Shown: positions 1 to 64,000 of the stretch, one piece after another
Layout of the letters: the number at the start of each line of letters is the position of its first letter
How positions within the stretch are numbered: the first letter of the stretch is position 1
The notes under the pieces: generated by a model
The model's input: the letters and a program-made list of their open reading frames with translations, nothing else
Told to the model about the DNA's origin: nothing
The model's database searches: none
Assembly (NCBI GenBank): GCA_017506865.1
Contig: JAFCMP010000520.1
Location: forward strand, 1-64,000
Length of the DNA: 64,000 bases
Direction of reading: 5' to 3'
Source of the DNA: Tribonema minus
Lineage: Eukaryota; Sar; Xanthophyceae; Tribonematales; Tribonemataceae
Position numbers and translations under genes: made by a program

Positions 1-273
1 TCGTGACTGATTGTACGCTCGCGTACAGCAACTCTGGCACTTCAAGAGAATGAAGCGCATTCCTTGCCGTCAGGCAATGCTTTGTCCCCTGCTCTATGTC
101 TGCCATAAGACGGGCTGCTTCAGGGGCAAGAGCACTTCACCTGACATATGTGCGTGCTCTTGCACCGGGCGCGTGAATGCCTGCCTGCTGATGTGTTGCT
201 GCGTTAAATGATCAATCAAGTTGCAGTTAAAGTTGTTGCTCATAAATTACGGCATATCCAACTTGCCCTGCAG

Positions 274-3200
274 CGTACGGCCCCAAGCAGCTTGCGGAGC
301 TCGACGCCGCCCTCGACGAGCTGGCGCTCATGCTGCAGCACACGGAGAGCTACGACCGCTTCCTGCGGCACCTGGTTGAGGTGAGCTGCGCCTAAATTAC
401 GAATTGATGTATTCAACAACATTCAGGTTTTGAAGCTGCTCTGACGAGCTGGCGCTCGTGCTGCAGCACACCGAGAGCTTCGACCGTTTTCTTGTTTTTC
501 TGAGACGTTCAGCGCTGCTCAACTGGGTGTTGCTCTGGACGATTTGGCGCTCATGCTGCTGCGCGGCACTCCCTAACAGCCATCTGCTTGTGCCTTAACT
601 CCCTCATCCTCAAAACCAGGTCTGCGATGTTCCTTTCTGAATCCTTTTCAAAGCCTGTCTTGCTTAGGCCACCTATGCCAACGTGCAGCATTTCCTTTCA
701 ACTCATAAAAACATTGAATAAGATGCTCTCGAGAGGAAAGCGGCACATGAAGCGCTGCGACCGGTGCCCGATGCACCTGACGGAGAGCGAGGCAACCTGA
801 GTTCAGCTTGATGTACAACGCCCGCTTGAATGATTCGTGCGGGTTGACGCTAACGCTGCAGTGCACAGCAAGCTATGACAAATTTACGAGGCGCCTCCTG
901 AAGGTGTCATTCAATTCACGTTCACCTGCAGGGGACCGCTTGATTGCGCTGCTGCCCGTAAACCGCCTAGGGGACCTGTGACCTTTTCAGGACAGTGCCA
1001 AAGAGAACAATGCCATCATTGGGTTGCTCTGATGCTGCAGGTCATAAATCGCCAAATGCTACAGTAGTTTTATCCCAGGGAGATGAGCGTTTTTTGACGT
1101 CACTTGCATTGCACATGACCTCAAGGGTAATTCGCTTTTTGAAACCACGCGAGTACACCATAAAATACAGAGTGTGAAGGTATTGAGTGTGTATGTATGC
1201 TCCAAGCCTCAGTGGCACGTCACCTTTTGCCTCTGCATTCCTGTTGCGGCGCCAGGGCGTGGAGGCAAGTCACCCTAAAGCGGGGGATGACTTGCATAGA
1301 GAAAAGTCCCCCTCAACGCCTGCCATCATCGACGGACCCGTGCTGCCAGAAAGGACCAAGTGAGTGAGCTGTCGGTTTGTGAGGCAACAGGTATGGTAAA
1401 TTGTGCCAGTGCAAGAGCGGTTGTACGCGCTGCGTTGCTTGCAGCAGCATTTGCACCAGAAACAGTCTCCAGGAAGCTACGCTCGAGGTGTCCACCTCTC
1501 TTGCAGAGCTGCAGGCAGCCCTGCTGCAGCGCAATGGAAACCCGCCTGCCCTGCACAAGCTCGCATCTCTGCCGTGCACGCCGCAAATACCCAGACATGA
1601 TTATGTATTGTATGCACTGCTGGGGACACTCCTGCTCCAAGGCAACCTTGAAAACCCATTCTGCCCTAGACCAGCTTGAACTCACCCCCCCTCCCCCCCC
1701 ACTACGCTTTGTGCACACTGTTGGAGGTGGCCATGCTCCAGCGCACTCTCAAACCACCCTCTGCCCTACACGAAGTTCATTTGACTCACTCCCCCCTCAA
1801 AAATATCTCCCGCTAATGTACGCCCCCCCCCCCCCCTCTCCCCCCGCGCTCCCCCTCGCCCCCCCCCCGCCCACTTCTGCCCAAAATGCTCGTTTTGAGC
1901 GGGCAGGCTGGAGGAGGCCGCCGGCGAGGTGTCAGCGCTCTACGCGGAGCTCGAGGCGGGCCTGTTCCGCTGCAGCCTGCGCAAGGCGCTCGCGATAGAC
2001 GAGGTGCACGGCCACGGCGGCCTCGTGACGTCCAGCTGCGTCGAGGACGCATTCTTCGTGGCGCAGGTGGGTTGGGGGGCAGCGCTCAACCGCTGGCAGT
2101 GTTGCAGTGTTAGGGGCCCAGTGTGCCCTGATGGACCAAGTGTGGCCTGTTATCAGCCTTGGCTCGTTGTGGTTCTTTACAAGTCAGTTGACCTGTCCAG
2201 CTGCGTCGAGGACGCGTTCTTCGTGGCGCAGGTGGGTGGGGGCAGCGCTCAACCGCTGGCGTCGGCAAGTCACCAGATCGGCGCTCTCAAGGATTAAGCG
2301 CGGCTTGCCGTCAACTCGGGCTCAATATGTTTGTTTTGTACTTCGATATGGAGTGTACCTGTCCACCTGCGTCGAGGACGCGTTCTTCGTGGCGCAGGTG
2401 GGTTGGGGGGGCGTGCGCAGCGCTCAACCGCTGGCGTCGGCAACACACCACGCGCAGGCTATGAATTCTCTTGTAAGGGAAAGCATTGTTGAATGATTTA
2501 TACGACACGATGGTCGTAGCCTCTGAGCCTGCTGCATGGAGGACGCGTCGCATGCTTCATGGCGCAGGTACGCGTGGAGGCAGCGCTCAACCGCTGGCAG
2601 TGTTACGAGGCCAAGTCCGTGCCCTCAAGGATGAAGCGCGGCCTGCTGTCAGCCCTAGCTCACTGTGTTGGTTTTGTTTAGCAGAGTTGACATCTCCAGC
2701 TGCGTTGAGGACGCGTTTTTCGTGGCGCAGGTGCATTAAGGGGGGCGCGCAGCGCTCAATCGCTGGCATTGGCAAGGTGTCAAGTGCGTGCTCCCTGTCG
2801 GCCTTGAGTTTGAGGCGTCGCCAGGTACACCTCAATACGTCTTGGGGGGCTTGTTGTGACCTCTGACCTCGCTCTGTGGAGGACGCATTGTTCGTGGCGC
2901 AGGTGGTCGGGGGGCGTGCGCGCTCGGCCGATTGCACCCGCGACACGCCACGCACGAGGCATGTGTTCAGATAGCGTTATTTGCATGTAAATCAGATCAG
3001 ACAATTCTCCGTTCATTTTCAGGTGATTGTGTAAAATCTGGTGGTTTGATTACAGAAGAAAATGAAGAAAGAGCCCAATATTATGAAGGTGCGGCACGTT
3101 CGTTGTAACCTCTGAGCTTTCTACGCAGAGGGCGCGTCGCATGCTTCGTGGCACAGGTGCGTGGAGGGCGCGCGCAGCGCTCAACCGATGGCAACGGCAC

Positions 3201-6200
3201 TGTGCTGTTATATTTTCAAGAGCCGCAAAGTAGAAAAACATGATTTGGTTGTCACTTATACACAAACAAAACAATGTGCACATTCGAAACTTCTTTGCTG
3301 TTTGAATGGAAAACACACAACTAAAAAACACATGTGCATGATTCATGTTGTTTTGTTGACACCGCGTGTGCTGCATTGCTGTGCTTGTCGTGCGCAGCGC
3401 TGCGGGCGAAGGGCACTTGCAACGGGCCACGCAACCGCCGCATCCGCCGTCGTCAACCACCTCGCGAACGCGCTTACAGGCAAGCAGCGATGTCTCAAGA
3501 CGTGCCTCTCAGATGTGTGTTGACATTCATACTTCTACAAAGTACAGTTCTGAGTGGGGTGTTGCCTGAAGAGAAGACAGCATGATTGCTTGTCTTCGAG
3601 GCGCATCTGAAGTGCGCCAGTCATGAAGCTACCGCCGCGTCTGCTGTCGTCAATCACCTCGCGAACGTGCTCACAGGCAAGCAGCCATGTCTCCAGACGT
3701 CCCTCTAATATGTGTGTGAACTCGCATACGAAGTCCGATGCTGGGTGAGGCGTTGCTTGAAGAGAAGACTGCATGATGCATGATTGCTTGCCTTTGAGGC
3801 GTATGCGTCTGAAGTGCGCCAGTTATGAAGTTAGTTACCGCCGCGTCTGCCGTCGTCGACCACTTCGCGAATGCGCTCACAGGCAAGCGCGCCGCAGCAT
3901 GGATATCTCATGGCCTCCTTCTGATCTGATGTGTGTGAACTCGCACACCTTCAAAGTACCCCCCCCCCCCCCCCCCTGTTGGATGAGGCGCTGCCTGAAG
4001 AGAATATGTTTTTTTTGCTTTCTGAGTCATATATTTCTGAAGTGCGCCAGCTGTGACGCTACCGCCGCGTCTGCCGTCGTCAACCACTCCGCGAATGCGC
4101 TCACAGGCAAGCGCGCCGCAGCACCGATGCCTCTTGGCCTCCCTCTGCGACTTGTGTGAACCCGCACACCTCATTAGAACTGTTCTAAAATGTAATACAG
4201 AAATCAATCAGGAATGGTCGCCTGATAAAGCGCGTCTTACCTCTGAAGGGAAGTGCAAAATTTGGTATTGGATGAGACGGTGCCTCAGGCGAAAGCTGTA
4301 TGATTTGCTTGGTGTTGAGGTTTAAATGCTTCTGAAGTGCACCAGTTGTGAAACCGCCGCCGCGTCCGGCATTGGCAATCGCATCGCGAATGCGCTCATT
4401 GCGCAGACGCGAGGAGACCGCAGCACCTCTGTGTCAGAAACGCACTTTGGAGACAGGTTGGACTTGCATGTGAACCTTGAAGATGAGATGTTTTTCCTAT
4501 TAAGAAGACTGCTCCATTCTACAAAGTCTGTGTCCAATATTTTTTGTTGTTGCTTTTAGTCAATGTATTTACATATAAATGTTTCGTGTTTCGAATTTTT
4601 TTTTCAAACTCAAAATTGAAATTCAAGTACACCTTCGTTAAAGAAAGCTATCAGTGCGCTATGTAGACTAAAGATTCCTGCTGTGTCGCGGCTCTCTGCA
4701 GCTCACCAGAAATTGTTTGCCTTATCAAAGGCCTGATTCAATTTTTTTTTAACTTCAATGTTGCAACAAAATACTTGAATTGTTGTTTGATGCTTTTGTT
4801 GGTCGACATGTACCTACAGAAATGCAACTCAATCGCGCGCTCGCTGCGCGCGTTCGGACCAGCACCGGCCGAAGGCAGGCACGCTCGGGGCATCTGGAGC
4901 ACTTGACGACAGTGAATCGTGCTCAAACTCAGAAAAGCCACGGAGGCGGTCCCAGGCACCGTGAAGTAGTGTCATGACACACATGGCAGAATCCAGGGGG
5001 GGGGGGGGGGCACATGGAGGAGGACGTAGGGGAGGATCCCGAGATGCCATTTGGCGGCGGCGGCGTTTGAGTGGTTGTCATTACGACACTTTCAGACTGT
5101 CATACGACATGTAGATTCCGTACTGCTAGATGCCAATCATCTGGGCTTTTTCGCGCCCTGAGCGAGAATGAACAAGAAGTGCAGTCGCCACCGCAGTCGA
5201 TCGCACAGCACCGAAAGTCGCACACCGCGCGCCTGCCACTGACCCTCGCCGTATTTTGGTCGCTTTACATCATTATGGTAAGGATGATCATGTAGATTTC
5301 TTTGTTTGTCAAGAAGTACTCTTCTTTTCGCCGCCGCAGTCAATTGTACAGCACTGAAAGTCGCACACCGCGCACGACGCACCTGCAACCCACCCCGGTC
5401 CTCACGCTAACTGCCTTCACCCCAACTGCACTCATCACGCAAGTTCCCGGATGCCACGGATGCGCACCTGCGTGCACCACGAGGCGCCTGGCATGACCCC
5501 ATAATTGACCCCTAACGATTATACCCCCAGCCCTGGCTCAGGACCCCAAGCAGCACTAACTCACACCAGCCCAAACCCTGCATGGTGTTAACCCTAACTG
5601 CACCAATCAGGCAAGTTCCTGGAGGCCCTGGCAGCGTGCGTGTATTGTTTGTGACTCTTGCCATATTCTAACTCTTACATCAGCAACTCCAATCCTGTTT
5701 GCACCAATCAGGCGAGTCCCTGCAGGCGCTGGCTGCGCACGTGCACGAGCGTCGCTCGGAGCCCTGCCGTGACCATACCCCCTAACCTAAGAACCCTCGC
5801 CCTTACTGCACGAACCAGGCGACTTGCTGCAGGCTCTGGCCGCGCACGTGCGTTTTTCGCGACACTGTCATGCCCCGAGTCTAACTCTAGCAACCCCAAC
5901 CATAATTGCACCAATCAGGCGAGTTCTTGGAGGCCCTGGCCGCGCACGTGCGCGCATCGCTTGACACCCTGCTGTGACCATACCCCCTAGCCCTAAGAAC
6001 CCTTACCTTAACCGTACCAATCAGGCGAGTTCTTGAAGGCCCTGGGCCGCGCACATGCGTGTGTCATTTGGGACACTGCCATGTTCTGCCTCTAACCCTA
6101 ATAATCCTTACCCTAACTGTGCCAATCAGGCGAGTTCCTGGAGGCCCTGGCCATGTTCTGACTCTAACCCTAGCAACTTCAACCTCAACTGTACCAATCA

Positions 6201-9200
6201 GGCGAGTTCCTGGAGGCCCTGGCGGGGCAGGTGCGCGCGTCGCTGGGGACCCTGCCAGGGCTAGGCGGCACTGCGGGGGGCCTAGACGTGGCCCTCAGGC
6301 AGCTGGGGCAGATCGACTTCTCCGACTTGGGCAATCTCGGAGCTCAGTTTCAGGTACGATACGGGAACACATGTGCTTTTTCAAAACGAGGTCTCAGCAA
6401 CAGTGTCCAGCAGCTAGCATGAGAAACATGCTCGGGACAGGACATTGCTGCAAGACCAGTCGGTGGCAGACGCGCTTCACCAAAACTGCCGATTCAGGGG
6501 GTAAGCTTTGAGCACATTGAGGTACCAACGACTGTAGCCCACGGCTCTGGGGTGGACGTCTGCTGACAGCAGCAAATTGCAACTTGTAGACTGTGCACTT
6601 CAGCACTTCCCAACTTCCTCCCTCGCCTCGTCACAACTTCAACTCGTGTTCCGCAGGACAACCTGCAGGGGCTGCAGGGCATTGGCCAGAACATCGCCAG
6701 CGACCTCACGTCGCTCGGCACTAGCGCGCTCACCAACATACCCCTGCGCGGGGGGGGCACGGGGGGCGGCGGCGGCGGCCCCGGCGCAGCAGGTCAGGGG
6801 GCAGGGGGCGCAGCCGCGGCGGCGGCGGGGGGGGCGGGGGCGGGGGGCGTGGCGGGTGCCGTCACTGGGGGCAGGGGAGCGTGCTTGGTGTATCTGAATG
6901 ACTTGGAGGCGTGCGGGCAGTGCGCAGCGCGGCTTGGCGCGGAGCTGGTGCGCGAGGTGCCGGAGACGTTCCAGGTGCGCACTTCAACTGCAAACTTCAA
7001 GTTCTGCTGGGTGTGCGTGACGGCGCAGGCGTTTGTTGTTGATGTGGCGCACGGATTGCGATCAAATTTGCTTGCAGTGTATGCCACTTCGACATTGTGT
7101 TGAGGTACACTTTACCTCAAACGCTCGTATCCGTATAGTCAAAGTATGGACACAGTGCGCGGCGCGGCTCGGCGCGGAGCTGGTGCGCGAGGTGCCGGAG
7201 ACGTTCCAGGTGCGCACTTGAACTTGAAGTTCTGCAGGGCGCGCGTGGGTGCGTCAACCGTTCTCTTGCCGCGGCATCGTCCGCGTCGTGCGCGCCATTC
7301 GCTCGCAATTCATGCCACTTATCGCTTTGAGGTTAGGGTAAGGGTTCTAGCCCTAACCCTCGCTGCAGTACGCTCCACTTCGTGGGCTCCATACACATGC
7401 AATCAAAGCATATTATCAGTGCGCAGCACGGCTTGACATGGAACTGGTGCACGAGGTGGCGGAGACGTCCCAGGTGCACACTCGAGCTTTTTTCGCTGGG
7501 CGCGGTTGACTGTGTCAGCCGTTCTCTTGCTGACGACACCTATGGTGTTGTGCGGTCCGTAATGTGGAGTGCTTCGGATTCACAGCGGTGCCTGCACAGC
7601 CTGCTACCATTTTGCATTTTGCATGACTCCTGCGCAGCCCTCAGTATTGGATCACAAAAACCTGATGGCATTGGGTCCGTTGTCCGCTTTCGCAGCAGTA
7701 GCTTCACGTCAAAAAGTGGAATCACCTTGATGTACTTGAAGTAGTGCCTCAAAGTCATCACTGGGTTGCCAGCACTGCCAAGGCAACTTCTTCTGGTGGC
7801 GACCAGCTGCTGTGGTCTCTGCAAGTTGGAAGGGGCAGAAAACCTCCTCTCGAAGCATGAAGTCTCAACCCTGTATGCTAGAGTCGAATAGTCCAGAACT
7901 CAGCATGCCATGAGACAGCTTTGCCAGACCTCTTACCATCATGTGTTCTGGTGTGCCGCGCGCTGCAATTTCTGCAGGAGGGAAGGGGCACGAGTCCTCC
8001 GCAACACTAACTGTTGATTTGTGGAATCATGAAGGCATTGAGTGATCTGCGATTACATCAGTAGCTCAACATCCAAAGCTGGAAGCATAAAGGCATAGAG
8101 TCCGTTGTCCGCTAATACACCAGTAGCTGCACGTCAAAAAGTAAAAGCATTGAAGACGCACTTTGTGGTATCACCGCGGGGTGGCCAGTACCGCCATGGC
8201 AATGTCTTCTGATGGCGACATACTGCTGTGATCTCTGCAGGAGGGGAGGGGCGCGCAGCTGCTGCTGGCGTGCCTGGGCGAGCTGAGCGGTGCTGCAGAC
8301 GCCTTCGATCAGGTGCGTAGATGCTTACCTCTCTACGTAGCACGTTTGCTCACTGGCAATTAACGACCTGGTGACGTGTAGCACATTCTGCTAGGCTGTT
8401 CGGACCGGGTATGCGCACAGGGGGAAGGACGTATGCGCAGTCGACTATCCACTGTGTGGTCTGGCGCTCCGCTGAGGGAAGCCAGCGCAATATGTGTCAG
8501 GCTCTCGCATCGGTCACGATTAGGGCTAGTGTTAGAGTTGGGGTTAAGTACCTCCTCGCCAGTGCGCCGTGTCACCGCAATGCTGCGCTGCGCACCGCTT
8601 CTATTGGGGGCTTGACATGTGGCGCGGTCTCGCGCCCGCAGGCACGTCACCCCTTGACGTACTTCAAAGAAACGGCAACTTCCACCTGCTGCCGCGTGAC
8701 ACGGAACGCACAAACTCCGTCGTCCCCGGCGCCCTCGCGGCGTCTGTTGCTCGGCAGGCGCCGTCAGTACTACGGCTGAGCACTGTCCCTGCGCACCTGC
8801 AGCGCTTGCGTCGCGACGACCTTTTTCCGCCTGCAACAACACCCCGACAGCATCCATTTCACCTCCTGAGCACTGCTGCCGCTGCCGCTGCGACGCGCTC
8901 ACCTGCTGGCTCGACTGACCCTCTGATGGCACTGTATTCAGATGAACCCGTGCCGACCCACATGCGCATGCAGCGTACAGACAAATTGAGTAGTAAACTT
9001 CGTCAAAGAGTTGCAGGAGCGGGCGCCACAGGGGTGAAGGACAAGTGTGTGCAGCGCACAAGTGTTGATGCCAGCTCTAAGATGCAAGCGTGCAGGATTC
9101 TCAGACTGGCTCCGCGCGGTCAAACACGACAGGGGCATACGGCCACTGAAAAGTGCCAAAGCTCTCGTGCGAACGCGATGCATTGTGAGACACTTCGGGC

Positions 9201-12200
9201 AAAGCCACCAAAGACAGATGGCGCCACGGCTGGTACCATCGCTATTTCAAAAGGGTCTCCCACGCAGGCAGCACTCCTTTGCATCCTTGGTGGTCGAACT
9301 TGGATGCGTCCATCCGCGCCCAATATTCAATAGATCAGCGCCGCCAAGATGATGATGGCGTGAAGTGAGGTGGTGTTTCGCACCGAGAGACGCGGCGGTG
9401 GCATCACGCACGGTATCGTTTCATTCACCCGTCTCATCTTGGACCGGAAGAAGAAGAACTGCGCCTTGGTGCATCCAGAGCATATCATTGGCGCACAGAA
9501 GATTGCTGACACGTTGACCCTGGGCATCAGCCGCTTCCAGTGGGATCACGCCTTTGTGTACCACGCAGCTAGGAATGGGTGAGATACAACTCATTGCGTT
9601 CGCACGAGAGCTTTGGCAGTTTGCCCATTACTAGTAATGGGTGAGGTACAATTCATTGCGTTCGCACAAGAGCTTTGGCAGTTTGCCCATTACTAGTAAT
9701 GGGTGAGATACAATTGATGGCGTTCGCACGAGAGCTTTGGCAGTTTGCCCATTACTAGCTGCGTGGTACACGAAGGCGTGATCCCACTGGAAGCGGCTGA
9801 TGCCCAGGGTCAACTTGTCAGCGATCTTCTGTGCGCCAATGATATGCTCTGGATGCACCAAGGCGCAGTTCTTCTTCTTCCGGTCCAAGATGAGACGGGT
9901 GAATGAAACGATACCGTGCGTGATGCCACCGCCGCGTCTCTCGGTGCGAAACACCACCTCACTTCACGCCATCATCATCTTGGCGGCGCTGATCTATTGA
10001 ATATTGGGCGCGGATGGACGCATCCAAGTTCGACCACCAGGATCCAAAGGACGGCGCTGAGCTTTCCATGCTAACTAATTAATTAGTTTTGCGCTGTGTG
10101 TGCCTAGGCTAGTCCTGCTGATTGGTGCCAAGCAAGCATCGATGAACACGCTGCTGCTTCACGCAAACCATCGCAAACAACTTTGCTAGCACCCCTTACT
10201 GGTGCGCACGCGCTATCAGCGGGGCTCGCCTCACCCTCGCCCGCGTGCGCCAGTTTCGCAGCGGCTGTCGAGCAGGTGCCATCAGCAGTTCGAGTATTTG
10301 ACATTGCACCCATACATATCCGCTCCTAACTTCTCGTGAAAACGAATTAAAGATTGTAGAGCTCCAAGTGACAAGGAGTGGATAGCTGTCAAATTGAATG
10401 CCTGCCACCAATGACCGTCTTGTTTTTGTCGCTGAGCAGGCGCTTTCAGCGGGGCTGGAGGAAGTCGTTGCGCGTCTGCGGCCCGTCATACGCCTCGCCG
10501 TCAGCGAGAAGATGGGGGACAAGTCTCAGGTGATTACCCTCGTTGAAAGTGTGAACATGGCTGCCCGATCCGCTGGTGATGATGATGACCCGCTGGTGAT
10601 GATGATGATCCGCTGGTGAGGATTTCACACACATGTCATAAGGTCGTGCATCTCACAGGTGCTTGTGCATGAATGTAAGAGGGTGCAGCAGCGGTACTCA
10701 CTCGCTTAATTTATGCAAGCTCATGGCGAGCATTGTGTTTCGTGCGAGGTCAGCGTGTTGCGATGAGGCACTTGACGCAAGCTTACAACGCTTGTGGGAA
10801 AGGGCCATGTCTGCAGCCAAGCCAACTGCTCATTCATGGCGCGTTTGAGCGGCCGCGCACAGCGCCAGCGAACGTGCCCACTGCCCCAACCGCAGCGTTC
10901 GCAGCGCTCCCTGCGACACCCCTGCAACACTGATCTCGTCACCACACAACCGCGCGCGCGCGCGCAGGTTTCTTACAAGCTGACGGAGGCGCAGTACGCC
11001 GTGAACGAGGCCTCCGATCCGTGGGCGCTGGAGCTGGCCACGGGCCTGCTGTCACTGCTGCGCCCGTACGAGCCGCCCACGGGACTCAGGTGTGTCACCA
11101 CTTGAAGCTGAGACGCGACAACGTGCCACTTGTAAGTTGCCTTAAAGCATGTGCCTTGGGCGCAGGGCCTACTGATGCTGCTGCGCCAATACAAACCTGC
11201 CATGGGGCTGAAATGCAGCTGGTTACGGGTCTTCTTGACGCTGACGTACGTTGAACAAGCACTCTGAACTAACCTGAAGTGTGTCCTTCATCGCGCGGGG
11301 AGATCGGTACTGCCGACATATCTGCTCCGCATGCCATGCTCGCTATTTTGCAGCAGCGCATGGCTCTGGGCCTCACTGCACCTTGCCAACAGTCAGGGGA
11401 TGACGCAGCTGCGTGCGCAGCGCGATGCGTCATGTTTGCGGCAAGCGTTATCGCGCTTCAACGGTTTCATGATCTGTGAACGGGTTCGCTCCGTGCGGTG
11501 CGTGGAGTTCAAGCACGCAACGCAATCCCTTGCTCTAACAATTGCGTGGTCATCCTCCGCCCCGCTGATGAGTCAGTGATGACATAATCACAGCTAAAGA
11601 GAGCTAGCTTACTACTGGCCATGCGCACACGGTCTCTGACCGGTCGACCCGCCCTTGACTGCTGCAACGCTATCTGCGCGAAGCCCTCAGCGCCGCAGCC
11701 TTTGCGCGCGAGTGCCTCGATTTGAATTTGCTGCGGACACGTTTACAGCAAAAGGCGGTCAGGTCGCGCAGCCAGCAGCGCCCTCTCTGACCGACCGCCG
11801 CGCTGCTATTGCGACGACGCCTTCCGCGCTGCGCCCTCAGCGCCGCGGCGTTTGCGCACCTGCGCACGAGTGCCTCAATTCTTGCTGATGACATGGTCAC
11901 AGCGAACGACAGTCACGTCGCGCAGACAGCAGCCCCCTCTCTGACCACCGACCGCCGCACTGCCCACACGTGCTTGCTGCGCGCGCTGCGCACTCAGCGC
12001 CGCGGCATCACGCGGCTGCTCGCGCTCGCGTGCAGAGAGAGAGATAGAACCGCGCATTCGCCAGCACCACCCCTGACCGATCGCCGCGTCGCCATTGCCC
12101 CGCACACGCTTGCTGCGCGCGCTGCGCCCCCTCAGCGCCGCGGCGTTTGCGCGGCTGCTCGCGCTCGCGTGCGAGTGCGCGGCGCAGCGCGTGGAGGCGG

Positions 12201-13071
12201 CGGCGCGCCGCAAGCGCTTCTCGCAGCTCGGCGGGCTGCAGCTAGACAAGGACGTGCGCGCGCTGGCGGCGGCGGCCGCGGAGCGCGGCGGGCCCGCGCT
12301 GCGCGCGCCGTTTGCGCGCTTGCAGCAGGTGCGCATGTCCTCATAGCTGTTGTAACGCTTGGACTTCGTGATTTGTGTCCTTTTTTTTTTTTCGCAGATC
12401 TCCGGTCCTTGATTGAGGTAATTTGAGATGCGCGACACGTGGGTTGTTGGCCTCATCGGCGAAGCGTTTTGCAGACTATGGTTCTGCGCGCGTGCCTTTT
12501 CCACGAGTTCGCGACACCGTCTTCAACAACGTCGCAAGCGCAGCGAAGTGCTGGCACGGCGTGGCAGCGGTCTGCGTTGGCACCTCAGTGTCCATACAAT
12601 GCTCTACTGTTGTGCATTGAGTATTTCAGAGTAGGGATACAGCAGCAAGTAGTACCTCCCGTGAGCGACGCCGCTTCCGCTGCAAGCATTGCCGTCCTGG
12701 CTGACTGCCGATGCAGATTGCGCTGCTGCTGAGCCTTGACAACGTGGATACCGCAAACTTCTGCTGTCGCAGCGCCCAGCTGTGGCGCTGCTGCAAAAGT
12801 CCAAGCACAACGCCCCCTTGTGCTTGCTTGTGCCCTGTGATTCTTCAATGGCACAGGGCACCTGATGCAACCACGCTTCCGTTGCACGCCCGCCCTCAAT
12901 GCCGCTGCAGATTGCGCTGCTGCTAAGCCTCGACGACGTGGTGGACGCCGCGGATTTCTGGCATGGCGGCGGCGCACTGCGGCAGCACCTCGCCGCGGGC
13001 GAGGTGAAGGAGGTGCTGGCGCTGCGTGAAGACTTCGCACCGGAGTCCGTCGCGGAGCTGGAGTTGTAGTG
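274..13071 (+). CDS. COG4: COG4, conserved oligomeric Golgi complex subunit 4 (5' end outside window)
   Basis: COG4 belongs to the COG tether that captures retrograde vesicles at the Golgi. Exons seen: 274-380, 1907-2066, 3398-3479, 6202-6353, 6656-6974, 8241-8312, 10440-10529, 10968-11089, 12136-12328, 12911-13071 (stop TAG). From 1907 on, every junction agrees in codon phase. Family landmarks appear in order: the LMLQHTESYDRFL helix; LVTSSCVEDAFFVAQ, matching the LTSSMVDDVFYIVK block; ASAVVNHLANAL; NEASDPWALEL, matching YEANDPW; FSQLGGLQLDKDVRAL, matching FNRLGGLQFDKELRSL; and the terminal VKEVLALREDF...ELEL. The middle exon carries a Gly/Ala-rich insert not expected in the family. The 380-1907 junction is out of phase, and about 35 residues known from other COG4 proteins are missing there, so one exon is undetected. 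The N-terminal region lies left of the window. The exon ending at 3479 uses a GC donor. Introns are filled with copies of neighbouring exon ends. Confidence 0.9.
421..905 (+). repeat. Echo ladder of COG4 exon end 274-380
   Basis: Four decaying copies of the last part of the upstream exon (LALMLQHTESYDRFL region), at about 425-520, 525-580, 725-795 and 845-905. The first keeps the words gacgagctggcgct and ctgcagcacac; the last is recognisable mainly from ctgcagtgcacagcaagcta. None is open over its length. Confidence 0.7.
1467..1560 (+). repeat. Upstream echo of COG4 exon 1907-2066
   Basis: In one frame this reads SLQEATLEVSTSLAELQAAL, closely parallel to LEEAAGEVSALYAELEAGL at the start of the exon at 1907. 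It is preceded by intron-like sequence and runs into a stop. It is either a decayed copy of the exon start or a remnant of the missing COG4 exon. The first is likelier, given the pattern elsewhere. Confidence 0.5.
2199..3190 (+). repeat. Echo ladder of COG4 exon end 1907-2066 (six copies)
   Basis: The exon end CVEDAFFVAQ, its donor and the following intron words (ggcagcgctcaaccgctggc) recur at about 2199-2260, 2361-2440, 2530-2600, 2697-2770, 2865-2930 and 3115-3190. Spacing is 150-250 bp. The two nearest copies are almost perfect; farther ones diverge. Copies three and six share the private word cgtcgcatgcttc, which implies duplication of multi-unit blocks. Confidence 0.9.
3620..4402 (+). 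repeat. Echo ladder of the GC-donor COG4 exon 3398-3479 (four copies)
   Basis: Copies of the SAVVNHLANALTG-coding exon end lie at about 3620-3675, 3836-3885, 4057-4110 and 4351-4402. The first three keep the unusual GC splice donor (acaggcaagc). The intron flank gaagtgcgccag precedes each copy. The farthest copy is the most diverged. Confidence 0.88.
4403..4968. other. AT-rich intron stretch of COG4, no gene seen
   Basis: Intron of COG4. About 4555-4760 is AT-rich with T and A runs, in contrast to the GC-rich surroundings. I see no exon, RNA gene or repeat copy here. Confidence 0.6.
4969..5180. mobile_element. Dispersed repeat family A, copy 1
   Basis: A segment of about 210 bp nearly identical to 24111-24319. 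Both copies begin with the perfect palindrome gtgtcatgacac, contain a G run of variable length, then gatgccatttggcggcggcg, and end in ctgggctttttcgcgccctg. The host introns belong to different genes on opposite strands, so dispersal rather than local duplication is indicated. No long ORF and no clear terminal inverted repeat were found. It may be a MITE- or SINE-like sequence. Confidence 0.75.
5434..6201 (+). repeat. Upstream echo ladder of COG4 exon 6202-6353 (seven copies)
   Basis: Seven tandem units of about 100 bp precede the exon. Each has the 3' splice region ccaatcag (or a variant) followed by the exon start gcgagttcctggaggccctg. Starts are near 5434, 5603, 5703, 5808, 5909, 6016 and 6120. 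Units also contain ccctaac words. Only the eighth copy, the real exon at 6202, continues into the full coding block. Confidence 0.9.
7159..7472 (+). repeat. Echo ladder of COG4 exon end at 6974 (two copies)
   Basis: The exon end coding CAARLGAELVREVPETFQ, with its donor gtgcgcac, is repeated at 7159-7211 (almost exact) and 7420-7472 (diverged). A run of TTAGGG/CCCTAA words lies between them at about 7325-7362. Confidence 0.9.
7800..7995 (+). repeat. Upstream echoes of COG4 exon 8241-8312
   Basis: Two diverged copies of the intron end and exon start (tctctgcaggaggggagggg in the real copy) lie at about 7808-7845 and 7965-8000. Confidence 0.65.
8313..9283. other. COG4 intron segment left of the fold-back element, unidentified
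   Basis: This GC-rich stretch is open on both strands for several hundred bases, but I recognise no family. Near 9140-9193 it holds an inverted, diverged copy of the spacer unit of the adjacent fold-back element (gcgttcgcacgagagctttg read on the minus strand). Part of it may therefore belong to the same insertion. Confidence 0.4.
9284..10040. mobile_element. Large inverted-repeat (fold-back) element in a COG4 intron
   Basis: Two arms of about 290 bp, 9284-9573 and 9757-10040, are near-perfect reverse complements (for example caatattcaatagatcagcg at the left and its complement at the right). Both arms encode the same open stretch with motifs RTERRGGGITHGIVSF, LDRKKKNCALVHPEHI and ISRFQWDHAFVYHAA, differing at only two residues. 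I do not recognise the family. The spacer is a three-unit tandem repeat. It could be a fold-back transposon, a head-to-head duplication of a gene fragment, or an assembly artefact of a palindromic read. Confidence 0.8.
9574..9757. repeat. Three-unit tandem repeat forming the fold-back spacer
   Basis: Three units of about 62 bp. Each begins aatgggtgag and ends cccattactag, so the unit ends are themselves short inverted repeats. The core gcgttcgcacgagagctttg is shared by all three, with few changes. Confidence 0.9.
10073..10088. repeat. 16-bp perfect palindrome next to the fold-back element
   Basis: aactaattaattagtt equals its own reverse complement. It lies just outside the right arm of the fold-back element, in otherwise GC-richer DNA. 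Confidence 0.85.
10338..10433. mobile_element. Dispersed repeat family B, copy 1
   Basis: About 95 bp similar to 21374-21461 and 36182-36275. Shared words are tagagctc, gtgacaagg and ccaccaat(g/a)accgt. It ends a few bases before the acceptor of COG4 exon 10440-10529. Confidence 0.75.
11160..11220 (+). repeat. Echo of COG4 exon end at 11089
   Basis: A diverged copy of the LATGLLSLLRPYEPPTGL-coding end: gggcctactgatgctgctgc, then an intact-looking ccatggggctgaaatgcag. The original lies at 11040-11089. Confidence 0.6.
11670..12060 (+). repeat. Upstream echo ladder of COG4 exon 12136-12328 (three copies)
   Basis: The segment ctcagcgccgcggcgtttgc (splice acceptor plus exon start) recurs near 11685, 11837 and 11988 before the real copy at 12131, about 150 bp apart. 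Each repeats the intron part ctctctgaccgaccgccgcg. All copies keep an AG acceptor. Confidence 0.9.
12715..12800 (+). repeat. Upstream echo of the last COG4 exon
   Basis: The stretch gatgcagattgcgctgctgc copies the start of the terminal exon at 12911, including its acceptor. It diverges after about 45 bases. Confidence 0.88.
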
Positions 13072-13136
13072 CGCGCCCGGGTGTTGTCGATACGGCGCAT
13101 TGTACAGCGTATCGAGATGCATTGTATCGACCACAC

Positions 13137-13311
13137 CTGGGCGCACGGTAGCGCGCACGCGCGGCATGCACCGCCTTGCGGCGCGCCACTGGACGCGCCA
13201 TCTCGGCCCGTGCTCTTGCAGTAGGTGTAGTAGGCGATGCCCCAGCAGCACAATGAACATACATAGGATAACATTGGGAAGGTTTTCAAACCATGTGCGG
13301 CTGGCTGCCAT
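13137..13311 (-). CDS. Weak candidate exon of a small single-pass membrane protein
   Basis: From an ATG at 13311 the minus strand reads MAASRTWFENLPNVILCMF and continues IVLLGHRLLHLL, one hydrophobic helix, before a possible donor at 13136. Aromatic-Glu-x-Leu-Pro followed by a membrane helix recalls the start of NDUFA1-type complex I subunits, but the similarity is too short to name it. The second frame also gives a hydrophobic helix (LSYVCSLCCWGIAYYTY). Support comes mainly from two upstream echoes (13530-13700), which in this window accompany real exons. It is tail to tail with COG4. Confidence 0.25.
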
Positions 13312-13529
13312 GCCATTGTGGTTTGGCTCCTGTGTCGGCCTGCAGCAACGTCCCGTCGTATTGCCTTGCCGCACACGAATACGCGCAGCAGCTTGCCACG
13401 GATCAGCTTGCCACGCGTTGCAGCTGTCCCAACAGCCCGTGCATGACTGCACGGAGACTTGACGCCCAAGCACATTGCACCGGTCGTAAGTCTGGCATCT
13501 GCCGTGCCATATGCTGTAGAAATGTGCCG

Positions 13530-13700
13530 GCCCATTTGCACAACTGTAGGCGATGTCCCATATGGCCACGACATGCATATGAAAGCACTTTGCAAGTTCA
13601 GTGGGCTGCCATTATTTTGCACTCCTGCCCCCTGCAACACACTCCTGTCCACCTGCAATGGTAGAGGTAGAGTATTTGAAGCATGTGGCATGAACGAAGG
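13530..13700 (-). repeat. Possible echoes of the candidate exon at 13137-13311
   Basis: Near 13535-13585 (tgtaggcgatgtccc) and 13648-13700 (gtagaggtagagtatt) are diverged versions of 13220-13260 (tgtagtaggcgatgccc). The order fits copies lying upstream of a minus-strand exon. Confidence 0.4.
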
Positions 13701-14389
13701 AACAGCAAGGCACGCCCGTGCAAATAACAGACAAAGAAGTCGGCTGACAATGATGATCTGCTTTCTGCATTTTCTGGTTGAATTTGAGCAGCGGTCGGTG
13801 TCAAATGCCAGAACTGGTTTGCGGGAATGTGTACTTGCCCAGCAGTGTAAGCTCAAATCTTGAACATGGGATCAATTGCACACATGCGGCGCAGCAGTGC
13901 AGTCGGCACGTGCAGGTTCAACAACTATGGCCAAAAGTTTCGCACCCATAGCACTGTAAATATGGGCTGCTCTGGCTGGGACCCGGGGAACCTAAGCATG
14001 TTTGCTGGTATTTGATCAACCATTCAAAGTCTGTCATACTCCATCGCTGCTGCACTGAAGCACGCCCATGCTTACTACGGCACACCATGCTCCGGGGTGC
14101 CCATGCTCATTTCGCAATCGTGACGTGATGAACGAGATGCCCCCCCTCTCCTGCAGCAGCGAAGCCAAAATCGAGGTCTGCGTACCACTCCCGCAACAGC
14201 TGCCAAGCTGTTGTCCTGGAAGGCTCACGTTCGGTCTCAAACACATTGGCCTGAGGTATGCACATAAGGCAGCGGCAATCATTGAATGAAGAATCAATCA
14301 GGAGTTGACGAAAAGTCAGCGGGGACTGTGTGACTCAGATGCTGCCCCAGATGAAACGGTTGGAGTCGCTCATCAACCTAGCCTCTATT
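13701..14389. other. Stretch between candidate exon and RING gene, nothing recognised
   Basis: Short open frames on both strands show no motif. The region may hold 3' parts of the RING gene if that gene splices after its zinc finger. Confidence 0.4.
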
Positions 14390-15324
14390 TTAAACCCAAC
14401 CCTCGGCAGGCAGCACAAACGACACAATAGCACGCCAGGAAGCGAGCACTGCGTAGCAGCCGTCCCGTGCCAAAGCGCCCGTTACATGTGCACAGAACCA
14501 GCGCCACGAGCGTGTGAACACCTGTGTTGTTGCAGCTGTGATGCAGCAAACAGGCATCAATGACGGCAAAAGTACCTTGCATATGGGGCACGTGTCGTGC
14601 CGCAGCAGCCACGGCACGGCGCAGCGCTCGTGGAACACGTGATCGCACGGCAGCGCCATCAGCATGCCTCCGCCGGCTGCAGCCATGTCCTCGAGGCAGA
14701 CGGCGCATGCACTACTGCAGCAGATGCGTCTGGCATCTTCGTCCTGCGTGATGGTAAGACGAAGCTGCGCCATGCCGCCGGCCAGCGCGCGCACGCTGTC
14801 GATGGCGTAGTGTTGTAGCGCGGGCGACCCTGGGGAGAGCTGCAGTTGCTGCTGCGTGTCTTGACACTCAAGCTGCTGTGCCGAGCCGTCGCTGTCATGG
14901 CCGTGGTCTGCATTGCACAAGTTGCGGTGCACACGAGATAGATGCGTACCGATATCATCGTCAGTTGCTCATCGTGAAATCTCGCAGAATGCACAAAGCT
15001 GCTAGCTACTTCGCGCACACTTGATCGATTCCCTTCAAGCTCGGGTGGTGAGCGCACAGCGTCCGCTCCGCACTCACCAGCGCAGGAATGCGTCTCGCTG
15101 CTGATGCCGCGGCTATCTTCCTGGTGCTCCGGACGCCGCCGCACCATGAAGAGCGTGGCACACCTGTGCACCCTTGCGAGTCGGCTCTTGTCATCGGGAT
15201 CAGAGAGGCCGCACGGAGCTGCAAGGCCGTCTTCCTCCAGACAGGCAGCGGCTGCAGTGCCGATGCACAGCAGGACCGCAGCAGTGATGAGCACCATACC
15301 AGGCGTGGCCCTCGTCTCGCGCAA
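14390..15324 (-). CDS. RING-H2 zinc-finger protein, probable E3 ubiquitin ligase
   Basis: Exon 1 is 15324-15078. The start codon opens MRETRATPGMVLITAAVLLC, a basic stretch and hydrophobic core typical of a signal peptide, with small residues (TAAAA) at the likely cleavage site. Exon 2 begins at 14907, and the phase fits exactly (GCT-G joined to AC). Exon 2 carries one RING of the C3H2C3 type: CAVCLEDM, then PCDHVFHERC and CPIC, at about residues 150-192. The protein is about 255 residues if exon 2 runs to its stop at 14390; a donor-like AAG-gtactt just after CPICK would allow another ending. A secretory signal plus a RING suggests a ligase of the endomembrane system, unless the hydrophobic stretch is an anchor. 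Only 170 bp separate its start from that of the EF-hand gene. Confidence 0.75.
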
Positions 15325-15494
15325 TGTCTACCGTCAAGCATGCCACGTTTTTCGGAAGAACGTGGGACTTCGCCAAACGGTCAGATTGGCGACTCGCCAA
15401 AATGAAACTGTTGAAAAAGCACTGTGATGGGTGGGGTGGGGTGGAGATGTATGGATGGCACCTCTAGAGACTGACCTAGGGATATACTGACTTA
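15325..15494. promoter_or_regulatory. Shared promoter between RING (-) and EF-hand (+) genes, with two palindromes
   Basis: This 170-bp spacer separates two divergent start codons. It holds ccacgtt...aacgtgg (arms 15343-15349 and 15359-15365) and the perfect 15-base palindrome ttggcgactcgccaa at 15386-15400. Another cgccaaa half lies at about 15371. Read on the minus strand the halves are TTTTGGCGAG and GTTTGGCGAA, resembling E2F sites (TTTSGCGC class). No TATA box was seen. Confidence 0.5.
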
Positions 15495-19086
<3,592 letters not shown>

Positions 19087-19224
19087 GCTGGATCAAATTC
19101 AATATATTGAAGTAAGCAATTGCTGCTGCGCCCTAAGTTCTCAGTATTGGAAATTGCGTCTCATGTCGGTGTGTGCACACGAGGGCATGCTTACAATTTA
19201 TGTCCACCACGCTGAATATTTTTG

Positions 19225-19695
19225 AAGCAGATGCGAGCAGGGCAGTACTGCGAGCAGCTCATGGCTGAGCAGAAGGCGCACAACGCGCCGCTGCAGCTGC
19301 CACCCTACGGAGCAAAACCAGCTTAGGCTAGATTCTAAAAAGTTCAATGCATTTTAAAGCATGCGTGCGCCAAAGCCCTCAATATTCATTGATGTTATAG
19401 TGCCTTCTATTTTATTCAAGATTGCTGCTCATGTCCGCGCATGCGCGAAGCCATGCTTGCGATTCACTTCCTCCACGCTGAACATTCACAGCAGATGCCA
19501 TCGGGGCAGTACTGCGAGCGCCTCATGGCTGCGCAGAAGGGGTACAACGTGCTGCTGGGGCTGCCTCCCTACGGCGCGAAACCAGCACAGGCTTAATTTC
19601 AGTGCATTCAAAAAGTGGTACTTTAAAACGTTGTACGGTTCACAACGTGCCGCTGCGGCTGCCAGCCTACGGCGCGAAAGTCTAGCAGCACAGGC
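19225..19695 (+). repeat. Three copies of the last coding block of the EF-hand gene beyond its stop
   Basis: The block GQYCERLMAAQKAHN...YATKPA-stop (18990-19086) recurs at about 19225-19330, 19490-19597 and 19637-19690. Copies 1 and 2 follow acceptor-like gaagcag or cacagcag and keep open frames to their own stops (GQYCEQLMAEQKAHN... and GQYCERLMAAQKGYN...). Copy 3 is cut at the left. All three share YGAK where the original has YATK, so they derive from each other. Confidence 0.92.
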
Positions 19696-19699
19696 TATC

Positions 19700-20912
19700 T
19701 GAGCAATTAAGCTTACGCTGTCAAGCAAGTGATTGCTGCTGCAGTTGGACCCTCATGTCCTTGCACGCAAATGAGGACGTGCTTGCGATCCGCTTACTCC
19801 ACATGGAAGGCACAAGGCGTCCGCTACCGGCGTCACTGTATACATGTCAACCAGCCATACGTTTTGCATTTGGCGCTGCCTGCATGTTTTGCCAAGTTTG
19901 TGATGGAGTGATGAGTTTTAACGACCGTTCAATATATATGCACCGGTGTTGAATGCAGCCTTCCAGGTCACGGTCACCAAGATTACAAATTTGAGGCATG
20001 CGCCGTGGTTGACAAATTTGATAACGCAGACAGAACACTCGGCATACATCAAAGCAACACACCACGGCCACGGTCGTCCAATCCCTGTGCATTAAAGATG
20101 CCGCACCCGTGTTTCCACCGCGCTGTGGCTTTCAATACGTATTGATATCACTTGTCGTGCTTTCTAGCCAGCACCTGACCGCCATTGTCCAACGTGTGCT
20201 GCCGTTGTGTGGTGTTGCGTCGCCTGTGCCTCCCCCGGTGGGGACGCACTGCACTTGCGAATCTACCTGCAACTCCGTAGCCAGGGTTTTCATGACGAAT
20301 GACATGTACCCCCCTGAAAGGGATTGTCCCCTTCTCCTGCACCTGGGACACCAGCATATCTGCGGTTGTCGCATGCGTTGCTGGCCGAGATCGTCAGGCC
20401 ACTCGCATCGTGCTGTCCAAGACAACCAGGCGTCCACATGCCTTACGCAGTGCTCCTGTGACGTGCACTTGCCCGCTCACACGCGTGATCGGCACGTGCA
20501 GTTCTCGCCTGCCGGCTGATCCTGGTGGCGCAACTCCGAGCCGTGCGATCTTGGCAGCAGCAGCGCAAATTAGTGACGCCTCTTGCCGCGAGCACGCAAC
20601 GCGCGTGGCCATAGTCAGCCCAGCACAGAGACTCGCGCAAGGCCTGCGGCGAATCGACAATCCGTAGAGGCATCAGGCGCGCTGCCGCTCTCGTCGATTG
20701 GGCGCGCAGGCGGTGATGAACTTGAAGATCGCCCTTACTTCAGGCCGCACTGTGCCAGACAACTTGGCAAGCCTCACGTCACACTTGAAGGAGAATCTGC
20801 CTCCCGTCGGGTGCCACTGGTGCGATGGCACTCCGGGCACGTCTTGGATGTGCACAAACATACTCCGGGCGACTTGGTGCGCGAATGTGAAGTACACGTC
20901 TTGGACTTTGCA
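19700..20912. other. Convergent intergenic stretch between EF-hand and WD40 genes
   Basis: 3' flank of two convergent genes. At 20110-20660 both strands have open frames of 90-135 codons, but I see no recognised motif, so I do not call a gene. Confidence 0.4.
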
Positions 20913-21056
20913 TCACGGTCTCAGGCTGCAGAGATGGACGGGAACGCCAGTCATGGCTGCGCCCCTGGCGCCGCTGTCGCCGCCGGCCACCGCCACGCTC
21001 GATCCGTCGCGCGCCAGGGCGAGGTGAAGTATCGGATAGTCGCCGGAGCTGAGGAC
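20913..21056 (-). repeat. Duplicate of the terminal WD40 exon (277-bp tandem copy)
   Basis: This almost exact copy of 21190-21333 lies 277 bp farther along the minus strand, together with its flanks. It keeps the acceptor ctgcag, the whole reading frame (LALARDGSSVAVAGGDSGA for CALARDASSVVVAGGDSGA) and the stop codon. It could be an alternative last exon. Confidence 0.9.
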
Positions 21057-21189
21057 CTGCAGAGTTGCAATCCCGAGGGGCAAAGCTCGTGTTCAGTAGG
21101 TGCACCAGATGTGTGGGTCTGCAGATGTGCACAAACATACTCCGGGCGACTTGGTGCGCGAATGTGAAGTACACATCTTGGACCTTGCA

Positions 21190-24100
21190 TCACGGTCTCA
21201 GGCTGCAGAGATGGACGGGAACGCCAGTCATGGCTGCGCCCCTGGCGCCGCTGTCGCCGCCGGCCACCACCACGCTCGATGCGTCGCGCGCCAGGGCGCA
21301 GTGCAGTATCGGGTAGTCGCCGGAGCTCAGGACCTGCACAGTTTCGATCCCCAGGGCAAAGCTCATGTTCAATGAAAAAAAATCAAAAGATCATAGAGCT
21401 CTTGGTGACAAGGGATGGTTAGCCGCAAGTGCCTTCCACCAATAACCGTGGTCGCCGCTGGTGCAGTCATTGGCCACGAGTCAAACAGTGCCACCATAAC
21501 CACAGTAGACAAAAGACTTATGTGTGCAAGCTTTTTAGCGTTCGAGGCATGGGTGTTCAGTATGGAAAGGTCTCACGTGTTCGGTAGGCCAGCTCCAGCC
21601 GGCAGCCGCAACACAGAGGTTCAGCAGCTAGCGACAGCGCTCTTGAATGCAATATTTGCACCGGGTGCGCGTGGCTACACATTGTCAGCTCCTTGTGTGG
21701 TATCTATACGTGCCTGTGGTGCATGAGGATGGTTTGTGTCCAATCTGTGCCATGCTGCGGCGCAGTGCAGAATCAGGTGGATGTGTCAAAGAAAACATTG
21801 TCTTCAGGCCGTCGGTTATGGGGACCAAAACTGCCTTTTACAAAGGATCGGGCGTTGCCGTTTTGAGCCTGCGCCAGTTAAATGTCAGCAGTTATTATTA
21901 GTCTCTTCATCTCAAAGGGTTTCTGCCCGATCGCCTCGCCCAATTTCTTGTTCTCATTTCGAGGCAAAGTCCAGATCACTCTTTTTTGACACTGGCATGA
22001 GACAAGAAGACCGTATGGGCCCGGAATCCTCACGCGCGATTTGAATACCATTGAACACGGCCTCAGGCTCGTGTCTGTGTGTGTGAGAGTGTGTGTGTTG
22101 CACAGTCAAAGTCAAGATTGTTGCGAAAGCGGCTGTAAACAATCGTACTCCAACAGCATCAGCTGGTCTCTCTCCACGGCATTTAAAATCGACATGAAAG
22201 CACAAGTACAGTGCCAGGTGTGACCGAAGAGCCTTTGCTGCTCTGGGTCAGGGTTAGGGTTAGGGTTAGGCGATGCCCACAGATTGACCCCCCCCCCAAA
22301 AGGGGCATGAGGGACTGTGCAGACACAGCGCAGCTGCATCTGACCTCGCGGTGCTGGCATGTGATGCGCATGACGTCGACCAGCTGAGCAGCTGTGGAGC
22401 GCTGCTGCAGCAGCACGTGACACGTTCTGCAGGCTTACGCCTGCGTGACAAGCCTGCCCCACACCGCGCCCGAGACCGATATCACATGTGGCTGACGACA
22501 CAATGGCCTCCCGCTGCTTCCTGAAAAGGGGGCGGACATACATTGACTTGTCGTGACATGGCATTACCTTTACGACAAGCCTGCCCTAAAGCTTGCCTGA
22601 GACCAATACATTAAAGTATCACATGAGCCTGAGTATGCCCCCCCCGTTGCTTCCTCTCAAGAGAGGGGGGCGACAACACTGCATCAAGGCTCCAGTGTCT
22701 TGTGGCGACTTGACGTCGTGGCACCAAGTGCTGGGCGTTTCCGCTGCAATGGGGGCTGAAAAACAGCGAAGGCCCCTTTGTCTTATCACAGAGTGACGTT
22801 GAACCCAGTGCTCAGACAAGCCGAACGTCATCGACGACACGACGTACGCACGCACCTGCAGCGGAGCGAAGTCACCACCGTTCATATCATTTGCGGCAGC
22901 GCCCCAGTCCCACGCCTTGAGCGTGCCGTCGCTCGACCAGCTGAGCAGCAGCTGCGGAGCGCTGGCGCAGAACATGACGCCGTAGACAGGCCTGCTGTGC
23001 GCCTGCAAAAACGCGGCAACGTATGGTCAGAATGTCAGTTAGTGGTCACGTGTTGCGTGCGCCTGCAAGAACACAGCAATGTATGGTCACGACGGCAGCA
23101 ATTGGTCACAATGGTGCGGGTCACAGGGTGCGTGGCGCAGGCCAAAATGACATCAGCAGCCGTACACGGGCCTGTTGTGCGCCTGCAAACACACAGCAAC
23201 ATATGGTCACAACGGCAGCGATTGGTCACGATGGTGCGGGTCACGGGGTGCGCGGCGCCAGCCGATTTGACCTCAGCCATTGGTGGCAGAAAGGGGCTTA
23301 TTATTGGGAAGGGAGCGTGCGGCACTTGCTTGCTGTATGCCGGCTGATTGTGCGCCTGTGCCAGCACAGTGGCGATCACAGAGATGAAGCTCTGCACTTG
23401 CGTGCGGGGGGCTCCGCTTAAAAGCAGGGAAATGCGCAAGACTTGCTCATGGAGGGAGATGCGCAAGACTTGTTTATTAGTGTACTACGCAGCCATGCTG
23501 CGCACGCCTGCGAAAGTGGCAGAACCGCCGCTGGCAAGTGGTCGCCATATTGCGTGTTGGCAGCGCAGCGCAGGCGCTCGCGCACCGAGACGGCAAGCGC
23601 TTCTGTGCAAGACTTAAAGGGGGTTTTGTTGAGCGTTGTGAAGCTTGCTAGACGCTGCTGCTGCTGCTGAGCGATGCGGCATGGAAGGAGAGGCCGCAGA
23701 CAGGCCTCCCACGCGTCACGATGCTTCCGCGCGCACAGGCAGCGGCACAAGGGGCTGCGTCGATCAGCAGCAAGTCGCGATTGTGCTGCGGCATTGCAGG
23801 GCGGATCGGACATCACGCAGCAACAGGGGAGGGGCCGTTCCACCTCACCAGCCATAGCAGCACAATCCCGCAGAAACAGAAGTACGTGACTGCGATGTCG
23901 TTTAGGAGTGATCGACTGTGCGCATCGAGACACTGTCAAGGTGCTCACAAGAAGCACATGCAGATTCTGGTTGCAAGCTGGACATCCACCCGTCACGGCT
24001 TCTTCGCGCCCTAAGCTAGAATCAATTGGGAAGTTACTTGTTGAAGTGCATCGCCCTGGCGCGCTTACGCTCGGCACTGTCGGCAGCGCTCCACATGGCG

Positions 24101-27100
24101 TACTCTGGCCGTGTCATGACACACATGGCAGAATCCAGGGGGGGGGGGCACATGGAGGAGGACGTAGGGGAGGACCCCGAGATGCCATTTGGCGGCGGCG
24201 GCGTTTGAGTGGTTGTCGTTGCGACACTTTCAGACTGTCATACGACATGTAGATTCCTTACAGCTAGATGCCAATCATCTGGGCTTTTTCGCGCCCTGAG
24301 CGAGAATTAATAAAAAGTACATCACCTCAGATACAGGGGGGGTCACAATATAAGAGCGGGGTCCCGCCAGCCTCACCTCTTGTACCCTGACCGCGCCTAC
24401 ATTGTCATTTTGCGTGAGGGTCAGCCCGAATCCTAGGCTAACCCTAGCCCTAGATCTAGGGTTTGAAGAATTTAAGTAGGATTAGGGCTCCTTCGCGCCC
24501 TAAGCGGCAATCAACGAAATGTACTTCTTGAAGTGCATCACTGCTCAGATAACCAAGCGGAGCTCAATGCGAGCATACCGAGTACGTGTTTGCATATGAC
24601 GTGACGCGGGAAGAATAGAATGTCCGCCCCTCAAGCGGAAGTAAATACAGTACATCGCAGCTGTGAGCAACGGCCAGATCCTCACACAATGCGTCATACG
24701 CGCCTGTAAAGCCGCGCGCCGCGTCCACGTTCGCGCGTCCCACACCTCCACCCCCCCGCCCCCGCCGCACGCCGCCAGCGCAGACCCATCAGGGGCCCAC
24801 GCAACCGCCGTAAGGTGCGCTGCGCCGCCGCCACCGCCGCTGCTGCCGCCGCCGCCGCCGCTGTTGCTGCCGCTGCCACAGGGGTGCAGCGTCGACGCTG
24901 GCAGCTCTGAATCAAGCGGCTGCACGCGCACTGTGCCATCGCTCAGCGCTGCTGCTAGAGTGCCGTCGCCGCCGCCGCTGCCGCCGCTGCCGCAGCAGAC
25001 CTGAGGCGTGAGGAGCGGGCGACGGCGGCGGTGCGGTGTTGAGCGGTGCACGCATTGCAGCTGACGCAGGCCAATGACGTGGCGTACAAGTGGGTTTGGC
25101 ATATAAACAACTTTTAAAAGGTGCTGCTCTACATATGGGCACGGCGATGCTGGCGAGGAAGACCTGCAAGGCATCCCGTGTACTGGTGCGGTGGTGCTAC
25201 ATACTACTGTTATGGCTACTGCTGCTGGGATGCTATTGCTGCTGCCGGCGGCGCGTAGACAGACTCATGAAGGCAATGACTCACGGCAGCTGCGGAGTCG
25301 CTCTCTTGCATGATCCCACGAGTTTGATCCGATGTCGCTGCACGGCGCGCAGACATGTCCCATGCGTGCGACGAGCCACGCGAGACAAACAGCAAACCTG
25401 GCTGGGTGGGCCGTCCAGAGCATCCTGTTCATACCTCAGTGCTAGCTCAACAGTGAGTGCTGAAACACGTACACTTCGACGTTCTTCGACGAATACACTT
25501 CAAACAGTGTGCTTCACTTTACGTGATGTACAATTAAGCGACCCACTGCCTCACCTTGGCGTCAAACACGAAAACCTGATTGTCGGGGTTCCGCGCGGCG
25601 CCGCCGTGGGCGTGCTGAGCGCTGCTGCTAAACGCCCACCGCCGCGTCACCACGCCTGTGCCTACATCCCACAGTGACACTGCATCGTCAGCGGCGACCA
25701 TGAGGTTGCCGCCACTGCCGCTGCTGCCGCTGCTGCCGCTGCCGCTGCTGCCGCTGCCGCTGCCGCCACTGCTGCCGTTGCTGCTGCCGCTGCCGCTGAT
25801 GCCGCTGCTGCTGCCGCCGCCGTCGGCACCGATGAACTGAAGCGCGTACACCTGGCCGTCGCCACCGGCAGCGGCTTTGACGTCGAGCGTCTTGACGCAG
25901 CGGAGCGCTGCTGCAGCGGCGTGCGAGTAACGGCGGAGCATCGGTTACAGAGCACGGGGTATGTAACTTCAATTTGCGGCATGCGCAGCTGCGCGACCGC
26001 GACGCTGCAGCAGGAGCGTGATGATATTATTCTGTTGGTAAGTCGAAGTTGAGCCTGGGCCGAGCGTCACGAATTTTGACGGCAAGTCCAGGTTGCGTGA
26101 GGTTCAGACACTCAATGCCGAAAGACGCACTCGACTGCACCTCTTGCGCTGCTGTCACGGCTGGGAACGGGCGCCTCCATCAGCATGATGAGCGCTGCTG
26201 GCGGCGTGCGTACAAGAGCACCCTCAGCGCCAGGTCGCCTGTGGCAGTGAGGGTCACCAGGTCCGATGCTGAGCACTGCCGTACTCAGACACACAACGTT
26301 GTCTGCCAGTTTTTGCTGCCGCTTGTGAGGTTGGTACCCGCCAGTGCTTCCCGGTGTTGGCACCGCTGCCAAGCACTGTGAATTGTGTGCGCTATCTTCG
26401 CCAGAATTGTGCTTGCGGTGCTTGCGGTGAGATCAAAAGGCAATGACTCCTATGCTACAGCTGCACCCTGCTGCGCTGCCGCCATCACAGCTGGTGGCGC
26501 CGCTTCCAGCGCAGCTGCCGCAGTCGGTGGCAATTGCTGAGCATGCAGCGCATATAGACTAACTTTGCGACACAAGCCTAACTGAATGAACTGTGGAGCG
26601 CCAAAGAAGTGTGGGTGCTGCTGGTGGCATTCCTCAAAGCATGCACTGCTGGCGGGACATCTCTCCGTGCGAGTGCAGTCATCTTGTCATCTTTTGTCGC
26701 CCACCAATTCCAGTTGAAGTTCAAGTGGTCGAGCGTCACTCCAGAAAGTACTATTTTTGTGCCCCCCCTAGAAAACTATCTCAGCATCCCCCCCCCCACC
26801 TGCGCTGCTTCCATCACGGCCGGGTGCGCCGCGAGTGGCAGTACTGGTGGCGGCGCTCATCGCCCAGAGGCGCACCAGACCGTCGGCGCTGCCGCTCGCC
26901 AGGTCTATGCCGGGGGTGCCCGGGGGGGCCCAGCAGATGCGCAGCACCTGATCAGTCATGGGGCCGACAATTTGAGCATTTCTTAGACCATGCTTCAGTT
27001 GTGTTGGAAAATATGGCAGCTACATGCTCATTGCCTGATCAGTTGTGGGGCTGACAGTATGAGCATTTCTTGGATCATGCTTCAGTTGTGTTGGAGCACA

Positions 27101-28260
27101 TGGCAGCTGCATGCTCATTGCCGTCGGCACGCTTGACGGTCACGGCAGTTACACTGGCCGATGCACAGACCACAATACAATCACTTCCAGCAGCACACAA
27201 CTGGCGTCGGTCTTCTGTTGCATTGGTCACCTTGATTTCTACCTCTGTTGGTAAGGAGCAACAGGCTAGTGAGCAGCGGTTCTCTACGTTACAACAACTC
27301 GGCATGCTGCGAGACACCAAAAATGGTGTAGAAACGTAGGTTGGCCCAGCAGATGCGCAGCACCTGAGCGATGAGGCTCGGTGATAGGAGCATTTCTCGC
27401 ATCTCCCTAAAATTGGTATTCTATGAGGCCCCAGAGTTGACGTGGAAATGACCGTTTAAAGGGTGCATGACGTGTCAAGCTGTGCAGGTGATGCATGGCA
27501 CGACGTCATGCAGCAGAAGGTGCGACATGTCACATGACTCATGCGATAGTGCCTACGGAAGGCTCATGTGAGCTGCTGCCCATGCATTGGTGAACAGCAA
27601 CCACACAACAACAGGCGATGATTTTATTGTTCAGTCTCCTCCTGTCTCGTATTTCCACCGACTCTCCAGTCATCTTGCAATATGTGACAATGGAGTTGAT
27701 CACGAAAGGCAGTACTGCGCATTACGGGAGATGCAAGTGCAGTTAGAGCTGGTGCTAGCAAAAGCAGAAGCGGCCAGCTGCTGATGCGCATGGACCGTGA
27801 ACAACATCACGATGCCCCATTGGGCATGATGAAGTAAGATAACTATTCATGCATACTTGAAACAAAAGCACCATGTGCAACCTCTATCCAGGTGTGCTGG
27901 TCCGTGAGGCTCCAAAGTACAAGCAATGCTCGCAGTGACACTTAGGCAAGTGTCGGTGCCAGGCACAGCACGCCCGAAGTCTCTGAGGCTGCCAGTGCTC
28001 ACCTCGTCCTTGGATCCCTTCGCTGAGGCAATGCTAACACCCCTTTGCACATCCCAGACCCTGACCGTGCCGTCCTCGCTGCAAGATGCCGCCCTGCTGT
28101 GAACCGTAGGATGGAATTGAAAGTCGAATACGCGCCCCTTGTGACCCAGCAGCTGCTTGCGCCTGGACTGGTCACGCCAGCGGGTGGCCAAGCGGTTTGC
28201 TGCCTCCGTAGCTGGCTCAGTTTCTGCGTCGCCAGCAGACGGAGGCTTCTCCAGGCTCAT
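21190..28260 (-). CDS. WD40-repeat beta-propeller protein
   Basis: Exons in transcription order: 28260-28003, 26947-26800, 25910-25555, 25000-24704, 23002-22855, 21333-21190 (stop TGA). All five junctions agree in phase. The product is about 450 residues with WD-type blades: LLGHKGRVFDFQFHP...DGTVRVWDV; LRICWAPPG...SADGLVRLWAM; NLMVAADDAVSLWDV; HLTAVAWAPDGSALAA...VEVWDA; and AHSRPVYGVMF...SSDGTLKAWDW. The end GDYPILHCALARD...GVPVHLCSL looks like a closing blade. One seven-bladed scaffold is plausible; partners and pathway are unknown, and I could not assign an orthologue. Gly- and Ser-rich inserts are coded by imperfect trinucleotide runs. The intron after 24704 needs a GC donor (cag-gcgtat) to keep phase. 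An upstream ATG in the same frame is possible, but it would start inside the shared promoter. Confidence 0.8.
21374..21461. mobile_element. Dispersed repeat family B, copy 2
   Basis: Related to 10338-10433 and 36182-36275, with words tagagctc, ggtgacaaggg and ttccaccaataaccgtggtc. It lies in the last intron of the WD40 gene, antisense to it. Confidence 0.8.
22374..23715 (-). repeat. Echoes around WD40 exon 23002-22855
   Basis: Upstream of the exon, copies of its acceptor and first codons (AHSRPVYG) lie at about 23180-23160 (AHNRPVYG), 23355-23335 (AHNQPAYS) and 23712-23660 (a longer, older copy with aggcctgtctgcggcctc). A related block, gagcagctgtggagcgctgc, lies downstream at about 22385-22405. 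Confidence 0.75.
24111..24319. mobile_element. Dispersed repeat family A, copy 2
   Basis: Nearly identical to 4969-5180, including the starting palindrome gtgtcatgacac. The G run is shorter here. Short pieces of the right end (ttcgcgccctaagc) also occur at about 24002 and 24490, so the element itself sits in a locally reiterated stretch. Confidence 0.78.
26130..27370 (-). repeat. Echoes on both sides of WD40 exon 26947-26800
   Basis: Upstream copies of the exon start (agatgcgcagcacctgatca on the plus strand) lie at about 27030-27060, 27110-27130 and 27345-27375. Downstream copies of the exon end (cacctgcgctgcttccatca) lie at about 26137-26175 and 26470-26525. Confidence 0.7.
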
Positions 28261-28411
28261 GACGCCTCGTTGAGGGCTGCTGGTGATTGGTGGTGACAAG
28301 CCGCCGTAAAGATCGATATCTTCACCGAACTTCAACACAACTTCAACAGTTGGGAACTGGAGAAGCTTTACATAACACACACACACACACACCCCCTTAC
28401 ACGCACTGAGC
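28261..28411. promoter_or_regulatory. Shared promoter between WD40 (-) and fumarate reductase (+) genes
   Basis: The spacer between the divergent starts is 151 bp. It holds a CCAAT-type site (gattggtgg) at about 28287-28295 and an (AC) run at about 28376-28393 just before the reductase ATG. No TATA box was seen. Confidence 0.45.
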
Positions 28412-40299
<11,888 letters not shown>

Positions 40300-40311
40300 G
40301 ACTGTTCTACG

Positions 40312-40435
40312 ACTGGGTCGCGTTGCGGGCTGCGAGGCGGCGGCAGCAGCGATTGGTGCCGGCAGTGGCGGCGGCAGCAGCGCTGCCAGGGCGGAGCTTT
40401 GAGACCTTTCTCTACGACTTCAGTGTTCCATTCTA
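40312..40435 (+). repeat. Echo of the reductase 3' end beyond its stop codon
   Basis: A 104-bp tandem copy of the final coding bases and stop: ggcggagctttgagac appears at 40288 and again at 40392. Confidence 0.88.
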
Positions 40436-41633
40436 AAGCTTATAGTTCGCAGCGCTTCTGGCGCGCGGAGCCGGCGCTGTGCGCGAATGGCTTTGATGAC
40501 GAAAGTTGCATGAGCGTCAAACGCGCAGGGGGGGGCAGGGGGGTTCTAGGCGCCGCATCGCTCTCAGCAGCAAATCTCAGGCAGCTGCGGTTTGTGCAGC
40601 CCGTGATGTCCGACTCAGGACCTGCAGCTGCTTGCTCACCGGCATTGCAAGTACGGACGCAGTACGTACGCGTGCGTGCGCGCGCGCCCCCCGCCGTCGT
40701 CGCCTTGCGCGCGACGGCCGACTTTTGCAGCTGCAAGGCACGCTTACCGCCAGTGGCGCATCGGAACGCGCATTCGCTGCAGGTTTTAGCTGGTACAGCT
40801 GCAGCTGTGGAAAAGCTATGATCCTTTGGCTCCGCAGCCCCACGGTGCTTTGCGGAGAACGCTAGGGAGTGCGCTCCATGTGTGTGGTTTGGATCACATA
40901 GAGGCCGCGGCCAATTGCGCGCCAGCGAAGCGGGTGGCATAATATGCACAAGTAGCTTTCTGTACGGTTGATCGATGCCGGCATTGGCGTCTCTGATGCG
41001 TCAAACACGTGGCTGTGCTCATTCTTTTGTGTAGTGCATTGTCTGCATACGCGTAGTCCGCACCACAATTTGGGCACACAAGTGATGACACTTCACTGCG
41101 TGGAACACGCCGACGAGTCTAGGCTTCCACAGTGAGCGAGAGTGAGCACATGCTGCTGCACTCACGCTCTCGCTTGCTGAACTGACAACAGAGACGCTGC
41201 TCACCGCCTCACAGTTGTCAGCCGCGGCGACACCTGTAGAGGTGTCGTACGGTTAGCGTTGGTGCACTTAGGGCCCTAGACTAGGTGAACCACGGTTGTG
41301 CAATCAGGTAGGTCCCATGTGATTAAAAATTGCTTAATACTGAGAGCACAAGCGGCTGTTGAGTACCTTGAAGGTTCAGATGTGGACTGTCACCCTGAAC
41401 GGCCGCCGTTCACAAACACATTCCTGCGGAAAATGAAGGTTTACATCATGTGGCAGGTATAGCAAAATTGCTCGGTGTGTCAACTGCAACACTTGTGATG
41501 GTGACGTCATGCGGCAGTGCCGCCTTGCAAGCGTTGCAAACGCGCACAAAGAGTTGCACCAAGGAAACCGTCTCAACCATCAGTCGAATTGGTTGCAGAA
41601 GTCGCGTCATTGACCACCAAATCGCAATGATGC
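40436..41633. other. Convergent intergenic stretch between reductase and AHI1-like genes
   Basis: 3' flanks of two convergent genes. A minus-strand stretch near 41090-41010 (LVCPNCGADYAYADNALHKR) resembles half a zinc finger but has no gene context. Nothing else is recognised. Confidence 0.5.
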
Positions 41634-44600
41634 TCAGAGCAGCGACGGCGGCTCTTTCAGCGGCGGCGGCGCTGCAGCACCCGCCGCAGCTTGGTGAACC
41701 GCATTATGTTCTTCCCTGACGGGCACTCCGCCGCCAAGCCTACCCGCCGGCGCAGCAGCAGCAGCGGCGCGCTGCGCGTCAGTCGCTGCCGCGGCCGCCG
41801 ACTGGAACGCTGTCGCGGCAGCAGCGGCTTGCAGGGTGGCGGCGGTCTTGGTCTTGAGGCGGCGCGTGCGGAGCTCGCGGAGGCGCTGCGTTGCAGAAGT
41901 TGAAGTTGAGCGTGTGACAGCGATCGGTCTCTCAGCCCATTGCGGCCTTAGGTGTGCACACAAATGGCTGGGAATGAGTCTGACACTTCTGGCGACGGCG
42001 GAGCCAGAGTGCATGCGGACCCGTGGCAGCAGTCCCATCCCTGCTCCCACGAGCCGTGCAGCTCAAGTACCATGTAGTCTACTCATTATTGCAAGTGCAG
42101 GGTATCAACTCATTATTGCAAGTGCAGGGTATCAACTGAGATGGAAGATGGCTGGGAGCACAAAAAGAATAGTGGTTGTTGCGCTGCCTGTGACCTCGAT
42201 GTGTTGCGATGTGCATCCGTGCTTCTTGTGCAGGGTTGAGTCAGTAAAACCCATCACCTTGACTGCTGAAAGGTTTGGGCGTGAGCGGCACTGTGTAGCG
42301 GCGCATGATGCTGCTGCAGATTCACTTCGGGTGCGTATCATGCTGTCATGTTTGACGCAGAGAAAGCGCTGATAGAACTGGCAACAACTACAGTGCGACA
42401 AGAAGCGTTGCCTTTCTCTCTTTATTCAAAGTACTTGACTTTATTAGCATTTGGTGCATGATCACAGTAGCTTTAGGCAGAGTTCAATACAAATATGAAC
42501 TCGATGGCAATTTCAACAATGACTGTTCGTGGCCGTTGTGGCTGTTCTTCTGTGTCCAAATGTTCTACAATACCCCGGACACTTCGGTATGCACGTTTTG
42601 CTACTTCTGCAACTACATGTCACGCCATGTCATCGTTTTTCATTGTTTTTTTCATGTGCGGAACAATGTTTATATTTGAAGGAAAGTGTATACTTGGAAT
42701 ATGAGCGAATGACGACTATAAACAACAAGAAAAGGAGACCATTTTTTTTCTTTGAAGGGAAATACATAGACTACATGAAGTATGAGCAACATATGCCTAT
42801 TTGTTTTTGTTTTTGGAACTTTATAAACTACTGTATGGACTAAGAGCGAATTGATACAAAGTTATAAGTTTTGAATAATGCTACAAACAATCCAGATTCA
42901 AAACAAAATAGGATGGCAACGTTATACTGAAGCTCGCTAGTTTTTATAAAGAATTTTTTTACTCTTTAAATATTTTTCCCGGTTTGGCCTATAATAATAC
43001 ATAACTGGTCAAGTGCCTGGATACCAGAAAGCGCACCTGTCTGTTAGCGTCCCTCTTGTGCAGCTCCTGCAGCGCCTCCTCCTCCTCCGCTACTTGAATG
43101 AATTTATTATAGCCACCACTCAATACTGCTTGGCGTGCTTTTTCACCTGCAGTAACTTCATTACAAAGAACGAAGTGCACCTTGGTCTGTTGGCGTCCCT
43201 GTTGTGCAGCTCCTGCAGCGCCTCTTCCTCCTCCGCTCCTTAATAAATTCATTACATATAGCCACTACTCAAATTTTGCTTGACATGCTTCTTTATTTGC
43301 AGCAAATTCTTTTACAAGAAGGAAGAGCACCTGTCTGTTGGCGTCCCTCTCGTGCAGCTCATGCAGCGCCTCCTCCTCCTCCCTTTTCTATTTTTCCCCC
43401 CGGTGAACCGATGTTCCTCTTTGAAGGAAATCACATGCTTGCGAATAATGAGCTAATAACAACTGTATTTAAAGGGAAAAATGCAAGTGCACCTGTCTGT
43501 TGGCATCCCGCTTGTGCAGCTCCTGCAGCGCCTCCTCCTCCTCCGCTGTGGCGGCGCGCTCCTCCACGGCGCGCCGCGCAGCTTCCTGTTGCCATGTTGA
43601 ATATGAAAAGAGACAACGAAAATACAGGCGGCATGTAGCGCCCTTGACGCACAGGTCGCGCATTGCGCAAATTTGTTCGTTTTAATGAGCGCACACATAG
43701 TAGCAGTATGAATAAACACTTGTTTTGGATCAATACACCTCCGCTGTGGCGGCGCGCTCCTCCACGGCGCGCCGCGCAACTTCCTGTTGTCATGTTGAAC
43801 ATGCAAAGAGTCAATGAAAATGTCGAATGAGTCGTGCATTGCGCACAAAGTAGTTCTCTTTACAACTGCGCATACGGTACCAGTATAAAAAAACGGCCCC
43901 AATTGCTGCATTTCTGCTGTGGCGGCGCGCTCCTCCACGGCGCGCCGCGCGACTTCCTGTCATCATGACGAATGTGCATGTTTACTTTTAATGAAGATAA
44001 CCAAAGTACACGCGGCATGTCGCGCCCTTCATGCGCATTGCGCAGATTTGCTTTTTTTATAAGCGCGCATATGGTATCAGTGTAAATAATCACTTGTTTG
44101 GATCAATAAACCTCCGCTGTGGTGGCGCGCTCCTCCACGGCGCGCCGCGCAACTTCCTGTTGTCACATCACGGATGCAATGTGGGTGGGTCATGCATAGC
44201 AGAAATATGCGCATGGCGCCCTCATTGAAAGAGTCGTTGAACGAGCCTCGCCTTGCGCACAGAGTAGTTATTTTGAAGTGCGCATACGGTACCGGCATAA
44301 GGAAATCTGGCATGCGCACACACACATTTTCTCACAACATCATTGAACACAACAAAACCGCGCGCTACTTGCCTCGGTGTCTGCGCCCGCCGCCGCCGCC
44401 GCCACTGCCCCCCCGCCGCCCCCTGCCCCCGCCCCCGCCCCCCGCTCTGCGTAGCACACGACGACGGCGGCGTCCGCGCCGCGCGCCGCGAGCGCGAGCA
44501 CGTGCTGCGCGGGGTGCCACGAGAGCGCGACGAGGGCGCCGCCGGCGCGCGGCAGCGGCGCGGCGACGCGGCGCCCGCTCTGGCTGTCCCACATGCGCAG

Positions 44601-47600
44601 GCGCCCGTCCTCGGCGCCCGCCGCGACAAACGCGCCGTCGGGGCTGCAATGGTATGGGGGCGCGTGCGAGGGTCAGGGCGCAGCGCATTGTCACAATTGC
44701 GGGTACATGCGAGCACTGGCTCTGGGTCTCCCAACATGCGCAGGCGCCCGTCCTCCGCGCCCGTCGCGACGAACGCGCCGTCGGGGCTGCAGCGGTCATA
44801 GGTGTACGCGGTTTGGGGGGCGTGTGCAGGGGTCAGAGGCGGGCTTAGGGCGCGGCGCATAGTCGCAATTGCGGTTACATGCAAGCTCTGGCTCTGGCTC
44901 TCCCACTTGCGCAGGCGCCCGTCCCCGGCGCCCGCCGCAACGAACGCGCCGTCGGGACTGCGGTGGCGGTCACATGATGGTGTTAGAATTAGGGCCAGAG
45001 TGTGCCATCGGGGATGCGGCGGCGTTTACATGGAAGGCGCGCGAAAGGGGTAAGGGCAGAATGCATGTGCCGCATGCGCACGCGCCCGGCCTCTGCGCCC
45101 GCTGCGACGAACGCTGCGACAACCGCGCCGTCGGGGCTGCGGCAGTTGTCGGGCGCATCGGGTGCGCGCGACGATCAGGGGCTGGGTCGTTAGAGTAGAA
45201 CGCGTAGGCGCAAGTGCAGTTGAATCCAGTTACCCTGAGTTGTCCCGGCGGTGACATGCAGGCTTGCGGCAGGGTCAGGGGTAGGGTAGAATGCGTGTCG
45301 CACATTGGTGTAGGGCTCACCCCAATCCTAACCCCAACGCTAACTTTGACCCTAGGGCTGAGGGCGTGTAGAACACGTGTCGTGCAGGCACCCGCGACGA
45401 ACGCGCCGTCGGGGTTAGGGTTAGGATTAGGGTTAGGACGGCAACGTGGCGGCTACATCATTATGGGGCGCCATGTTGGGGGGTGAAGCTCAGGGCTAGA
45501 ACGCACTGTACGGGGCTTTGGCGTTGACGCGATCGTAACGGGGCGAGGGTGAGCCGCCGCCGCCCCGGTGACATGAAGTGCCAAGTACGGTTAGGTTAGG
45601 GTTAGTCTAGGTGTGCTAACTAGGGTCAGGCTTGGGTTAGGTGAGAGGTGCGGCGCGCCCTCGGAGGCTGCAGTGGTAAACACACACGATGTGGCTGGAG
45701 TGGGGGTTGCGCCGTCGGGTCTGCGGCGGTGGGTGTACATCTCGGGCGCTTGCGAGGGTTAGAGCTAGGGCTTGAGAGGGTCAGAAATGGGGCACAATAA
45801 TAGCATCCGACTTGGGTCTGAGAGTTGGACAGAAGCGGGGTTGCGGCGGCGCTTGCGGTTTCAGCGCATGCCAGCTGGAATGCTAACCCCGGGGTCAACA
45901 TTGGTGCTATGTAGGGTATGCCGCTCACATGAAGCAAAAAAAAGTACGATTTCAAAAGAAAAAAGAGTTAGGGTTGAGGCGCGCCTACGGACATTCGCCG
46001 GCATCAAGTGTTGAAGGTAGTCAGGATTTGTGTGCCGATCAGGGTGACATGATGTGGTGTGTGCATACATGGGGTAGGCATGTATGGCAGGCATACTCTG
46101 TTCATGAATGCAATTGTACTTTTCATGAATTCACCGCAACCGCCGTATTATATGGCGTCCAGAAAATGCAACGGCGTTGCTACGCCAAGAATTACATCAG
46201 AGCGCGTGCGTATGTCTGGGGTATGGAGCACGACAACCGTAAATGGGGGGGGTGTCACGATGCGAGCGTACCTGAATACGGCCCTGATGAAGGATCGCAA
46301 ACAAAAACCGCTCGACATGGGAAGGCGACTCTAGCGCTCTGCAAGGAGTCGACTACCATATGGTAGAAGTACCTGTCATGCATGGAGTAGGCACGTATCG
46401 CGGACATGCAAGATACCCTTCGAAACGCGCACAGACCTGAAAATGGCCCTGATGAAGGAGCGCGTCGCGTCGCAACTGCCGTATTCTATGGCGTCCAGAA
46501 AAGGCGACGGCGCTGCTATGCCACGTATCGCCTCCGAGCGCGTGCACGTATTTGGGTATGAATCATGATGACCACAATCGGCCGTTCTGTCACAATGCAA
46601 GCGTACCTGAACACTGCCCTGATGAAGGAGCGCGTCCCGTCGCAACTATGACATCTGATAATTAATCAGTTGCGATGGCGCTGCTATGCCGTGAATTACA
46701 TTAGAGCGCGTGCACGTGTTTGGGAATCATGGCAACCACAAATGGGCGTTTTGTCACAATGTGAGCGTACCCGAGCACGGCCCTGATGAAGGAACTCGCA
46801 CAAGAAAACGCTCCACATGGACTGCGACTCTGGTACGCCATCAAGCACATGTGACTGCTGCATACCTGTCATGAAATGGCGTAGGCACATACGCCATGCA
46901 TGAAAGACGCACGTTCAAACGTGAGCGTACCTGAACACGGCCCTAATGAAGGAGCGCGTCGCGTCGCAACCGCTGTAGCCGGGGTTCACCAGCTGGTACG
47001 TCGCCAGGTCCAGCAGCCGCGTGACGTTGCCCTGGTGAGATATATGCGGTTACGAGAGATGTGACCGACAGAGTTGTCAGCACTCCGAATTAAATATATG
47101 TACGTATTTGCCCTGGTAAGATAGGCAGATGCGGGTGTGGAATATGTCACCGTCAGAGTCGTCACTTCGGCTTCAACAGGCACTCAGAATCACGGTATTG
47201 ATTTGTCGGAACTGCACCTGCACCAGCTGCTGCGCGAGGCGACAGGGCAGCGCGAGCGCGAGCGCGAGCGCGGCGATACATCTGCTTCAAGAACTGGATT
47301 CCACTTCAACTCCTATACTTGAACCATGCATTCATGAGTGCACAAGCACTCGAGGGCCCCGGTTTGAAGTCTAAACGTGCCGACTCACCTGCGCCTGCAC
47401 CAGCAGCTGCGCAAGGCGGCGGTGCGGTGCAAGTGCGAGCGCGGTGATGGGCGCGCCGCACAGGTCACTTCAACCCTCACTTGAACTGTGAATCCATATC
47501 ATCAGCATCAGCCCCCGAGGGCCCCATTTGGCACTCTAAGCGTGCCGTCTCACCTGCGCCTGCACCAGCAGCTGCGCTAGCCGGCGGTGCGGTGCAAGTG

Positions 47601-49356
47601 CGAGCGCGGTGATGGGCGCGCCGCACAGGTCCGCGCGCGCCACGCGCCGCAGCACGCCGTACTCGCCGGCGCCGCCGCGGCCGCCGCCGGGCGCCGCCAC
47701 CGCCGCGCGCCGCCACACCAGGACGACGCCTGTGTAGTAGGATTTGATTTTGGCAGTGGGGTGAAGCTGGGCGAAGCGCATCAAGCTGTTTGTACGTGCA
47801 TGTCGTGAGAAAATGACTGCGTAACGATGACGTGATGCCACTGCCGCCACGGCCGCCGCCGGGCGCCGCCACCGCTGCGCGCCGCCACACCAGGACGACG
47901 CCTGTGAGAGGGAGTTGAAGTTGATGATATGAGACGAAATTGAGCTATGATGTGAGGTTGATTCAAAAAGCTGAGAACGGAGGACAGAACCATGGCTGCA
48001 AGACGGGTTGGAGGGTAATTTTGAACCGGATGCTCTAGCCGCCGGGCGCCGCCACCGCCGCGCGCCGCCACACCAGTATGGTGTTGGCTGTGAGGGTCAA
48101 GTTGGGTCAAGGGCGTCGAGGTGAACGGCAGTTGGGGTTAGGTTTAACCCTAACCCTAACTCTAACCGTAACCTCCCTCGTTTTTAGTTCTCCTTCACAC
48201 ACACACACCCCCACACACACATTGCTGAATGAAGACACCGAATCGAGCCACCGCATGGTCATCTGAAAAGCTGCTGGGGTTACGATTAGGGTTAGAGTTA
48301 GAGGCGGTGGCGCGGAACTCGGACAGACACCTGCATTGCGCATTGCTACACCCCAAGGTCACGTGTTGCAGCAGTTCACGGCTCACTCCACAAGTGCAGC
48401 GTGAAGGTATGCGTTTACTCCAAAGCTGACATACTTCAAAAAATACATGTAAGTGCGCCGTTTTAAGTTGAAGAAGTACTCGTTGTCTCCCATCGGACGT
48501 GGCGGGTTCCCTTGACAACATCAGGTTTAGGCTGTGAGGTGTTCTCATGTGTACACGCACCCGCAGCGTCGCCGCTGCACAGCCGTCCGTTGCGCAGTAT
48601 GCCAATAAGAACTTGCAGTCCCCCGTACGGACACTGGCATGAACATTGAAAGAAAAACCAAGCAGATGCATCTCCATACTTGATCAAGTACACGAGTACA
48701 TTCACGCACCTGCAGCGTCGCCGCTGTACAGACGCCCATTGCGCGCATCGTAGGCGAGCGCGTTCACTCGCGCGCCGTGCACCGCGCGTCCGCCCAGCAC
48801 ACCCAACGCCGCCGCGCCGCCGCTGCTGCTGCCGCCGCCTGCGATGGCGCATGCAGGCACACCAGCAGCTGCTGAGTACCGACACAAACGTGGAACAGAC
48901 AAGGCGTTGTCTGTTTTGCGGAGCGGACGCTGGAACATTGATAGTTTTGCAAGGTAAGCACAAGCGTTGCTGGATAGCAGGCCGGCTGCGCTGCACGGCG
49001 CGCTGGCGCGTCGCCTCGCTGCTGCTGCTGCCATTGCCGCTTGCGCCACTACTGTGATGGCACATTTTGGTGCAGCAGCAGCTGCTGAGCACTGACACAA
49101 CTTGTGGCCAGCACACTATTTGTCGTCGCAAATATTGGGAATTGTGTTGATTTTGTGGCATGGAAGTGCTGCACAGCAGCAAGTGGACACGCCAAATGTC
49201 AACAGCGCAGCACTGGCAGATCAATCTGTCATACGTGCACATGAGACACAAGCAAAGCAGCAGCAGCAGCAGCGGCGGCAGCAGGGCCACCATCAGCAGT
49301 AGCGGCAGCAGCAGCAGCAGCAGCACCACCACCAGGTGCAGCAGCTGCTGCGGCAG

Positions 49357-49388
<32 letters not shown>

Positions 49389-52300
49389 CTCACCGCGCAG
49401 GTCCCACAGCCGCAGCAGGCCGTCGTACGCGCCCGTCACCGCCAGCGCGCACTCCGACATGAACGGCGCCAGCGACGAGAAGCTGCCGCGGCTGCGGCTG
49501 CGCCCGCGCACGTGCCCGCGCGCCGCGCCGCCGCCGCCGCCCGCTGCCGCCAGCGTTGCCGCGGCGGCGGCGGCAGCGGCGGCGGCGTGCGCGTCGCCGC
49601 CGCCGCCGCCCGCCACCACCGGCATCGCCGGCTGAAACACGGCGCAGTAGACGTACGTCGGCGGCGAGTGCTGCAGCGCGTGCAGCAGCCGCGGCGCCAG
49701 CGCCCCGGCGGCGGCAGCGGCGCCGCTGCTGCCGCGCCGCTCCCCGTCGCCCAGCGCCGCCGCGAGCAGCAGCGCGTCGAGGGAGGCGCTGCCGCCGAGG
49801 CCTGCGGCGCCGCCGCCGCCGCCGCCGCCGCCGCTGCGCATGCGCCAGACGGCGGCGGTGCCGTCCGCGGACGCCGACAGCAGCAGCGCCGCGTCGCTGC
49901 TCCACTGCAGGTTGTAGGCGGCGCCGCGGTGACCGCGGAGCTCCGCGAGCAGGGCGCCTGCGGGGCAACGTGCGCGCGCGCAGTTTTGAAGTTCAGGTTG
50001 TGAAGTTCAAGTACGGATTTCCTGCAAGTGACGGCCATCGCCTTCTCGCCCCACCCGGGCCAAGTGGAGCCCATGCTCACCTGGGGGAGGGCCATGCCCC
50101 TTAAGCGGGGGCTCGTGCACAGCAGCGCTCTGAAATCACGCCCGGACCGGCATCCGACGTAAGCGATGTCACGGCCGCACCTAAATGCTGTGCCGCCAGC
50201 GACACAGCAGCGCGCCAAGCGCGGGTGCCAGCGCTGCTTCGCTGTAATCCTGGTGTGCTGAGCACGCTGCTGCTGCATCTCGTCACGCGTCTCCGGATCG
50301 AAGCCCCTCAGCAGCCGCGTATCGTGCACTGTACGCGGGCGCGGATGGCAACCAAACGCATTACTGCCGCCCTACCACACTTGAAATAGGGTCAAGGTAG
50401 GGTCAGGACTAGGGCTAAAAGTTACGGTTAGGGTTCGGGTCAGGGATGTCAACATCGATGATTGAGCACTGCTGAGATCTCTCGTCCGTCTCTGGATCGA
50501 CGGCCACGTATCGCACACAGTACGTGGCGCGGAGAGTGAATGGACACGCCATGTGCGTGGCCCACCGCCGTGCTGCACTTGGATCCCAAGCGAGCTGAGG
50601 TAACTTCAATTCCAACTTCAACTTCTCACCCGTCTCCGGATCGAAGACCCTCAGCGGCCCCACACCTTGCATCGTACGTGGCGTGGGCAGCAATCAGACA
50701 CGCCATGTGTGTGCCACCCCCGCCGTGCAGCACTTGGTTCCTGAAGACAGAGCGATGCTGAGAGAACTTGGAACAACAACTTCAACTTCTCACCTGTCTC
50801 CGGATCGAAGACCCTCAGCGGCCACCGCCCCGGCGCCACCTCGCCGCACGCCACCGCCAGCAGCGCGCCGTCGGGCGAGAACGCCAGCGCCGTCGCGCCC
50901 TGCGGCCCGCCGTCCAGCCGCCTGGAGAATTCAAATGTAAGTTCAATGTTGACGTTAGACAAGTGTTGAAGAAAAATGAATGTTCTATGCTCTGATGAAG
51001 TGCGTATCAGCTCAAAGCGACCGCCAGCAGCGCGCCGTCGGGCGAGAACGCCAGCGCCGTCGCACCCTGTGGTCCGCCGTCCCGCCGCCTTGGAGTTTCA
51101 AGTGCAAGTTCAATGTTAAAATGCGAAGAAGTGTTGAAGTACAACGCTGTCTAAGTCACCGCCAGCAGCGCGCCGTCGGGCGAGAACGCCAGCGCTGTCG
51201 CACCCTGCGGCCCGTTTAATTGCCGAGGGAACGCAATCAAGTGGAATGGTCACTTCGAATCAGTGTTGAGGTACAACCAAAGAACGTGGTATATATAGCA
51301 AGCGCTGCGCGTTAGCTCAGAGCCACCGCCAGCAGCGCGCCGTTGGGCGAGAACGCCAGCGCCGTCGCGCCCTCGGCCCGCCGTCCAGCCGCCTGCAAAA
51401 GACCAAGTGCAAGTTCAATGTTGACTTCAACCAAATGTTGGAGTACAGCACTGCCCGTCAGCTCAACGCTACCGCCAGCAGCGCGCCATTGGGCGAAAAC
51501 GCCAGCGCCAGTGCTGTCCCCCCCCCGCCAGACAAATACCAGCTGGAGCTCCAGCTCAAGAGAGTGTGAGGGGTGAAGCAGGCGCAGCATGGGCCACTCT
51601 GCCGCGCGTCATGCGCAGCGAAGTCCATATTCAAGCTCAACCATCTTGTTGCTGAAGCAGCGTCACTGGTACCTGGATGTTCAACTACCATACGTGATCA
51701 GTGCGCAGCACCATCACCAAGCAGGCTCGTTGCGTGCACACTGCGATCGCGCCAGTCGACTCTCAGCATGTGCAACCCGAACAGGCGGCATCAAGGCCGC
51801 TCAGGAATGATTCAACGGACGATGCGGTAAGAAACGCACTGCAGCACCCGCGTCGGAGGGAGGCAGCGCTCCGCAGGCGCGCGTAACCGCCGCACGCGCC
51901 GCGCCGCCGACCGCGCATCCCCCGCCTGCGCAGCCAGCGCCGCTGCCGCCGCCGCCGCTGCCGCAGGCTCCACCGCGCCGCCGCCGCTGTCGTCCGCGCG
52001 CTCAGCAGCAGCAGCGGCGGCGGCGGCGGCAGCTGCTGCTGCGTCACCCTCGTCGTGCCACGGCTCCAGCTTCGGGAGCGGCGGCGGCGGCGCCGTAATG
52101 GTGATGTCGACAGTCAGGACGCCGGGGTAGAGTGCGCGCGAGCAGGCCAGGTACTGCACGAACATGTCCTGCGCGTCGCCGCCGCCGCCGCTGTCAGGCC
52201 GAGCGCTGCTGCCGTGATGAGCGCTGCTGCTGCTGCCGCCGCCAATGAGGCCGCGCCGCGCCGCCTGCCAGCGCTGCAGCGGCGACAGCGGCGCGTGCGC

Positions 52301-53097
52301 GTACAGCTGGAGGCGCAGCGGCACGCTGCCTGCGGGGCGGTGTACGAGGCGTGCGAGGCACTGAGCATCACTATATGATGCTTGTGATCAGCACCGCTGC
52401 GGTTGCTGCTGCTGTGGGTTGCTGCTGCGCAGCAGTCCGCGTTGCGTTAGCTGACAGCGCTGCGGTGGCGACTGTTGGCGGTGCACATGCCGCTGCACGT
52501 GCAGCTACGCAGTCGGGCGCGAAAGCTGAGCAGCACGTTCACATTTCAGCACGCTGAGCACTGCTGCTGCTGCTGCCGAAGATACGACTATGATCATGGT
52601 GTGGACGAACGCTGCACCAGAAATGCTTGCGGTTTGCATGTAGTACAAACAACATACGCAATGCAGCGGCGCACAAAATATTCCACAACAACGCAACGGG
52701 CGCAGCGTACCTCGACAGACCGTTACCCTAATTGCAACCCCAGTTCAGCCTACCCCCACCGCAACCCTGACCCTACTTCTAATTCTCACCCTCAGCCTCA
52801 TCACTGGCCACGGACGCAGCGTACCTGGACCAACTCGCCCGTGCGGCCGCAGAAACGCCCACGCAAACGGCGCCGGCGCAGCCTGCTGCCACGCCGCTGC
52901 CGTCGCCGCCGGCGCCGCCACCGGCTCGCACACCGCGGGACCGCGGTCCAGCAGCTCAAACAGCAGCAGCGTGCGCGGCCGCCGCAGCGCCGCCGCCGGC
53001 AGCAGCGGCAGCAGCAGCGCCTCGTCCCACCGCGCGGCGCACGCGCGCGGGCTCAGCCGGAACTCCGCCGTCTCCTTCGGCGGCTGCGCGCCGCCGC

Positions 53098-53135
<38 letters not shown>

Positions 53136-56070
53136 CCCTTGGAGACGCGCTGCATCTCGACGCCGCCGCCGTCGTGGTCGGCGCCTTCGTGGGCGGAGGC
53201 GCGGCGGCGGCGGCGGCGCAGCGCGGCCGGTAGCAGCGCGCGTCCCGTGGCGGCGTCCACCGCATGCACGCGCACGAACGGCCGCATCGCGCGCACGTCC
53301 AGGCGCAGCCCCTCCGCCGCGCCGACCACGACCTTGACGACGCCGCCGCCGCCGCCGCTGCCGCTGCCGCCGCCGCCGCTGCCGCCGCCGCCGCTGCCGC
53401 CGCTGTCGGAGTCGTCGCCGGCGCTGCTGCCGCCGCCGCGTGCGGAGCGGCGCTGCTGCTTGCTGCCGTGGCGTGCGGCGGTGGTGGCGTACGGCATCGG
53501 CCGCAGCCCGATGCCAAGCAGCGCCAGCGCTCCGCCGCCGTCGGCGAGGCGCCGCATGGCAGCGCTCGAGCACGCGGCGGCGGCGGCGCGCGAGGCCGCC
53601 GCTGCGGCGGCGGCTGCCGCGGCGCGCGCGGCGTCCGCGCAGGCTGCGCACGCCTGCGGTATTGGGCACGTGCCACAGCGGTGCTTAGAGAGTTTTACAA
53701 GCTGGCATCAGGGCGTGTCGACGTTGCCAGGAGCCCTCAAGCGGCTGCCAAAAGCTAGAATTACAATTTCTCAGCGGAGGCAGTTGCCGCTCGCAGCGAA
53801 GGCCCATTAGCACCAGTGCCAGTGATGATGAGACGCAGCGCTCACTGAGCTGTGCTGCAGCGGGGCTCTGCTGACACACACATGCAGGTGGCTCAGACGC
53901 AGAAACCCATGCACCACCGAGACCATTGATGAGACATGAAAGCGCCACCGAAAAGGCGTACAGCGACGGCCGCCACAACTGCTCAACACAATGGATGCGA
54001 TCTGTCCCAGCCTCAGCCTCGGCGATCGCTCCACTCGCCTGCAGCCCCGGTGCCGCCGCCCCCCGCTGCGCCGCGCCGCTGCAGCAGCAGCGGCACCACT
54101 CCGGCGGCGGCAGCGCGCCGCTCACCCACGCATGCAGGCGGCTCAGCCGCAGCCGCGCGCGCCACCACGGCTCGCTCACGCGGCGCACCAGCGGATCTGC
54201 CTCCGCGTCGTCCTCGCTGTCGCCGCGCGCACGCGCCGCCGCTGCTGCCTCCTCCTCCTCGTCCGAGTCGGGGCGCGGCGGCACGGCGCGCCTGCGGCGG
54301 CGGCGCACAGCGAGGGGGCGAACGGACGCGAGGGGTTTTGGTTCAGCGGCATCGACGCGCGGGGGCGCTGCGCAGGAGCGTGTGTGTAGCGGCTGTGACA
54401 CGTGAAGGCGGAGCGCTGCTGCAGAGGTTTGCGGTCGGCGTAGCGGCAGGTTGCTGCGCGCCCAACTTGTGACTGCAGCGTAGGCTCCCGCGTCTACGTT
54501 GCTGCCGCCGCATTCGTTGCAGGTACAGCAGCAGCAGCACAAGTCAGGCTCTCACGACTGCCGCGTGCGCGTACCTGCTGCGCCGCTTGCCGCCGCCGCC
54601 GCCGCCGCCAGCGCCGCCCCTGCCGTCGCCGCGCCGCGGTGAGCGGCGCCGCCAGCCCCGCAGCGGCGGCGGCGGCGACAGACTGCGCAGCCCGTGCCGC
54701 GCCAGCCACCCCGCCTGCGCCGCGTGCGTGACATCATCTGGCCCAGCACCTCCGCCGCCGCCGCTGACGACGCTGGCTCCGCTGTCCGAGCTGCCGCTGC
54801 TGGCGGCGGCGTTCATGCGCGTCGCCGTGGCGGCGCCGGAGCGCAGCGACGCGCGCAGCGACCGCCTGCTGCGCGCGGCGCGCGCGCCGTGCTGGCGCGT
54901 CAGCAGGCCGGTGTCGCTGTCCACGTTGCTGCCCTCCATGTCCGTGCTGCCGCCGCCGCCGCTGTCCGCGTTGGCACTGCTGCGGCGCCGCTGCAGGTGC
55001 GCCGCGGCGCCGGTGGACGGCGGCGCCGCTGCCGCCGCCGCCGCGCCGACGGGCGTTGCAGCGCCTGCATCGGCGGCGGCGGCGCTGTCCTGCAGCGGCT
55101 GTTGCTGCGCCCCTGGTCCAGCGTCATCTGCGGGGGGGCTTGCTGCTGTCGCAACCGCTGCTGCTGCGGCGGCATCAGATGATGGCATCTGCAATTGGTC
55201 CTCGGCCACGGCAGCTACTGCCTGTTTGCTGGATCGCCTTCTACTGGAAGCGGTCGGCGATGGCTCTGGCACTGACGGGGTCAGCGACGCACCAGCGACT
55301 GCAGGGGCTGCTTGTGATGAGGTCAGCAAGTCCGGTACCGCCGCTGACAGAGCAGGTGCTGCTGACGGTGGCGACTGACGTTGAGGCAGAGACGTTGCTG
55401 CAAGTTCAGCTGCTGATGACCTGCGCCGTTGTTGTCCTGGGCTTGCCACTGGCACTAAAACCTCGGGCTGCTGTGCAAACACGGGTGGCTGCTTGGCTAC
55501 TGCATTTGCTGCCGCTGATGGTGGTGCCGTGGTATTGGCTGCGAGTGTTGACGCTGCTGTTGCTGCTGCTGCTGTTGCTGCTGTTGTCGTGCGTTGTGTC
55601 GCCTGCAATGCACCATGTTGTGCATCAGAAGCCACTGGCGCGTCTGCATGTGCCGCCTGCTTTGAGGGCTGTGATGTGCGAGCATCACTGTCTGCATCGG
55701 TACTATCACCGACAGCTGTTGCCGGGGATGCGCCTTGCCTCTTGTGAGTAGGCAGCACCAGGGGTGCAAGTACCGTTTTGGACATTGTCGGTTTTGCAAG
55801 TGGGCCCGCAGCGCCACCGATGCCGGTGGCAGACAAACCGGAACCTCTGGCGACTGCACCGCTGCCATCCGCAGGACCCGATGGGCCTGCTGGCACTGTG
55901 ATGCCTGCATGTCCCTTGACTTTGACCCCCACCGCTGTTGACTCGCCAGTGCTGCCTTCCTGTTTGTGACCTGCTTCACTCACAGCCGCTGCTTCAGCCC
56001 TGGCCTGTCGACGCCGCTGCCTTCGGAGCCTCCTCTCCTCAGCCTGTTCCTCTGTAAGATCCTGGTGCAT
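41634..56070 (-). CDS. AHI1: Jouberin/AHI1-like ciliary protein (C2-like domain, WD40 propeller, coiled coil)
   Basis: In animals AHI1 acts at the ciliary base. Exons in order: 56070-54575; about 54380-54126; 53653-52825; 52329 to about 51870; 50921-50794; 49957-49394; 48838-48710; 47729-47554; 47031-46931; 44643-44373; 43585-43493; 41885-41634. Junctions from 54126 on agree in phase wherever both ends are resolved. Landmarks in Jouberin order: an Ala/Ser-rich N-terminus of about 500 residues; AMRPFVRVHAVDAATGRAL (Jouberin PYVRVHVIDEKTG); PFAWAFLRPHG (IAWAFLKLLG); VPLRLQLY and YPGVLTVDIT; blades TALAFSPDGALLAVA, LRGHRGAAYNLQWSSD, GRLYSGDAAG-VVLVW, PITALALAPH, LLDLATYQLVNP, VFSPDGAFVAAGAEDGRLRMW; a charged helix EAARRAVEERAATAEEEEAL; and a basic Ala-rich end. 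The vertebrate SH3 domain is absent. The intron after 44373 has a GC donor (gcaagt). Confidence 0.85.
42420..42985. other. AT-rich island in an AHI1 intron
   Basis: About 560 bp of clearly AT-rich DNA within GC-rich surroundings. It contains two variants of tttgaaggaaa...tatgagc (42665 and 42750), a word also seen at 43405 (tttgaaggaaatcacatgc), so it too looks internally duplicated. No exon was seen. Confidence 0.7.
43025..43385 (-). repeat. Downstream echo ladder of AHI1 exon 43585-43493
   Basis: The exon end coding EEALQELHKRDANRQ with donor gtgcac (plus strand cacctgtctgttggcgtccc) recurs at about 43320-43385, 43178-43245 and 43030-43100. Confidence 0.95.
43735..44170 (-). repeat. Upstream echo ladder of AHI1 exon 43585-43493
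   Basis: The exon start (plus strand gcgcgctcctccacggcgcg followed by the acceptor cttcctgtt) recurs at 43738-43798, 43913-43970 and 44106-44168, about 180 bp apart and almost unchanged. Confidence 0.95.
44738..45730 (-). repeat. Upstream echo ladder of AHI1 exon 44643-44373
   Basis: The acceptor and exon start (plus strand cgcgacaaacgcgccgtcgg ggctgca) recur at about 44738-44792, 44907-44962, 45085-45142, 45390-45415 and 45700-45725, increasingly short. Many TTAGGG words lie between the copies. Confidence 0.9.
46262..46800 (-). repeat. Downstream echo ladder of AHI1 exon 47031-46931
   Basis: The exon end and donor (plus strand gagcgtacctgaacacggcc ctgatgaaggagcgcgtcgc) recur at about 46760-46800, 46600-46650, 46430-46475 and 46262-46310, with the donor kept in three copies. 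Confidence 0.93.
47215..48090 (-). repeat. Echo ladders on both sides of AHI1 exon 47729-47554
   Basis: Downstream copies of the exon end (ctcacctgcgcctgcaccag) lie at 47390-47460 and 47213-47275. Upstream copies of the exon start (gcgccgccacaccaggacga) lie at 47830-47905 and 48028-48080. Confidence 0.92.
48545..49100 (-). repeat. Echoes around AHI1 exon 48838-48710
   Basis: A downstream copy with donor (cacgcacccgcagcgtcgcc) lies at about 48552-48605. Two upstream copies share cagcagctgctgagyacyga at about 48865 and 49078. Confidence 0.75.
50285..50665 (-). repeat. Downstream echoes of AHI1 exon 50921-50794
   Basis: The exon end (plus strand cgtctccggatcgaagaccc tcagcggcc) recurs at about 50628-50665, 50487-50510 and 50287-50320. 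Confidence 0.9.
50995..51535 (-). repeat. Upstream echo ladder of AHI1 exon 50921-50794 (four copies)
   Basis: Copies of the exon start (plus strand cgccagcagcgcgccgtcgg gcgagaacgccagcgccgtc) lie at 51022-51090, 51160-51215, 51325-51385 and 51470-51520, spaced about 150 bp. Confidence 0.95.
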
Positions 56071-56455
56071 CTTTCGTGTTTACAGTACGATGTGAGGTTG
56101 TGCGTACGCTCACTTCTCAAGAGCAGCAGCAGCACGCTGTCCTGCAAGTTGTTCCCAGTTCGTCAGTGGCATGGTGACAACACTAGCTATACAGCAACAA
56201 CACAAGCCTCACCCAAGCCTTCCAAAGTCAACTGCCGAATTGCTCACTGCCGCAAAGTGCCGCACGAAATGCCGCACACACACTCGAACCTTGGGCGAGC
56301 AAGCGTGTGCTGTGACCGCACGCAGCTGCAGCGGGGAGGGCACTAGGCAAACGAGCGAAGCGGAAGCTCGTGCACACTCGCTACTGCAGGGCAGCCAGGA
56401 GGGCAGGGCGGGTGCAGTTGAGTGGAACTTCAGCAGTGGCTGTACTAGCAACAGC
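56071..56455. promoter_or_regulatory. Shared promoter between AHI1-like (-) and bHLH/F-box (+) genes
   Basis: The divergent spacer is about 385 bp if both chosen ATGs are right. The plus-strand frame is open from 56171, so the bHLH gene could start earlier and shrink the spacer. I see no TATA box. Confidence 0.4.
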
Positions 56456-59400
56456 ATGGACTCTCTCTCCACGGAAGCATTGTCGGGCCTGGACGAGGCC
56501 CTGCTGGTACTCTTCGATCTGGAGCCGCCCTTGCACGGCGGCGGCTCCTGCGTATCATCCGACGGAGCGCCGTCCTTGCACGCCCAGGGCAAGGATGATT
56601 CTCCTGCGTTGGCGGGCATGCCGGAGCCGACCGCGTTCCTGCTGCCTCAGCTTCAGCAGCAGCTCGGTGGCGGCGGCGCTCCCGCCGTGGCCGCTCCCAA
56701 GAAGCCCTCCACCATAAGCAGCGAGACCTATGAGAGGAAGAAGGGCAGGGCCAAGATGCTCAGGCAGGAAATCAGTGACAGGTTTGACGACCTGCAGGCG
56801 CTGCTGCTGGAGGCGGGCTCCAGCGTCGACACCACCTTCATCCGCGAGAAGGGCGCCAAGCGGTCCTCCATCCTCGATGCCGCCATAGCGGTCATCAGGT
56901 CTCTCTCAGCCAGGGTGGCAGCCTGTGAACCGGGAGGCGACGCACCATCAGCTGCTGCCGACGGCAAGGATTCAGCGGCGCCGGCGCCGGCGCCGCTGCA
57001 GTACGGATTTGCTGGGAGCGGACTTTCTCTGCGCTTGCCACTGCCACCGCTGGGGCATGCATCGGCGGGAGCGCTGGCTGCTGCTGCTGATCAGCTGGCG
57101 GCGGCGCAGTCAAAGCAAGCACTTCCCCTGCCGCAGCAGCGCGTCGTCAGCGCAGGTGAGCACAATAAGGCTTCCGGCTGGTGTGCCTGGGGCCAGCACG
57201 TGCCATTCCTTCTTTACTGAATGTCAATGAGTACGCAAGACAGAGCGCTAAAAAACAAAACCATCAGTCGATGCGTTCCGGCGTCAGCATGCTTCAATTT
57301 AAGCACGAGAAAGTTGTTGCAAGGACTCAGCAAGCCGGCCGTTACACCGCAAGACGACAACATCTTAATTGATCAACTGCGCCAGCTCAGCCGACTGCCG
57401 CATCGTCACCGCACCTCCGTGTCATCAAGTGCGCAGCCCAGCCCATTCACAGTCATTTGCACTGAAATTCCCGCTTATGCAGCCGTGACAGCTCCGCCAA
57501 CCGCGACTGCCGCCACACCACCCGCCCCGGCCGCGACGCCGCTGCTGCCGGCGCCGCCGCTGCTGCCACTAGCAACCGCGGCGCCCAGGCGCGCCGCCAT
57601 CGCCCACCTGCCGCTGCCGCCGCAGCAGCTCTCGGCGGACTCAGCGGCGGCAGCGGTGTTCGGCGCGTCGTGCGCGCTGCCGATACACGCGTTCCTGGAC
57701 GCGGCGTCGCTGGAGGCGGCGCGCCGCGCGTGCCGCGACTGGCGCGCGCGCTGCGCGTGGGACTGCACGTGGGCGCGGCAGTGCGCGGCGCGCTGGCGCC
57801 TGCGCGGCCAGGACCGCGCGCTCGAGGCGTGGCAGGCGCGCTTCTCGCGGGTGAGCGCTTGCGCTGCCGCTGCGCCGCCGCCGTGCCGCGCTGCTGCCGC
57901 AGTTTGCTATAACTTGCTATTCTCTCCAGCAGGCGCTGTTTGTGTCCTGTGCGGCGCATGTGATGTCAGTCAGGTATCCAACGCGCAGCGGCTGCGCAGG
58001 CGGGACTGCGCACCTGAGACGCGGGCAGGCGCGCTGCTTCGCGCCGGCGAGCGCTGCCACGCTCAGCTTGAGCAGTACTACCGCGTCGCGTCAGCTCGCC
58101 TCACGAGTTTTGACAGCTCTGTGCCGCTGTCGCTCTCACTACCCTGCGAGCACTTTGCTCGCACACATGTGCCACAGTGTGCATGTCACCCGCAAGGAAG
58201 CGGGGTCTGTTCCTAGAGCGCGTCAGACACCGACGCCACCCACACACACTAAACCGGTTTCCGCGCGAACGCGCTTCGCAGGACCCGGAGGCGCTCGCCG
58301 CGCCGCCGGTGAGCTGGCGCGAGGTGTACTGCGCGCTGCACAGGGAGCTGCGCCTGCCGGACGGCGCGCTGTGCGTGAGCGCCGCCGCCGCTGCCGCCGC
58401 CGCGGCGCCGCACGCGCTTGGCCGCGGCGAGGACGTCATCGGGCGCGCGGCGGGCGGCGGCGCGTGCGTCTGGGTGGCGCTGTGCCGCCGCAGCAACGGT
58501 GAGGCGCGCGGCCGTGGCGAACGGCAGCCTCTGCGCTGCTGCGCGCTGGGCTGGCATCGCTGTTGATGTTCAGCGCACAGCGAGCTTGGCTTGGTGTGTG
58601 TGCCGTAGTGTGCTGTCGTCTGTGGCTCGCTGTCGTCTGTGGCTCGATGTGTGTTGTGTCATCGTGGGCTTGGGAGCCTGCGCATTGCCGCTGCGGTGCG
58701 TCCCGTACGCTCGCCGCCAGCGCGGCGCGTGACGGGGGAGCTGGCTTGCGCATGTGCGCAGCGGCACGCCGTGACGTTGGCGATGCCTACAGCGCCGCCC
58801 ACTTTGCCTTCTTGGCATACCCTCTGGAGCTGGCTGGCATGCCTCACCCCTGCCGCACCTGCACCGCCTCGACTGCACCCTTCTCTGACAAAGCCTTCAT
58901 CAGTCTCTTGTGCCCGCGCCCCCGCCACACAGTATTCACTGTTGGCGTGAATCTCCAGACGACGCTATGCGCATGGCCACGCGCGCGTAGAGCTTTGCAT
59001 CGTCGCCCCCTTTAAGTTGCCAAGTTGCCCACCCTCGATTTCCCCCTGCACATGATCCGTGTGTGCTGCATGTCATTCCTGCGTGCCGAGTAAGCCGCGA
59101 TCACTTGCAGGCAATGACGGCGCCCTCAGCGACGACGCGCAGCACTGCCATGCGCTTCGACACGCTCCCCGCAGTGTTACTATCGCACCAATGCATGCCC
59201 GCAAACCCTGTTCCCATTGCCGCGCGCTGCACGCTTTCTGAGCCGCCCGTACTGAGTCGCCGCCGCGATTGCGCGCAGGCACTGCAGGGTGCCCCGCCTC
59301 GCCTGCGCTTCTCCGCTGCTGATGCGCAGCCCCGTTGCGCATGCTGCCTGACATGCGCATCGTGCCAAATGCATGCTCGTGACTCAACTGCAGTCGCCGC

Positions 59401-61022
59401 GCTCCGCCCGCCAGCTGAGCTGTGCTGCCTCTCCACCGCGCGCCCTCCGTTCGTCCACGCACGCAGGCATGACGGCGCGCTCCGTCGTGACGCCCAGCGG
59501 CGCCATGCGCGCGGCGGAGGTCGTGGAGCTGCGCATCGTCCTGCAGAACATTGGCGTGGGCGCGCGCGGCACCGCCACGGCGTACCTCCCGCGCCAGCCG
59601 CTGCGCGTGGCGACGCGCGGCAGCAGCGACGGCAGCAGCGGCGGCGGCAGCGGCGGCGGCGGCGCGTCCTCCTTCTTCGTGGAGGCGATCGGGGACCCCA
59701 GGCTGTCCAGCCAGCTGGTGAGGAAGGGTGGGCTGGGGGGGAGGGCGTGCGGCAGCGGGCGGTGGGCGCGGTGGCTGGACCAGCCGCTGAGGCTGTACGA
59801 GTCCGCCACTTTCAGGTGAGGACTTGAAGTTTGGTCCGCGCCGTGATTGTGGTGCAGCGCGCGCTGTTGCGGTGCGCTTGAGTGCGATACAATGCCGGCA
59901 GGTGTGAGAGGGGGGTATATGCGATCATCAAGCAGTTGGCGCGGCAGCTGGACCAGTTGCTGGGGTTGGTTCAGTCCCAGGTGAAGACTTGAAGTACGGG
60001 ACGCCACTTGCACGCCAGCGTGTGATAAGCAACGTACCTTGCGGGGGAGATCGGCTGCGGGGCGGTCGTTGGGCGATGAAGTGCGGGGGCAGCAGGTGGA
60101 CCAGCTGCTGCGGCTGCGTAAGGTCGCCAAGCGCGGGTGGGCCACAAACTGAATTGGGCCACACCGCACAATAGTCCCCTACCAGATTGCTGCTTGGCGC
60201 ACCCAGTCGGCGACGACTGGGGCGGCGCATGCAGCTTGTGCTCAGCCGTCAGCTGCTTTCGGCCAGGTTGTCCAGACTGGTGCGGTGGTCAGACGACGAG
60301 TCGGTGTCATGAATCGCTTGTTGTGCACAGTTGAAGTAAGGATTTCAGCCCTTTTCTGGCGCACGAGGCGGGCAGTACTGCTCAATGCTTAGGCATACAG
60401 GGACTTGTGCACGGCAGACGACCACTGCAGTCCTGCTTGCCGCACAGGGACTGGTGCACGGCAAGCGGCCGCTGCAGTCCCGCTTGCCGCTTCAGCGCCT
60501 ACGCTCTTGATCAGCTGCGACCGAGTGCTCCATCAGCGCCGGACGCCGTGTGCTTAGTCACCTGGATGTGGTGGGCGCCTGCACGCTGCGCAAACCGCAT
60601 CCCCGCGTGCTCACACGCCGTTCTCCGCGGCACCGCCTCTCACCGTGCTGCCGCCACCGCATGGAGGCGCAGCAGTGGCGCAGCGGCAGTGCGTCACGCC
60701 GCAGAGCGCGAGCTCAACTCTCGTCGTCTCCGCTCTTCAACTCCTCCGCCTGCGCAGCGCATTCCTCGAGGTCCCGGGCTGCGCCACGGAAGCAGAGTTC
60801 CTGGACCAGGCCGTTAGCCTCGACCTCGGCGTGGAGCTCGGCGGCTGCGACAGGAACGACGGCGGCGCGGCGGCGGCGGCGCGCAGGGAGGGCATCGTCC
60901 TGCACGTGGGCCTGCGCGGCACTGACGCCGCGGCCACCGCCGCCGCTGCGTCCGCCACTGCCGCTGCCGCCGGCGCGCTGGAGGCGGCGGCGCCGCCGGC
61001 GCGGCGGAAGGCGCGCGTCTAG
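56456..61022 (+). CDS. bHLH domain protein joined to an F-box protein (probable fusion)
   Basis: Exons: 56456-57155, 57483-57850, 58282-58498, 59467-59815, and about 60700-61022 (stop TAG). Phases agree at the first three junctions; the last acceptor is unresolved. Residues about 88-152 form a bHLH: basic stretch YERKKGRAKMLRQEISDRF, helix 1 DDLQALL, an extended loop, helix 2 KRSSILDAAIAVIRSL. The canonical His-Glu-Arg DNA-contact pattern is only partly kept. Exon 2 carries an F-box at about residues 298-345: LPIHAFLDAASLEAARRACR, then DWRARCAWDCTWARQCAARW, expected to bind Skp1 in an SCF ligase. The rest (VELRIVLQNIGVGARG, FLDQAVSLDLGVELGGCDRN) is unrecognised. Two adjacent genes remain possible: only a phase-1 donor at 57155 and a phase-compatible acceptor at 57482 link them. 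An in-frame ATG at 56171 could extend the N-terminus. Confidence 0.65.
57955..58115 (+). repeat. Echo of F-box exon end at 57850
   Basis: gcaggcgcgctgcttcgcgc followed by gagcgctgccac copies the exon end and donor region (gcaggcgcgcttctcgcggg). The flank gcgcaggcgggactgcgc matches the preceding coding bases. Confidence 0.8.
59080..59440 (+). repeat. Upstream echoes of exon 59467-59815
   Basis: At 59105-59160 (caggcaatgacggcgccctc...gccatgcgc) is a diverged copy of the acceptor and exon start at 59464. A weaker one starts near 59275. Confidence 0.7.
59900..60500 (+). repeat. Downstream echoes of exon end at 59815, plus a short tandem repeat
   Basis: Copies of the segment ending in the donor (ggctggaccagccgctgagg ... 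caggtgaggacttgaag) lie at about 59925-59995 and 60060-60130. At 60395-60495 a separate two-unit repeat of about 45 bp is built on gggactggtgcacggcaagc. Confidence 0.75.
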
Positions 61023-61623
61023 CGCCGGCGCCGCAGTACGGGCGCTGTGGTGGCAGCGGCCACGGCGACAGCAGCTGTAGCTGCAGTACACGGCGTGCAT
61101 GCATGCGTATATGCATGTATGCCAGCGGCGGCGGCACTTGCAGCAGCGATGGGAATCGGGGGCGCACGAGGGGCGGGCGGGGGGGGGGGGGGGGAGTTGC
61201 TGGGAGCTGCACAATGAGCTCAATAGATGTCACAGCACGCTTGCTGACGTTGAGCGCATCGGTACTGTTAGTGCTAGTCAGCAGCAGCGCTCTCGTGCAG
61301 CGCGGCGCACACGTCCGACTCATTGATGGTCACGCTAAAGGGACTGGGGAGCTCACGTATTCATGGCGCTCACGAGCACACCTGCAGGGGGACAAGCGGG
61401 GTGATGCTGGTGAGCTCGCATGGCGTGCTGGGCGGGGGGTGCTCGGAGGTGCGAACGATAGAGCAGGTGTTGTCCGGTAGCCCTTGACTGTAGTTTCTCT
61501 ATGGCGCGTAAATAGAAGGGGGGCAGCCGTTGTGCGCACGAGCTGCACGGACTGTCTTTCCGCTTAATGCAGGTTCACAGGCTTAAGCCTTCAACATCAT
61601 TCACGTAGCGTGTTTGTGTGCAA

Positions 61624-61647
61624 GTGTGTGTGTGTGTGTGTGTGTGT
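61624..61647. repeat. GT dinucleotide microsatellite
   Basis: Twelve uninterrupted GT units followed by acacac. Confidence 0.95.
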
Positions 61648-61745
61648 ACACACAGCCAGCGCTGTTAACACAGAGCTACTGGGTAGGCATGTGGAACTAC
61701 ACCGCACATGGTGCTAAAGCAGATAACAGTGCTAGGTTGCAGTAC

Positions 61746-61878
61746 CTGGCATTGAAGAAAGGAGGGCAGCCAGGTCCAGGTGCTTGAGGGCGAAGCGGAG
61801 GAAGAGGAAGAGGAGGGCAGCAGCCAGGAGAAGGCAGAAGGAGAGCACTATCCAAGCTGGGGCCAAAGCTGTGGGCAT
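61746..61878 (-). CDS. Weak candidate membrane-helix exon
   Basis: From an ATG at 61878 the minus strand reads MPTALAPAWIVLSFCLLLAA and continues ALLFLFLRFALKHLDL to a possible donor (ccag-gtactg) at 61745. One strong hydrophobic helix is followed by basic residues. Against it: the DNA is a pyrimidine-rich tract that gives Leu/Phe/Ala codons in any case, and no partner exon is seen. Confidence 0.2.
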
Positions 61879-62421
61879 TAGGTGCCTTGCTGTGTGAACT
61901 ACTGCTCAGAACTCCAGAGAGCCTTGCATGACTCGCCACAAACATCCAGGGTATGTATCCTCTGGCCCCTTATGTGTACATACCTTCAGATCTGTAACCG
62001 AATTGTGTGGCTTGGGATCACTCACTACAGTGTCCCCAACTACCGTCTTGTGCCTAATTAGGCCGACCGGACCAACATTTGGCGCGTTCCGGGCAGCGAG
62101 GTCCTAATTACGCCCGGTGTTTTTTCCTGGCATTCTCAGTTAGGCCTGGTGGCACATCCGCCGTGTTGACCTACTCCTATTGTGTGCTCGCACGGTCAAG
62201 TAAATGCACCGGAACGCCATAGCAGGCAAGCAGATGGCGAGTGCCATGCTGACGAGCGTCGTGATATTGATGTGCAGTCTGTTTGCAGCCGCACGATGAT
62301 GGCCTTCACACCCCGTTCACTACCGATTCTCGAGTTCGCAAACCAACTTCACCTGGAAGTTGTATATTATGTCCTGGACCGCATGGGGGTTGAGCACACG
62401 ATAATCGGGCGATAACTAAAT

Positions 62422-64000
62422 CTACGGAGGGGCCGGCGGTTCGGCGCTGGCCGGCGAGGGCCGCGGTACTTGCAACAGTGCGATGCGGCGGTAAGCACTG
62501 ACGTCGCCATCAGGGGCAATGACTGCGTTCCAGTTGTCGATCACGACACGTGTGAGCGCGCGCTGTAGCGCGAGGGAGGCGCGGCGGCGCCAGAAGGCAA
62601 CGCGCTGCGCGAGATTGTAGCTGCCCTGCGAGCTCTGCTCGGCGAGTGCGTGTAGCAGCGCTTGGGTGTCGCGTGACATAGCGCCGAAGTGGTCAAAGGC
62701 TGCGGAAAATAGGGTGTGTGTAGTGGGGTCCAGGGCCCCTGAGACTACGTATGTGTCTATCTTTTCCTGCGAAGCCGATTCAAGCACGCGCTGCACATCG
62801 CGCGCGCCCCCCTGAGCCTGACGGAGGCGGGAGGGACATGAGCTGTCACGTATGGTGACGTCTATGCAACAAGCTACTCCAAAGCCGCCGCGCAGTTTAG
62901 TGCACCGGCCTGCCGCTACCGCGTCGGCGCTCGGCTGCACTTTAGGGACTGGAAGGCAGATCTGGTTGCTGCCGAAGACGATGTCCATGAACTTGTTGAA
63001 CCCGTGGCGCGCCGCGTAGCGGCGGAAGGGGGCAAGGGTGTCCCGGTCGAGACCGCGGAGGTGGGCCACCTGCTTGAGCAGCTGAAAAAGCGCGTCTGCG
63101 AGCAAGTTGTGTCGCGTGACGTTGAGCCCTTGTGTGCAGCGGCGCAGGTGGGCACCTGACTCCACTGTTTTATGGCACTTGGGGCACCGCGCCGCAGCGG
63201 AGGCGGGGCGCTCCACGCCCAGGTGGCGCCGCAGCGTCTCGCGGAATTCCGGCGGCGACATGGTCTCCGCTGGGTCAGTGCTCGGCAGTTGCGCCAAGAA
63301 ACCCATGGCCCCCTTAGAGGCACCGCTGCGCCACGCCGCGACTGCTTCCAACGCATTTGCTGCTTCAAGCCGGCGCAGCTGCGTGGCGGCGAGCCCTGCG
63401 TCTAGCACCCGTGATAGCGCGGCTTGACGCCGCGGCAGCACGGCGGCCGGCGGGGCCTGGGCGGAGCCTGGCTCGCGCGCCGCCGCTGGCGCGGCGCGGC
63501 GCGCGCCGGCGCGAGTCCGCATGCCCAGCCCCGCAGCTCCGCCTGCCCGTTGCAGCAGATCGCGCAGTGCCCGCCACGCGCCGTCGTCCTGGCGCCAGTC
63601 CTGGTACCAGACCGAGGGCAGGAGCAGTGCGAGGGCCGCTGCGGCATCATCGCTGCCGCTGCGCAGCTGCTGCAGGCAGGTAGCTATCTGAGTGAAGGTG
63701 AAGCCATAGCGGGCGTGCTCCAGGACGCGGCTGCGTGCCGCCACTGGAAACGCCGCCAGTGCCGGTCCCATGCACTCGAGGGTACGCGCAGCAAATGCGG
63801 CACATGCACGCGGCGCCGCGCCCAGCACGCCAAAGCCGCCGCTCCCCAGCCGCAGATGCACGCGTACCTGCTGATGTGCTAGTAGCGTCACCGGGGCCTC
63901 GCCACCCCAGTCTGCGCCGCGTACCCATGCCACTGCCGCCGCCCACAGAGAGGGCGGTGCCGCCGCCGCCGCAACCGCCGGCGGGCTGCGGCAATCGCCA
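62422..64000 (-). mobile_element. C-terminal part of a non-LTR retrotransposon polyprotein, continuing past the right edge
   Basis: One frame is open from the right edge to a stop at 62422, about 525 codons with no intron. The first part (VRVHLRLGSGGFGVL followed by an Ala-rich helix region) matches the stretch after the polymerase in LINE-type proteins (typically LRLGGLGLR). Then comes a CCHC knuckle, CPKCHKTVESGAHLRRC, followed by NVTRHNLLADALFQLL and GFGVACCIDVTIRD, the usual order of zinc knuckle and restriction-like (PD-D/E-K) endonuclease in early-branching non-LTR elements. The polymerase itself would lie beyond 64000. No poly-A tail or target duplication was located. The frame looks intact, so the copy may be young. 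Confidence 0.6.

What the first reader, a model, noticed from the sequence alone, without database searches (positions are those of the whole stretch)
274..61022. Window-wide 'exon-echo' ladders: introns built from repeated copies of adjacent exon borders
More than 20 introns in six unrelated genes contain serial, decaying copies of the neighbouring exon end with its splice site. Downstream copies carry exon 3' end plus donor; upstream copies carry acceptor plus exon 5' start. Units are about 100-280 bp with 2-10 copies. This explains the large introns and implies a continuing process of tandem duplication across exon-intron borders. The protein is preserved because one intact exon copy remains. 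I know of reports of intron gain by single tandem duplications, but not of systematic ladders; that judgement is from memory.
Basis: partly seen in the sequence, partly recalled or inferred. Interest (0 to 1): 0.92.

Follow-up and report, generated by a model that had tools for sequence, protein, structure and literature searches.

The report
Exon-edge copies that build introns
In this alga-like genome many introns contain rows of decaying copies of the neighbouring exon's edge together with its splice site, which looks like repeated local DNA duplication hidden from the protein because splicing ignores the copies.

Summary
I modelled 39 introns by homology: COG4 and a fumarate-reductase-like gene in the window, and four CCT loci on other contigs. 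The 36 nt at an exon edge recur in the adjoining intron, on the predicted side, at 30 of 78 borders (p<0.01), against 1 of 66 wrong-side controls. 26 of 39 introns are affected; these are longer (median 920 vs 447 bp). Ladders hold 82 copies, spaced 70-344 bp (one 710), without frame bias. The outermost junctions give conserved proteins. Ladders cover 32% of intron bases, repeats lacking exon sequence 5%.

Best explanation: frequent local tandem duplication. Copies inside exons are purged; copies across one splice junction are tolerated because exon-defined splicing takes the outermost site. A simulation with uniformly placed duplications comes close for 250 bp starting introns, but no setting fits everything. 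Border targeting is therefore neither required nor excluded. Not every gene shows ladders: two CCT loci not picked for echoes have them in 3 of 11 introns. No RNA or strain data. Nine topical library searches listed no description of such ladders. New variant of a known kind.

The parts
1907..2066 (+). COG4-like exon whose 3' end is echoed downstream
   Evidence: PF08318/PF20662 on the partial spliced product; junction
2067..3200 (+). donor ladder: 6 echoes of exon 3' end, all with GT (junction equivalents 2231, 2397, 2567, 2730, 2902, 3156)
3480..4401 (+). donor ladder after COG4 exon 3398-3479; GC donor, GC kept in 3 of 4 echoes
5590..6201 (+). acceptor ladder before COG4 exon 6202-6353; 6 clear echoes (a seventh, weak, at 5438)
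7153..7530 (+). 2 donor echoes of COG4 exon 6657-6974
11633..12135 (+). acceptor ladder (3 echoes, one weak) before COG4 exon 12136-12328
12701..12747 (+). single acceptor echo before COG4 exon starting 12911
28412..40299 (+). fumarate-reductase-like gene, 11 exons (ATG read at 28412, first exon to 28690; 30267-30335, 31230-31402, 32487-32567, 33340-33560, 35199-35302, 35993-36105, 37008-37151, 37839-38034, 39220-39331, 40091-40299)
   Evidence: product joined from 28413 has one terminal stop; PDB 5glg_A E=5e-87
30690..31229 (+). acceptor ladder (2 echoes by probe) before exon 31230-31402
31403..32420 (+). donor ladder: 9 echoes of the 3' end of exon 31230-31402, GT kept in 8
33102..33235 (+). 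acceptor echo before exon 33340-33560
33561..34141 (+). donor ladder after exon 33340-33560, 6 echoes by probe, GT kept in all 6
35509..35663 (+). 2 donor-side echoes of exon 35199-35302; neither keeps the GC of this intron
37607..37728 (+). acceptor echo before exon 37839-38034 (92% identical)
38035..39048 (+). donor ladder, 5 echoes, GTGCGT kept in all 5
39689..40090 (+). acceptor ladder before last exon (2 clear echoes at 39734 and 39910; a weak one at 39390)
40208..40411 (+). same kind of tandem duplication across the coding end and stop codon, no splice site involved
   Evidence: 40208-40308 vs 40314-40411, 82%
43020..43391 (-). donor ladder (3 echoes) of the exon ending near 43493 in a WD40-type gene
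   Evidence: by eye
43904..44174 (-). acceptor ladder (2 echoes) upstream of the same exon
   Evidence: by eye
44710..45123 (-). acceptor ladder (3 echoes, the farthest weak) of a WD40 exon at about 44568-44661
   Evidence: by eye
47331..47475 (-). donor echo of the exon in 47496-47640
   Evidence: by eye
51003..51518 (-). acceptor ladder (4 echoes) of a WD40 exon at about 50900
   Evidence: by eye

Best explanation
Local tandem duplications of about 70-350 bp arise often and roughly at random in this genome. Those inside exons damage the protein and are lost. A duplication across a single splice junction leaves an intact copy at the exon side, plus a second copy of exon edge and splice site pushed into the intron. 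If splicing is by exon definition (pairing each exon's acceptor with the nearest downstream donor), the outermost intact sites are used and the duplication is nearly neutral. Repetition gives ladders that decay with distance and lengthen introns. Shown: the copies, their polarity, decay, spacing, splice-site content, recurrence in other genes, and that the outermost junctions give conserved proteins. Inferred: the duplication mechanism, neutrality, exon definition, and that the process continues.
For: Right-side echoes at 30 of 78 borders against 1 of 66 wrong-side; at score 20 or more it is 25 of 78 against 0 of 66 (read from the same table). Echo introns are longer (Mann-Whitney p=0.0014). 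Similarity falls with distance from the true border in 10 of 11 ladders with 3 or more copies. True-echo mismatch next to the junction (intron positions 7-12) is about twice that of the exon side (donor 0.26 vs 0.12, acceptor 0.24 vs 0.13), as expected if only the true exon is constrained. Spacing has no frame bias (modulo 3: 26/32/24). The exon part of the nearest echo is 22-112 nt and never a whole exon (0 of 20). No repeat pair lies wholly inside the 2,402 exon bp examined. A duplication across a stop codon shows that no splice site is needed. The simulation with uniform placement gave 16 donor and 14 acceptor echoes in 39 introns, the observed numbers, for a 250 bp starting intron and mutation 0.10. 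Using an echo donor would bring a stop in 39 of 43 cases, although 25 of 43 score at least as well as their own true donor.
Against: No simulation setting fits everything (12 settings, one run each, echo cut-off score 15, no deletions). Border cover is 0.38-0.97 against 0.32 observed. The observed border-to-interior ratio (6.6) lies between the 150 bp and 250 bp settings, while 100-150 bp settings give too many echoes and 350 bp settings too much interior repeat. Farther from the junction the intron-side mismatch rises to 0.27-0.43, more than the factor of two; homology may end there. AG was kept in 25 of 25 acceptor echoes against about 19 expected from exon-side identity, hinting at constraint, though copies share ancestry. 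For acceptors position need not be the only cue: only 10 of 25 echo acceptors score at least as well as their own true site, and 7 of 25 reach the lower quartile of true acceptors. No RNA, no second strain. The classical finding (recalled, not read here) that duplicated donors often favour the intron-proximal site would predict mis-splicing.
Confidence: 0.68

Rival explanations
1. Duplication is targeted to exon-intron borders, for example by a break or polymerase stall coupled to co-transcriptional splicing or R-loops at splice sites.
For: Border ladders cover 32% of intron bases against 5% for interior-only repeats; only 2 of 39 introns have interior-only repeats without any border pair. The simulation with 350 bp starting introns predicts much more interior repeat.
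Against: With 100-250 bp starting introns uniform placement gives a bias in the same direction. Repeats that contain an earlier echo were counted as border, which inflates that class. The conserved exon side keeps old border copies detectable for longer (inference). Exon parts vary from 22 to 112 nt with no fixed edge. A duplication without a splice site exists.
Confidence: 0.17
2. Echo splice sites are kept by selection as decoys, enhancers or regulated alternative sites.
For: AG kept in 25 of 25 and GT/GC in 37 of 43 echoes with exon score 18 or more; 25 of 43 echo donors score at least as well as the true donor.
Against: Donor retention is close to the neutral expectation (about 33 of 43, my arithmetic). 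Most echo acceptors are weaker than their true site (15 of 25). Using an echo donor brings a stop in 39 of 43 cases and an echo acceptor in 16 of 25. There is no frame bias.
Confidence: 0.06
3. The introns themselves were born by tandem duplication of exonic AGGT segments (the known intron-gain route).
For: That route is documented (PMC3443670 passages; PMC4974935 start of abstract).
Against: It predicts an intron whose start resembles the downstream exon and whose end resembles the upstream exon (inference from the scheme). Here echoes carry exon edge plus intron flank in the original order.
Confidence: 0.04
4. Assembly error, or real tandem paralogous exons that are all spliced in.
For: The assembly could not be checked against reads.
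Against: Repeat pairs span a wide range of identity (about 65-96% among local direct pairs in the window; up to 97% in L043). No nearest echo covers a whole exon (0 of 20). The CCT gamma product (E=7.8e-149) aligns without inserts at its four junctions when the echoes are left out. Ladders recur on other contigs.
Confidence: 0.03

Closest known systems
Intron gain by tandem genomic duplication of AGGT segments (Gao and Lynch 2009; Hellsten 2011; potato RdRp case PMC4974935)
   Same: A small tandem duplication is hidden from the protein by splicing.
   Different: There a new intron is made from exon sequence by one event; here existing introns grow by many duplications that each carry an existing splice junction. 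Gao and Lynch and Hellsten are not held in the library; seen only as cited in PMC3443670 passages. Of PMC4974935 only the start of the abstract was seen.
Introners (PMC9860276, start of abstract seen)
   Same: Lineage-specific mass change of intron content.
   Different: Introners are dispersed mobile copies that create introns; the echoes are local and specific to their own intron.
Intronic tandem repeats and satellite-rich giant introns (PMC6508621, start of abstract seen)
   Same: Tandem repeats lengthen introns.
   Different: From what I saw, those units are not copies of the adjacent exon edge and splice site.

Membership tests
Intron gain by tandem genomic duplication | intron start resembles downstream exon and intron end resembles upstream exon | tested here: not met
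   upstream-exon echoes are followed by the donor dinucleotide in 37 of 43 and by intron-start sequence, not by an acceptor; acceptor echoes likewise keep intron end before exon start
Intron gain by tandem genomic duplication | intron absent in close relatives | not testable with these tools
   no relative genome held (one search says so)
Introner-driven intron gain | the same sequence family recurs in many introns of unrelated genes | tested here: not met
   at 30 of 78 borders the exon-edge probe scores higher in its own intron than in nearly all of 300 length-matched stretches from other genes' introns
Tandem repeats spanning splice junctions (generic local tandem duplication) | head-to-tail copies in the same orientation, close together | tested here: met
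   127 direct vs 6 inverted pairs under 1.5 kb; TRF arrays
Exon definition splicing | outermost splice sites used although equal copies lie inside the intron | tested here: inconclusive
   models with outermost sites give conserved proteins; other site choices were not run as full models, and there is no RNA

The most novel reading that the evidence does not exclude
The genome has an ongoing duplication process that acts preferentially at exon-intron borders, coupled to transcription or splicing, working as a ratchet that lengthens introns one splice junction at a time, while the spliceosome ignores up to nine similar decoy donors by position alone.
Probability: 0.15. Interest if true: 0.88.

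Novelty: new variant of a known kind. Interest (0 to 1): 0.7.

Why it matters
Why introns become long is an open question often answered with transposons. Here a large share of intron sequence can be traced to its neighbour exon, so intron growth can be read event by event. The ladders are also natural experiments on splice-site choice: many present the spliceosome with several donors of equal score in the same exon context, and the conserved protein tells which one must win. RNA reads from the same organism would measure directly how strictly position (exon definition) overrides site strength.

Tried and rejected
Chance and low complexity: rejected by length-matched introns of other genes and wrong-side probes (at p<0.05 the wrong side gives 5 of 66, near expectation) and by one shuffled stretch. 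Gene conversion or selection on the exon part of echoes: not needed near the junction, where the mismatch ratio is about two; not excluded farther out. Whole-exon duplication: 0 of 20. Allelic comparison: I took contigs C90 and C179 for a haplotype pair, but they carry long intronless frames, one that I read as DNA polymerase-like, at mostly 89-96% mutual identity, so they look like two copies of an endogenous large DNA virus. I dropped them, so there is no polymorphism test. Loci fetched without regard to echoes show less local repetition than the modelled window introns: kinase loci L001-L008 0-9% covered, L009-L016 0-39%. A search with the first 12 kb of the window found no second copy, only a dispersed repeat and one 77-base match. 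Organism: the 18S matches one recalled heterokont probe exactly, a weak hint at a stramenopile. Pavlovales CCMP2436 was considered and not supported (165.4 Mb, 2,243 scaffolds in Table 1 of PMC9756366, passages seen). Dropped rows: locus L041 (a CCT gene with ladders) was left out of all counts because its introns are incompletely defined. C5, C51 and C135 were chosen because one search already showed overlapping matches. Five of the 30 positive borders have weak scores (13-16), and L042 intron 2 (counted from 0) has its donor-side match 710 bp away without GT. Three of the paper searches returned nothing at all and so tell little.
Full report
SETTING. The window is the start of contig C517 in a 158.2 Mb assembly of 554 contigs. 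The genes are eukaryotic with many introns. An 18S fragment matches one recalled heterokont probe exactly, a weak hint at a stramenopile.

OBSERVATION. A self-comparison of the window gave 127 direct repeat pairs lying under 1.5 kb apart and 6 inverted ones. One base-shuffled 10 kb stretch gave none. Tandem Repeats Finder reports several of the arrays independently. To place them relative to exons I built gene models by homology. The first gene (modelled from 1907 on the + strand, in part) is COG4: the partial spliced product matches COG4_C (4e-29) and COG4_m (6e-12). The second is a soluble fumarate-reductase-like flavoprotein with 11 exons (28412-40299); its spliced product reads to a single terminal stop and matches fumarate reductase 2 (5glg_A, 5e-87). 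For a test outside the window I used CCT chaperonin genes found by a family search. I picked 39 introns with both ends defined; all were chosen to begin with GT (37) or GC (2) and end with AG: 8 in COG4, 10 in the fumarate-reductase-like gene, 21 in CCT loci L039, L040, L042 and L043.

TEST. For each intron I searched the 36 nt at the adjoining exon edge against the intron itself and against 300 length-matched stretches from introns of other genes. The upstream exon's 3' end is found at p<0.01 in 16 of 39 introns, and the downstream exon's 5' start in 14 of 39. Controls used the opposite edges, which a single junction-spanning duplication does not place there: 0 of 34 and 1 of 32. With a score threshold of 20 the contrast is 25 of 78 against 0 of 66. 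In all, 26 of 39 introns carry an echo: 15 of 18 in the window, 8 of 10 in two CCT loci picked because one search already hinted at echoes, and 3 of 11 in two CCT loci picked without that hint. The last figure is the least biased estimate for the rest of the genome, and it is small. Echo introns are longer (median 920 vs 447 bp, Mann-Whitney p=0.0014). Match tables without DNA show similar overlaps of model positions in kinesin genes (C511 at 561,699 and 562,024; C246 at 700,950 and 701,357; among 132 matches) and in a tRNA synthetase (C445 at 424,791 and 424,414; among 28 matches); these were noticed by eye, not counted systematically. In a minus-strand WD40-type gene of the window (43.0-51.5 kb) five of six repeat families examined have the same polarity relative to that strand. 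Local repeats are not everywhere: they cover 41% of the modelled window introns and 49% of 43-53 kb, but 10% of a second WD40 gene at 22.0-28.3 kb, 5% of 53-64 kb, and 0-9% of eight kinase loci.

ANATOMY. The 29 ladders hold 82 echoes. Spacing runs from 70 to 344 bp (one 710), median 149, without frame preference (26/32/24 modulo 3). Among the 68 echoes with exon score 18 or more, the donor dinucleotide is kept in 37 of 43 and AG in 25 of 25. Similarity to the true border falls with distance in 10 of 11 ladders with three or more echoes. The exon part of the nearest echo is 22-112 nt (25 borders) and never the whole exon (0 of 20 with known length). Between true border and echo the mismatch is 0.12 on the exon side and 0.26 at intron positions 7-12 for donors, and 0.13 against 0.24 for acceptors (computed). 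A factor near two is what one expects if the true exon alone is constrained and everything else drifts. Farther out the intron mismatch is 0.27-0.43, which is more than that; the duplicated stretch may end there. Border ladders cover 10,887 of 33,691 intron bases (32%) and interior-only repeats 1,642 (5%); 24 introns have border pairs, 15 have some interior-only pair, 2 have only those, 13 have neither. No repeat pair lies wholly within the 2,402 exon bases examined in the two window genes.

WHICH COPY IS REAL. In CCT gamma the spliced product aligns to solved CCT gamma chains (E 7.8e-149) with no inserted residues at its four junctions, three of which border ladder-bearing introns. There the true donor is the first of its ladder and the true acceptor the last. 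Donor strength does not explain the choice: 25 of 43 echo donors score at least as high as their own true donor, yet using an echo donor would bring a stop in 39 of 43 cases. Acceptors are less clear: 10 of 25 echo acceptors score at least as high as their true site, and using one brings a stop in 16 of 25. So position must decide for many donors, as in exon definition, while acceptor echoes may simply be weaker. This step is inferred; no RNA was available.

MECHANISM. The simplest account is a generally high rate of local tandem duplication filtered by selection. Duplications inside exons are lost; those crossing one junction survive; repeated events build a ladder. The last exon of the fumarate-reductase-like gene shows the same kind of duplication across its stop codon (40208-40308 and 40314-40411, 82%), where no splice site is involved. 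Another, 94% identical, lies at 20847-21371 outside the modelled genes; whether an unmodelled gene covers it is unknown. A simulation with uniformly placed duplications, purging exon-internal ones, gives 16 donor and 14 acceptor echoes in 39 introns for a 250 bp starting intron and mutation 0.10, equal to the observed numbers (12 settings, one run each, no deletions). It does not fit everything. Border cover is higher than observed in every setting; the border-to-interior ratio of 6.6 lies between the 150 and 250 bp settings; 100-150 bp gives too many echoes; 350 bp gives too much interior repeat. So border targeting is not needed if ancestral introns were short, and not excluded otherwise.

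NOVELTY. Single tandem duplications of exonic AGGT segments that create introns are well known (PMC3443670 passages; PMC4974935 start of abstract). That route predicts a different order of exon fragments inside the intron, which is not what is seen here. Nine topical library searches listed no paper that, from its title and abstract start, describes ladders of exon edges within introns; three of the nine returned no paper, no listed paper was read in full, and most subscription journals are not held. I rate it a new variant of a known kind.

LIMITS. Thirty-nine introns from six loci of a 158 Mb genome; part of the sample was selected for visible echoes; no RNA, no reads, no second strain.

Noticed in passing
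window 4969-5183: Dispersed repeat of about 210 bp beginning with a run of G; 55 of the 56 genomic matches listed for the first 12 kb fall on it, at 80-98% identity on both strands (a lower bound); it lies inside a COG4 intron.
   Followed up: no
window 9343-10030: Large foldback read by eye: arms of over 200 bp around a 62 bp unit repeated three times, inside the COG4 intron 8313-10439.
   Followed up: no
window 18201-18400: Nearly perfect GCA repeat of about 67 units, 98% matches.
   Followed up: no
window 30337-30687: Ladder of about 81 bp units starting right after a donor, made of intron start without exon sequence.
   Followed up: partly
window 3480 and 35303: Two introns begin with GC rather than GT; the first has four echoes, three of which keep GC, the second has two that do not.
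   Followed up: partly
L019-L038 (C90:750001-850000, C179:138001-238000): Two contigs with long intronless frames, one read as DNA polymerase-like, at mostly 89-96% mutual identity; they look like copies of an endogenous large DNA virus.
   Followed up: partly
introns of the fumarate-reductase-like and CCT genes: Pyrimidine tracts before several acceptors are long runs of C rather than T.
   Followed up: no
L017, L018: Two short contigs carry similar rRNA with differences in the 18S part; the ends of these loci read N.
   Followed up: no
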